A stretch of 64,000 nt of DNA from Enchytraeus crypticus. Taxonomy: Eukaryota > Annelida > Clitellata > Enchytraeida > Enchytraeidae. The DNA is taken from contig CAJHZI010000437.1 in NCBI GenBank assembly GCA_905160935.1, forward strand, positions 1 through 64,000, given 5' to 3'. The notes under the pieces were generated by a model. The model was not told where the DNA came from and did not search any database. It saw only the letters and a list, made by a program, of their open reading frames with translations. This document shows positions 1 to 64,000 of this stretch, piece after piece (position 1 is the stretch's first letter; each line of letters begins with the position of its first letter). The translations under genes and the position numbers were made by a program.

Positions 1-99
1 TTCCTGGGAAATACTCGAGGCTTCCCTTAAGAGACGAGGAGATCACGCTGCTGATTGACTTGTGTCACAATACCCTATGAATAACAACAACAACAACAA

Positions 100-225
100 A
101 AGAATTAGAGTGCTACTGTCGTCCATGACAGCATTGAGCACTATGGTACCAAATTCAATCCAATGAGCAGAGTGTGGGGTCCGAAACGGTGCAAGCATAA
201 ATCCGGGAAGTCAGTCCGATGAAGG
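100..225 (-). repeat. Dispersed repeat family C, copy
   Basis: This is a copy, in reverse orientation, of a roughly 130-bp repeat. Hallmarks are GAGTGCT near one end, GTTGTCAT / ATGACAAC beside GAGCACT, a GCTCATCGG-like block, and a ggtgcaaattccaaaa-like end, with a TTG or CAA trinucleotide tail. Other copies lie near 6118, 26385, 34425, 38585, 40655, 50740, 53938 and 54045, and the same unit builds the foldback element at 27249-29132. It has no coding capacity. The short, tailed form suggests a SINE-like or MITE-like element, but no tRNA-like promoter was recognised. Confidence 0.55.
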
Positions 226-1570
226 GTACTACTGGAATGGAGGTTTACGTGTTGGTCTCAGTTCCTGTGAAATGGTTGAATAGGAGAGGTCAACGAGAAA
301 AGCCTTCAACCGTCTACGAAACTGTTCATACAGAAGGAAAGGACGACAACTGAACGTGTTGAATATACCGCTTACAGATTGCTAGTGAGAATGTACATGT
401 GTAAAGTATTGTAATGTTGAGTACAGTGTGGATGAAAGTTATTCAAATTTATTATTACAATAATCCAATTAAATAATCAAATAAATATTAAGTAATCCCA
501 GTTGATACAAACTCATGCCAACAATGAAAAAATATTCAAAGTAATTAGAAGCCTTAAGAGTGTTGACTGCAAATAATCAATCGAGGATATTTTTTAAGGT
601 ATTGGTTAACGTTATTTTTAGAAATAATTTATAGTTTACTTCCGTTTTTACGTTATTTTTGTAATTGTTTACGGTTGATATCTTTCCATAATAGATTAAC
701 CGTAAACTGACGTGTGCAAATTTCCATCTATAGCTGCAGTACATTTTACAATAAGATGAGCTCTATATGTAAATTTTGCCTGATTGATGAGATGAGTGAT
801 ACATAGATAGAGTAATTGAATGATTGATTAGTGAATCGGAAAGTTTCTGACTACGATTTACATGTTCATGTGCAGAATTTAAATTCAAATCTAGTGAAAC
901 TTAATTGAGACCTCAGGCTTGAGACTTGGACAAAAGTAACACCCTAATTTCGTCATTGTTGTTGTTGTTGTTGCTGTTGTAGCTGTTGAACTAAGAATTT
1001 CTAGGATTAACTCACCACATGCACTCGACAAAACTAACGCACACCTTTAACGTACTCAACTCGATCAATAAACTATTGAAATAAAGTGGCCATGATTCTT
1101 GAAAACGGAAGTAAACTATATATATATGAATTGCAAACAAGTATTTTATAACTTTGTAATTTAATTTTAAAATATGCAAGAATTCATATTAGTCATGAAA
1201 TCTGACGAGCAGAGTCGTATATATCAATACTTCCCAATAAAACTTAGGCTATGTGATTGATTAAAATTAATTATTTGCTTATAACTCGTGGCTCTGAAGT
1301 TAGCTTTATTTTATATTAGAAATATGATTCTATCGTTTCTTTGCGAAGTTTAGAGTGTAAACATTATGGGATTGTTTTATTTTCTTACTTTTCAGACATT
1401 TTTCAAGGAACCTGGGGCATTGGCGAACAGTCTTCAACAGGTTTAGGTTTATATTGTAGGTGCAATGTAATATAAATTTTGTAGCTTGAAATATTAATAT
1501 GCGACGGTGAAGCAGAAATTTAATAACCTTAAAACACTAAATACATAAAGTAAGTAAAGTAAATACACAT

Positions 1571-1800
1571 TATAGTGAAATAGTCAACCATGTTGATATC
1601 TATCAAATTAATAATACCGCATGTTTAAACCGTTAGGCAACTTAGACCATTCTCCGTACAACCAGTCCAGTGAATGTCCAAGACTTTACTATCAGATCAG
1701 CGCGGCTGAGATTCGAACCCTCAAGAGTTAAATTCACCTCAGGATGTGTCATTTAAATTTTCATGACGTTACCCCTACGCTATTAAGACATTCTAAAACA
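1571..1800 (-). mobile_element. SINE-B family copy (tRNA-like head)
   Basis: Reverse-oriented copy of a roughly 230-bp repeat. Read on the minus strand it starts with a GTAGGGGTAACGTCATGAA-type block, carries a pol III B-box-like GGGTTCGAATC segment and then CTGATCTGAGAG. It ends with GATAGATATCAACATAGTTGA and TTTCACTATAATG. Other copies lie at 6829-7060, 8208-8440, 27006-27235, 35615-35762, 49783-50000 and 63334-63425. The B-box-like motif points to a tRNA-derived SINE; an A box was not confidently located. Confidence 0.65.
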
Positions 1801-2182
1801 CTAAAGAACCAAAGAAGCACTCGAGGGAAGGCTCAATAGATACTACTCGTAGCTTACGATGAACTTTACAGTTAAGCCCGTGTCGTAATTGAGCTTCAGA
1901 TTGCGTATTAGTTAGCAGAGGGCTAAAATCTGAGGGCGCAAAATCTGATTTTACGAGTGTTTACCTGATCTTATGAATGTCTTGTACGCTTTGTGTCGTC
2001 CTTTCTGCCTGACTTCTAATTATAAATAAATAAATAAGTCTATCTGCTGGCCTTGATAAGCAATTTCTCTCAATTTTATATTTTGGGCATTGGACATTAG
2101 ATTTTATTGTTTACTTTTAAAATTAAAAGATGTCTCTTGTAAAATGATGACAATAGAGTTAGTGTAACGGCGTTAATCAATC

Positions 2183-2240
2183 AATAAGAATTTAACATCC
2201 GGTTCATCGCCTTAAGGCAATGTCAGGGACGTCTCTTGAA
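2183..2240 (-). repeat. Dispersed repeat family F, copy
   Basis: Shares the block AACATCCGGTTC...GGCAATGTCAGGGACG with 17990-18060 and 50395-50450. Each copy is joined to an ATTGATTGATTG or CAATCAATCAAT tetranucleotide tail, as expected for a short retroposed 3' end. Confidence 0.5.
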
Positions 2241-2640
2241 GACTCTACACAAACAGTCGCCAACGCACTGCCCGATTACAACTGAGTACACAGAGACCAC
2301 AAGAGAAAGCGAGATCAAAACAGTGGAAGTCCAAGCTCCAAGGCAAGCGGATCAAAATTTAGACCTTAACATGTTAGGACATGTACTTGTATTTTGGAAC
2401 ATGTGCTCACAAATTCAAACTCTAAAAATCTAAAAATCTAGAAATCAAGCGAGTTTCTTCAAAAACTTCACATATCAAACACTTTACTGCAATCTCAAAT
2501 CTCCCGTGGTCTATCTACTGTATGTTAATTTATAAGCTACTCAATAGTACTCTATATTACATTGTTTGTTAAGCTAGTACGCTGAGTCAATGAAACAACA
2601 GCGCTTATGTGGTTTTAACAAATAAGAAGTGCCTGACAGT

Positions 2641-2697
2641 GACCGAGAAAAGAGATAGAGACAGAGAGACAGAGAGAGATAGAAAGAATGAGATACT

Positions 2698-2745
<48 letters not shown>

Positions 2746-2755
2746 TAAGTAGAGA
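2641..2755. repeat. (GA)n microsatellite
   Basis: Nearly pure GA dinucleotide array. The serine-leucine reading frames here are repeat artefacts. Confidence 0.9.
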
Positions 2756-2984
2756 ATAAACATTTCACTATCTTAATTTAAACAGTCATTCCTCTATACC
2801 GCATTAGCATGAGCTAATACATGAGCGCCTTACTTATTGAGGGCTACTAGCCTACTACTACTACACGGTACTATACTGGGCTACTATAATACAGTCGAGC
2901 TGCGTAGTAAACAAACAGTACATCGACATTTAGAAGGTATCTTCACGTTAAATAGCTCATGACATCCTGTGTAGTATGGGTGCA

Positions 2985-3349
2985 TATTGCTACAGTGTAT
3001 TATTGTATATTATTGTTGCATTTTATAATTGCATATTACTGTTGCGTATTACTGTTTACAGTTATTGTTGCATATTACTGTTGCATATTACTGTTGCATA
3101 TTACTGTTGCATATTATTATTGCATATTGCGTTCGGGTTGTTTGAAGAATTGACCAACCGGTGACTGCACGTGTCGTACAAGGCGGCTAAAGCACTAAGA
3201 TCCAAACAAACGTCAGAAAGGGCATTCGGTTGGTGAGCGCTTAGGCTCCAGAATTGTTACAAAATTGTAAAAAACGAATATTGATCCTTTGTTGTGCCCG
3301 GGACACTGGTAATAGATTAATCGTAAACTGCACATGTCGCAAGAGGCGA

Positions 3350-3405
<56 letters not shown>

Positions 3406-3525
3406 GATTCTTTGTTGTATATTATTGTTGCATATTATTGTTATATTTTCCTGTTGCATGTATTATTGTTGTATAGTATTGTTACATTTTATTATTGTAT
3501 ATTATTATTGCATATTATTTGTTGC
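2985..3525. repeat. TATTACTGTTGCA minisatellite in two blocks
   Basis: A 13-bp unit, TATTACTGTTGCA with variants, is repeated at 2985-3130 and again at 3410-3525. Between the blocks lie a family D repeat (about 3195-3285) and a GA array (3349-3410). The element and GA tract appear to have inserted into one older minisatellite. Confidence 0.75.
3195..3285. repeat. Dispersed repeat family D, copy
   Basis: Shares CGTCAGAAAGGGCATTCGGT, then TGAGCGC and TTGTTACAAAATTG, with 11450-11545 and 51215-51300. It has no coding content; the element type is unknown. Confidence 0.5.
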
Positions 3526-3790
3526 AGAACGATTTGAAGATGCAAAACGTACTTGACTTCCATCTTGACTAAAACTATTTTTTTAATTTAAAACGGAAAA
3601 ATTTGCAAAAAAGGGAGAGCTTCATTATTTTATGAGTTAGGTAAATTAATGGAATTTAGACTAGTATTTACATGCAAAGGAAATGAAGAAGTACTAGAGA
3701 GCCCTGGATATAGATTAGCATTACGTTAGTGTTGTTTCATGGACTCCTTGTGAATGCTCTACATCTCGCGTATTTCGTTAAATCTAAAAT

Positions 3791-6544
3791 ATGACTCGAA
3801 TAGAGATTTCCTTAGTTATCTCATTAATAACATTAATTCAGGTGAGTGATAGAGTTTATGTTACTCCTTTAAACAAGTTTGCTATTCAGTGATTTTGTAA
3901 TGACCCTTAAATCTTTTATTATTTTAGTCTCCTATTAGAGTTTTCGGACCTTTGTGTCCTTTTCATTTCATGTGAATTGCTGTATTTTGTTGAATTTTTC
4001 TAGATCTTTTTTGCGTGAAATGATTGGATCAATTAAATAAAACAAATAAAAATTACGTTCAGTACTGCAGTATAATATAATTCAAAGCAAACGTCTGCAG
4101 TTCTCTCATTGTTACCATGTGAATAATGAGTAATATAAACAATTGATATTATTGGAATTCATTATGAAAATTATAGGTAGCATAAAGATAACCTGGATTA
4201 AGGGTAAATAGTATTGTTTTCTCAGGGAATGACGCCCCTGCCTAGTAAATGTTAGTCGAAGCTGAGGAAGGCATAGGGAGCCCTCCTTGTCATAATCAGA
4301 ATCCCTAGAGCATTGGTATATAACATTAAGAATGAGTATTGTTAGATGCTTTAAAGGTGCCCTTCGTACATGAAGAGGAAAAAGGAAGATAGAGGAGAGT
4401 GAGACGTTATATACCATGGACCTGCCAGTAGGCAGTGCAATAATAACGAAATTGTTTGAATATGTTCAGACTATAAAATATCTAAATATATAAATAGGCT
4501 CGCTCGGACTGGAGCGTTAGGCTTATATTTTTATATTTGTTTCACTTTCTCAGTACAGTCGGAGTCTCAACTGTTAACCAACCATTTGTATTGTTAATTA
4601 ATAATACAAACAATAATTTCGTATTGTCGAGTTCAGATACACCTAAAATAGTAAATGTTATTTAGTACCTATGATCTTGCTATCATGCAGGCTATTCAGC
4701 CCGAGGGTAAGGCTAAGTGCCAGATATAGGCTACATGTATTGAAGCAACAAGTCTTTGATAATCAGGCAATCATTCAATCATTCCCTGGACTCCCTTCAC
4801 TTACATGTTTTTTTATTTGTACGTTTACACACACGTGACATAAGCATGCACGTGTTGCGGAGCTCATTGTATAGTTTGTGTTTTTGTAGTTTTCGTAATT
4901 TCCACCTCTCCATGGTTATTAGTAATCGTTGCCTTTGTTGACGCTTCGATTGCCTCCGGCGCGGATGAAATATAACCTTCCAAAATCCTGGGTATTTCCA
5001 TTCATTCAAATCAGGTAGTACTAGGTCTTCTAAGGTGGTCGTCCATATGAGTACTAACCGTGCCCGACGTTGCTTAACTTCGTTTTATTGAGCCGTAGAT
5101 TTCGTGGCATTAAATTTGATTAATTGGGTGACTGGTTCTTTTTTGCTGGCTGACAAACAGATCGATAGATGGATGGATAGATCGATGAATCGACGGATGG
5201 ATGGATGGATCGATGTATCGATGGATCGATCGATCGATCGATTGGTTGATTGATTGCTTGTTTGGTTGATTCATTGATGGATTGATTGATTCATTGATTC
5301 ATTGCTTTATTTAGTCATTGACTGATCGATCTATTGATTGCCGGAATGATGGACAGTTGTTAGAAGGTCAGACACTAGAAGAGGAAGACGATGGGTGTGA
5401 GACGGACTTCTTCTATGATGGAGCATATGTTGAGTGCAGACCATGTGCTGAGATCTGCACCAAGCTAGAAGATATCAATTATCTGACGTACTGCAAAAAC
5501 AACTGTCCAGGTGTGTCTAGCGCCAAAATAATAACTCTAATCATAAGTTAAATAGTAATTCTGATAATAACTTAAATAATAATTTTAGTAATAAATTTAA
5601 TAGCAATTTTAATAATTATTTAAATAAGAATTTAAATAAGAATTTAAAAAAGAATTTTTATAATAATTTTAATAGCAATTCTTATAATTTCGAATAATAA
5701 TTCTAATAATAATAAAAATAATTATTCTAATAATTAGTTAAATAATAATTCTAATAATAATTTATATGATAATTATAAAAATAATTTTAATAACAATTCT
5801 AATAATAATTTTAATAATAATTCTAATAATAATTTAAATAATATTTCTAATAATAATTTAAATAATAAGCCTTGAATAAAAATTTCACTCAAAATTATAG
5901 AATCTTTCTGAGTGGGTCGATCCATAAACAATACCAACTAGAGAGTCGCCCATGATAATGTCAAGCACTAGAGAACCTACGCCATGCCTTTGTGTCAAAA
6001 ACCAAAAGTCGTTCAACAAAAGGTGTAACTCCAATATCCTTAAGTCTCTGACTGGTGAAGTGTTAGAATCAAAAACGCTTCATGATCATAATACTATGTA
6101 TATCAATAGTACTCGATGCTGTCAAGGACGACAGTAGCACTCTAGTTGTTGTTGTTATTACTGTTATCGTTACGTTTTATTAATATAGATCAGTATTACT
6201 GATCAAGGCTATCCAATGGGCTAACTGAACCCTGGATATCTAGGCCTACAACTATACGATAACAGTAATTGTATGTCAGGTCAAAGGTCAATATTACTAG
6301 TAAACATGGACTGAATAAAACTGTAAACAGCCTTGAATTTCATGGTCAACCTTATATCAGGCCTAGTGACTGATATTGTAATCGGGTTTGCACCAAGCTG
6401 TATAAACTAAACGTTTGACTTACTAATAATATCTGAAGTAGTCAATAACAGTATTATAGCAGGTATTGATATTCATTTATAATTGAATTCAATGGAATCT
6501 GTGCTATTTTAAGTGCTCTCTCGTTTCATTCGTTTTAAATGCTT

Positions 6545-6613
<69 letters not shown>

Positions 6614-6614
6614 C

Positions 6615-6678
<64 letters not shown>

Positions 6679-9442
6679 TTATATACCTAGTAAATAAACA
6701 CTTATCAAGTTCTTGACTAAGCTGTGATACGGCTTTATGTTGGCTTTGAAGCGGCACTTCATAACAGCTGGCACTATGCCAACTAATTATCCAGAAGAGC
6801 AATCTTGTTATGCTTACGTAAACAAGCAAAATAGTGAAATGATCAACTATGTTGATATCTATCACTTTATTACCACATGTTTAAAATGTTAGGCAAAATA
6901 TTCCATTTCTCATATAACCAGTCCAGTGAATGTCCGAGATTTTACTCTCAGATCCGCGCGTCTGGGATTCGAACCCGCGAGGGTTCAATTCACCTCAGAA
7001 ATTGAATCGATTCAAAACTTCTTCACGTTACCCCTACGCTATCAAGACATTCTAAAAATGTAAACATCTTTACTTTCGAAGTGTTTGCAACCCCTATGCT
7101 GTTTGTAACCCCTATGTTGCAACCCCTATTCCTCTCTACGAATAAATTCATGCTCATGCATCATTCTCTATTCTATTTGATGAAGCCAGTGGCGATGTCG
7201 GTATGATACTCGACCGCGGATCAGTATGTGCATGGTTCAAATCTTGGGCTTTTCCGTCACTGACATCGCTTTCGAGTGAGGAAACTGATTCTAACATTAG
7301 TTTTACTTTTGCTTTATTGATTGTCTTAGTATCTACTTGGTTTAGGAGATCAGGCAAGGTTTATCTTAGTATGGCTCCGATACTTTTGATTCTGACCTCT
7401 GAGATGACTTGAGATTTGTTTAATAAGTTCTGACGTTGTAGTTATGAAATCTTTCTTTTTTCTCTTGTGCTCTCTCACGGCGAGTCCAGTGTGTAAATTT
7501 CTACTCTCTGCTCTTTAATTATCCGTCATACTAATTAATTAATTAAATAATTACGTTTTTAATTTATTAATTTATTAATTAATTTATTTATTTCAGTATA
7601 TAATTTCTATGCTTTAATTACCAGGCAAACTAATTTTCTAATTACAATTTTCCGTTACTTTCTTTTAAGAAATACACTTAAAATTACTGGTCGTTAATTT
7701 AGATTTAAAATCTATCAGAGTAACTTTAAGTAGGCCTATAATAGAAGTTATAAAATTTTGAGAGCTAATTTAGTGCGACTATTTATAAACTATCTCCATA
7801 CTGTTTACCTAGTAATTTTTACATAATGATTTTATATAACTTTTTATTGAGAACATTCTCATTATATGGACACATTCTCATTTCAATTACTTTAAAACTG
7901 GCCTAAGCTTCTTCGACGTTTGATGACTCTAATTAATGCAGCCATATAATCTATTAGTGTAAACGTAAAGTTAATGATTGGCTAATTACCATTACAATGG
8001 TATAAAATTATTTATAGTTTAATGTTATAGTTTAATTGACTACACAATAGCCTACTCACTGTAAGAGGTCTTAGAGGTCCATAGGTTAAGTTATCATGAA
8101 AAATTGAACTTCGAAATATAAAAATTTTTAATATAATTAATTGAATTAAAATTTATTTGGGCTTCACGGATATGTTAGCCCATTAGTGATATTATATTAT
8201 TAATTAGAATGTCTTAATGTCGTAGGGGTAACGTCATGAAGTTTTAAATGACAGATCCTGAGGTGAATTGAACCCCTGATGGGTTCGAATCCCAGATGCG
8301 CTGATCTGAGAGTAAAATCTCGGACATTCACTGGACTGGTTATACGGAAAATGGTCTAAATTGCCTAACGGATTAAACAAGTGGTACTAAAAGTGATAGA
8401 TATCAACATAGTTGATTATTCACTATAATGCGTGTTTACTTTTATTAACTAGTTTTTACGTTATATTACAGATTATTATATCAAGATTAGAGGTCTCCAC
8501 AAAGCATCCGTAGAAATTATGACGTCTACATTGAAGACGAGAGACACCAAATACATCGATTCCAGCTCCTCATTGGATATCTCTGAAACAATCACAAAAA
8601 ACCATAAACAATTGCCAAATGAACAACAGATAAATTATCAACTACCTTATAAACAAAATCAACAACCATCAACGCAACAGGACAATGTAGTAAATGCATC
8701 AAAAGAAAGTCAAATCTCCTCAAACTTACTAAACAACCCACTCCTCTCGTTTTCAATTGTATGTCTATTTGTAGCCCTACTGGTGATACTAACTGCTTTT
8801 TTGTTTATATTCCGCTACTCCTTCCACTCCAGAAGTAGGGTCTCCCTTCCCGAGTACCACAGATCAATCAGTCGCCAGTCAACATGCTCTCACTGTCAAT
8901 CTTGTTCAGGTTCACCTGAGAGAAAAGGTATGTAAAATTTAGCACCTAGTAAAAATCACAATTTTATTTATAAATTTATTAATTCATCACATCAAACATA
9001 TAAAAACGCAGGCAAAGCAAATAGAAAGCGAAATATGGAAACGCTTGTGTGAACGGAAGATACAGGCCATAGAAGCGCTTACTTATTCCGGATTTAGTTC
9101 ATTAAAAGTACAAAATTAACATAAAAGGACTAATTAATAGAATTACATTTCGATATCAGTTCTGTACTATTGTTTAAATTGTATTTGTGTTATATTATAT
9201 ATTAAGTTTAAATTTGCTGTTCTTGATTTCATTTAAATATATTTTTATTGACTATTCGGTACCTTTTCACATTCGCCAACTTGAGAAAATTAATTTCTTC
9301 TTGTTTTCATCACGTAGACTGGTTCCCATGTACGCTGCATATTGTTTTTCCCATACGGAAGCAGAATTGTCAAGGCGCGACGGAACAAGAACTAAGAAAA
9401 CCATTAGGAACCACAGAAGACACAATATTTTCTCTAAGATAG
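3791..9442 (+). CDS. TNF-receptor-like membrane protein with one BCMA/TACI-type CRD
   Basis: Proposed exons: 3791-3841, 5315-5510, 8472-8927 and 9318-9442; phases fit and give 275 residues. Exon 1 encodes a 17-residue hydrophobic signal peptide and ends at a strong CAG/GTGAGT donor. Exon 2 holds six cysteines (C45, C58, C61, C65, C77, C81) in the pattern C-x4-FYD-x5-C-x2-C-x3-C-x11-C-x3-C, which resembles the single CRD of BCMA and TACI. Exon 3 has a Q/N/S-rich stalk, one transmembrane helix (about 174-196) and a basic juxtamembrane segment. The last exon has a TEQE tetrapeptide that fits the loose TRAF2-binding pattern [PSAT]-x-[QE]-E. The inferred role is a TNF-superfamily receptor signalling through TRAF. 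No death domain is seen. The D-x-L ligand motif of BCMA is not kept (D-G-A). Exons in the 3-kb second intron could have been missed, and the 5315 acceptor could instead be at 5356. Confidence 0.6.
4200..4441 (+). mobile_element. Decayed LINE 3' end and associated repeat
   Basis: 4365-4441 matches, in sense orientation, the 3' end of the non-LTR element at 51375-53004 (GACATGAAGAGGAAA-like block, then CCATGGACCTGCCAGTAGGC). 4200-4310 is an inverted copy of a block at 21062-21170 that includes AGTCGAAGCTGAGGAAGGCA. Non-functional remnants in intron 1 of the receptor-like gene. Confidence 0.6.
5025..5100 (+). repeat. Dispersed repeat family E, copy
   Basis: Shares GTCTTCTAAGGTGGTCG, AGTACTAACCG and GCTTAACTTCG with 56910-56985. 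Only two copies were seen in the window. Confidence 0.45.
5160..5312. repeat. GATC/GATT tetranucleotide array before an acceptor
   Basis: Imperfect array of GATG, GATC and TTGATT tetranucleotides that runs directly into the proposed acceptor of the cysteine-rich-domain exon (ttgctttatttag at 5314). Its TTGAT units resemble weak branchpoints. The same arrangement is seen at acceptors in YJU2 and the AprA-like gene. Confidence 0.7.
5530..5875. repeat. AT-rich TAATAATTC/TAATAATTT repeat tract
   Basis: About 340 bp of degenerate TAATAATTCTAATAATAATT units with no coding potential, starting just after the donor at 5510. Confidence 0.8.
6118..6170 (+). repeat. Partial family C repeat with (GTT)n tail
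   Basis: Contains CTCGATGCTGTCAAGGACGA, then CAGTAGCACTCTAG and a GTTGTTGTT tail, matching the 3' half of family C copies elsewhere. Confidence 0.5.
6549..6675. repeat. (TA)n with internal (TG)n microsatellite
   Basis: Two long TA arrays separated by a TG array. Several open frames here are repeat artefacts. Confidence 0.9.
6829..7060 (-). mobile_element. SINE-B family copy
   Basis: Reverse-oriented, near full-length copy of the family described at 1571. Read on the minus strand it shows the GGGTTCGAATCC-type B box, then the GATATCAACATAGTTGA and TTTCACTATTTTG end. Confidence 0.65.
7182..7306 (+). mobile_element. SINE-A family copy (tRNA-like head)
   Basis: Starts GAAGCCAGTGGCGATGTCGG and carries a pol III B-box-like GGTTCAAATCTTGGGC. 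It ends with the family tail CACTGACATCGCTTTCGAG, then GAGGAAACTGA and AACATTAG. About thirteen copies of this family occur in the window in both orientations. The B box with the GCCAGTGGCG start suggests a tRNA-derived SINE. Confidence 0.65.
8208..8440 (+). mobile_element. SINE-B family copy
   Basis: Plus-strand copy ending about 30 bp before the transmembrane exon of the receptor-like gene. It has the GATGGGTTCGAATCCCAG B-box segment and the GATATCAACATAGTTGA end. Confidence 0.7.
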
Positions 9443-9556
9443 GCCCCCCTATACTCTCTGACATGTTTTACACTTTTATCTCGTAGTCTATGATCTATTT
9501 TGAAATGAGAATCTTTTTGCATATTTTTATATATAAATTGGTTTATTGTGCTGTAG

Positions 9557-9681
9557 TAGACATATCACTGGTGGAATCTGAAGGAGAGAATACCATTTTG
9601 TTACCAGGAACGCTGAGACAACATCAGCAACCGTCTGTGCATAAAACCCATTCATACAGCAACAGTATGGGGCTCACCTAG
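9557..9681 (+). CDS. Possible alternative last exon of the TNF-receptor-like gene
   Basis: An acceptor (gtgctgtag) at 9556 opens a frame that is phase-compatible with the transmembrane exon donor at 8927 and gives a 41-residue tail ending NSMGLT. It has the same length and phase as the terminal exon at 9318-9442 but a different sequence, so the two would be mutually exclusive ends. Its pyrimidine tract is weaker. An AATAAA lies near 9826. Real exon or chance cannot be decided without transcripts. Confidence 0.3.
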
Positions 9682-11030
9682 CCGAGTCAAAAAGCGTTAA
9701 TGTTAAATCTTAGTTCCATGCATATTGATGAAAATATCAGTGAGTATTTGTTACAGCAGCTCTTATAATCTTGCATTCCCTACTAACCGAGTGAACTGTT
9801 TCGAATTGAAGTAGATTTGTTTATTAATAAATGTTGTTTTGTTATTTCGCTCAAAACTTTTAACTGTTGCTAAGTTTAACCGAGACGTAAGCATAAGATT
9901 GTAATTGTATTTGACACGTCGCTCATTGTCCATTCAGATATCGAGTCTATGAAGTCAATCTCGAGGCTTTCACCGACTGCGACATGCCATTTTTGTTTTT
10001 ATTTAATTTTCGTTAATTTAATATTTATATTATTATATTTTATTAATTAATTAATTTAATATTTATTAATAAAATAGAAATTTAATTTTTCTTTAATTCA
10101 ATTTATATTTAATTTTAATTTTATTGAGCTAATTTTAATGAGCATAGGCCTAAGGGAATACCTGTGTAAGTTGTTGTTTTAATTCCGCAATAATTTATCA
10201 AATAAAACACGGTGCCTTATCGAAGAAATCAATTGGGCTGCTCAGATAGTTAGATAATACTGCTCATGTACAGGCAGAAGCTGTGAATTATTTGTTACGA
10301 AGGAGTCGGAAGTGTAAATATTATCGATGAATTAATTTCAGAATAACTAACCTTTAGCGTTATTTTCCAATATCTTCATTCCTAGATTTTACGAGAATTA
10401 TTTTTTTTTTTTTTTATTAGTGAACTATTTTTAATATTGATCTAAATAAGCATGTATTATTGCACTTGATTATTCGTACTCATTTAATCGTGTATACTTG
10501 TGTATATTTTGTCTTTTCTGTTAATACTAAATCATGACCTATGCATATGTCTGTGATAACACTGCGATTCTTAAAGCTGAGCTATCAACTTTAATTGCTG
10601 AAGCCCTGTCATTTCTATCAGCTGCTTTGTCGTTTATTTTGTCATAGGCCTATTTGAAAAGGTTAAAAATTCTTATATATTGAAGTCTATCAAGACTATG
10701 AGTTTACCTTAACAAGGCAGCTACTGTATGTTCACTTCTATTTAAAAAGTGCTTTCATTGTTTACTTTCTGCGAAAACTGTATGATAATACATGTAAGGT
10801 TAAGGGTATGTTTAACGTCGGTGTCCTGCTCGAAGAGCATGTATGCTAATAGGCCTACTGTATTACGTTAACTATAGACCTATTTAAATGCATGTGTGCA
10901 ATGCATGCATATAAATAGGACCTACAGTTGCAGTTAGACTATAAAAATACAGCGATCTAAATATTCAATTCATGTCTATGCCAATAATGTATATTTAAAA
11001 TAAAAAATGTATGATAACTAAATGACTTTA

Positions 11031-11068
<38 letters not shown>

Positions 11069-11127
11069 CTTATAATATATAATAGATATAGACATGTATA
11101 CTAAATATATATATATATATATATATA

Positions 11128-11258
11128 TGGCTGGGTTGCCATGTTAGAAGTCGGGTAAGAAATACGACCGCGGATCAGGTTGATGCGGGTTCAAAGCCTG
11201 GGCTCGCCCGTCACTGCAATCCGCTTCAGTGATGAAACTGACGTTAAATATAGCTTTA
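11128..11258 (+). mobile_element. SINE-A family copy between TA arrays
   Basis: Diverged copy with GACCGCGGATCAGG, B-box-like GGGTTCAAAGCC and GAAACTGACGTTAA. It is sandwiched between two TA arrays. Confidence 0.55.
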
Positions 11259-11281
11259 TGCTTTAGCTTATAAATAATATG

Positions 11282-11332
<51 letters not shown>

Positions 11333-11449
11333 TATATATATAATTTTCCCCGGTGGTGTCCGGGGTTTTCTTGAGAATTGAACCCACCGTGTTGTGTCCG
11401 GGTTTCTTGACTGACGTGTCCTTAGAAGGCACCCCCTAAAATCCCTAAG

Positions 11450-11545
11450 ATCCATACCAACGTCAGAAAGGGCATTCGGTTGTTAAGCGCCTAGGTCTTC
11501 CATAAATTGCTACAAAATGTAAACGAATGGAAAAGTCCCTCAAAT
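11450..11545. repeat. Dispersed repeat family D, copy
   Basis: Shares CAACGTCAGAAAGGGCATTC, then TTGCTACAAAATG and AACGAATGGAAAAGTC, with 3195 and 51215. Confidence 0.5.
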
Positions 11546-11977
11546 AGGGATTGGCTGTTGGTGTGGTTTAGGACATAGATATTTTAGACAGTGTATTTTT
11601 ATCCCGACCCTTTAAACTGGATTAAGGATTTAATGGTTATATTAATATATCGATGATACAATATATAATACATGTATATGATATATATATATATATATAT
11701 TATAGATAGATTATTATATATATATATATAATATAATACATGTAATATATATATATGTATAGTTACAATATATAATACAGTTGTAACTATAGTTGTTAAC
11801 GTTAAACTTAGTAAATTAAACTTTTTTTTTTTTTTTTTTTTTTTTTGTTTTATCTCTAATGTATACAAATATATAATACATGTATATGTATATATATATG
11901 TATATATATATATATATAGTTGTTAACGTTTACGTTAAACATTAGTAAAATTAAACTTTTGTTTATCTCTGGATGAT

Positions 11978-12022
11978 CATGAGTGTCGAGCCCAGGATTT
12001 GAACCCCGCACACACTGAAAAT
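11978..12022 (-). mobile_element. SINE-A fragment
   Basis: Only the B-box core is kept: GAGCCCAGGATTTGAACCCC in reverse orientation. Confidence 0.45.
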
Positions 12023-12189
12023 GTGTGCGGGGTGTAAGTATGTGCATAAGTACAATTAAACAGAGCGTGAGTATCATAGTAGCAATAATTAGCCTACTGT
12101 GGGTCAGATATTTGTCCATAATTTATTCAAATAGCAGATATAAATAAATCGCATAATTGTAAGTAATGATCTAAGTTTACAGTATGTTA

Positions 12190-12420
12190 TCATGAGATTG
12201 AGAGAGAGAGAGAGAAAGAAATAGAGAGAGAGAAAGAAATAGAGAGAGAGAGAGGCGTAGATTGAGAGAGAGCGAAAAAGAAAGAGAGATAATTTTAAGT
12301 ATTGATCTAAGCTTATAATATGTTATACTGAGATTGAAGAGCGAGAGATAAAGAGAATAAGAGAGAGAAAGAGACATATTTTGAGTGAGAAGGAAAAAGC
12401 GAGAGGGAGATGGAGGGAGG
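12190..12420. repeat. (GA)n-rich microsatellite
   Basis: Interrupted GA array containing an internal near-duplication of the flank TAAGTA-TTGATCTAAG (12164 and 12295). Confidence 0.85.
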
Positions 12421-13489
12421 GAGATAACGATAGCAGTAGTCCATTATATTGAGTATCGGTATCTACACAGATTTTGTTACTATAATTTTGAACCAGATTA
12501 TTTAATTTAAAATTGTTTGTGATCATGCAAGTTGTTTGTTGAAATGCATTGATTTGGATTTGATTTTGAGTTGAGTTTATGAATATTGGACTGTGTGGAT
12601 AATTTGTTTCAGAAATGTACATGCTACTGACAATATAATCAAGTTATGTGAGAGTTCGAAATGATTCATCCTTTTTGTTTGAAAGTTGCAAGCTGCTATA
12701 CAATTTAAATTGAGGCTGCATCTATAGGCCTAGCTAATGATCTAATATAATTAATAAATAATTGATTAAAATTATGTCTGCATTAATGTTCAAAATCTGA
12801 TTGCAAAATTCATAAGTACAATGATGAATATAATATAATAATATATAATATAATATGTAGAATATAATACAGTAATTTTCTAATCTGAATTATTTATTAA
12901 TTCATTAATTAATGCCAGTACAATAATTGAATATCTGTCCCTCGTTAACGCTAGATGCGCGATTAATAGACAACCATTACTAGTAATAAAGGAAGGCCGA
13001 GAAGGAAGACGGAAATAAAGAAAACTGCAAAAACAGCAAGTAAACTCTGAAGACACGTGCGTTTGTGCGGTGTGTAGGCCTATAACTAAACGAACAATTA
13101 TTATAAACTGTACAGGTTTGTCAAACTCTTTGTGCCATTATTGTTGATAGATACAATCAATAAACTACGCCAAAAAGATTTAAACAAGAGGGAATGAGAG
13201 AAAGAAAAAGTGTGTTAGCGGACAATCGTGATATATTACACAGAAAGAAGAAACACAAATACAAGAAAAGTACTAGAGCGTCTGTTTCTCTTTAAGCAGG
13301 TCAAAATCCAAGATCAACTGTTACTGTCATTTAAATTTATAAGCTTAGGCCTACTCTACTTGCCACAAATGTAGTCTTAATTTAAAAATTCTTTTTTAAG
13401 TAGGTTATCTATTATGATGATATACACTGCACTGCTTGAACTAAAGCTCCTGCATTCAATATGCCAATCCCTCGAGTATTTTCTTTTCT

Positions 13490-13865
13490 CTCTCAGTAAA
13501 CAGCCCATTGGCAAGTCCATGACATATAGGCAACCTAACTTCTCCATATATTTCTATCCTCTGTTATTCGCTTAATATCAACATAATTTATAAAATCAGC
13601 CTGCAACTCAAGTATCGGTCTTGCTCAAGCCTTCATTACTTCCATTTTTCCTTCAGTTACCTCTTTTAGTAAACCATTCCCTCTCAGATCATGACCCATC
13701 TAGTTCTTCTTCCTACTCCTTCGGATCTGATATTATCATTATGTCTATTTTAGCCAATCCTATTTAGCCTTTCTTCGTTTGTGTATTTTCCGTCCATGTG
13801 ATCTTCTCCATTCTTCCCCATAGCCACATTTCGAACACTTTCTGTTTTCAATTATCCTACCTTCT
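13490..13865 (-). mobile_element. Decayed LINE 3' fragment
   Basis: Collinear but diverged match to the 3' part of the antisense LINE at 51375-53004: the GGCAAGTCCATGACATA block, then TTCCATTTTTCCTTC, TCTCAGATCATGACCCATCT and ATCTTCTCCATTCTTC. No intact frame remains. Confidence 0.6.
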
Positions 13866-13898
13866 TAAAGCCTATAGATAGGTCTACACTACCTTCTT

Positions 13899-14041
13899 AA
13901 TAATTGATTGATTGATTGATTGATTGATTGGTCGATTTTAATTGATCGACTAATTAATTGATTGATTAATTGATTGATTGGTTGATGGATTGGTTGATTG
14001 ATCGATTTTTGATTGATTGAATGAATGATTGATTGATTGAT
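13899..14041. repeat. (TTGA)n microsatellite
   Basis: Long ATTGATTGATTG array with minor variants. The same tetranucleotide occurs beside several splice acceptors in this window. Confidence 0.9.
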
Positions 14042-14345
14042 AGCTAAATAGTGCCGATCGAATACGTCAGCACATACAATATTATCTCCAGCACCGAGGA
14101 AGCACAGCTGCCACCACAGCCTCGCAGGTGGGGGAGTTGCTTATGTGATGAATGACATCACATCAAGCATTAAAAACATAATTAAGAAAACTGAAATATT
14201 GAAAAAATTGCGTGAACGGAAAATTCAGGCCATTATAGAGGAACCTACATATATTCCGGATGTCGTTCACTAATAGTAGAAAATAAAAATAGAAAGCTTA
14301 ATTTATAGAACTATCATTCTATATATTTTCGTTTACTTATATTTA

Positions 14346-14940
14346 TTTATTTAGCGTATGCGTTAATCCAGATAATTGCTTCACTTGTTAAGCAACTTAG
14401 CGTAGACAGACCACCCGGTAGGCAGGTTTAGAGGGCACTCCTCAACGATATGTTTCATGTTTGCGATTGGCCACAGTCGCAAAGCGGTGAATCACAAATT
14501 CCCCAGCGAAACTCACTTTCTCTGCATCTACCATGACCCGTACGGAAACGATTCAAATGGCACCAACATCCTCTGCAGAGATTCATTCCTGGTAGCGCTT
14601 GAGACGGATCCTGAACCAGATGGTGGTTTCTAACATCAGCGATTGACCACTCTAATCTCCACTGGGACATAGAGGCCAAGGGATCACATAGCTGCAGTAT
14701 CTCCCAAACAGGATATCGAGATTTGAGTCTCTTCGGAGGAGGATTAGACAAGTCCAGTGATAAAGGGAGGGCATGATTTTCACAGACCCTCTGCAGTTGC
14801 TTGTGTGTTATCTCCTTACGACGGATATGAGGGGGCAGTATGTTACAAAGAACTGTGAGCCACGGCGTTGGAGTCGATTTACTTATATTAAATTCACATA
14901 ACTTAATTATGACTGTTTTGAAGGGAGTAAAAGGAGCTAG
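14346..14940 (-). pseudogene. Non-LTR retrotransposon ORF2 tail (5'-truncated, frameshifted)
   Basis: A minus-strand frame from about 14940 to 14455 encodes a reverse-transcriptase C-terminal tail. Recognisable pieces are WCHLNRFRTGHGRC, FRWGICDSPLCDCGQ and an upstream helical region. A one-base shift after CGQSQT puts the following MKHIV-like sequence in another frame. The same tail occurs on the plus strand at 59231-59445, and both end at the same point (AGCGTATGCGTTAATCCAGA), as expected for 5'-truncated copies. The type is Jockey/CR1-like from general resemblance; the clade is not decided. Confidence 0.7.
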
Positions 14941-14966
14941 CAATAATGATAATACGAGGAAGGTTG

Positions 14967-15131
14967 CAGTGGCGTAGCCAGGATTTAATATTTGGGGGAG
15001 GCACTTTAATCTTGGGGGAGGCACTTTGGGGAGATACACGCTTTATACAACGTTTTCTCTTATATTTTGGCCTTAATAAAACTTTTACATTACATCTTGG
15101 ATCTCCCTGCCTCCCCCTCGTTACGCCACTG
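14967..15131. mobile_element. hAT-like MITE with 8-bp target duplication
   Basis: A 165-bp element with inverted ends: left CAGTGGCGTAGCCAGGA, right end complementary to CAGTGGCGTAACGAGG. Both continue into GGGGGAGGC. Flanks are GAAGGTTG at 14959-14966 and GAAGGTTT at 15132-15139, an 8-bp duplication with one mismatch, which is typical of hAT transposons. There is an internal duplication of TTTGGGGGAGGCACTTT-like sequence. No transposase is present, so it is non-autonomous. Confidence 0.75.
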
Positions 15132-15435
15132 GAAGGTTTTTCCACATATTTACACATCTATATTAAAATTTATATCGTTCTGCGATAAATCTATAGAAGT
15201 TTGGAGAGATTACATATATCTCGAAGGAGATATTTAGAAATGTTTAATCAAATGCAAAATCTATTTAGATCAGTGTGCCCAAAGAATAACAGCGAGTACG
15301 ACATTCAGCTTGTTTTTGTTCTTTTACTAAATGTAAACATCCTGCCGGGTTTCCCGCCAGATCACATTCTTTGTTGTGATGTTTTGTTTACGTAATTTCA
15401 TCAGCTGATCCTCTTATGCCTAACTTCGCCTCGAT

Positions 15436-17438
15436 ATGCAAGACAACGTTGATGATGACGACGGAAAGCCAGTAAATGCAGATCTTTGGCCTTCGGATTT
15501 GCTAATAGCTCCTGAGGATTTGGATTTCTCTCAATCATCAGAGTTGCAATGTTACGATAGTGCAGGATCACCGAGCAGCCTGTCTAACATTGAAGACCTA
15601 TTCATTCCTGGTGCAGTGTCATTGGGTAAGGCTCGTTATTCGCTAGAGTAGTATTCTACAAATAGGCTACAGGTGACATCACTATAGTAAGATGAATTGC
15701 TGGATTTAATTCATAGCACGATGGTTAAATGTCTCGGTACACTTCCTATTTGCAGACCTCCACATAAAGCCTGAGCCACTCTTCTCTGTCTTCCGTTGTT
15801 CTCTTCATGTCCACTTACAGGTGGATCTTTAAATAATTTAACTTTCCTAATCTCAGTCTTCCACTGCTTCTCTTTCCTTCCATGCTACCTTCTCCATTTC
15901 TAAATTGATAAATATAAGTTTTAAATCAAACTAATTTTGATTCCTCTCTTTTTTCCTTGTATGAATGATGACAAGAGCAGTGTCCTGTGTTTTATTATTT
16001 TTGCCATTTATGCTAATTAGTTTATCACTGATCTGATAGAAAAAAGAGATCCTAAATAGTGCTGTTCTGGTGATTTAAAAAATCTCAGGTAATCTGATAA
16101 AAGTCTATGGCAGGAAGAGATGTGTTTTTTAACACAAGCATACTACTGAAAGTGGAAGTAGTAGAACCGTGACAAAGATCAAGAGGCAGGAAGTTCCAAA
16201 CAGTGGGAGCTAAAAAAAGAGCATCTACCTAATAAGATGAGAATATTTGGAATTTCTAGCTGATGGGTATCAGAGGAACGAAGATTACGAGAAGATTTAC
16301 AGGGAATAAGAGATTAGAAAGGTTAGAAGGCTTACCAAAGATATAAGTGTTTTAAAAGATATAAAACAACGACACTTGGCTTAATCTAACAAGAACTTGC
16401 AGTGTCTCTTGTCATAGCACTGCTAGTGAAATGGGATTTAAAATTATACTTTGAGATCTCACACTAATTTTACTTATTATTTTTTTTACGTATTTTATAC
16501 AATTGTTTGTGTATTTTAATGTTACAGATGAAGATGCAGCCAAACAAAGCTGGTCAAATTCAGATATATCTGAGTTTAGTTCATCTTCATCTCTTTCATC
16601 ATCTGTGGACGTCAAGCCAGGCATAGGCTTCGCAGATTTAAACGCTGAGTATTCTTTTGGAATAGAATTCGAGCCAACGAAGAAATTGACAAAGTCCACA
16701 GCCTGGACGTACTCAGAAAGCCTGAAGAAGCTGTTTGTTGATCTAGGAAAAGCCTTTCCTGTTAAACTTCACACGAGCAGACCCATTCCTGCCGGCAGCT
16801 TCGTGTGTTGTTTCCCCATCTATTCGCAGTCGCAGTACAAAGACGAGGTAGTACGACGATGTCCCAACCACATGGCAGTCCCGGAAAAAGAAAAAATGGC
16901 GCCGCAACAGTCGTTCGTTAGATGCGATAGCAGAAGTGCGGAGTACCATTGTGATCCTGTGACCAAGCGATGGTCGGTGCGTTTGGCTTGCTACCGACAA
17001 GCGATGAATCAGCCGTGGAGTGCTACTGTACTTTACAGAATGATGTGCTTCACGTCGTGCGTGGGAGGAATCAATAGGAGACCCGTAGAACTCGTATTTA
17101 CGCTGGAATGTGGACAGGGAGCGAACGTTAGGATTCTGGGTCGATGTAGTGTAGAGTTACGGGTTTGTGCTTGTCCCGGGCGCGACAGACTCCAAGAGGA
17201 GAGGTCGTTGACCTCTTCAACCTCGCTTATCCCCGTTTCCTCGTCAAGCTCTGAGACAGACACAAAGACTCTGATAACTTCGAAGAAACCGGTGGTAACC
17301 GATCCGGACAATAGAGTTTTTACACTTCAGATCAAAGGCCACAAGAACTACAAGTTACTGAAGAGATTAGCCGAGGCTTTGGAATTCCAGGATGAAGCGA
17401 GCGTAAAGAAAATGTTCAAGAAAGAGGAGAATGCTTAG
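15436..17438 (+). CDS. p53-family transcription factor (two exons)
   Basis: Exons 15436-15625 and 16528-17438, joined in phase 1, give 366 residues. The N-terminal exon is acidic with an LWPSDLL-like amphipathic motif, a candidate transactivation or MDM2-binding box. The DNA-binding domain (about 105-290) lies entirely in exon 2. It keeps the zinc ligands C175, H178 (RRCPNH), C237 and C241 (MCFTSCVGGINRRP), the contact residues R247/R248, and the ELRVCACPGRDR segment with R275 and R282. A serine-rich linker leads to a tetramerisation helix-strand (VFTLQIKGHKNYKLL, about 327-352). The protein ends soon after, with no SAM domain, so it has p53-like rather than full p63/p73 architecture. It should bind p53 response elements as a tetramer in the nucleus. 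The ATG at 15436 is the first in frame, with a good GTAAGG donor. An unseen longer alternative 3' exon is possible. Confidence 0.93.
15745..15905 (-). mobile_element. LINE 3' fragment in p53 intron 1
   Basis: Matches the 3' end of the 51375-53004 LINE: CACTCTTCTCTGTCTTCCG, TTCATGTCCAC, GGTGGATCTTTAAAT and CTTTCCTTCCATGCTACCTT. Non-coding remnant. Confidence 0.6.
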
Positions 17439-17989
17439 GTTAAGAGTAGGTTAATGTGCCGCTTTCGAAAATCTGTGTGCTTCTCTGCCGTGCAGCATTG
17501 TTTGATAGTAGACTGTTTCGACGTTAGCTATAAGCCGATATATTTGTTTTTTTAGTGTTGTTTTGTTGCAGAGTAATTTGCGGATGTAATTCTTGTTCTA
17601 GAATTGATTAAAGGTTGTGACATTTTTATTTTTAAGTATAACCAGGCTTTAGCTGCTGCCATTTGAGAATGTTATTTGAATGTTTTCCCTGGAAATCTTA
17701 GATATTAGCGACAAAGTGATTGGAAATAACCACTCTGTGTTGATATTGAGTTCTTAAAATTATAGAAACATTGATTAACAAATATGGTTCTAAATTTAAA
17801 CTCTCAGTGTGCACTTTTCTATTTTCAGTTCCGAGAAAAATCTGGCAAACTTTGCTTTTGTATGAATTTAATTAATTCTTGTAGGCTGCGTTACATCCAA
17901 TGATATTCTTTCAGTCGCATCCCTATTTGGTCTCTGTGTACTCAGTCGTCATTGTGTGGTGTTTTGGCACCTGTTTGTGTAGAGTCTGT

Positions 17990-18060
17990 AAGAGACGTCC
18001 CTGACATTGCCTTATGGCGAGGAACCGGATGTTAAATTCTTATTGATTGATTGATTGATC
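17990..18060 (+). repeat. Dispersed repeat family F, copy
   Basis: GAGACGTCCCTGACATTGCC, then GAGGAACCGGATGTTAAATT, ending in an ATTGATTGATTG tail. Inverse orientation to 2183-2240. Confidence 0.5.
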
Positions 18061-19029
18061 CCTTGTTATCATCAGAGGTTTTGCGAATTAATCAACAATC
18101 CGAACCCTCGCAATGTCAGTTTCTCTTGCTTTTGGAATTTTTATATCTGTTAACTGCGAAATGAGCATAAATGTTAAACAGTATGAATAGAAATGCTGGA
18201 TAGATGTGCCCATTTTCCACTTCATAATATTTAGTATTTTTGCAATATTTATGTCGCAGTACTTTTGTGCAATTTATGGTTCTCTCTAGTTGAAAAAACT
18301 TCTTAAATATTCTACATAGTAAATTTTTTTAAATTCCAGTGACCATGAAAAGAATTTAATCAGTAGTTAGTACAGCATCATATTCAGGTGTTTGAACGGG
18401 TCTATGCTTCAACGTATGTTGTTATTTTTTTGAGCGTGTGCTGTAATCCAGGTAGCTGTTACGTTATTAAACTGTATGGTACTGTACTGTATGTTATTGC
18501 TAGTGTTCTCGTGATTGTGTGTTGTAAATTACAATGTATTAACGACTGACATTAAACCTGCCTCAAAAACTGTGTACTGTATTCTATCACATCTGTCTAT
18601 GAATAGTTTATATCGTGTGTTGAATGTTGCATTATTTTAGATCTATAAATTGTTTCTGTGATGATTAGTGTGTTGTTAACAGTCCATTTTCTTTCAAAGA
18701 TATAGCTTCTAAATTTTGTTGCTATGTTTTTTGGCTTGGATTGGTGTATCAAGACCTGCTTTGAAGTCATCTCTTGAGGGACTGTATTGGGTATTTGTTT
18801 GCTTGGCACTGGTTGGTCTGGTAAATATATTGTTGGTAGAAAGGTACCCGACATGTCAGTCTACAAGAAAAATCTCTGTTGTGCAGTACTTAGACGTTAC
18901 ATCTCTTCTATAGTTGTTATTATTTTTGATTTTTTTTGTTAAAGTGGTAGCAACTAATACTTTGTGGTTGACTGCAACCAAAGATTGAAAAATTAGTTCA
19001 GTTAGATTACTGAGCCAACATCGCCACTG

Positions 19030-19155
19030 GCTGAACGATGTTGTTAAGATATTCGACCGCATATTAGTATGTGCGGGGTTCAAATCCTGGGCTCACTCGG
19101 AATGGACATTGCTTTCGAGTGAGGAAACTGACGTTAACATTAGCTTTACCAGGTT
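19030..19155 (+). mobile_element. SINE-A family copy
   Basis: Has the GTGCGGGGTTCAAATCCTGG head and the GAAACTGACGTTAACATTAG tail of the family. Upstream CATCGCCACTGGCTGAACGA is an inverted piece of the family start, giving a small hairpin. Confidence 0.6.
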
Positions 19156-19363
19156 TTTAGGTAAATTATTTCCTTGTATGATTTGTCGTAATATGACTCT
19201 TCAAATGCGGCTTCTAGCCGTCAGATTACTGAAATGTATTTACTTGTGTGCTGCCTTGCTTGGAATAGGGTTAGCTCTCTTTAATAGCACTCAGTTATAC
19301 GAAGTTAATTGCATTATGCTGTACTACTTAATTAGTTTTGCTGCACTTTTCAAGAGGAGATGC

Positions 19364-19368
<5 letters not shown>

Positions 19369-19411
<43 letters not shown>

Positions 19412-19430
19412 TATATATATATATATATGC
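19369..19430. repeat. (TA)n microsatellite
   Basis: Pure TA array with one interruption, between two copies of ATGCTGCATA / ATATGCAGTA. Confidence 0.9.
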
Positions 19431-20924
19431 AGTATTTATCATTGCAAAGTAGCCTCAAAGACTGGCTATTCTGATAACTGCCGCACTTATTGATAATTCT
19501 GGATACTGCCGCATAATTCTTTAGCTATTATGTTGCTTAGTGATTTGGATGATAAAATTAAACATCTTTGTTACATCAGTACTAACATGACTGTGATTTG
19601 AAGGGCTTATCGTATTAGTTAGATTGCAGAATGCTTAGCATACTTGACTATTGAGCAGGAGGTTGTCAGCTGATCTACTGTTGATCACCTCTATTCTTAG
19701 AGAATTCTCATATCTAGAAAAATTTCAAGTGTAAAATTGATTGTTTCATTCTTGAATCGTTTTAAAATTCCCTCTTATAGAAATCTAATTGATATTGATG
19801 TGGTCCTACTATGATGTAAATTATACTCGTAGTTAAATATTCTAGGCACATCTATGAAAATTGTTCTGCATAATAAGTGTGCATTATTATGATATAACTC
19901 GTAGTAGACACAATTTGAGTTAACGAGATTTATCATAGAGATGTCAAACTGTTGTATACATGCTTCATATCTGCATTTGTGAATTTTAGACGTTTAGTTT
20001 AGAAATTTAATTGATTTATTAACTAACATTCTAGTAAATACATTCGAACACTCACCCGATGTCCACCACCATTGGGTAGGGTTTGTAGTGTATGTGTAAT
20101 AAGAGAATGATTAGTAGATCTTTGTCTTCGAGACCACCGTATATGGTCTTGACGCATGCAGACTCAGTGTTAAATGTTGTCGTGTATGATTTAGAAAAGT
20201 CTCTAAAGGATTCCTACAAGGCATGCTCAGCAGGCAATCAATATCATAAATAAATATATATATATATATAATATATCATATAATGCAGCAGTCAATATCA
20301 TATATAAAACTCATTAAGCTAGACTAGTTGTATATATTGTTGAAGAACTCCATCGCATTTTGGTTTTAATCTAATTCTAATTACTACTCGGTTGGATTTG
20401 TTTATTGATAAATTTCTTCATATTTCAGTTGTTATATAATTTAGAAATTGTGAAGATGCTATCTGTTATCATATTTTTGCTTAACAAGTTAATGTTTGTT
20501 TTATAGTTTTACAGATTTGTTGATATAATTTGTTTAATGTTCAATGAATTCCACGGTTTAGAATGCCTTTGTTTTATATATCATCTATTTTATCAAATCT
20601 GCAATTACATTTCATATCGCTATTTCATAATCCGACGTCATCACTCGCAAACTCATCTATTGCAGCGCATTCTTAACACAGTCTCAGAAGTGAACATTTA
20701 AAGTTATGTGTAGACCTAGCTTAAGTAGCGTCTAAATGTCATTGACGAGGTAAGATCAAAATTGATCTGAAATATGAGTAACCAACCCTTAGGTCTAGAA
20801 CGGAGAAATCTAAGTAATAAATATCTGCCTTTCATTTCAGTATCCATGCTAAGCGTTGCATTTTGCGTACACTGACAAATATTTTATTGACTATAATATA
20901 CTCAAAAGTCAAATATATCTATCT

Positions 20925-21035
20925 CTCTCTCTTAGTGCACTGCCTACTGGCAGGTCCACGATATATAACGCCTTCACTCATCTCTACTTTCCGTTTTCCT
21001 CTTGTCCACATATGAGTGGATCTCTAAATCATGCA
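20925..21035 (-). mobile_element. LINE 3' end fragment
   Basis: CTCTCTTAGTGCACTGCCTA, then CTGGCAGGTCCACGATATA and CATATGAGTGGATCTC. Same terminal block as 51375-51480, so a 5'-truncated copy. Similar ends occur at 26840 and 48388. Confidence 0.65.
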
Positions 21036-21237
21036 TAACATTCCTCTTGATATACCATTATTATTGGGGGATTCTGCTTATGATGAGGTGGGCCCCCTAT
21101 GCCTTCCTCAGCTTCGACTAACATTTACTGGGCAGGGGTGTCATTCCCTGTTAAAACAATCCTGTCTACCCATATTTCTTATAATAAGTAGTATATAATT
21201 TATTTCTCATATCAATCCTTCATGATTAAGCACAGAA

Positions 21238-24200
21238 TTAATCAGAGTCGCTATCAGTATCTGAGTAAGCAGCAAGAGAGGCTAGTCCTCCCTGCTTGGA
21301 ATCTATTGCTGCATTTCCGCTACTTTCTACAGCCGCTGCGCCGTTCTTTTCTATCGCAGGAGATTTGGAGAGCGCTTTACCCTTAGACTTCACTATCAAG
21401 CCTCCGAGCAGTTTCTGCTGCAGTGAGGAAGTGGTCGATGATTTGGCTGCAGAATTGACGGGCAACTTGATTGATTTACTTGAACTGTTCGGTGCTTTGA
21501 TAGTATCCTGAATTATATAACAGAAAATTAACAGATAATATAATCAAAATACCAAAAGAATAAATATTAATTAATCAATAAAAATATTTGTAGCCTAATT
21601 TCTCAAACATGTGATAATCAAGCAGAATTCCAAATAGGTAAGTGTAACAGATATATTTGACAAATAATGTGTTGCAGCAGAAATGGCATCAATGTAGAGG
21701 ATAATATTAGATATTCTCTGTGTGAGGCATTAACCGATACAGTACGGTGTTATGTAGTGATAGAACGGCCTATGACTAGATATTAGGTGCGTGGTGAAAG
21801 AAACGAGTAGCATATCATAGTTCATCACAATACACTAAATTTCTGCAAACTTTTTTCTGATGAACGTTTCAGCGACACAATGGATCAATGTTCAACTGTA
21901 GCTCAGCAGATGCCGAGTTCAAAATCCAGCAGCAAACAGCAGAGATGCACTGAGTGAGAGACAGCACAAAACTCTATAGGGAGAAAATTTTCTTATATTG
22001 TTGCTGAAAAGAAATCGTGTTGACACAAAGAAAATCGACTAGGTGCGATTGCAAGGAGAGTTTATAATACCTGAACCAGTATATCAGTGGCACTATCAGC
22101 ACACTTCATCATCTTCTTCACAGGACCACTGTTGCCGTCGCCCTCGTCTGATTCACTATCGCTCTCTAGACGCTTAACGACTCTCGTGCCTTCTGGACCA
22201 AACAAAGACCTGCAGATACACAGAGACGTTGCGAGGATTAATTCACAAATACGCCTGAATGATGCAATACCAGTATTCATTTGAATGATGCAATCAGCTG
22301 TACGTCTGAATGATGCAATACAAGTATACATCTGAATGATGCAATGCAGGTGTACACCTGAATGATGCAATGCAAGTGTACCCTGAATAATGTAATGCAA
22401 GTGTAGGTCGGAATGATGCAATCATATGTACATCTGAATGATGCAATGCAGCTGTACATCTGAATAATGTAATGCAAGTGAAACCTGAATAATGCAATGC
22501 AAGTGTACACCTGAAAGATGCAACACTATATAATTTATGTTACCAGTCCCGAGATTCTATCGATTTCAGATCTCCTGATATTTTACTTTCTGATCTACTC
22601 TACCTGGAATTGATCCCATGACCTCAGGAACAGCTACTTGAAACATCATGATTCTTCCCGATCCTCAACCATTGAACTCTCTAAACATCGTAGTTTATCG
22701 AGATTTTAAATTAAATTTTTGTATATAATTATAAGAGCACACACTTGATGAACCGCTCATCCTCCTCTTCCTCTCTTCTCTTCCTCTCTGCCTCTATCTC
22801 TCGCTGATCTTTCACCAAGCTCTCGATCATGTCTGACTGACTCACAGCACTCTGCTTCTGTCGCTTCTCTCGCAAATCCTCGAGCGTCTCGATCATATCC
22901 ATCTCCTGCAGCGACGCCTTTGTGCGGTTCTCTAACAGCTGTGTCAATCAATCAGTTAATCAATCAATCAGGCAATCAATCAATCAGGTAATCAATCAAT
23001 TAATCAATCAGGTAATCAATCAATTAAATCCTTGAGCGTTTTTATCATATCCATTTCCTGTAGCGACGCCTTCGTGCGGTTCTCTAACAGCTGCATCAAT
23101 CAATCAGTTAATCAGTCAATCAATCAATCAATCAGGTAATCAATCAATCAAATCCTCGAGCGTCTCTATCATGTCCATCTCCTGCAGCGATGCCTTCGTG
23201 CGGTTCTCTAACAGCTGTGTCAATCAATCAGGTAATCAATCAATCAATCAGGTAATCAATCAGGTAATCAATCAGGTAATCAATCAATCAATCAATCTGG
23301 TAGTCAATCAGGCAATCAATCAATCAGGTAATCGATTCCTATCATAACCATTTCCTGTTGTGATAAATAAGCCAATAGATAGTATAACAATGAAATATTT
23401 CCCCCAGGAATAAATGGTAATTAATCCATCTAACTTAGGAAGGCAATGAGAAACCACCTCAGAAGCCATACTTATCCCTATCTCTAGGTTGTATAAGGTA
23501 TGGATAAGGCATATACTTTGTGAAGGGATTAACTTGTTGATCTAAGGAGTGCTCTTATGGACCGAGAATCAGACTTGAGTATGAATATGTACCTTGAACC
23601 TGCCACTTCGCACTGAGAGAGATAGTTATCATAGAGACAAGGAGATAGACAGAGATATATTTAAGAAGATAGTATCAATGACACAGAGAGACACACACAC
23701 AGCACCTTCATGGGATTGTTTTTCTCCTCGGCCTCTTTCTTTTCCAGTTCCTCTCTGGCGAGTCTCTCCGCTGTCCTCGCTGCCTCAAAGTTCCTCGTGG
23801 CTCCAGCCTCCAGGGTGTAGTCCGTGTTCTCTGGGTCGGTCTGGCAACAACAACAACAACATATAACAACAACAAATAACAACAACAAGAAAGTTCCTCG
23901 TGGCTCCAGCCTCCAGGGTGTAGTCCGTGTTCTCTGGGTCCATCTGGCAACAACAACATATAACAACAACAAATAACAACAACAACAACAACATTTATTA
24001 AAGACAACAACAAATAGCAACAGCAAGCAATAACAACAAATAATAGAGATAACAAATTAGAAACGTTTAGTAATAAAAACAGATTTGTAACAATTACCAA
24101 CAACAACAGATTACAACAACAACAACAATAGATTACAACAACAGATTACAACAACAACAGATTACAACAACAACAGATTACAACAACAACAGATTACAAC

Positions 24201-26593
24201 AACAACAGATTAATAGCATCAGATGACTAACAGACTAAGAGGAAGAGAGAAGGTCGCAGTAAATAACATATTAGTCATTCATGCAGCAGAGGTAGCAGTG
24301 ATACTGCTACTCCATTTCTGTCTATGACGTTCGTTGTCAGATTTGAATTTAAAAAGCTGTTAGGCTCAGTTTTCCGAACCACAAGTGAGCAGACAAGGAC
24401 GACAATACTTGAATACTAAGACAGGTGTATCAAGTAAGCCGCGTAATGTGATGTTATTTGAGACACTGTGGCCAGTTGAATGGAATTTTATCCCATTAAT
24501 AAATTTTAATTAGTAGTCTGGTCCTGTTTGACTGGTTATTAGGTTTAATGATTGATTAAATGCTAATGCACATATCTATTAAATTCAGATTTGTTATGTT
24601 TAACTTTAAAAGTATATGCAATACACCTTAAGTTACAAAATGAAATTATTTGGAAAATGCTACATTTATTTATTAAATTTCATTATTTAAAATTATTATT
24701 TTAATTGCACAATGACTCGCTTTTTATTTCAACTTTTCTAATTTTATTTTTATTTTTGCACCAGTTGTTAATTTAAAATGTTAAAATATCTTTAAAAGAT
24801 GTTGGTATCTAAATTTTAAAAATGTTGGTATCTTAATTTAAAAGATATTGGAATCTAGATTTAAAAGATGTTGGTATCTAAAGTTAAGTTGCATAAAGTA
24901 TAAAGTAACCTCAAAGATTAAAATAAATAATTTAATTTATTTTACTGTCTATATATTTAGAAACTATGAAAGTCTGTGTTAAAGAGCAGCTACAATCACT
25001 TTGGTTTACCTTGAAGGCAATCTCTGCCACACATCTCGGGCACTTGATGTAGAATCGAAAGATGTGAAGACCGAGATAATCCTCACCCACCACGTCCTCT
25101 TTACGAGAGTTGAACTTTTTGCCCTTGTAAATGTACTCACCGCACGTGTTGCAGCTACGACAATCAATTTAAACAACTAGTAAATTTTAATTTATTAATT
25201 TAGTTGCTCATCGCAAGTGTTGCAGCTACGACAAACAAGTTGTAACAACGCATACATTGTAATTGATTAATTGATGCACTCTCCATATATTTTTTACTAA
25301 CAAACAAACAAATATAGTAAGTTCTCTGTTGTGTCGCTAAGTCAGATGGAATCTAATTAAAAATGATGATCATAACAATCTACTCTACCAACTTCAAAGA
25401 ATGTCTGTAGATTGTACACCAGGATGTCTAACACACAGTCAGAAAACAACCGTATCATGGGAAAGTGGCAATTTTTAAAATTAATATAACTTTTACTTAC
25501 TTTTAGTTCATATCAGAGCATGTACATTTCAATAAAAAGCATTTTATAAATATAAAGCAGCTGCCTACTATTGGGTCAAATTTCTTCAAAAGCGAAGGGT
25601 CAGAAAAATTAAAATAAAATGAATTCTAATAGCAATATTGTACTGTTTCACTTTTTAGTACATTTACCAACTCAAATAGAATTAATTACATTTTGAAACA
25701 GAATGGCACATGTCAAATTTTTAATTAGTTACTCAAAATTTCTTAACTTTGTAAAGCTACGTATGTAATCAGAAAATTTCAAGTTAATACACAATACAAA
25801 AGGAGATAGTATTGTTTCACACCTATTAAGCTTCCATGAGTAAAATAATAAAAAATATCTTACCGCATATTGAAAGGAGCCATGAGTCGAATGCCAAACT
25901 TTCCATCTCTCTTTACCTTCAGTCGAGGAATCTTACTGGGATCAAAATCAGGCGGATAGTATTTCTGTCAGAGAACAGACACATCAATTATATGAGACTC
26001 GAGAGATATTATCAAAATTTGATAATCTAGAGATCACCTTAAGAACAGTTAATGTGTACATTACAACAGCGATATCATTCATATTTTATATCATGTTCAT
26101 CTATGGAATAAGCACTTGGATTTTCATTAATATTCTAATGTTAAAAGTTGTCTTTTCTCGTAATTTTTTAAACAGGCAAGTTGGCTAACATTTGGTAAAG
26201 AATTTTAAATAGTAATAGACATATTTGGAAGCGTCAATTTTGTGCTGCAGTGAAACGATTTATGACATAAATTTCTTATTCTTAAAACACTTTAAAATAT
26301 TAAGCGCCAGAGCTACTTCTATTATGCTCAAATTATAAATTGTATATATCTTGGGATAGATTTTCTGAATTTTGGAATTTGCACCTTTTTGGACCTTAAT
26401 TTTGCTCACCGGCTTAAATTTGTCTCAATAGTGCTCGACGCTGTCATTGATGGCGATAGCACCTTAATAGTTGTTATGGCAAATGTGCAGTAATTAGTGA
26501 TCAAATTAGTAAGCTTAATAGACTCACTTCTACATACTTTTAAATTTCATATATAGGAGCATAACTTACATTTAAGACTTTTCTCTCAGACAT
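21238..26593 (-). CDS. YJU2: Splicing factor YJU2 (CCDC94/CWC16 family), seven exons
   Basis: Exons on the minus strand: 26593-26570, 25964-25864, 25154-25010, 23840-23706, 22938-22745, 22209-22071 and 21507-21238. Phases fit throughout, giving 335 residues, close to the vertebrate protein. It starts MSERKVLN, followed by [14 protein letters not shown], the family signature. The zinc-binding core pairs RCNTC with KCPRC about 40 residues later and carries [11 protein letters not shown] and [13 protein letters not shown]. Then come the [19 protein letters not shown] block, a charged coiled-coil stretch and an acidic serine-rich tail (DTDSDSD). YJU2 acts in the nucleus as a step-one factor that stabilises the branch helix in the activated spliceosome. 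Exons 3, 4 and 5 each have extra copies of their acceptor and exon start in the upstream intron, and exon 6 follows a 26-bp minisatellite. The exon 5 donor is GTGTGT. Confidence 0.93.
22240..22520 (-). repeat. 26-bp minisatellite upstream of YJU2 exon 6
   Basis: About ten imperfect copies of a 26-bp unit, GAATGATGCAATGCAAGTGT plus ACACCT on the plus strand. On the transcribed strand each unit contains CATTCAGGTGTA, so it carries an AG directly followed by GTGT. The array ends about 30 bp before the true acceptor at 22209. Confidence 0.8.
22940..23335 (-). repeat. CAATCAAT array with two extra copies of the YJU2 exon 5 start
   Basis: A tetranucleotide array (CAAT/CAGGTAAT) contains two copies of the acceptor plus the first 66-70 bases of exon 5, at 23025-23096 and 23150-23220. 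On the minus strand each copy keeps ACAG or GCAG, then CTGTTAGAGAACCGC, and runs about 22 codons before the array brings a TGA. The 23150 copy differs from the true exon at four sites in that span, all third-position synonymous. Confidence 0.85.
23395..23562 (+). repeat. Dispersed repeat family G, copy
   Basis: Inverted relative to 47745-47913. Shared blocks: CCCCCAGGAATAAATGGTAA, GGCAATGAGAAACCA, CAGAAGCCATACTT, AAGGTATGGATAAGGCATA and GATCTAAGGAGTGCTCTTAT. Unknown element type; sits in YJU2 intron 4. Confidence 0.55.
23845..24220 (-). repeat. (CAA)n array with an extra copy of the YJU2 exon 4 start
   Basis: CAA trinucleotide array upstream (minus strand) of exon 4. At 23892-23950 it contains a second copy of CCAG plus the first 54 bases of exon 4, identical except that the first codon reads ATG rather than ACC. 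The copy runs straight back into GTT repeats. Further distal, ATTACAACAACAACAG units repeat at 24105-24210. Confidence 0.85.
25195..25245 (-). repeat. Extra copy of the YJU2 exon 3 acceptor and start
   Basis: 25203-25240 repeats the true boundary at 25137-25170. On the minus strand GTCGTAG is followed by CTGCAACACTTGCGATGAG in the copy and by CTGCAACACGTGCGGTGAG in the exon. The copy then loses similarity and meets a TAA. Confidence 0.75.
26385..26475 (+). repeat. Family C repeat copy
   Basis: TTGCACCTTTTTGGACCTTA, then TTGCTCACCGGCTTAAATT and GTGCTCGACGCTGTCATTGA. Located in YJU2 intron 1. Confidence 0.5.
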
Positions 26594-26839
26594 TCTTGTA
26601 AATTCTGGTTATCTACAATCTTGTTAGTTAGCTTTTAAAATATTAATTTATTATCACGAATGTTTAACGAATGTAAATAAAAACAATCTCCTATCTTTTG
26701 TTTACTTTTGGGAAGATGAAAAGACAACAAGGCTGCCAAAGTTAAGCCAAAGCAACAACAATTATATCACTTACTATTTATTAACTATATTACGTATCAT
26801 TAGAATTACTTATATTCTATCTCTTTAAATAAAACGCAA

Positions 26840-26960
26840 TCTCTCTCTTAGTACACTGCCTACTGGCAGGTCCATGGAATATAACGACTCCACTCATCTC
26901 TATCGTCCGTTTTCCTCTTCATTTCCGCATACGGGTGTTTCTTTAAATCCACAAAATATT
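26840..26960 (-). mobile_element. LINE 3' end fragment
   Basis: TCTCTCTTAGTACACTGCCT, then ACTGGCAGGTCCATGGAATA and CTCTTCATTTCCGCATACGG. Same 3' terminus as 51375. Confidence 0.65.
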
Positions 26961-27005
26961 TCTTGTGATAATAAAGCACAATCATAAAGTATACATATTA
27001 CACAA

Positions 27006-27235
27006 TATAGTGAAATGATCAAGCATTTTTATATCTACAACACGTTATACTATGTTTATAGCTACCACACATTTAAATTGTCAATTTAGTCCATTTTCAG
27101 TGTAAATGTAGCACGCAAACTTTGAATGTCCGAGATTTTATTTTCAGATCAGCGCAGCCAGTTGGTAGCAAACCCATGAGAGTGCAATTCACCTCAGGAT
27201 CTGTCATTAGAAACTTCAGAGTATCACGACTCTAT
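27006..27235 (-). mobile_element. SINE-B family copy (diverged)
   Basis: Reverse copy keeping AGTGAAATGATCAAGC, CCGAGATTTTATTTTCAGAT, GATCAGCGCAGCC and TTCACCTCAGGATCTGTCAT. It ends just before the foldback element. Confidence 0.55.
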
Positions 27236-27248
27236 CTGACATCTCTAA

Positions 27249-29132
27249 CCTACGGTGGCTCGCAACTGCCATAAATTTTTTTTTTTTTGAAACAAAAAAT
27301 CAAAAATACAAAAAAATCTTTGTTACTATAAATAACCACTTTGTTACTATAAATAGCTCACTAGCAGTATCTATATCACACATAGTCGATGACAACATCC
27401 AGCACTCGATCTTGAATCAAAGGCCAGTCCATGTGCAAAAAATAAAGTTTATTGTCCATGACAACATCGAGCACTCGATCTCGCGCCAAATCCAAACCGA
27501 TGAGCACAAAATTAGGTCAAAAACAGTGCAAATCCAAAATTCAGGTAATTAGTCATGCTAAGTGAATTCGTCGATGACAACATCGAGCACGCGATGTCAA
27601 ACCAAAGCCAAGCCGATGAGCAAAAAGGAGGTTAAAACTGTGCAAATTCAATATTAGTTAATTAGTCATACTAAGTTAATTTGTTTATGACAACATCGAG
27701 CACTCGATCTTGGGCCAAAGTCAAACCGATGAGCACAAAATTAGGTCAAAAACAGTGATAATTACAAGGTGAGTCTTTGGACTGATTTTCTGCATTTTGG
27801 AATTTGCACCGTTTCTGACCTAATTTTGTGCTCATCGGCTTGGCTTTGGTTTGATATCGCGTGCTCGATGTTGTCATTGACGAATTCACTTAATATGACT
27901 AATTAACTGAATTTTGGATTTACACCGTTTTTGACCTAATTTTGTGCTCATCGGTTTGGCTTTGGCTCGAGATCGAGTGCTCGATGTTGTCATTGACAAT
28001 AAACTTTATTTTTGCACATAGGCTGGCCTTTGATTCAAGATCGAGTGCTGGATGTTGTCATCGACTATGTGTGATATAGATACTGCTAGTGTGCTATTTA
28101 TAGTAACAAAGTGGCTATTTATAGTAACAAAGATTTGTTTGTTTTTTTGTTTTTTTGTTTTTTTGTATTTTTGTTTTTTTGTTTTTTTGTTTCTTTGTTT
28201 TTTTGTTTTTTTGTTTTTTTGTTTTTTTGTTTTTTTGTTTTTTTGTTTTTTTGTTTTTTTGTTTTTTTGTTTTTTTGTTTTTTTGTTTTTTTGTTTTTTT
28301 GTTTTTTTGTTTTTTTGTTTTTTTGTTTTTTTTTTTTTTTGTTTTTTTTTTTTTTGTTTTTTTGTTTTTTTTTTTTTGTTTTTTTGTTTTTTTTTTTTTG
28401 TTTTTTTGTTTTTTGTTTCAAAAAAAATTTATGGCAGTTGCGAGCCACCGTATCAATGACAACATCGAGCACTCGATCTCGAGCCAAAGCCAAACCGATG
28501 AGCACAAAATTCGGTCAAAAACGGTGCAAATTCCAAAATGCAGAAAATCAGTCCAAAGACTCACCTTGTAATTATCACCGCTTTTGACCTAATTTTGTGC
28601 TCATCGGTTTGGCTTTGGCTCAAGATCGAGTGCTCGATGTTGTCATAAACAAATTGACTTAGTATGACTAATTAACTGAATATTGAATTTGCACAGTTTT
28701 AACCTTCTTTTTGCTCATCGGCTGGGCTTTGGTTTGACATCGCGTGCTCGATGTTGTCATTGACGAATTCACTTAACAAGACTAATTAACTGAATTTTGG
28801 ATTTACACCGTTTTTGACCTAATTTTGTGCTCATCGGTTTGGCTTTGGCTCGAGATCGAGTGCTCGATGTTGTCATTGACAATAAACTTTATTTTTTGCA
28901 CATACGCTGGCCTTTGATTCAAGATCGAGTGCTGGATGTTGTCATCGACTATGTGTGATATAGATACTGCTAGTGTGCTATTTATAGTAACAAAGTGGCT
29001 ATTTATAGTAACAAAGATTTGTTTGTTTTTTTGTTTTTTGTTTTTTTGTTTTTTTGTTTTTTTGTTTTTTTGTTTTTTTGTTTTTTTGTTTTTTTGTTTC
29101 AAAAAAAAAATTATGGCAGTTGCGAGCCACCG
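27249..29132. mobile_element. Foldback element built from family C units with (GTTTTTTT)n tracts
   Basis: The left end is ACGGTGGCTCGCAACTGCCA. The inverted counterpart (TGGCAGTTGCGAGCCACCGT) occurs twice, near 28430-28450 and 29113-29132. Three arms are visible: 27249-27770 on the minus strand, and 27775-28450 and 28560-29132 on the plus strand. Each arm has two or three tandem units of about 130 bp with GCTCATCGG, TTTGGCTTTGG and GATCGAGTGCTCGATGTTGT. Each ends with a TATTTATAGTAACAAAG duplication and an octanucleotide T7G array: about 270 bp in the middle arm, 85 bp in the right arm, a few units in the left. No coding sequence is present; phenylalanine-rich frames are artefacts. Confidence 0.75.
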
Positions 29133-29586
29133 TACTAACCTCTACAGACCCATTATAATATCTGTCTATTATTAATAATGTCTGCCCGCATAATTAACAA
29201 AGCATAGCTGGAAAGTGAGGAGGGGTGTTATCGAATATTAATTCATTTAATTAATTTAATTAAAATGCATAGATCCCTGATTTTCATGTGATCTCTAACT
29301 AGATAATGGTCTAGACTTAATACACAAATCATTCAATTTTGCAATCGTGCATGCACGTTCTTAATAAATATTTAATTGGCGATTACTAGTAATTAATTTT
29401 ATTTTAATTAAGGTTTTTATTTTCCCTCGTTTTATCTTTCATTATGCTTGTAATTTCAGTTTTTGTTTCGTTGTTATCGAAAATTTTGTGACATATAATT
29501 GCATTCTGCACCTTTGTAACTTTGTTGTTGCTGCAAAAATTTGTTCTTGAAATCTCTGTCTCTGGTTTTTGTTTGTTGGCGTTTGA

Positions 29587-29700
29587 AACGGACTGCCAGA
29601 GGAGGTCGTTGAGGCCGAATCTGTCAATCAATTTAAGAATAGATATGATAAGTATATAAAGTGTAGTAGGGAAAGGTGTGAAGTATTAATAGAAAAGTAA
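29587..29700 (+). pseudogene. LINE ORF2 C-terminal remnant
   Basis: A 37-codon frame reads NGLPEEVVEAESVNQFKNRY, then DKYIKC, and stops. This is the characteristic end of many CR1/Jockey-like ORF2 proteins (W-N-x-LP...S-V-x-x-FK-x-x-L/Y-D). It is 5'-truncated; an A/T-rich 3' region follows. Confidence 0.6.
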
Positions 29701-30149
29701 TAGGCTGAGTTGTGGGTTTGCCCATTCCTATTAAAGTGTATAAGTTTTGATAGTTAAGTAGAGTTTATATAGTTTATTTAGCTTCTTTGTATAAAATGGC
29801 TATTGTCTCTTGCTGTAATATTTGGTATGTGTGATTTTGAGGATGTGTAGGCCTAGATATATTGTAATTTGAAAAGTGTTAGCATATTGAGTAGTATTTG
29901 TACCTGTTAGTGTACAGGTTAATAGTACAGGTGTGCTGGTTTCCTGTATTAGTACTGGTTATTAAGTAAAATGTGTTTAATATGTTATGTATGCAAGATG
30001 TGTAGGTAAGTTTTTATTTTATTTTGTGTGGGTCTCAAACAAGCAGTTGTACTTTCTGACCTACTGTCTTTATGTTATGTTATGTTTTAGAATTTGTAAA
30101 ATGGCAGCGCGTCTAAAAGTTCTTGTTACGGTTCTTAGTATAGCATTCA

Positions 30150-30211
30150 TTTTCATATCCGGTTCTTTGTAGCGTGGAGGAGCATTGTTTCATTGCCTTG
30201 CTGACGTTCAG
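30150..30211 (+). promoter_or_regulatory. Probable 5' untranslated exon and start region of the SR gene
   Basis: Ends at CAG/GTAAGT (donor at 30212). The next exon starts at 31012 after tttgttgttgtag and reaches the ATG at 31040. The intron between holds the first snoRNA. The transcription start is not visible; the position of the exon's 5' end is a guess. Confidence 0.45.
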
Positions 30212-30520
30212 GTAAGTTGGATATTTGCGCTTAGTTTCTGTGGATATTAGGTAATTCTCCGGATATATAATTTTATTTTATTCTTAACATTTTTATTGAT
30301 TAGATTCGATCTTTTGCCGGATCATTAACTTACTGAGTTTTGATTCGCTTAATTTATATCGTTATGGTAGTCTTAAATGCTTTCGTTTTTATTTCGATGT
30401 AGTTCATAAAATTTCTAATCAGTCATATTTGCTATATATTACTATTAGCAATTAAATTTAAACAAAATCCCACGTACCGTGCCATATTAATGTCACATTT
30501 TGGATTTTAATATTTCGATT

Positions 30521-30609
30521 TTGAAAGTGCAGTGATGATTTTCTTTCGGGTCTGACTCATTGAAGACAACGTAGAACCAACGTGTAACTATTTTACTGAG
30601 TGCTTTCAA
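30521..30609 (+). ncRNA. C/D-box snoRNA, copy 1 (SR gene intron 1)
   Basis: Terminal stem TTGAAAG/CTTTCAA encloses a C box (GTGATGA), a D' box (CTGA after TTTTCTTTCGGGT), a C'-like TGAAGAC region, the conserved AGAACCAACGTGTAAC and a D box (CTGA). The D' guide is complementary to ACCCGAAAGA of large-subunit rRNA and would direct 2'-O-methylation of the G in ACCCG. From memory, vertebrate SNORD2/snR39B has the same guide. Three sister copies lie in other introns of this gene. Confidence 0.85.
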
Positions 30610-31039
30610 TATCGAATTGTCTTTAATTTACATAATAAAAAGATGAAGAGTAAATATGTTTGCAATTTGGGACAAAAAATGTAATAGTATTTACTGAATT
30701 TGATAATATTTTGATGGATTTTGTAATTTTGTTACATTTTGATATTACAATGTGGGTATTTGATTAAATTTTTGTAACACTTTTAAAACAGCACAAAACA
30801 GATTTGTGTTGTTTTAAAACTTTCCTTTCAGCACAAATACTAATGTAACATTGCTTTACTAAATAGTTTGTTTCAGGTAATAAATGAAATTTGTACTAGA
30901 ATGTAACCATATAGTAGAATGTCCAGTGTCTACTATTTGAATTTATTGGCAGTTTGATGCAGAAGTTTTAGTTGTGCATTATTAACTAATTTTACTGCTT
31001 TGTTGTTGTAGAAAACAATTCGTATTATAACTCGAGAGA

Positions 31040-32962
31040 ATGCCTCGTCTTTACCTCGGAAGATTGAGCGACGATGCAAGAGAGAGAGACATTGAAAAAT
31101 TTCTCAGTGGTTACGGCAGGGTTACAGAGATCATTTTCAAAAATGGCTATGCTTTTGTGGTAAGTATTATTAAGCGCTATATCAGCTATATAATTCTTAA
31201 GTTTTAAAATATTTGAAAATAGTAGTGAATTATTATTACTTTGTATCATTTGAAGTATGACAACATATTCGTTTATTTCAAATTACAGATAAAGCATAAC
31301 AGTCAATATACATAAGGAGGAAAGTTAAATTTTGTCGATTGTATGCTGCTGGAAATAGAAAAGTTTTTTCTATCATAGTTAATACGGTGCACATTTTTTC
31401 ATAAATGTCGACAGGTTATACTTTGCCTAGATCAGTATCGTTAATATTATGCATAAACTGGATGTTGCTAGATGTTGTGTTGATTATATTGTAGTGTGTT
31501 GAGCATGTTGTATTGTGTGTTATCATATTGCAAATTGTGTGACGATTTGTTTTGATACAGGACATAGACGATGATAGGGATGCAGAGGACGCTGTGAATG
31601 ATCTTCATGGGAAGGAGTTGTGTGGAGAAAGGTTGGTAATCACTTCAATTCATTTAATCTCTACTGGAATCTATGCCGTCTATTTGAGCGTTAGAGATTC
31701 GAGCTTTATGCGTTGTTCTTTCTAAAAACACAGGAATTAAACTTACTGTTACTTATCGTCATTGTTAGTAGCAGCCATATTCGGACATGGTACGAAGAAA
31801 TTAATAACTATGCTAGTAAAAATAATCTATTACTACTAATAATTATTAATCAGCCAACCACTAATCGCTATTATAATAGTTTTAAATAGTTTATTATGTA
31901 ATATATAAGTAGATTTCACTGCTGTTAATGACTGAGATGTTTGTTGTGTTTTAGAGTGATACTGGAGTTCTGCAACAGAGAGAGTGGTGGGGGTGGAGGA
32001 AGGGGTAGGAGGGGAGGGGGGTCCAGAGGCTGGGGAGGACCTCCCCCCAGGTCGTCTAGGTTCGACAGAGATAGGCCTGTGTGGATGGACAAGTATGTAT
32101 TGCAATTTTCTGATTCTTCTCAGTATATTACTGCATGGAATGTGCAATGGTAATGTTGTTATGGAAACAGCTGTCAATTCTTTTCATCAATCAGTAAACC
32201 TAATAAATGCTTAGTTAATTAATGATAAAACATGGCATTAATAAATAGAATGTACATTAAACTAGAAAAACTACATAAGGATAACACGTCTTCGTCATTC
32301 TGTTTCACTTGCTTTTGTTTTATTGCTATTTTGTTAGTATCTCTGCTCTATGACAGGCATAGGCTGCTAGCTAGAGCACTGTGATGATTTTCTTTCGGGT
32401 CTGAAGTCATTGAAGACAACACAGAACCAACGTGTAACTATTTAACTGAGTGCTCTGTTGACTAGTTGTCGATTGTGTAAAATAACTATTTTAATAGTGG
32501 ATTTACAATTTGATGTACCGCTTCAAACTGTAAATATTTAGAATTAGATATAATGTTACATGATTAGGTAATAGGAATTTAATGTAATGCTACATAGTTA
32601 TATATTTGATAATATATTAGGTTCAATTAGGCTTCTTGATGTTGATGATAAATATATTTTCATTTACCATCACTGATTGTTAAACATATCAGTTCAATGT
32701 GCCGTTAATGTGGTTCTAGTGACTACACAGGTGTAACAGATTCTTGATGTAGCTTTGTTGAGTGCCTAGCAACACTGTTGATGGATTGATTGTAGATACG
32801 GACCAATCGTGCGCACAAAGTATCGACTGATTGTTGAGAATCTCTCCACAAGAGCGAGCTGGCAGGTAAGAAATTACTTTAAATTTTCTGATGAACCTTG
32901 AGATAAATCAATCACTATCATACTGTGATGTTTTAAATGTATTCATTTAATTTTTACTTGGA

Positions 32963-33026
<64 letters not shown>

Positions 33027-36000
33027 AATCTAGAGACAAATGAGAGGAATCTAGAAGTTAATTTATTATGTTATTTTAAATATATGAGATATGATTGAAT
33101 TGAAATTAATTGTGATTGAGAGGCGATAGTTGAACGATTGCTTTTGTACGATGATGATTTTCTTTCGGGTCAGATCTGAATGAAGACGAACAGAACCAAC
33201 GTGTAACATTTCGGCTGAGTACTGGCAATCTTAATTTAGCGATAATCTAACAAAAACTTGTAACATTGCATTTAATCAGATATTTGTAAATCTGTAGGTT
33301 TCAGTTGCCATATTATATAATGTACTACCTATTTTATATAGTAAAGCCATCAGTGTTCACATGATGATGATGGGCATGATGATGATGGGCATGATGATGA
33401 TGATGAGGTCAGTTAGTGAGTAGATGATGGGTCTCAAGCTAGATGATGATGATGGGTCACAAGCTAGGTCGTGAGAGGTCACAATCTAGGACAGGAGTGA
33501 CAAGATTTTAAGCTCAGGAACTAATCTCAGATCATGTGAGATGCAAGCGAGCCCATTGTGATGATGCCACACTAATTTTCTGTGGTGGAAATCATCTCAA
33601 AAAGTATCACGGGACAGTGCCAGAACAGTTTTGACGATGACAGCTGTCTCGCTGACACATTGAGTCATGTTGACCTTCAGAGAGGGCACAGACGTAGTGT
33701 TGCGTGACAGACGATTGAGCAGATCATGTGCAGGATAAATGATGCGCTAAATACGTTGCAGAGGCTTTGGTAAGTGGACGAATGAAGAGTGAAAATTGGA
33801 TTAAATGAAAATATATTTTTAAGAGGCATACGTTATATATTTGAACATTATGCATGGCGAACGAATAGCAGTTGATTTACTGTCTAATTTAACTATATAG
33901 TTGGTGGCATATAATTGTAATTATCGTAATATTTCAATAATATGTGCCAAGTGTCATTGGTGGAGCGATTTTATTCTGCTATTAGTAGAGTCGTGTCCCT
34001 CCTGGTCTAGTATACTGTAGACAGGCATCACTGTCTAGAATGGCTACTTGTGACTTTTTGATCGCATTCACGATATTCGTGATTCATTAATTCTAACTTA
34101 AACCTGTGTGTCTGTATTTCATGGATATGGGAATGGAGAATCAGGATGTTCCTCAGGAAACTGTCGATTGGGTTGGATGTAAACTATGTCTTTCCATACT
34201 TAAATTTTAAAAACATTGAGAAACTTTGATCCCGCAAGGGAATATTTAATTGATCTTGCTAACGGGCGTGTATTTTGGTTTTTGACGACAGGACCTGAAG
34301 GATCTGATGAGGAATGCTGGAGAGGTGACCTATGCTGATGCTCACAAGGAGCGCAGGAACGAGGGGTAAGTTTCTTTGGAATATCTGTCGAGGCTGTTGC
34401 TTAAATTCTTGAATGATTTTCTGGTTTTTGGAATTTTTGCACCGTTTTTGGACCTTCTTTTTGCTCGCCGGCTTGATTTTTCTCAATAGTTCTCGATGTT
34501 GTCATTTATGACTGTAGCACTGTATTTTTGTTGTTGTTGTTATTATTAGTGGTTATATAAAATTTATGTATTTTTTCATTGTGCACATTCTGAAGCATTA
34601 ATTGTAATTCTTATATGTCATGTCATGTGATCAACCTGGGGCTGGTTCCAGCCAATGATTTCTCTATGATGTAATGCTAGTTTTAGTTAAATATTTCTTG
34701 TATATGCTTCTCAAAATAGTCAGAATATTACTATATAATATTAACAAAATAATCAGAATATTAATATATAATGTTAACAAAATAATGAGAATATTAATAT
34801 ATAATATTAACAAAATAGTCAGAATTTTACTAAAATATTCATCTTTAGCACTGTTTTCCATTGTAATGTTTTTACCGAGCAATGGAGTTTGCCAAATTTT
34901 GTCTGCTCTGGATTGGTGTACTTTGATCTAATTTTTCTTCTACAATTGTTTTCTTTTGTACGGATTTTCAGTGATTCAAAAGTTTCTGTAGCAATATAAT
35001 TAATGTTCAATATTTAATAGAATACATGCAAATGCTTCTTTGTATTTTACAACAGTCAAGCAAGCAATTGCTTATTAGAATACTCATCATAACAAGCATT
35101 AATATAGCTAAAATACTAGACTCCGATGAGAGATACTTAAAATAAGAATACAATGCTTATGCATTTTGTATCTTTGTATCTTTGAAAAGAAAAACATAAT
35201 ATCAAGATTTTGTTGCTGTTTGCTGTGTTTCCAGTGTTGTGGAGTTTGCCTCACGTGGAGACATGGAGAATGCTTTGAGTAAACTGGACGGCTCTGACAT
35301 CAATGGGCGCAAGATAAAACTCTACGTGGATGATGACAGGTCCAGGTGAGTCAACAGTCCTCTTATGTAAAACTTCTGTTTGTTATTCTGTTATCCAGCA
35401 GTTATCAATCCTCTTGTTAAATGTTTAAAACTTCTCTTGGTTATTCTGTTAGTCAGGAGTCAACAGTCCTCTTGTTTAAAACTTTTTTTGTTATTCTGTA
35501 GTTTCTGTCAGCTAGTAAACATTTTTCACAAGTGTTTCATGCAGGTGTAAGCTTTTACTGGCACAGTGTGCTGTAGAAATAGGGCCTTGTTATAGAGAAT
35601 TCTTACAGGCATCTTAATGCTCATCTGAGAGCATAATCTCAGGCATTCACAGGACTGGTTAAACGGGAAATTGACTAAATTTCCTAACGGTGTAAACAGT
35701 GGTATTAAAAGTTATTAATATCAACATAGTTGAACATTTCACTATGATGAATGTTTACTTCTTCTTTTAACTCAAAGCACGTGTGTATTATCTGTAGTAC
35801 TTCTCGTGCTGTGTAGCCAAGATGTTTGAACTAGAGCACAGTGATGATTTTCTTTCGGGTCTGAAGTCTTTGACGACGACACAGAACCAACGTGTAACTA
35901 TTTTACTGAGTGCTCATGTATTACATGTCGTTTGCTTGCTGAACAACATTTTGTTATATTTGCATACACTGGTGTTAGAATAAATGGTTTAATTGTAATG

Positions 36001-36634
36001 TGACACTAAATACCTTTCAGCCCTTGTTTGACATATAGCATATGTTATATTTATTCTTGTATCGTTTGTTTTTTGCTTGCCTATTTAATTACCTTTTTTA
36101 CTTGTTCTTTACATCTTGCCCGTTGTCACTGTGCATTATGAGTGTTTTTACACATGTGATATGAGCTTTTTTACTATATTATGTTAGTTATTAGCTGTAT
36201 ATACGCTGTTGTATCATGCTGATTGTGTATTTAATTTAAATTTAATTACATTAATTTAATTGTTTATTTCCAGCCGCCGCCGTCGCTCGCACTCAGACAG
36301 CCGCTCGAGGAGCCGTAGCCGCAGCGACAGACGGGGACGCAAGAGAAGCCACAGTCGCAGCGGCTCACGCAGTGGCAAGAGAAGTCACCGGCGTAGCCGC
36401 AGCGACAGCCGAGACAGGAGCGAGAGTCGTGGAAAGAAGCGGGATAGGAGTGCCAGCTCTAGGGATAAGGGAAGCCGCAAGAGAAGTGAAAGTCCACGGG
36501 ACAAAAGAAGAAGTGAAAGTCCTGAGAAGAGAAGTCGTGACAGAAGCGAAAGTCCGCGAGATCAGAGGAGCCACAGTCGGGATAGAAGCGCTGAGAATGG
36601 TCGCAGTAGATCTAGGTCACGCAGTGCCGACTAG
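31040..36634 (+). CDS. SR splicing factor, SRSF4/5/6 type
   Basis: Coding exons: 31040-31159, 31561-31631, 31955-32092, 32796-32865, 34292-34365, 35235-35345 and 36274-36634; 314 residues with consistent phases. RRM1 (1-72) opens [20 protein letters not shown] and carries RNP1-like NGYAFV. A glycine/arginine hinge follows (about 75-105). RRM2 (about 119-190) has [10 protein letters not shown], the hallmark of the SRSF4/5/6 and Drosophila B52 group, and ends [12 protein letters not shown]. The last exon encodes a 120-residue RS domain rich in RS, SR and RD dipeptides, the target of SR kinases. The protein binds exonic enhancers and supports splice-site choice in the nucleus. SR genes are usually autoregulated by poison exons; none was identified here. 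Four introns host one C/D snoRNA each. An AATAAA follows at 36731. Confidence 0.92.
32374..32457 (+). ncRNA. C/D-box snoRNA, copy 2 (intron before RRM2)
   Basis: A 7-bp terminal stem AGAGCAC/GTGCTCT encloses GTGATGA (C), TTTTCTTTCGGGTCTGA (guide plus D'), AGAACCAACGTGTAAC and ACTGA (D). It is the cleanest of the four for closed-stem geometry and lies between the exons ending 32092 and starting 32796. Confidence 0.88.
32969..33026. repeat. (AT)n microsatellite
   Basis: Pure AT array in an SR gene intron, upstream of the third snoRNA. Confidence 0.9.
33136..33230 (+). ncRNA. C/D-box snoRNA, copy 3 (diverged)
   Basis: ATGATGA C box, guide TTTTCTTTCGGGT, then a degenerate D' (CAGA directly after the guide, with CTGA four bases later). 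CAGAACCAACGTGTAAC is conserved and the D box is CTGA. Outer stem GATTGC/GCAATC and inner GTAC/GTAC. The altered D' would shift or weaken guiding if CTGA rather than CAGA is read as the box. Confidence 0.75.
33361..33450. repeat. GATGATGGGCAT simple repeats
   Basis: ATGATGATGGGC and related GAT/GGGTCA repeats in an SR gene intron; no other signal seen. Confidence 0.7.
34425..34545 (+). repeat. Family C repeat copy with (TTG)n tail
   Basis: TTTTGGAATTTTTGCACCGT, then TTGGACCTTC, GCTCGCCGGCTTG, TTCTCGATGTTGTCATTTAT, TAGCACTGT and a TTGTTGTTG tail. A good example of the full unit. Confidence 0.6.
35346..35505 (+). repeat. Tandem repeat directly after an SR gene donor
   Basis: Three imperfect units of about 55-65 bp begin at the donor: GAGTCAACAGTCCTCTT, AAAACTT and TTGTTATTCTGT recur. 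It starts with the donor's own GTGAGTCAACAG, so the donor sequence is part of the first unit. Confidence 0.65.
35615..35762 (+). mobile_element. SINE-B family copy, 5'-truncated
   Basis: Keeps CTGAGAGCATAATCTCAGGC, CACAGGACTGGTTAAACGG, then CCTAACGG and ATATCAACATAGTTGA, ending CACTATGATG. The head with the B box is missing. Confidence 0.6.
35833..35916 (+). ncRNA. C/D-box snoRNA, copy 4 (last SR gene intron)
   Basis: Terminal stem GAGCAC/GTGCTC, C box GTGATGA, guide TTTTCTTTCGGGT with D' CTGA, AGAACCAACGTGTAAC, D box CTGA. Nearly identical to copies 1 and 2 within the boxes and guide but different in flanks, so the RNA core is what is conserved. Confidence 0.87.
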
Positions 36635-36730
36635 ACACGAGGCTTGTGGAAGACTCTATAGCATGCGGAACAGTGTCGTGTCTGAGTTTAGCGTGTGATT
36701 CTAACTCGTGCCTCCTCCTGACACGATGTC

Positions 36731-36736
36731 AATAAA
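36731..36736 (+). promoter_or_regulatory. Poly(A) signal of the SR gene
   Basis: AATAAA about 97 bp after the stop codon, followed by a GT-rich stretch. Confidence 0.7.
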
Positions 36737-38307
36737 ATATTCGTGTAAGTATGGTCCCGCTTGTATGAGTTACCTGTGCGAGAGTCGACTCAAGAGAGAA
36801 AGGACTGGATATGTGTGGACTGATAGTTGGAGCTATCGTTAGGTTGATAGGTCTGATAGGCGGAGCTATTGTTAGATTTGGACTAATAGGTGGAGCTGTC
36901 ATCATAGTGTGAGAGGAGCGGTTGCACAGTTTAGAGGTTCTGAAATATTAGTAAATTGCAGTGATATGGACAGTCGCAGAAGTTGTTTTGTATATATTGC
37001 TTTTCTATATATTGGTTTGTCTGTATAGAGATGTTCTTGTGAAACAGTTTAAGATTATATGTAGTCGGTCATTGCTAACATTGCGGTGCTGTTAAAAGAA
37101 TACCTTATTAAATACTAAGAACATTTGCATGGATTTCATTTAGTAATAATTTCAAGTCTCTAGAACTAAATTTTAAACTTATATAAATTACAACATTAGT
37201 CTTATCCTGTAAATCAGTTTCATCACTGTCGCATGTTTTTCGGACCATTGTATACTTGAAATTATGTACTTGAGAAAATGATTTTACTGTAAACTTCATG
37301 GGTCAGCTTTTTCTCTTTTTCATATTCCCGAGAGGCTGTCATTGATAACTACAGATTACATTTTTCAAGGCTCTGGTAGTTAGTGCTACTGTGGAAATGT
37401 GTCAACGAGAGTAAGGGGCTGCCTCAGCTGGTAGATTCTAAGCTGGATTTGTTTCTTTTAAAGTGCGATGTTGATCTTGTTTGGCAATTCTTTCGTGTCA
37501 GAATCATATTTTCTCATATCATGTCAGAATCAAAACTATGTCTCAAGTATTAGGCTCGTTGCATTTGTAGAATGAAGAATGTAGACAAGTAGTGATGTAG
37601 GCCAATCTTTATTCATCAAATAAAGGCATTGACATCCATATACACCTAAACATGATATATAGAAGAGAGGAAATTTAGCAGAAATTTTACATTTAATTTT
37701 TATACATAGATTATAGATTTGTGAGAACAAGCAGAAAATGTTAATTCTAGTGACTCACAAAACTCACTGAATGAAGAATATATATTTTAGATTAGGATTA
37801 AATGATTTTGAAACAATGTCATGATTATATTTAGATGTGTAGCATTAGTGCTTCCATTAAGATGATATAAATGATTATGCTACTATTCTGTGCGGCATAA
37901 TCGGTCTAGAGAAGTTGGTATTCTCTTTGGTTCTAATGCTATGTGGAGTTTCTTATTTTGTTAGTGATACTCTTTAAATATTAAACTACGAATAAAAGTT
38001 GTAATTTTTGAAATATCTACTCCTGGTTGTTTGGAAAAGTGTAATTAGAAAAGAACTTTTAGTTGAGATAACACGTTATTAAAAAGTATATAGCCTTATG
38101 TTTATTTTTAAAATTTTGAAGTAGAAATGACGTAATAAATTTACGAAGTGCACCAATTTGTGCACTATTGTGCACTTAGCTTAAATTTGTACTATATGTA
38201 GTTATAGTATGCATACTAAAATACTTTGGTGCAATAAAAGGTGTATATATAACTGACTAGTCGCCTTACGGCTTTCATAATGTCGTAGGAGAGAAATGGC
38301 CTAAAAA

Positions 38308-38431
38308 ACTAATGTTAACGTCAGTTTTCTCACTCGAAAGCGATGTCAGTGACGGGCGAGCCCAGGATTTGAACCCCACACATACTGATCCGTGGTATAA
38401 TTTCTTACCGACATCGCCACTGGCTCCAGCC
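38308..38431 (-). mobile_element. SINE-A family copy
   Basis: Full reverse copy: GTTAACGTCAG end, CACTCGAAAGCGATGTCAGT, GAGCCCAGGATTTGAACCCC, then CATCGCCACTGGCTCCAGCC. Confidence 0.7.
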
Positions 38432-38584
38432 GCGAGTTAATTGTATTTAACTGAGAAGATTTAAAGTCTACGTTTCCTTCGCTCAAGCCTGTTTCTCTTT
38501 TTTGCACTATGACTATGCTATATTCATGACTATAAGGGCCTAGCTAGCTGTTGTCTTGTAAATCATGGACAGTATTAATAGTAA

Positions 38585-38705
38585 TAACAGCAATTAGAGT
38601 GCTGCTGTCATCAATAACAATAGCGAGCACTAAAGAGTCAAAATCAAGCCGGCGAGCAAAAGGAAGCTCCAAAACGGTGCAAAATCCAGAGATCAGTCTA
38701 AAGTA
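38585..38705 (-). repeat. Family C repeat copy
   Basis: AATTAGAGTGCTGCTGTCAT, GCGAGCACTA, AAGCCGGCGAGCAAAAGGA and GGTGCAAAATCCAGA. Reverse orientation. Confidence 0.6.
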
Positions 38706-39252
38706 GTACACTCAAAGACATTATACTCCTATTGATGCAGAATGTAGCGCTGCATACACTAACTGTAGAAACCTGGGCATTGGTGCAATTCTAAAATTAT
38801 CCATTATCACTAGGTACTACAATGTCAGACCTCTACGGACGGTATTTCTGAAGGTTTCAGTTATGTAAGTTAATAAAAATTGATTTTAAAATCAATCAAT
38901 ATTCATGTATGTTTGACTGTGGTAAGGGCGCTTTAAATTGTACCAGAACCCAGAATTAGTACAGTTAATCCATATCGGTTAGCTTAAGATAACAGGTACG
39001 GAAATAGACCCGTTTTATGGTGTTGCGTATTTTATTGTATTGTGGTAAACAAGTGATCAATAGGGTCAAACATTTCGTTCCAATTTTAAATGACTGCATC
39101 AATTCTGCGTAGAAGTCGTCAACGCTGCTGCGTCGTCTGATCGTAGTATAATAATTATCCAATATCCAGTTGTTAAAGTCTCTGTAGTGCGCTCTCTAAA
39201 ACTCAGGGCCCTAAAATTTATTCCGGGTCTAAAATTAATTAAAATAATCTGC

Positions 39253-39408
39253 CTCCTGGCCTCTACAATTAACACGCGGGCCGCTTACTTAACTCCTGGC
39301 CTCTACAATTAACACGCGGGCCGCTTACTTAACTCCTGGCCTCTACAATTAACACGCGGGCCGCTTACTTAACTCCTGGCCTCTACAATTAACACGAGGG
39401 CCGCTTAC
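39253..39408. repeat. 40-bp tandem repeat, four copies
   Basis: Unit CTCCTGGCCTCTACAATTAA plus CACGCGGGCCGCTTACTTAA. The first three copies are identical; the fourth changes CGCGGG to CGAGGG and its end diverges. Near-identity implies very recent amplification. The unit is CpG-richer than its surroundings. Confidence 0.9.
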
Positions 39409-39792
39409 ATCATGTGCGACCCTGCGAGCCTTTACTATTAAACCAGATGATATATAATTAATTGAGAAAACAGGAATCTTTTAAGAGATACCGGTTGGGA
39501 ATTTGACAAAATTGTGGGATCTATATAGCCTATCGAAGCCTATAGCCTATATTATCAAAGGACACAGAAGCGCTGATCCCATGATATGTTCGTTGCTTAC
39601 ATTTGCTTCTGCTTTATGTCCGGATGCGAGTGAAGTCGCGAAGAAACGTTTAATTAATAGATCAGTCAATACGATTTTAGAGTACTAAACTATAGACGAT
39701 TACAACTTTAACTGCTACTGAACTGTTTAAACTAGAAACGTGAATGAAATAAAAATATGCACGGTAAGACTAAATTAAGTCTTAATTAAACC

Positions 39793-39930
39793 TGGCTGGA
39801 GCCAGTGGCGATGTTGGTAAGATACTCGACATCTGATCAGTACGTGCGGGGTTCAAATCCTGGGCTCGCCCGTCGCTGACATCGCTGTCGAGTAAGGAAA
39901 CTGGCGTTAACATTAGCTTTACCAGCTTTT
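39793..39930 (+). mobile_element. SINE-A family copy (near full length)
   Basis: GGCTGGAGCCAGTGGCGATG, TGCGGGGTTCAAATCCTGGG, GTAAGGAAACTGGCGTTAAC and ACCAGCTTTTTAC. A useful reference copy for the family. Confidence 0.7.
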
Positions 39931-40916
39931 TACTTTACCTTATAAATACCGATGCGCTTACAGCTTTCTGAGATTTTACTCTCTGATTGATGAATTGGGA
40001 CCAAATCTGTGACATAGTAAGATGCTTGTAGGTTTATTATATAGGTATATAGTGAGATAGCATCATAGCGGTAGCCTATACCTACGTTTAATTTGCGTTA
40101 TCTGTAAGAATAAAGGGTTCAGATTGCCGACCTGATTAGCTTTTAAGGCATCGAATATAGACACACGCAGTGTTGTGATTTCTCTGAAACGTTCACAGAA
40201 ATAAAACTCTGGAACTAAAAATAGCAGATTAATTATAACTTTTTTTAGTACAAAGGATATATAGGACCTACGTGACAAAATCTCTTTGTAGTATCTACAC
40301 TTCTACTGGCCAATGCGGTCCTAGCTTTTCGAAACGACGGCTTTTATTGGATTACAGTTCTTGCAGATTCGAAATCATTTAAAATAGATGATAGCTGCCC
40401 CAATTTAGTGACCTTGATGTTAAACCCTGGGCCCATATATACATGTATATAATCAAGTCACACTGTGCAGTATTGCTTATTGCTACTGTGCACGTATTGT
40501 ATAGGTTATCTGATGTTTGCTAAAACTGTTTTTTTTAAATATGACCAATGTATATAACTTATATTGATTGATATTTTGTATAGTTGGCATTTTAAAATAA
40601 AATTCTCTAATTTAGTTCAACTATTTCAGTCTATTTGACGATGCTTGAGGGCGCAGAAGCTTACAGAAATGACAACAGCTACTGTTGTCCAAGACAACAA
40701 TGAGCTTCATGGAATCAAATTAATATATATGAGCTGTGTTGGACCAGTTAAAGGTGCCGACCAAAAACCAGGAAGCCAGTCCAAGGTCTACGTGCTGGAT
40801 GTAGCCTTAATTAGAATATATCTCCGGAAAACATTTAAATTCAAGCCGTTCCTGCACAGCAACTGAACTAGTCTTTACACTTTAGTAGACCTACAGTCAT
40901 GTATAAGATAGCCACC

Positions 40917-41010
<94 letters not shown>
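40917..41010. repeat. (TA)n microsatellite
   Basis: Long TA arrays immediately downstream of the stop codon of the minus-strand channel gene. Confidence 0.9.
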
Positions 41011-41011
<1 letters not shown>

Positions 41012-41028
41012 GTATATACATAGAAGTT

Positions 41029-43500
41029 TTAAAGTCTAGAAGTGCTATGCTCATTGTTGTTTATAACTGACTTCCGGTCGTCATTTGTAAATCCCAGTTC
41101 GACCAGTAGAATCCAATAAAAGAGTTCAAGAAGCTCGACTATAGTGATGGCAGTAACGTCCAGCCACAGGCTCAGAGTTCCTCCAACATTAGACATCAGA
41201 GAATCCCACGTCATCGATGCCGAGTCAGTCAGCACGTGCAATCCTCTCTTAGAAAACTGAACCTTAAGTCTCAGGAAATTCTTCCTAATTAGGTTAATGC
41301 TATCAACTCGCTTCAGCGTTTCCGAGTCATTCACTAGCCCTTCCTCGTTGTCCCGGAGTACGGATTCGTACTGGTCGAATCGTGTGGAGTAGACGGGATT
41401 GTCGCGGATGGAGTATTGGTAGAAGGCCAGCTCGTAGGTTCGGTGAGGCCACTTTGTCAGACTTGTGCCTACGTTGTAGCTCACTTCTCTACAGGGTACG
41501 GGGCAGTGGCAGGGTATGCCGGTCAGATTAGAACGAACAGCCCCAGCGCACTGTAGCTGTCTTAAGCCAGATTCTATTAAATTGGTAGAGAAAGATTTCC
41601 ATGTTGCGTTGAAATGAATCCAGTGATGTGTCGGTGATTGTTCTGTGTGATTCCAGTACCGGCTTGTATCCTGCGGTTGTTAAAACATGGTATAATTATT
41701 TACGAATAATTATTTATAATTTATATTAATTATTTATATTATTTACATGTATATTGTAATGTATAACAATGGCAATGATTTAAACCACACAGATGGGATG
41801 ATAGAGTTTTTACTGTGCAGCCCAATTTCCAGATAAATAAAAAAATTAAAGGTAGAGTTAAGTGACCTAAGGCAACAATAAAAGTCTGCTTGAATGGGCT
41901 TATATAGGCCTAGGTCTATTTATGGGTACTAGTTAAGTATCGAAAAAGTAGCTATTATAGTAATCTAGGCCTTTATAGGTCTATTAATATAGATCATAGA
42001 AGGTAGAATGGAAGGAAATAGAGGCAGGGGCCGGCTGAGATTAGGTATGTTAGACGATTTAATGACCCACTCATATGTGGACATGAAGAGAAAAGCGGAA
42101 GATAGAGAAGAATGGAGGCGTCATATATCATGGACCTGCCAGTAGGCTGTGCACAACGAGAGAGAGACCTATATAATGAGTATGTACATGCAGTTCTTGA
42201 GAGATTACTTCAAATCTAGACAGTTAGTAAATGTGTTAACTGATAAGCAGAGAGAGAGAGAGAGAGAGAGAGAAAGAGCGATTGAGAAAGAGAGAGAGAG
42301 AGAGTAAGAGAGAGATAGAGAGTGACAGAGAGAGATTGAGAGTGACAGAGAGAGAGAGAGAGATAGAGAGTGACAGAAAGGGAGACAGAGAGAGAAAGAG
42401 ACAGAGAGACAGAAAGGAGAGATGGACAGGACACTATTTACCTGAAGATGAACATTTCCACACATGGAGTTGTTAACAATACTTAACTCGACGTCAGTAA
42501 AGGCTGCAGAGTTATCAATGCACCCGCACTGTCTCATCACCTGCCGCTGATAGCAGAGACTGTAGCAAGCGTCCAGGCTATATCGTAGGGCTCCAGGTCG
42601 TTCCCTGCAATCCTCCGTCAAATACTCGCAATCCACGCACCTCCCGTACGGAGCCGGCAGTCGAACCCGCAAGGTTTCGTCAACATTCAGAGTCGCCTCC
42701 GATCCAGCCGGGACATCTATACCTAAATCCTGATCCGGGTAAGTCCCCCAGGAGTGAACGATCACTCGGAGTCCGGTAGCATCCACCGGAAGCATTATCA
42801 TCTCGTCGTAGAAATGTATAAGATCATCCGATAGATCCTCTAAATACAGAACAACTGTCATTCCGCGGAAGCTCTGGACGTATTCCGCTGGGAGATGTAT
42901 CGTTGCGCATTTTCCAAACAGAGGAGCAAACGAGATGTAGGTGATGTTGTCGCAGCTGACGTTCTGGGCTGCGTCGTCGCTCATGATCCATAAGGTAAAG
43001 AAGCAAGTCTTGACCAGTGTGCTGTCAGAGGGACGTAGCTGATCCGCCGATCTATGAAGATTCGCGAAATATCCGTTGGGTGATTTGAGATACGTTAAAG
43101 CGGATTTATAATCGGTGGATTTATTTGAAACGGATCGTAAAGCAAGCGCAATTTTTCCAGATTCTTCCAAATCGTCGACAACATCGAGATACTGGTCGTA
43201 TCTTATTTGTCCTTTCCAATCGTTGTTGAACGGATTTATTCGACAAACGGTGACGTCCGGAAAAAGAGGATTTTCCATGGATTGCCTGACTTGGACGTTC
43301 ACGGGAAAGCTGATGTATGATTGGATGACATTGTATAATTGAAATACAGCGAAAGCGGTGCAAGAGAGTATCGTGGATATCCAAATAATTTTGTTTCTGG
43401 CGCCAGTAGACTTTGCTATGTGTGATATAGACCTCACAGACGTTAACTCGATGGCTCTCCTTATTTCAGATCTGCTGGTTGGTTCTGCCGCTGTAGCCAT
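41029..43500 (-). CDS. DEG/ENaC-family sodium channel subunit (two exons)
   Basis: Exons 43500-42442 and 41670-41029 join in phase 0, giving 566 residues. The first transmembrane helix (about 38-60) is followed by FPDVTVCRINPF (80-91), the family's post-M1 signature. The large extracellular domain has N-glycosylation sequons and the cysteine-rich cluster CVDCEYLTEDC...CYSLCYQRQVMRQCGCID, then PCHCPVPC. M2 (about 510-543) reads SNVGGTLSLWL, then DVTAITIVELLELFYW. The position that is normally the G/S-x-S selectivity filter is D-V-T here. The N-terminal His-Gly gating motif is not evident (HIAKS). It should form a trimeric cation channel at the plasma membrane; ligand or proton gating is unknown. 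The ATG at 43500 is used; sequence upstream is not open from an ATG. The intron holds a LINE fragment and a GA array. Confidence 0.88.
42045..42160 (+). mobile_element. LINE 3' end fragment (sense to +)
   Basis: AGATTAGGTATGTTAGACGA, ACCCACTCATATGTGGACAT, GAAGAGAAAAGCGGAAGATA, CATGGACCTGCCAGTAGGC. Encodes the RLGMLDDL...MKRKAEDREEWR end of the ORF2 seen at 51389-52780, here as a 5'-truncated fragment. Confidence 0.7.
42247..42420. repeat. (GA)n-rich microsatellite
   Basis: GA array with GACAGA interruptions immediately downstream of the first channel exon donor on the minus strand. Confidence 0.9.
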
Positions 43501-45038
43501 TTTCAAGCTGATCAGTAAATTAATTAATTCAGACTATTAATAATAATTAATTCAGGGAATACAAATAGTTTAGAGCTTGAATTGCTGTTAATTTCGTAAT
43601 TCTGCTAACAATTAGAAAAGTTTTATAAACTTCTGTCTTATAAAAGTGTTATAAACTTCTGCTACTACGATACTACAGTAGAATGACAAAATATAGGAGG
43701 CTGAAGCCTTCGCATTAAATATGCTCGAAACATACTTTATAGAACTCGTCTGTTATATTTTGTTAGTCTGTAATATTTTGTTAGTCCTTGATATTTGTCT
43801 TTAAGAAAACAGGAAATTGAAAATCTTCAATAAACTCGATAACTACTGCATTCGATAAATTTATTTTAATCTAAAGTAAGCATAGATTAGCATCAATTTT
43901 TAAGTTACAACTTCATGTACTTTTGAGATCTTATTTTAATATGTCCACAATATTTAATTCTCGTCGAAATCCTAAGTACCCGCTTATAAATCATGAAATA
44001 AATCAATGGCATGCTTTCATCGGGCGAGGAACCAAACGTTAAACCGTCGTCATCGTGTACTCCTAATCTCGTCATGACCAATCTCTACCTATATTATCGC
44101 CTTGTCAAACTTACTGGTATAGTAAAACCTGGTAAATCTAAGGTTAACGTCAGTTTCATCACTTAAAAGCGTGCCAGTGACGGGCGAGCCCAGGATTTGA
44201 ACCCCGCACATACTGATCCGCGGTCGCATATCTTACCGACATCGCCACTGGCTCCAACCAGTCTGCAGTCAGACGTGGACTAGTCAATCTAAACTGAAGC
44301 CCAACTCTCTTATTTAAAACTACACGTTCTACAAGCTCCTCCAGTGGATTTACCGGATGCACACACGTGATCAGGTTCCCTGTTGAAAGGTTCCCAGGTT
44401 CCAATACCAGCAGTCCATGATCTCTCCGGACTCTCTCTCACACAAGTGAGGATTTCCTGTGACTTTCCGTCACGGGATGTCCTATTGTTAGACCGGAGGT
44501 AGTTTTAACTTGCCGACGATTTTGAGCGCTTTCTTCAAAGCAGCGCTATTTAAAATTGTGTTTATACTCGACTGCTAAGATTTGACGTCAGTTTCCTGAG
44601 CGACAAAGCTGCCAGGAAATATAGCTGGATTCATATATTGATTGATTGAGTTAAATCGACTGTTTTATGAAGGTAAATGTTTATTTAACATTTAACACTT
44701 TGTAAGTATAGCTTCTTCCACTAATAAGCTATACTGAGAGTTTAGACAATAAACTATACTGACAGTTTAGACGGGTGATAAAATTTATCATAACTTAATT
44801 TTATTTTTATTCAATCAGCTTTCATCAATTTTCTCACTTCAGATATTTAAGTTGATTGCTTTATGTGGTATCAACTCTGTACGTAAATCTTAGCAACGCA
44901 ATTCATAACTGGATTACAGGATATTTCTCTTCATTTACGTTTACTACTGTATATCGCCGAATACTCTTCTGTAGACGTAAAGTGTGCTGGAAAATTAAAT
45001 GAATTCTCACCAAATCAGTGACTAATTTATTGAATGAA
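43501..45038. other. Intergenic, divergent promoter region
   Basis: Lies between the divergently transcribed channel and fucosyltransferase genes. It holds one SINE-A copy (44128-44260) and otherwise no recognisable element. Confidence 0.5.
44128..44260 (-). mobile_element. SINE-A family copy
   Basis: Reverse copy: AAGGTTAACGTCAGTTTCAT, GAGCCCAGGATTTGAACCCC, TGATCCGCGGTCG, CATCGCCACTGGCTCCAACC. Confidence 0.7.
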
Positions 45039-46700
45039 ATGAGACTACACTGCCTAATTACCCACAGCATCATTCTAGCTCTGTTTTTATTAACTACTCA
45101 GTTATGTTTCTCTTCACAAAACAGCGCAGTGGAAACAAATCCGCGCCATAAGGAACCGGATTCCCTAATTCTTGCAGAGATTAGGAATGCAAGTCTGAAT
45201 CCACTGACGTTGACTTTAATAGGGAAAGATGATTCGAAGGATAATGGTCTGAAGTGGATTTTCAACAGAAATGCTAAATCATCGAGAAAACGTACAAAGA
45301 TCGATCTCAGAGATGTATCGGATAATTCTTTGGATATCAGATCTCCGGATACGAGTCATTTATCAGGACTACTACGTCCAAAATCAAGTAATTTCAACCT
45401 AAAACACGTCGGAATTAATATCCAGACTATCAATGACATCTTTCCACTGCGCAGTTACTCATCCTTAAATCCTCTCACACCAATCCTCAGCGGTGATTCC
45501 ACTTCTAGAAAACAAAAAACTCCCTCTCACCACCTCATCTTAACCCCTCCCTCCTCTTCCGCACGTCTGGGTAACTCCATGTTCATATACGCCTCTCAGA
45601 TAGGAATAGCTTCCAGTGCGTCCTTGATCCCAGTCTACCCTGACAGCGGTGTGCTACGCCAGTACTTCAACATCAGCGCCGGGCTCAGCTCAAAAGTCCA
45701 AGTCAATGTCATTGCGGATACTCTGCTGGAGCGACATCCGTGCCGCTATGACGGATCTTTTGGAAGACTGGATAACTCTAGAAACGTCAGACTCATTGGG
45801 TACTTCCAGTCGTGGAAATATTTCAAAGATGTCGAGTGGAAGATTAGAGAGGAGTTTCAGTTCAGTGAGAGGCAAAGACTTAAGGCTTCTTCGGCGCTTA
45901 TTGCGATCAGAGATTTGATAGGATTAGGCGATAAACAGCATGATGTTGTTTTTATAGGAGTGCATATTCGCAGAGGCGACATGCTGGAAGATTTCAACTT
46001 GCGAAATGGCTACACCGTATCAAATTCAGAATACATACAACGAGCCACTGGTTACTTTATTGACAAAATAAGCAAAAAAAGCCAAATAGTGTTTGTAGTT
46101 TGTAGCGACGATATGGAATGGAGTCTGCAAGAGTTTCCTAATTCGGTTGAAAAGTTTGTCAGAAATTCTACCAATTCGCAATTCACTCGTTTAAATCCAC
46201 TGCCATTCGATGAAACCATCAAAAACTCTTATAACAAAACTATTCAACTGCTTTCAGGTCTCACATCTTCGTCTTCCACTGGAACCATCAGAAACTCTAC
46301 AACCTCGACAAAAAAATCTCTTTACAATTCAAATTCTTCGCTGGAAACCTCACGTAATACAATACCTTCTAGATATAATACGACTTCCAAGTCAGCCAGA
46401 ATCTGTCCTATAAACAGATCCGGTACTCCAGTACAATCCACAGCATCCTCCATGCATTCCGGATCTGCTGCTACTGATCCCGTTGCAGTGTTTAACCTGG
46501 AGGGGTCCCAAGTGGAAGACTTGTTCCTGCTGGCACAGTGCAACCACACCATTGTGACGGTGGGATCTTTTGGTTGGTGGGCGGGGTTTCTTGCAGGGGG
46601 CGTGACTGTCTATGATAAGAGTTTTCCAAGGTCTGGATCAATCCTGGACTCTGGATTCAGTTCAGAGGATTACTTCCCGTCACACTGGATTGGAATGTGA
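45039..46700 (+). CDS. GT11 alpha-1,2-fucosyltransferase-like protein (intronless)
   Basis: 553 residues from the ATG at 45039; a GTG 21 bases upstream is in frame but not a likely start. A hydrophobic segment (about 6-26) is a type II Golgi anchor. A long polar stem precedes the catalytic domain. GT11 motifs in order: GNSMFIYASQIGIA (178-191), QSWKYF (257-262), HIRRGD (309-314, donor GDP-fucose binding), FVVCSDDMEW (352-361) and TVGSFGWWAGFLAGG (about 507-521). It should transfer fucose from GDP-fucose to the 2-position of galactose in glycans in the Golgi. Between the fourth and fifth motifs there is a Ser/Thr/Asn-rich insertion (about 365-485) with several N-glycosylation sequons, longer than in the usual family member as I recall it. 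The lack of introns is normal for many of these genes, or could reflect retroposition. Confidence 0.87.
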   Translation: MRLHCLITHSIILALFLLTTQLCFSSQNSAVETNPRHKEPDSLILAEIRNASLNPLTLTLIGKDDSKDNGLKWIFNRNAKSSRKRTKIDLRDVSDNSLDIRSPDTSHLSGLLRPKSSNFNLKHVGINIQTINDIFPLRSYSSLNPLTPILSGDSTSRKQKTPSHHLILTPPSSSARLGNSMFIYASQIGIASSASLIPVYPDSGVLRQYFNISAGLSSKVQVNVIADTLLERHPCRYDGSFGRLDNSRNVRLIGYFQSWKYFKDVEWKIREEFQFSERQRLKASSALIAIRDLIGLGDKQHDVVFIGVHIRRGDMLEDFNLRNGYTVSNSEYIQRATGYFIDKISKKSQIVFVVCSDDMEWSLQEFPNSVEKFVRNSTNSQFTRLNPLPFDETIKNSYNKTIQLLSGLTSSSSTGTIRNSTTSTKKSLYNSNSSLETSRNTIPSRYNTTSKSARICPINRSGTPVQSTASSMHSGSAATDPVAVFNLEGSQVEDLFLLAQCNHTIVTVGSFGWWAGFLAGGVTVYDKSFPRSGSILDSGFSSEDYFPSHWIGM

Positions 46701-46766
46701 TCACATGATCACTGGCAAAGATGAGAATATTGTAAAGAGATTATCATGTTTGCGTTAATGTCAGTT

Positions 46767-46866
46767 ATGCGGATCAGTATGAGCAGGGTTCAAATCCTGG
46801 GCTCGCCCGTCACTGACATCGCTTTCGAATGAGGAAACTGACGTTAACCTTAGCTATACCAGATTT
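46767..46866 (+). mobile_element. SINE-A copy, 5'-truncated
   Basis: GCGGATCAGTATGAGCAGGG, TTCAAATCCTGGGCTCGCCC, GAAACTGACGTTAACCTTAG. Just after the fucosyltransferase stop. Confidence 0.65.
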
Positions 46867-46867
46867 T

Positions 46868-47150
46868 TTATCATGCTTGTCATAATATCAGTTATATCAT
46901 GTTTGTAATCATATCAGTTATATCATGTTTGTAATCATATCAGTTATATCATGTTTGTAATCATATCAGTTATATCATGCTTGAGATTATATCAGTTATA
47001 TCATGTTTGTAATCATATCAGTTATATCATGTTTGTAATCATATCAGTTATATCATGTTTGTAATCATATCAGTTATATCATGTTTGTAATCATATCAGT
47101 TATATCATGCTTGAGATTATATCAGTTATATCATGTTTGTGATAGCATCA
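46868..47150. repeat. 26-bp tandem repeat, about 11 copies
   Basis: Unit GTTATATCATGTTTGTAATC plus ATATCA. A variant unit (CATGCTTGAGATTATATCA) recurs about 130 bp apart (46977 and 47107), indicating a five-unit higher-order duplication. Confidence 0.9.
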
Positions 47151-47744
47151 GTTAAAATATCTTTACAATATCTTTAAAATCTTCACAAAATCTTTCATTA
47201 TTTTTGATTTGTGCTATGGGTACGTTCCGCACATCATCCTTGGATGAGGGAACAGACGTTAAAAGTTTACGCTGATTGTTATTATAGTGAGGATACTGAG
47301 TTACAGTGGACTTGTCGTAACATTGAATATAATTTTACAATCTACTTTATTTCAGTGTCCGTGTTTTAGTGTAGTTTAGTTTACTAAGGTCTTCACAACA
47401 CTGCTCTATGTAGAGTCTAAATGACAGCTGTATTTTCTCACAGGGTTACTGGTACGTAAAAATACAAACAGACTCCATCTCTATGAGAAATACTCTAAAA
47501 CACGCACCAGCCGTACATACCTAACACGTGGCATAGATTATACATGCAGTAAAATCAGATACAGTGTATCAAATTTGTGCAACGACAGCCGATCGTCTAT
47601 TTTTATTAAATAATATCTCTTTCTAATATTCCACTAAATGACGGATCCATGGTTTATACTCCTGCATATCCTCTCTTCTCTTCAGTGCATTTACCAAGTA
47701 GCAGGTTCAAGGTACATATTCTTTCTCAAAGTCTGCTTTCTCGC

Positions 47745-47913
47745 TCCATAAGAGCACTCCTTAGATCAACAATTTAATCCCTTCACAAAGTCTATGCCTT
47801 ATCCATACCTTATGCAGTCTATAGCTTGGAAAAGTATGGCTTCTGAGATGGTTTCCTGTTGCCTTCCTCAGTAAGTTGGATTAATTACCATTTAATCCTG
47901 GGGGAAAATATTT
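47745..47913 (-). repeat. Dispersed repeat family G, copy
   Basis: Inverted copy of 23395-23562: AAGAGCACTCCTTAGATCAA, TATGCCTTATCCATACCTTA, AAGTATGGCTTCTGAGATGG, ACCATTTAATCCTGGGGGAA. Confidence 0.55.
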
Positions 47914-48387
47914 CGTGGTGAGGTGGGTCCCCTCTTGCCATCCTCAGCTTCTGTCTTAGTCGCCTCTAGCGTACACGCGTCAGATTGTTTGCGGTTGCCC
48001 TATTCTGCAGTGGTCCAACCACACCCGAGCACAACACGGGAATATTCTACTACACTCCTATGTCTGCAGTATCTCTAGTGTGCTCTTCGGTCAGTCTGTT
48101 GAGCCCATCACAAAGGCCCGTATGTTTACTAGGCCCCAACAGGTCCCATTTACTGAGATGTGCTAATTGAATAAGGCCTTAATATGACGATACATTACTT
48201 TCCTAAATAATAAGATTAAGTATACAAAGCATAATAAATTTATAATGTCAGAATCAGGCCTGATAAAGTGCCTTGCAAACAACATAAATTATTGAATTGT
48301 TCACATTTGAGATGAATTGAGTGCTGCTATGGCAGTTAGCGTAATGAATTTGAGGGTTCATTTAAAATCTAAGTCGCTCCATTAGTA

Positions 48388-48500
48388 AAATGCCTCTCTT
48401 AGTGTAATGCGTATTGGTAGGTCCATGACGTTTCATCCACATTCCACATATTTCTATTCTCTGCTATTCTCTTCATATCAACATACGAATAAGTTTCCAA
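48388..48500 (-). mobile_element. LINE 3' end fragment
   Basis: CCTCTCTTAGTGTAATGCGT, ATTGGTAGGTCCATGACGTT, CTCTTCATATCAACATACGA, then CAAATCATTTAGCAT. Confidence 0.6.
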
Positions 48501-49333
48501 ATCATTTAGCATCAAAGTATAATATAACAAACTACACTTACAATGATACAACTTGCTTACTTATAGTAAGCATATATGTACATGTGTAATGAAGATAGAG
48601 TTAATAATTAATGCAGTTTTGGAATTGTGTAAATAAAGGAGGCAAGATTAATCACGAATATGTCAAAAGCAGTACCACACTGGAGGAGCATGACTATCAA
48701 CTTTTGTCATGAATGACTCATACGTGTCATACGAATTAGAGAACTACTTTCATGGAAGATTTACTCCTGTTTCATGGATAAATTCATTGTGTTTTAAAAC
48801 CAACAACCAACATGTTTTCCCGGAAGATTATTGCTACGATATCGTGAAGGTCATTAGATTGTGTTATCAACGCTTCTGTTTAAATCGAGATTAGACATAA
48901 GACATAAGTATTGCGATCTGTCGATAATAGCGGGTAAGTCAGTTAGGAAACTGTAGTTGTAAGGGGTAAACGATAGAGCACAATCCTGATTGCCTGACGC
49001 TAACTGGAATTGATTTTAATTAATTAAATCAATATTCAATCCATTATTTTATATCGCATTTTATATTGAGTATTCAAAACCATTCGTAATACTAGCTTTT
49101 ATAGTAGAATCGAAGAGCATGCTATAGTTTAAAACTAGTAGCATTTCGCAATTGCTAAATAAGTGTTGAATAACTAATGCGTGCTTATTAAGTTGAATCC
49201 GTTTATATTCTTAAGCATACGTGTTGTTATCACTCCAAGATATCATCACGGATGCTCATTTGTAAGTTTTATTTAATGAACAGGTACGAAGGGTTTGCTG
49301 AGTTAAAAGAGAGTTGAAGAAGAAGAAGAAAAG

Positions 49334-52300
49334 ATGTTTCAGATAATTTGTACTCTGCTGGTTCTTGGTCTCGCAGTAACCGATGGCGCAAATAGAGCAA
49401 AGAGGGTTAGCTTCATATACGTACATGTATCTTTTATGTTCGTATTTATATACAAGTATTTGTATTTGCATTGGTGGGCATAGTATTTTCACTGTAGTAC
49501 AATATTCTACTACGTGCTGTAATGTGTATTGTACTGTTCAATATCAATTTTACTACATACTGCATTGTGCATTGTACTGCATTGTATCAATTCTGTACAA
49601 TATTCCACTACGTTATGGTATCGTGTATTGTACTGCACTTCATCAATTCTGTGCAATATTCCACTACGTTTTGGTATTGTGTATTGTACTGCATTTCATC
49701 AATTCTGTGCAATACTCTACTACGTACTGTACTTTGTATTGTACTGACTGTATCGATGAGGGGTCCTCTATCCTCTCAATAACGTAGGGGTAACGTCATG
49801 AAGTTTTAAACGACAGATCCTGAGGTGAATTGAACTCTCGTGGGTTCAAATCACAGCCGCGCTGATCTGATAGTTAAATCTCGGGCATTCACTGGACTGG
49901 TTACGCGGAAAATGGAATAAATTGTCTAACGGTTTAAACATGTGATAATAAAAGTGATAGATATCGACATAGTTGATCATGTCACTATAATGCTAATGCT
50001 TGCTTACTTTTTACTTTATTCTATCGCCTTGTAGCAGACGATGAGGGGTCCTCTAAACTCTCAATATCATCATGCGGCAACATCATGAAGTTTTAAATGA
50101 CAGTTCCAGAGGTGAATTGAATTGACTTAGTTGATCACTTCACTGTAATGCTTGTGTACTTTTTACTTCATCACCTTGCAGCAGACGATGCGAGGTCCTC
50201 TATACGACTACGTCCACAGAGACGACGGGATGTTCTCATGGACAGAGTACAGCGTGGAGGAACAAGAGGGCCTCACTACCTACTTCATCAACATGACCTC
50301 ACAACAGTGGTACGACGGTAAGACACCCTCACTACCTACTTCATCAACATGACCTCACAACAGTGGTACGACGGTAAGACAGCTTAACTCCCTGTCAATC
50401 AATAAGAATTTAAAATCCGGTTCCTCGCCATAAGGCAATGTCAGGTACATGTCTGCCCGTCTATGAGCTGCTCTCATAGACACTTTATTCGTATGGTGGA
50501 ACTTCGTTACCATTGATTGATTGATTGATTGAATGATTGATTGATTGATTAGCTGATTGATTGATTGCAGAGACACTTCTCGACAGATACGTATGGTGGC
50601 ACTTTGTTACCATTCATGTTCCGCACAACCTCAGGTTCTTCGACTCCTCCTTCCTCTTCATTGGAAAGGGTCGCAACACTGACAGGTTTAAAATGTTCAT
50701 TAACAACAACAACAACAACAACATCACAACAACAACAACAACAACTTCAGTACAGCTCCACTTTTGTCAATGACAAAATCAAACCCCGTTAAACCTTATT
50801 CAAGCTGACCAGTAAAAGGAAATGGATAAAAAAATCAGTGCAAAACAAAATCCAGAAAACCATATAGGGAATTTAGAAACAAATTTACTATCCAAAACAA
50901 TTATCTTATAACTATCTACCGTTTAGTTACTGCATTTATACAATTCAGAGTTAATTTTATACTTTATAGACTACCGTTTATTTTAAATTATTAATTAATT
51001 GATTGATGTTCATGATTAACTCGCAGCCCGCCATCTGTGACATCGGGTCAGATTAAGGAGATGGGAGAGATAGCTGTATCTACTGGCATGATCACCGGCC
51101 ATGTTAAAACCATTCCCAATCAAGCCATTATCTTTGAGGTAGATATTGATTGGCATATTTCTGCACAATCTGACAAAGCAGATAATTATAATATAACAGA
51201 AGTATAAGAGTTACCATACCAACGTCTAAAAGGGCATTCGGTTGGTGAGCGTCTATGCTCCAAAAATTGCTACAAAAACTAAAACGAATGGAAAAGTCTC
51301 TATTATTATTTTAGTTTATTCTGTTCTATTCTATTCTATTTTATTCTATTCTATTCTATTCTATTCTCTCTTTCTCTTAGTGCACTGCCTACTGGCAGGT
51401 CCATGGTACATAAAGCCTCCACTCTTCTCTGTCTTCCGCCTTCCTCTTCATTTCCACATATGAGTGGGTCTTTAAATCATCTAACATACCTAATCTCGGC
51501 CTGCCCGTGCCTCTTTTTCCTTCCATTCTACCTTCTATGACCTCTTTTAATAGACCTTCCCCCCTTAGAATGTGTCCTATCCATCTCTTCTTCCTATTTC
51601 TTAATACATTTATCAACTGTCTATCTGTGCCAACTCTCTCCAGGACTTCCTCATTTGTAACCTTTTGTGTCCAGCTAATCCTCTCCATTCTTCTCCAAAT
51701 CCACATTTCCAATGCCTCCAGTTTCCTAATATCTTCCTTCCTTAAGGTCCATGTTTCACATCCATACAATAGCGTGGTCCAAACCAAAGTTTTCACTATC
51801 TTTATCTTTGTGTCTTTCTTTAGACTTTTTGTTAATAGTTCTTTTCTACTACCAAAGGCCGCTTTTGCTTGTGCAATCCTACTGCATATTTCCGTCTCAC
51901 ATTTCCCATCATCGGTTATAGTATGACCCAAATATTTGAAACTCCTTACCTGTTTCAATTTCGTACCATTTATTGTGATATTAACTTCACCTTTATTATT
52001 GGACACTCTCATAACCTTCGTCTTTTTTATAGTAATCTTCATGCCATATCTCAAAGCCGTATCATTCAGCCTATCCATTATCTTCTGCAATCCAATCTCG
52101 CTGCCCGCTACCATTCCTTGGTCATCTGCAAATCGTACATCTTGTAACAAATTCCCTCCTACTTTTATTCCTTCTTCCAAGTATTCCATGGCTTCCTCCA
52201 TCATTGCCTCAGCGTAAATGTTAAACAGCAGCGGCGAAATGCTACAACCTTGTCTTACTCCACGTCCTATTTCACCTTCTTCTGAGTATTCTTGTTGGAT

Positions 52301-53366
52301 TTTGATTACTGCTCTTTGATTCATGTACAAGTTCAAAATTAGTCTTCTATCTCTCCAGTCAATTCCTATTCTTTTTAAGATATTCATCATCGTTATCCAA
52401 TCAATCCTGTCAAAGGCCTTCTCGAAGTCTACAAAGCATACAAAAACGTCATTTCCATATTCTAAGCTTCTTTCGCAAAGAACCCGCATTACTCCTATTG
52501 CTTCTCTTGTGCCGCATCCTTTCCTAAAACCAAATTGTGTCTTGCTCAGTATCATCTCTGCTTTCGACTGAATGCGATTATTTACTATCTTTAATAAGAT
52601 CTTCGATGCATGAGGTATTAAGCTTATTGTTCTGTAATCCGAACACTCCACAGCATTAGCTTTTTTGGGAATTGGAATCATCACTGACTTGGTAAAGTCG
52701 TCTGGCCAAATACCGGTACTGTACACTTCCATACATACTTCCATTAACTTTTTGAGTGTTTCTTCTTCCAACATTTTCAAGAATTCTGCTGGGATTTCAT
52801 CCCTTCCTCATACTGTTATTTGCAGAATAAATTTCCTCCTTCATTAAATCGGGGCCCCTTTTATCGTCTTCTATGATATTCTCTTCTTCTATTTTAAAAT
52901 CCTCATGAACTGGTTTCCCAGCCTTATCATACAATTCCTCTACATATTCTCTCCATCTTTCCTATACTTATTCCAGCTCTGTCTTCAATTTCCCATCTTT
53001 ACCCATTCTATTCTATTCTCTTCTATTCTATTCTATTCTGTTCTATTCTATTCTATTCTATTCTATTCTATTCTATCCCATCCCATTATATTCTCTTCTA
53101 TTATTTTATTCTATTCAATTTAATTCTATTCCATTCTATTCTATTCTATTCTATTCAATTTAATTCTATTCAATTCAATTCTATTCTATTCTATTCAATT
53201 CTATTTAATTCTCCACAGAATGATGGACGTGAGAGGACTGAAGACACTTTCATTGCCTGGACATGGAAAAGATTCTACAACGAAACGGTGGATGGAATCG
53301 ATAATCCAGAGATACTTGCTCGTATGCCTATGTGCAAGGTAAATATACTTCACAAATCAATATATA

Positions 53367-53423
<57 letters not shown>

Positions 53424-53465
53424 TGTATAATATATATTATGTGCATGTATATATATATATATATA

Positions 53466-53499
<34 letters not shown>

Positions 53500-55815
53500 C
53501 AGTCAATACATTTATCATTTAATCTGTCAGTCAGTCACTCAGCCGATCAGTCAGTCAATCTGCAACTCAATCAGCTATTTAATTAATCAATTAATCAGAC
53601 AGTCTATCATTCCGTCAATCGGTCACGTTACATTAAGCCCTGGTCTATTTAGGGCACATCGATATTGTAACTTTCTTTCTGTGTGCATTTTCTTGTTCCC
53701 ACATTGTTCCTCTTCTTCTCCAGATCATCCTTTCCTTCTGTATGAACTGCTTCATAGGCGGTTCAAAGCAGTTCTCGTTGACCTCTCCTACTCAACCATT
53801 GCACAGGATCAACACGTAAACCTCCATTCTATTAGTACCTCTCTTTGGAAATCCTCGGTAGTATAGTGGTAAATATCCCCGCCTGTCACGCGGAAACCGG
53901 GGTTCAATTCCCCGTCGGGGAGATCATATTTTTTTTGCTCGCCGGCTTGATGTTGACTCAATTGTGGTCGATGTTGTCATTGATGACTGTAGCACTCTAA
54001 TTGTTGTTTTTGTTTGGACTGATTTCAAGAAATATAATAAAACTCTACTCATCGGATTGGATTCGGCACCATAGCGTTCAATGTTGTCATGGACGACAGA
54101 AGCACTCTACGTAGTTGTTGTTGTTATTGTCTACAGATATGTATAGGCTAATGTGTAAATCTGTGTAGGGATCCGTGCGAGCAATGGACACAATTCAAGA
54201 GTTCGTCAAACAAAAGTATGGATACGACATAGAGAACTTTATGATCGCCGGTCAGTCCAAGGTAGACATCAATTTAATTTAATATTATTTAATTGGCTGG
54301 AGCCAGTGGCGAAGTCGGTAAGATGTCGACCGCGGATCAGTATGTGCGGGGTTTAAATCCTGGGCTCTTCCGTCACTGACATAACTTTCGAGTGAGGAAA
54401 CTGACGTTAACATTAGTTTTTTTAAAATAATTGAATATAAGGTAGAAATTTAATATTCAACGCCTATTTTTATGACGTCGATGAATCTGAGACAATAAGA
54501 TAAACTTGATAGGATGAAAGCCTTGATTATATTTACTGATCAATTTCTTTCTCCATGAATTATATTCTATTACAATATCCAGCATAGACTAGGAATATGC
54601 TCCTAGTGTCTGTCACTCGGAAGAGTATCAGAGTGAAAGAGAGAGTGAGCGAAATAGAGAAGAAGATTTACAATCGATTTCTGTTTTAATTAGTCACGGG
54701 TTTCATTAGTTTACAATTACTTAGTTAATTACTTATTTGGCTAATTATTTAATAAATTACATTACTAGTAAAAACTGGGGTGATAGATTTTAGCACACAG
54801 TTATACTTGTACATTTTTTATTTAGAAGACGAGACGTGAGCTATTTTCATTGTTGACTTAAGAAAGTAGTTATCGCTTAATTAGCTCTGAATAGGAATAT
54901 CTGTGGTTAGGAATATGTACCTTGAACCTGCTTCTTGTCAAAACACTAGATTAGAGAGAGAGAGAAAGAGAGATATAGAGAAAGAGAGAGAGATAGAGAA
55001 AGAGTGCGAGAAGTAGTAATCACTTATTACTTTGTAAAGTTTGTAGACTCTAGACTTTAAAGACAAGGACTCTTTATACTCTGGATCAGTATGTGCGGGT
55101 TCAAATCCTGGCCTCGCCCGTTACAGACATCGCTCTCGAGTGAGGACACTGACGTTAACCTTAGCTTTTACCAGCTTTGCTTTTACTCTGCTGACTAGAG
55201 CCGGACGTTAAATGATTAGTTACTTGTTGTACAGAGAGGCTGGACTACGTGGTTGACTGCTGCTATAGATGATCGTGTGATAGCCATGGCTCCAGTAGTG
55301 TTGACGTGTCTAAATATGGTTGAGGTATGATACAATACATCACAATTCAATACAATACAATACGATACAATACGATACAATACTGTGAAATACAATGCAA
55401 TACAATATAATACAATACAATAAAATACAATACAACACAATAAAATACAATATATGTTTATTGATTGAATGATTGACTGATTGATTGACAGAACTTCCAC
55501 CACTACTACAAGTCGCTAGGGGGCTGTTTATATGTATATTGATTGATTGATTGATTGACAGAACTTTCACCACTACTTCAAGTCGCTAGGGGGCTGGCCG
55601 TTCGCTATGCTCGACTACTGGGCGCAGGGTTTGATGGGACTGCTCGACTCTGAGGAGATGACGAAAATGACCGACATCATCGATCCCATCTGTGAGTCCA
55701 TTTACCTGAGAAAAATGTATATACATGTATATACAATACCTGTATATATATATATATATATATAATTATGTATATATATATATATATATATTATATGTAT
55801 TATATATATATTATA

Positions 55816-55899
<84 letters not shown>

Positions 55900-58800
55900 A
55901 AGAGAGAGAGAGGTGTTAACGTCGGTTTCACCTCTCGAAAGCGATATCAGTGACGGGAGAGCATTTAAAGCCATGTATATTGATCCGCAGTCGGATATTT
56001 TACCGACATCGCCTGAGAGCTATGTAGATTAGCCGCTATAGATTGAAGTTTATCACTAACCATTACAACATTTCTGATGGGTGCACTGTAATCTCTGCAA
56101 CAATAAATGTGTAAAACGTCCCTGATACCATCTTTGAACAAGAAAACTGATGCTATCTTCTCGGAATGCTTAAGATTTTACTACAGTGTATTGTATTCAC
56201 ATTTAGGCCTAATGGTTCCACGTTGTATAACTTTTACGATAATTCATAGCACTGCATTTTAATGTAGCGTTAATGAAAATGTTAGAGCATATAACCTGAT
56301 TAACTATCCACTTTCGTCACCTTCTTTATCTGTTGTATTTCTGCCTGTACCTGTACTGCTGCCTGTACCTGTACTGCTGCCTGTACCTGTACTGCTGCCT
56401 GTACCTGCACTGCTGCCTGTACCTGTACAGTAGCGATCGAATATCTTACGGATATATCCACTGGCAATGGCTGGAGCCAGTGGAGATATCCGTAAGATAT
56501 TCGAACGCGGATCAGTATGTGCGGGGTTCAAATATTGTCTCTCCCGTCACTGACATCGCTTTCGAGTGAGGAAACTGACGTTAACACCAGCTTTACCGAC
56601 TAGTTTACTCCTATCACTGCACACGCAGCCTACAAGGAATACCTGGACATGCCAAAGCTGATCGTTAGCGGAGCCTCGGATGAGTTCTTCATGGTCGACG
56701 ACTACAACTACTTCTTCAAAGATCTGCCTGGAGAGAAAAAGATCTGGTGTGTCCGACCTCTCACAGCTCTCATCTAATCAAATTAATCGTTTAGATTAAA
56801 TTAGGTTTGGAAATTTAATTTAGGTCTTCTAGTGTTTCATTTATCGACTAATAGGAGTCCTGTCTTTGATACATCACCCTGGGACTTTTTTCCTTCAAAG
56901 CTATCAACACTCGGTCTTCCAAGGTGGTCGCCTACAAAGTACTAACCGAGGCCGATGTAGCTTAACTTCGATTATTGTCGCGCAACTAAACTAAGTGCTC
57001 TAAATCCCGTCGTAAACATGGTATATCAAAAGGAATATTCCAGATGATTAAAGATCCACTCGTATGTGGACATGAAGAGGAAAACGGAAGATAGAGATGA
57101 GTGGAAGCGTTATTTACTATTAACTTGCCAGTAGTCGGTGCACTAAGAGAGAGAGAGAGAGAGAGATTAATAGTATCACTTATCTTGTGGAGCTTGTGAC
57201 GGACTAAACATATTAGATATGATATAAATTTGAGTCAAGAAACATAATTCTCTTATGAAGATCTTATGAAGACGCCCTTCATAAGATCTGCCATCCAAAA
57301 GATCGATTGCCATCCATGGCAGACTGGACGACAAATAATGACTGACAAATAATAATGTGCATTCGAAAACTAGAAATACATCTTCACTGAATGTTAATTT
57401 ATGGATTATTTATTGACTAATTAATTATTGTCTGATTAATTAATGTTAATTGATTGGCAGGATGATCGAGAACTCAGGCCATGAGGTACAGGACAGTGAG
57501 TTGGGCAAGCAAGCCTATTGGCAGATGTTGGGTACCTTCTATCTGGGTGTTCTACAGGTCAGCTTTCTCATCACACATTATCTACACATCATTTCACATC
57601 ACACATTATCTACACATCATTTCACATCACACATTATCTACACATCATTTCACATCACACATTATCTACACATCATTTCTCATCACACATTATCTACACA
57701 TCATTTCACATCACACATTATCTATACATCATTTTACATCACACATTATCTACACATCATTTCACATGACATATTATCTATACATCATTTCACATCACAC
57801 ATTATCTACACATCAATTCACATCACACATTATCTATCTACATATCACTTTCCATCTCACATCTACTGCAGACAAGCATATTTCACATCTACATTTACTT
57901 AGTACATAATACTGCATATACCATAGGACGTAAAATATTGCTTAAAATACAGCATGACATTGTAACAGAACATAAATATAGCACAATAGATATAGGCCTA
58001 CTATTCGATAAAAGTTAGCGTATTGTATGAGACATAATATGGTATTAAATAGAGTATAGTACTAAATAAATATAGGCCTCTCGAAATAAATTAACATCAG
58101 ATCGTTGAAGAACAGAAATAATATTGAATAAATCTGGCATATAAAATAGGGCATAATTCTTCAACATTAAACTATAGGATGGATGATATGATTTTATGGT
58201 TTTATTTCCGTGGTATTTTTAAATAGTGAACATTTAATGGACTATATAAAAAAATTTAATGTAAATAATTTAAATCTAAAATCTCTTTGAATGATTTCAG
58301 GGATTCCGCGCTCCCACCATGGATTGGACCATCCAACACGTAAGTGACCTCGTTTTATCTTAATTAAGTATCTCAAACAATTCTCGTAATTAATTAACTT
58401 AAATTAACTTAATTGATCGGGACATTGAACATGATTCACTGATTGCAGCATTTTCGCTGCTGTTATTATTTTGCAATATTATTGGTATCTTGTTATTTCA
58501 ATTTTAAATTTTTAAAGCTTTTTAATTCTATTGTTTTGATGTATTATTTTTATTTGAATATTTTAGCTAGTTTAAAGCATTGATGTCTTGAGTAGACGAA
58601 ACCATAATAAAATCAGAGTATACCACCGATATTATCCTCAGATATGTTCATATTTATTTACATGTATATTTTCTTTAGTCTGGTTTTCTAAACTTTGGAT
58701 TTTCTGTTTCGCGCCGGTTTTGTATCCCTTTATATTTGTTCTCATTTGTTTTTATTTGATTCATAGTGTTCCCCGATTGGGTGAGATTTAGCTCAATAGT

Positions 58801-59782
58801 GCTTTGTATTGTCATTCTAATATCCTATTGATATTCTTTTCTATGAATCTATTTCGTTATTTTCGACCACAGCCAACACTTTATTTGCTAATCGTCAGCT
58901 TGTATTTGTTATGTAGTAACTGGTGTTTTCATTCTAATCTCTTGTAATTAAATTGTTATTGCTCATATGAATCTATTGGGTTATTTCACTATTTCCACTA
59001 TTTATTTAGTTATTTCGTTATTTCCACTATTGCCTATCATGTTTTATGATAAATATTTAAATAAATGTTATAATTTATCTCAAACAGACTGACACAGATG
59101 GAAGCATCATCCTCCTCTCATCGGCAGTTCCTCGAGCTATTGAAGTCTGGTCCTCTCCCAGCATTGCTCCAGACAGGTTCCTCTCTTCGATTACTTCATT
59201 TATTGATCGGATGTATGATTTATTTATTTAGTCGTTTCTTTGGTGTTGGATAAACGGACATCACATGCGAATTTATTTCGCTGGGGTATTTGTGATTCAC
59301 CGCTTTGTGACTGCGGCCAATCTGAAAACATGAAACATATCGTTGCGGAGTGCCCTCTAACCTGCCTACCGGGTGGTCTGTCTACGCTAAGTTGCCCTAC
59401 AAGTAAAGCAAGTATCTGGATTAACGCATACGCTAAATAAAATAACATGTGAATTTGAAGTTCGTTTCCTCCTAGAATGATTTTTCATATAATTTAAACT
59501 GCATGCAGTATGGGCGAAATGTACATGTATATGCCACTATATGGAATAGATTATCCTGTGAATGTTGAAGGAGGGACTGGAGAACATACTACTTGCGAGG
59601 AGTCATTCCCGTAGAGTCTGGAGTGGTCTGGACCAAGTCCGAGGCTGAGAACCTGGTAAGCCATGCTCAATGTTGTCATATTTCATGTTTGACTAACTAA
59701 TAGTTGTTAAGGTGGGAATTGTGAGCTAGAGGAACGGCAAGATAAATTTTCGGGCTCCTTGTAATGTATTTAAATGGGGCCC

Positions 59783-59847
<65 letters not shown>

Positions 59848-61398
59848 TAGTATCTATTATGGGCCCCTAGCAGGGGAATGCATCTCAGAAAAATGAGAGC
59901 TATAGGGGAACAGATTTCCCCTAGCTCTCACGGAGTTCCCCTGTTTCCCTTCCACTTTAACCACTGCTAAAGGCTTACCGCATCAGTGCACTAACATTTC
60001 ATGGTAAGTCGCTGTGAAGATTGCTGGTGATAAAAACGAAAGGAGGAATGTTGCCGCCCTATGTTCTGTACAGAACTCAATGAACTGATGATGATGATGA
60101 AGTGCTAACCGCAGTTGGTCACTCAATGCTTGCGCTCCTACTTTATCTCTAATGGAAAAAGCCGTAAAGAAGATGTTAAAGTCAGTTGCACGTCTCAAGT
60201 GCTCTATCAGTGACAGGGGAGCCCTGGTTTTGAAGCCGTACATTCTGATGCGCGGTCAGGTGTCGTACCGATATCGCACTTTCTACATCCTAATATGTTT
60301 ACTTTTAAAGTATTTTGTTTTGCTATTTACCACTTTATTTTGCTTTACAAAAATTTTATAAGGTTTTCGCTACACAAAAGTATAGACTTTTAATTATAAT
60401 TTATATTTCTAAAGTTCAACGGCGGTATTGCATTGTGCTTCTGATTTAGTTTTGATGACGAGGTTTCTGTTCACAGGGTAACGGTTACTACAGAGCAAAG
60501 TTTGATGTTCCTGAAGAAGGCTATTTGGCTTTCTACATCAAGGTAAGACGTACAAGCAAAGCGTATTAGCTTTTACATAACAAATCAATTAAACTTGAGA
60601 AAATGATTACAATAAAGGAGACACATTAGCCGTATGGGGGGCGAAATTTTATTTTACAAATATGGTATGTAAAATCTTTGTCAAGCCCAAAATATAAATC
60701 GCAGTCTACGTTTTTTGTTGTTTGTTTCAGGTAGTCTATGAGGTTATTTATGAATCATAGACTGCAGGATTATTGCAGTCTATGTTTATTAATGTTTGTT
60801 TCAGGTAGTCTATGTCTATATTGCAGGTTATTTAGGTTGTCTATAAGGTTATTTATGATTCATAGACTGCAGGACTATTGCAGTCTATGTTTTTTGTTGT
60901 TTGTTTCAGGTAGTCTATGAGGTTATTTATGAATTATAGACTGCAGGACTATTGCAGTCTATGTTTATTAATGTTTGTTTCAGGTTGTCTATAAGGTTAT
61001 TTATGATTCATAGACTGCAGGACTATTGCAGTCTATGTTTTTTGTTGTTTGTTTCAGGTAGTCTATGAGGTTATTTATGAATTATAGACTGCAGGACTAT
61101 TGCAGTCTATGTTTATTAATGTTTGTTTCAGGTTGTCTATAAGGTTATTTATGATTCATAGACTGCAGGACTATTGCAGTCTATGTTTTTTGTTGTTTGT
61201 TTCAGGTGGTCTATGAGGTTATTTATGATTTATGGACTGCAGGACTATTGCAGTCTATGTTTTTGTTGTTTGTTTCAGGTGGTCTATGAGGGACCAGAGG
61301 GCAGAGACTACTACTCCACTACTGAGGTCGCCATCATTCCTGACAACTTCCCTCACGAGGATTGCTACGGCGAGACCTGCTTCGGTCGTCTCGTCTAG
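49334..61398 (+). CDS. Secreted AprA / PhoPQ-activated pathogenicity-related-like protein, 15 exons
   Basis: Exons: 49334-49405, 50182-50317, 50571-50685, 51027-51138, 53219-53338, 54169-54261, 55235-55324, 55562-55691, 56629-56746, 57461-57557, 58301-58339, 59088-59176, 59574-59655, 60477-60542, 61279-61398; 492 residues, all phases compatible. A signal peptide (MFQIICTLLVLGLAVTDG) leads to a PF10142-type alpha/beta-hydrolase fold. The nucleophile elbow is AGQSKRGWTTW (S215), with candidate acid D307 (GASDEFF) and His336 (ENSGHEVQ). Family members include Dictyostelium AprA, a secreted proliferation repressor, and bacterial proteins; the reaction is unknown, so secreted hydrolase-like is the safe description. 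Exon 2 has a tandem NAGNAG acceptor (50181/50184). Exon 1 (GTTAGC) and exon 3 (GTTTAA) donors and the exon 13 acceptor (gttgaaggag) are weak. Five exon edges have tandem extra copies. Confidence 0.88.
49750..50060 (+). repeat. Two upstream copies of the AprA exon 2 start, separated by SINE-B sequence
   Basis: True boundary: CACCTTGCAGCAG then ACGATGCGAGGTCCTCTA at 50173-50203. Copy at 50030-50060: TCGCCTTGTAGCAG then ACGATGAGGGGTCCTCTA. Copy at about 49752-49780: GTATCGATGAGGGGTCCTC without a clear acceptor. Each copy runs into TCTCAAT and SINE-B (ACGTCATGAAGTTTTAAA), so exon start plus SINE were duplicated together. Confidence 0.8.
49783..50000 (+). mobile_element. SINE-B family copy
   Basis: Near full length: ACGTAGGGGTAACGTCATGA, TCGTGGGTTCAAATCACAGC, GATAGATATCGACATAGTTG, CACTATAATGC. 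In AprA-like intron 1. Confidence 0.7.
50061..50150 (+). mobile_element. SINE-B copy with internal deletion
   Basis: Begins as AACATCATGAAGTTTTAAAT and jumps to CTTAGTTGATCACTTCACTG; the middle of the element is missing. Confidence 0.6.
50326..50381 (+). repeat. Copy of the AprA exon 2 end with its donor
   Basis: The last 50 or so bases of exon 2 and the GTAAGACA donor are repeated 56 bp downstream with almost no change. Use of the distal donor (50374) would add 56 bases and meet a TGA, so it would be non-productive. Confidence 0.85.
50395..50450 (-). repeat. Dispersed repeat family F, copy
   Basis: CAATCAATAAGAATTTAAAA, TCCGGTTCCTCGCCATAAGG, CAATGTCAGG. Same orientation as 2183. Confidence 0.45.
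50478..50570 (+). repeat. Degenerate copy of the AprA exon 3 start plus (TTGA)n
   Basis: CATAGACACTTTATTCGTAT, GGTGGAACTTCGTTACCATT resembles the true exon 3 start (GCAG, AGACACTTCTCGACAG, ATACGTATGGTGGCACTTTG). It is followed by a TTGATTGATT array that runs to the true acceptor at 50570. Confidence 0.75.
50740..50865 (-). repeat. Family C repeat copy with (CAA)n tail
   Basis: ACAACAACAACAACTTCAGT, then TTTTGTCAATGACAAAATC and AGTGCAAAACAAAATCCAGA. Diverged reverse copy just after exon 3. Confidence 0.5.
51215..51300 (+). repeat. Dispersed repeat family D, copy
   Basis: CATACCAACGTCTAAAAGGG, CATTCGGTTGGTGAGCG, AATTGCTACAAAAACTAAAA, CGAATGGAAAAGTC. Confidence 0.5.
51375..53004 (-). mobile_element. 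Non-LTR retrotransposon (LINE), 5'-truncated, antisense in AprA-like intron 4
   Basis: Covers the reverse-transcriptase frame at 52780-51389 plus upstream sequence reading WREYVEELYDKAGKP in a broken frame (about 52955-52910), then GRDEIPAEFL interrupted by a stop. No endonuclease domain remains. The element is bounded on both sides by TTCTA pentanucleotide arrays (51318-51365 and 53005-53210), so it probably inserted into, or replicated with, that repeat. Its 3' end (CTCTTAGTGCACTGCC in plus) is shared with about nine truncated copies in the window. Confidence 0.8.
51389..52780 (-). CDS. Reverse transcriptase of a non-LTR retrotransposon
   Basis: 463-codon frame starting inside the RT domain. 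Visible RT blocks: IPIPKK...DYRTISLIPHASKILLKI, QFGFRKGCGTREAI, CFVDFEKAFDRIDW, GVRQGCSISPLLFNIY and the catalytic box FADDQ. The C-terminal region has YLGHTI, YGCETWTL, WRRMERISWTQKVTNEEVL and RKKRWIGHILRGEGLL, ending EREEWR-like. It would reverse-transcribe its own RNA by target priming. It lacks the N-terminal endonuclease, and the frame before it is disrupted, so this copy is dead even though the remaining frame is open. The I/Jockey-like assignment is by resemblance only. Confidence 0.85.
   Translation of the reverse strand: MKMLEEETLKKLMEVCMEVYSTGIWPDDFTKSVMIPIPKKANAVECSDYRTISLIPHASKILLKIVNNRIQSKAEMILSKTQFGFRKGCGTREAIGVMRVLCERSLEYGNDVFVCFVDFEKAFDRIDWITMMNILKRIGIDWRDRRLILNLYMNQRAVIKIQQEYSEEGEIGRGVRQGCSISPLLFNIYAEAMMEEAMEYLEEGIKVGGNLLQDVRFADDQGMVAGSEIGLQKIMDRLNDTALRYGMKITIKKTKVMRVSNNKGEVNITINGTKLKQVRSFKYLGHTITDDGKCETEICSRIAQAKAAFGSRKELLTKSLKKDTKIKIVKTLVWTTLLYGCETWTLRKEDIRKLEALEMWIWRRMERISWTQKVTNEEVLERVGTDRQLINVLRNRKKRWIGHILRGEGLLKEVIEGRMEGKRGTGRPRLGMLDDLKTHSYVEMKRKAEDREEWRLYVPWTCQ
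53005..53210. repeat. (TTCTA)n microsatellite before AprA exon 5
   Basis: TTCTATTCTATTCAATT array. It ends ctccacag at the exon 5 acceptor (53218), so it also serves as the pyrimidine-rich tract. Confidence 0.85.
53366..53500. repeat. (TA)n microsatellite
   Basis: TA arrays shortly after the exon 5 donor. Confidence 0.9.
53852..53922 (+). tRNA. tRNA-Asp (anticodon GTC)
   Basis: TCCTCGGTAGTATAGTGG, then CCTGTCACG with anticodon GTC at 53885-53887, and B box GGTTCAATTCC. The acceptor stem TCCTCGG/TCGGGGA closes with a G-U and a U-G pair. Compared with the usual animal tRNA-Asp the variable region is one base short and the anticodon stem has a C-A mismatch at its outer pair. A T8 run at about 53930 is a pol III terminator. 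It lies sense in intron 5 of the AprA-like gene. It could be functional or a young pseudogene. Confidence 0.8.
53938..54125 (+). repeat. Two adjacent family C copies
   Basis: First: GCTCGCCGGCTTGATG, GTCGATGTTGTCATTGATGA, TAGCACTCTAATTGTTG. Second at about 54045: ATCGGATTGGATTCGG, TTCAATGTTGTCATGGACGA, AGCACTCTACG and a TTGTTGTTG tail. The first starts directly at the tRNA terminator. Confidence 0.6.
54295..54420 (+). mobile_element. SINE-A family copy
   Basis: TGGCTGGAGCCAGTGGCGAA, ACCGCGGATCAGTATGTGCG, TTAAATCCTGGGCTC, GAAACTGACGTTAACATTAG. In AprA-like intron 6. Confidence 0.7.
55082..55178 (+). mobile_element. SINE-A copy, 5'-truncated
   Basis: GGATCAGTATGTGCGGGTTC, AAATCCTGGCCTCGCC, ACTGACGTTAACCTTAGC. 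Confidence 0.65.
55328..55452. repeat. (ATACA)n pentanucleotide array
   Basis: ACAATACAATACGATACAAT units, starting a few bases after the exon 7 donor. Confidence 0.85.
55455..55561 (+). repeat. Upstream copy of the AprA exon 8 acceptor and start, with (TTGA)n
   Basis: GATTGATTGACAG then AACTTCCACCACTACTACAA at 55480-55511 duplicates the true boundary at 55550-55581 (AACTTTCACCACTACTTCAA), 70 bp apart. Both have the same TTGATTGACAG acceptor context. The copied frame reaches TGA after 16 codons. Confidence 0.88.
55740..55912. repeat. (TA)n and (GA)n microsatellites
   Basis: TA arrays to about 55861 and then a GA array, ending at a SINE-A copy. Confidence 0.9.
55913..56016 (-). mobile_element. 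SINE-A copy (diverged)
   Basis: Reverse: GGTGTTAACGTCGGTTTCAC, CTCGAAAGCGATATCAGTGA, CGGATATTTTACCGACATCG. The B box is eroded. Confidence 0.55.
56337..56428. repeat. 18-bp tandem repeat
   Basis: About five copies of CTGCCTGTACCTGTACTG, in AprA-like intron 8. Confidence 0.85.
56430..56497. repeat. Perfect-looking hairpin at a SINE-A head
   Basis: CGAATATCTTACGGATAT, ATCCACTGG faces CCAGTGGAGATATCCGTAAG, ATATTCG around a short ATGGCTGGAG loop, about 27 bp per arm with a single mismatch or so. It is made from the SINE-A head and an inverted copy of it. Confidence 0.75.
56467..56598 (+). mobile_element. SINE-A family copy
   Basis: GGCTGGAGCCAGTGGAGATA, GCGGATCAGTATGTGCGGGG, TTCAAATATTGTC, GAAACTGACGTTAACACCAG. 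Confidence 0.65.
57050..57155 (+). mobile_element. LINE 3' end fragment (sense)
   Basis: GATCCACTCGTATGTGGACA, TGAAGAGGAAAACGGAAGAT, TAACTTGCCAGTAGTCGGTG, followed by GA repeats. Confidence 0.65.
57568..57850. repeat. 28-bp tandem repeat directly after the AprA exon 10 donor
   Basis: About ten copies of CACATCACACATTATCTACA plus CATCATTT, beginning within about 15 bases of the GTCAGC donor at 57558. The long histidine/threonine frames are artefacts of this repeat. Confidence 0.9.
59231..59445 (+). pseudogene. LINE ORF2 tail fragment
   Basis: Encodes FRWGICDSPLCDCGQ, then NMKHIVAECPL, SCPTSKASIWINAYAK and a stop. It is the same reverse-transcriptase tail as the minus-strand remnant at 14346-14940, in frame here. 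5'-truncated and without an RT core; in AprA-like intron 12. Confidence 0.75.
59789..59850. repeat. (CT)n microsatellite
   Basis: Pure CT array of about 50 bp in AprA-like intron 13. Confidence 0.95.
60176..60285 (-). mobile_element. SINE-A copy (diverged)
   Basis: Keeps reverse traces TTAAAGTCAGTTGCA, TATCAGTGACAGGGGAGCC, TTTTGAAGCCGTACATTCTG and CCGATATCGC. Confidence 0.45.
60715..61278 (+). repeat. Eight-copy array of the last AprA exon acceptor
   Basis: TTTGTTTCAG followed by GTAGTCTATGAGG-like or GTTGTCTATAAGG-like sequence occurs with AGs at 60730, 60804, 60909, 60983, 61057, 61131 and 61205, before the true acceptor at 61278. The period is about 74 bp, with two alternating variants giving a 148-bp higher-order unit. 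Every unit also has CATAGACTGCAGGACTATTG, CAGTCTATG, an imperfect hairpin just upstream of the pyrimidine tract. Decoy frames read VVYEVIYE or similar, then a stop. Confidence 0.9.
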
Positions 61399-61830
61399 AC
61401 ACAGCTCTATCTAAACTTATAATTATCGTTTCTTATATTTTAAATAGTTAATTTATTATGAGCCTATTTAGGCCTACAACAACAGTAATAATATCAAGAG
61501 TATTTTGTATTAACAAATATAGGTCTATAGTAATAAGTTAAATCAATATTATTACTAATTAAAAATATAAAGAACTGCATGAAGTCTTAACTTACTATAT
61601 GAAATTCTTGCAAAGTATATGCCTATATATCTTTAGTTTTCTAAATTTAATCGCCAGTAATAATAAATAGCGAAATTGAAAGATTTCGTTTAACAATAAG
61701 AATTCTTTGAGGCTTCGATCATGCTAGAGTAGCCTAACTCGATCTAGGCCATAACAAAACATTTTTCTCGTTGTAGGCCTATAGGTTTAACATTACACCA
61801 TTCGTTAATTGTTCAAAGCCTGTGAAAATG
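61399..61830. other. AprA-like gene 3' region
   Basis: AT-rich. It probably holds the 3' untranslated region; no clear AATAAA close to the stop was picked out. No other feature. Confidence 0.4.
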
Positions 61831-61831
61831 T

Positions 61832-63136
61832 TCAACTTGTCGCGAACAGCCTTGCTGCCTGTTCGTCCTCGAGCGGTTGTCTACTTCTGTACTCGCCCTC
61901 CGGCCGGCAGTGCTTCGAGACGGCAGCTTTTTCGTCGAATGCTTTACTAAGGGTAAAGCTTGTCAGGAGGAACCGAGTTGCTGCGTCTTCAGATGATACT
62001 TCTTTCCCGGTATCATCCGTCTCGATAGGCCTTTCTCGTTCATTTCTGACTGAGTAGGCCAAGGTCCGACCCCCCTTACCTACTTCGTTATTGGGTTCTC
62101 GGGAACCCGGTGCACAGCGTCGACGCTTGCCCGAGTCGGGAGTAGAAGCGTACTCCACGTCTTCTACGTATTTAGACGATGACGGTCGTGTTTCTGCCAT
62201 GCTCCCTTGGTAGATTCTATCCCGTGATAATTGTGGTGCTCGGGGCGAAGTGATATGGTGACCCGAACCGGTAGTGGAAGCGTCTGCGTTATCTTGGGCG
62301 ATCACGGTTTGATTTTCTACCCTGCTTCCTGGTTTTACAAACTGGTATAGTAGATAATTATATGATTGGTTGTTTTAACTACGACGAACTTTATCTTCTT
62401 TTACCCTATTTAAAAATTCCCTATATCTCAATTTTTAGACTTATTATCCCCTATCTCTTTTCCTATATTGGTCTTTCCGTAGTTTCTACTCTCGCCTTTG
62501 CTGAAGATAGTATAGTTGGCTTTCCGTGTAGTCGATGATAAATTCGTTGATAGTCAACTGGTAATTGGTAACCCTACTCCCGCCTGCAGAGACACACTCG
62601 ACCCAGGCGCTTAGCAAATACCCGCAGAGACGGACTCGACCCAGGCAATGCCGTTGTTAGCCTCCTCGCCTGCAGAGACACACTCGACCCAGGCGCTTAG
62701 CAAATACCCGCAGAGACGAACTCGACCCGAGTATTGCCGTGGACTACCAGCCTCTTACCTGGGCCTATCCAGGGGGACACCGAACTCTCTTGCCTCCAAT
62801 TAGCCTTCGCGGCTTGGGAAACTAGTCAACCTGAGGGGCTACGAGCCTAGACTAACAAGCGAGCTTGAAAGCTTTCGGCTAGACGAAGACCAGATTTCTG
62901 TATACTAATCGTACTTTTGCATTGGGATTGGGATAATACGTACTATCCTCCCTCGGTTCCCAGTACTTTCGCGTAGAAGGTTCTGGCCTCCCTGAGTAAC
63001 TGCGCAGACGAACCACGCAGCACCCAATAATCTGATTTTCTATGTATCGACGGCCGCTTAATATACTACGCGAGCGATCGACTTCAGCCAACCACAACAT
63101 TTCTCGCTTAGTCGATTTACGCGCCAGCTGCGTCAC
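61832..63136 (-). other. Relatively GC-rich block with two unassigned open frames
   Basis: Base composition shifts upward compared with the rest of the window. A 157-codon frame (62305-61832) is polar, rich in S, R, E and D, with no recognised motif. An 85-codon frame (63136-62879) starts MTQLARKSTKREMLWLAEVD and is also unrecognised. Between them are tandem repeats (62580-62735). A degenerate retroelement (gag-like or 5' region) is one possible source, but nothing diagnostic such as a zinc knuckle, RT or integrase is present. Confidence 0.35.
62580..62735. repeat. CGCAGAGAC-CTCGACCCAGG tandem repeat
   Basis: GCAGAGACACACTCGACCCA, then GGCGCTTAGCAAATACCCGC and GAGACGGACTCGACCC, are present as two long units (62582 and about 62669) with nested half-units. 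Confidence 0.85.
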
Positions 63137-63333
63137 TTTGGAAATACCCAGCGTAATAATCTAGCTATGCCTACTTACAACTTCGGCTTATATCATCTAT
63201 TATAAATCTTTGGAAAAACCCTACGTCACTTTAATATTTATAAATAACAGCTGTATAATATTTGCTTTCGATCTATAATATATATTTCTTAATATATAAA
63301 TTGTGAACAAGGCGTGTTCATTACATCCATATT

Positions 63334-63425
63334 TAGCCTTCGAACCCACGAGCGTTCAATTCACCCCAGGATCTGTCATTAAAAATTTAATGACGTTACC
63401 CCTACGCTATTAAGACATTCAAAAA
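63334..63425 (-). mobile_element. SINE-B fragment
   Basis: CCTTCGAACCCACGAGCGTT, CAATTCACCCCAGGATCTGT, GACGTTACCCCTACGCTATT, AAGACATTC. B-box half only. Confidence 0.6.
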
Positions 63426-64000
63426 ATTAGAAACAATAACCATATGCTATTTTTGTCTCGACTAATTTCAATTTCTAAGTAAAGGGCTAAGAATCTGTTG
63501 ACTCTGCATATGGAGTCGACGTCCAACATGGGATCCATTGCAAGCTAATACAGAATTCTTAGTTTAACTATTGAAAGTTATATTAAGTCCGAAAACTGAA
63601 GAAATCCGCAACTTGAGAGCGAACTATTTTTAACTTAAATGTTGCAAACGAACTATAACAGATAGACATACATGTACAATCAGCTGCAAGTAAATACAAA
63701 GTGAACAAAACCATTGAAAGTAAATCATACAATAGGTGCCTAAAAGTGAAGCAAAAAATAATGAATGATGCAATGAAAGTAAAACAAACCCGATACTATT
63801 CAATCGAACCCTATAGTGAGAGCATTGCTCTATCTAGCTAGTCGCCGAGAAGGTATCCATGGGATAGTTGATAATACATGTAGTATTGTTCAACTAATTT
63901 CACGGATATGCCTACAAAATACACGTACGTAGATCTACATGCACAGGTTAGATGACCGAATGCAAAACATGCTTGAACGAGACAGTATACATTATGGTAC

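Follow-up and report, generated by a model that had tools for sequence, protein, structure and literature searches.

Local tandem copies of exon edges in the introns of two genes of Enchytraeus crypticus

Results

In two genes of the window, the whole 64,000-nucleotide stretch of Enchytraeus crypticus DNA analysed here, short segments that run across a splice site into the adjoining exon are repeated as local direct copies within the flanking introns. These copies are probably ordinary local tandem duplications in repeat-rich introns, and not a splicing device. An excess of such duplications at acceptors is possible and not established, as the tests partly disagree. The strongest non-random feature is an association of TTGA repeats with acceptors. 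The earlier note on this DNA, in which the copies were described and were considered to be more than scattered duplication, is partly confirmed in its observation and partly supported in its interpretation.

The two genes and their models

The rebuilt model of the YJU2 gene encodes a product of 335 aa with a Pfam match (Table 1), and its best relative among solved structures is a YJU2/CCDC94 chain (E 3.7e-76). The rebuilt model of the AprA-like gene is a single continuous frame of 492 aa, matching the Pfam family PhoPQ_related (PF10142, E 4.5e-101). Together the two genes have 40 exon-intron boundaries (20 acceptors and 20 donors) and 20 introns totalling 14,934 bases.

Two introns of the AprA-like gene contain further elements. 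In intron 4 there is a LINE-like element with a reverse transcriptase open frame (51392-52807, minus strand; PF00078, E 1.2e-32) and with ATTCT repeats on its borders, and in intron 5 a predicted tRNA-Asp gene (anticodon gtc; 53852-53922, plus strand).

Table 1. Coordinates, in the window, of the two genes, of the copies of their exon edges and of the neighbouring TTGA tracts
Feature	Positions	Strand	Score or match
YJU2 (CCDC94/CWC16) gene, 7 coding exons	21238..26593	-	PF04502, E 6.6e-93
YJU2 exons 1-4, in coding order	26570-26593, 25864-25964, 25010-25154, 23706-23840	-	
YJU2 exons 5-7, in coding order	22745-22938, 22071-22209, 21238-21507	-	
YJU2 exon 3 head copy (~19 bases) and acceptor, 71 bases upstream of true acceptor	25207..25225	-	score 26
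YJU2 exon 4 head copy, 54 bases, TTG-rich tract, unit 103	23890..23943	-	score 20 masked, 31 unmasked
YJU2 exon 5 head, distal copy, preceded by TTGA tract and AG	23149..23214	-	score 23 masked, 33 unmasked
YJU2 exon 5 head, proximal copy, preceded by TTGA tract and AG	23025..23090	-	alignment
AprA-like / PhoPQ-activated pathogenicity-related gene, 15 coding exons	49334..61398	+	PF10142
AprA exon 2 head, older copy, acceptor AG gone	49754..49779	+	alignment
AprA exon 2 head copy and acceptor	50035..50058	+	score 25
AprA exon 2 tail and donor, 56-base tandem copy	50327..50382	+	TRF 100% matches, score 29
AprA exon 3 head, degraded partial copy, upstream of TTGA tract	50481..50516	+	score 9 masked, 12 unmasked
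TTGA microsatellite, last base 3 before AprA exon 3	50512..50567	+	
AprA exon 8 head copy, preceded by TTGA tract and AG	55492..55526	+	score 19 masked, 30 unmasked
AprA exon 15 acceptor and ~14 exon bases, array of 7 extra copies, unit ~74	60730..61277	+	score 28
TTGA motif just upstream of SR-protein-like gene exon (32796)	32784..32792	+	

Copies at exon edges

Each boundary was represented by an oriented probe made up of 15 bases of intron and 20 of exon, with microsatellites masked, which was searched for in the 600 bases on each side; a local duplicate was called when the probe score was at least 19. With this 35-base probe, boundary-spanning local duplicates were found at 7 of the 40 boundaries (17.5%), i.e. 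at 6 of the 20 acceptors (YJU2 exons 3, 4, and 5; AprA exons 2, 8, and 15) and at 1 of the 20 donors (AprA exon 2). The other 33 boundaries gave scores of 13 or less. Because none of 1752 control probes reached 19 after the sequence had been shuffled (blocks of two bases dealt out, masked bases removed), chance similarity is ruled out as the source of the seven duplicates.

Adjacent direct copies holding both intron and exon bases are therefore present at these seven boundaries, and in partial form at AprA exon 3. The acceptor of the latter belongs to the 33 that scored below the threshold, and a degraded, gapped partial copy of the exon head can be aligned there. Copies had previously been listed for eight edges; seven of these are real, while that at AprA exon 3 is only such a remnant. 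A 28-base intronic array at the donor of AprA exon 10 merely abuts the boundary and was left out of the count.

The number of extra copies was correctly given as one to seven. AprA exon 15 has seven, and two are found at YJU2 exon 5. The acceptor of AprA exon 2 likewise has two, one of them without its AG, and the donor of that exon has a single, exact copy. YJU2 exons 3 and 4 and AprA exon 8 have one each. The divergence differs widely between copies, which is consistent with separate events; the YJU2 exon 4 copy has two mismatches, both within the first codon. The microsatellite that had been noted as usually accompanying the copies is present in some cases, with none at either the acceptor or the donor of AprA exon 2.

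Three of the copied segments have additional features, which were seen by eye. Five or six changes, one of them, at the junction, being ambiguous, are private to the exon part of the proximal YJU2 exon 5 copy, and on the coding strand each is a G-to-A change. The older of the AprA exon 2 head copies continues into an interspersed repeat (49760-49860), which recurs in the opposite orientation at 63340-63430. In the AprA exon 15 array, the repeated 74-base unit contains an inverted repeat (catagactgca ... tgcagtctatg) that could form a hairpin.

The presence of the boundary inside every duplicated segment is forced by geometry and carries no functional information. A tandem duplication confined to the exon remains exonic, and one confined to the intron would not look like a copy of an exon; exon sequence copied into an intron must therefore stem from a duplication that took in the boundary. 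Furthermore, the remainder of the exon is continuous with the inner copy alone, which necessarily places the extra copies upstream of an acceptor or downstream of a donor. Boundary-spanning was accordingly rejected as a signal in itself, and the sharing of a boundary, which had been put forward as a sign of something more than scattered duplication, loses its weight. The true exon does keep the exon-proximal position, as observed earlier, and this too is uninformative, the inner copy being by geometry the working exon.

Comparison of boundaries with the intron background

Among the 12,567 intronic positions of YJU2 and the AprA-like gene, 15.7% are locally duplicated, a proportion to be compared with the 17.5% of the boundaries. 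When the boundary arrays are removed, the intronic proportion is 8.4% (of 11,146 positions). Over the whole 64-kb window, 7.9% of 5816 grid positions are duplicated, and the boundaries of the two genes exceed this value.

Rotation of the duplication track against the gene structure gave no excess: 5.8 duplicated boundaries were expected and 7 seen (P 0.37), with P values of 0.29 and 0.26 at two other thresholds and of 0.06 to 0.13 for acceptors alone. The probe used in the rotation was unoriented by strand and had a tolerance of three bases, and at threshold 19 it counted 5 acceptors and 2 donors. The binomial tests were based on the oriented counts of 6 acceptors and 1 donor. Against the background of 15.7% they gave P values of 0.44 for all boundaries and 0.08 for acceptors. 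Against the stricter background of 8.4% the excess is weak for all boundaries (P 0.047) and more distinct for acceptors alone (P 0.005).

In four other genes of the window (SR-like, p53, TNFR-like, and ASC), with exons drawn by eye from the reading frame and the splice consensus, none of 15 boundaries is duplicated. The p53 and ASC genes were identified by Pfam matches, and the other two are what we take to be an SR-like and a TNFR-like gene; the RS region of the former (36260-36631) gave no Pfam match. When all 55 boundaries are pooled, P is 0.18 against 8.4% and 0.78 against 15.7%. For all 28 acceptors, 6 of which are duplicated, the corresponding values are 0.026 and 0.27.

Some other features of the window may be recorded here. 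The p53 family gene (16528-17438, plus strand) has its DNA-binding and tetramerisation domains in a single exon (PF00870, E 1.6e-51; PF07710, E 4.1e-10). In the SR-like gene, a tandem array of 51-58 base units (35337-35511, plus strand) begins at an exon donor and overlaps the exon by about 4 bases. A 40-base tandem repeat outside both genes (39253-39408; 3.9 copies, 99% matches) is nearly exact. An open frame of 565 aa (45003-46697, plus strand), long for an AT-rich and intron-rich region, matches glycosyl transferase family 11 (PF01531, E 3.6e-31).

The duplications may also be counted as events. The window contains 25 local duplication families, of which 13 are in the YJU2 and AprA-like genes. 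With the families placed randomly at viable positions, 2.3 of the 13 are expected to span a boundary, and 7 do so (P 0.0014). The 13 families omit the partial copy at AprA exon 3; with its inclusion the count becomes 8 of 14 (P 0.0004). For this test the merged family at 49489-50215 was split in two, and unit and array lengths were set by hand. Coding constraint protects the exon half, and a boundary-spanning copy thereby remains recognisable for longer. When a detectability advantage of 2 or 3 is allowed for, P becomes 0.027 or 0.098, respectively (0.012 or 0.057 with AprA exon 3 included). Moreover, the two genes were selected for showing the pattern, and the event-level excess is sensitive to that choice.

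Overall, the view that the copies are more than scattered duplication is not established: the rotation test and the absence of duplicates at the 15 boundaries elsewhere speak against it, and the event-level excess, sensitive as it is to detectability, speaks for it.

TTGA repeats upstream of acceptors

In the YJU2 and AprA-like genes, sense TTGA 8-mers are found within 40 bases upstream of 6 of the 20 acceptors (P 3e-5), namely 2 of 6 in YJU2 (exons 3 and 5) and 4 of 14 in the AprA-like gene (exons 3, 4, 8, and 10). The intron background of the sense motif, with arrays included, is 7.3% of positions in YJU2 and 1.6% in the AprA-like gene. None of the 20 acceptors has the antisense motif nearby, and of the 20 donors 1 is followed by the sense motif within 40 bases. 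Among the 8 acceptors drawn in the other genes, TTGA is present at 2 (the SR-like exon at 32796, in a gene that the earlier note does not list, and the TNFR-like exon at 5357; P 0.005 against the window background of 1.3%). For all genes together, 8 of 28 acceptors have the sense motif as compared with 1.3% of positions (P 2e-9 if the sites are independent). These P values are to be read with the fact that the motif was suggested by the initial finding in the same sequence.

The sequence TTGAT conforms to yUnAy, the branch-point consensus of metazoans, and by this likeness such repeats may be tolerated or favoured at acceptors. In literature searches aimed at microsatellites or branch points, TTGA repeats at acceptors were not found in the titles or the openings of the abstracts among the matches listed.

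Duplicates are present at 3 of the 8 TTGA-bearing acceptors (YJU2 exons 3 and 5; AprA exon 8) and at 3 of the 20 others (YJU2 exon 4; AprA exons 2 and 15). From these proportions, the TTGA repeat would be at most a contributing cause of duplication.

Discussion

Origin of the copies

Ordinary local tandem duplication is the reading that we favour. Copying in the introns of these genes extends well beyond exon edges: away from the boundaries there are arrays with units of 18, 23/46, 26, and 56 bases in which no exon sequence is copied. At several of the boundary copies, the exon resembles the TTGA/TTG repeat at the junction point. Thus the copy junctions of YJU2 exon 5, AprA exon 3, and AprA exon 8 fall in or close to TTGA sequence; the distal YJU2 exon 5 copy ends at GATTTG before ATTGATTG, and the AprA exon 3 copy at CCATT before GATTGATTG. 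Exon sequence that runs into a TTGA/TTG repeat is consistent with slippage or template switching that had one of its ends within a microsatellite. Such microsatellites or microhomologies were seen by eye at several junctions and are absent from others, the AprA exon 2 duplications having no repeat.

Probably, in slippage or template switching, one end often lay in a TTGA/TTG repeat while a short stretch of the exon that matched by chance supplied the other, so that the duplicated segment would run from the intron into the exon head. The inner copy would remain a working acceptor, so the change would be tolerated, and the outer copy would then decay, presumably neutrally, as intron sequence. 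The preponderance of acceptors over donors (6 to 1) could perhaps result from the TTGA-type repeats that closely precede many acceptors of this genome. Of the origins proposed earlier, slippage or template switching near flanking microsatellites is the best reading of the copies.

Five observations count against ordinary duplication as the whole account, i.e. the event-level excess, the acceptor P of 0.005 (0.026 with the acceptors of all genes), the higher proportion of duplicated boundaries in the two genes (17.5%) than of duplicated positions in the whole window (7.9%), the AprA exon 2 copies without an adjacent microsatellite, and the retention of AG in 13 of the 14 acceptor copies of the clear cases. 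The last figure includes seven copies of a single array (AprA exon 15), and all the copies were found by similarity that includes the AG.

If 3' splice sites were a mutational hotspot, the TTGA/TTG repeats would drive the duplication of acceptor and exon head at a raised rate, and the placement of TTGA at acceptors would perhaps be due to the match of TTGAT with the branch-point consensus. The occurrence of sense TTGA upstream of acceptors, both in the two genes and in the others, the six duplicated acceptors against one donor, and the event-level excess of boundary-spanning families are all in favour of a hotspot. Nevertheless, we regard it as unlikely, because the TTGA-bearing acceptors are not clearly more often duplicated (3 of 8 as compared with 3 of 20), four of them (AprA exons 4 and 10, SR-like, and TNFR-like) have no duplicate and AprA exon 3 has only a partial one, and the motif itself came from the initial finding. 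A wider form of this idea, in which acceptors of the lineage commonly hold a sense-strand TTGA microsatellite, built of overlapping TTGAT motifs like branch points, that both serves splicing and drives the repeated copying of acceptor and exon head into the intron, thereby providing spare acceptors on which selection could act, is somewhat more doubtful still.

It has also been suggested that the copies tune splicing, trigger decay, or buffer the loss of splice sites, roles which are a guess from the sequence. As functional decoys, the copied acceptors would compete with the true ones and send transcripts to decay, for example in autoregulation of YJU2, a tempting possibility since YJU2 is itself a splicing factor. 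Splicing to any of the 13 AG-bearing acceptor copies would indeed lead to a stop 9 to 52 codons past the junction, in agreement with the early stops noted before. However, early stops are usual in any intron sequence, and they were rejected as a sign of selection. In addition, the AprA-like gene holds more copies and is no splicing factor, its exon 15 is the last coding exon, where junction-dependent decay would not obviously be triggered, and divergence and copy number vary freely. A decoy function is thus very improbable.

An assembly error, in which haplotypes were strung together head to tail or repeats were left unresolved, would apply above all to the exact 56-base donor copy, in which the copies match at 100%, and it is scarcely credible in view of the aligned acceptor copies, each of which differs from the true site at at least one position.

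Comparison with known systems

Duplicated splice sites of the kind described here provide material from which alternative splicing can evolve and with which intron boundaries can move. Two lessons apply to other genomes as well. No function should be proposed for boundary-spanning copies until they have been set against intronic duplications with the same unit length. A microsatellite that resembles a splice signal and lies near acceptors could influence the sites at which such duplications occur. In a PNAS paper of 2007 on human introns that derive from tandem arrays, Zhuo et al. reportedly described tandemly duplicated splice sites together with alternative splicing.

Internal tandem repeats at exon-intron boundaries are known from human genes in segmental duplications, for which 162 alignments are given in the portion of the paper by De Grassi and Ciccarelli (2009, PMC2812944) that is drawn on here. 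The present copies are like these human cases in that tandem repeat units lie at exon-intron boundaries. They differ in that the human repeats, as presented in that portion, vary between paralogues and alter the extent of exon or intron, whereas the present copies do not imply any alteration of the mature transcript.

Tandem genomic duplication of a segment that contains AGGT is regarded, in the relevant part of a review (PMC3443670), as a real and potentially widespread way in which introns are gained. For introns that arose by tandem duplication in Drosophila, a premature stop was found in 18 of 18 (PMC2891723, in the part concerned with these introns). The copies in YJU2 and the AprA-like gene resemble intron gain of this type, insofar as these sources outline it, in that the duplicated segment carries splice-site sequence. 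In contrast to the duplication of an exonic AGGT that creates a new intron, it is an existing acceptor or donor that has been duplicated within its intron in the present case. The copies are another instance of the already described tandem duplication across splice sites.
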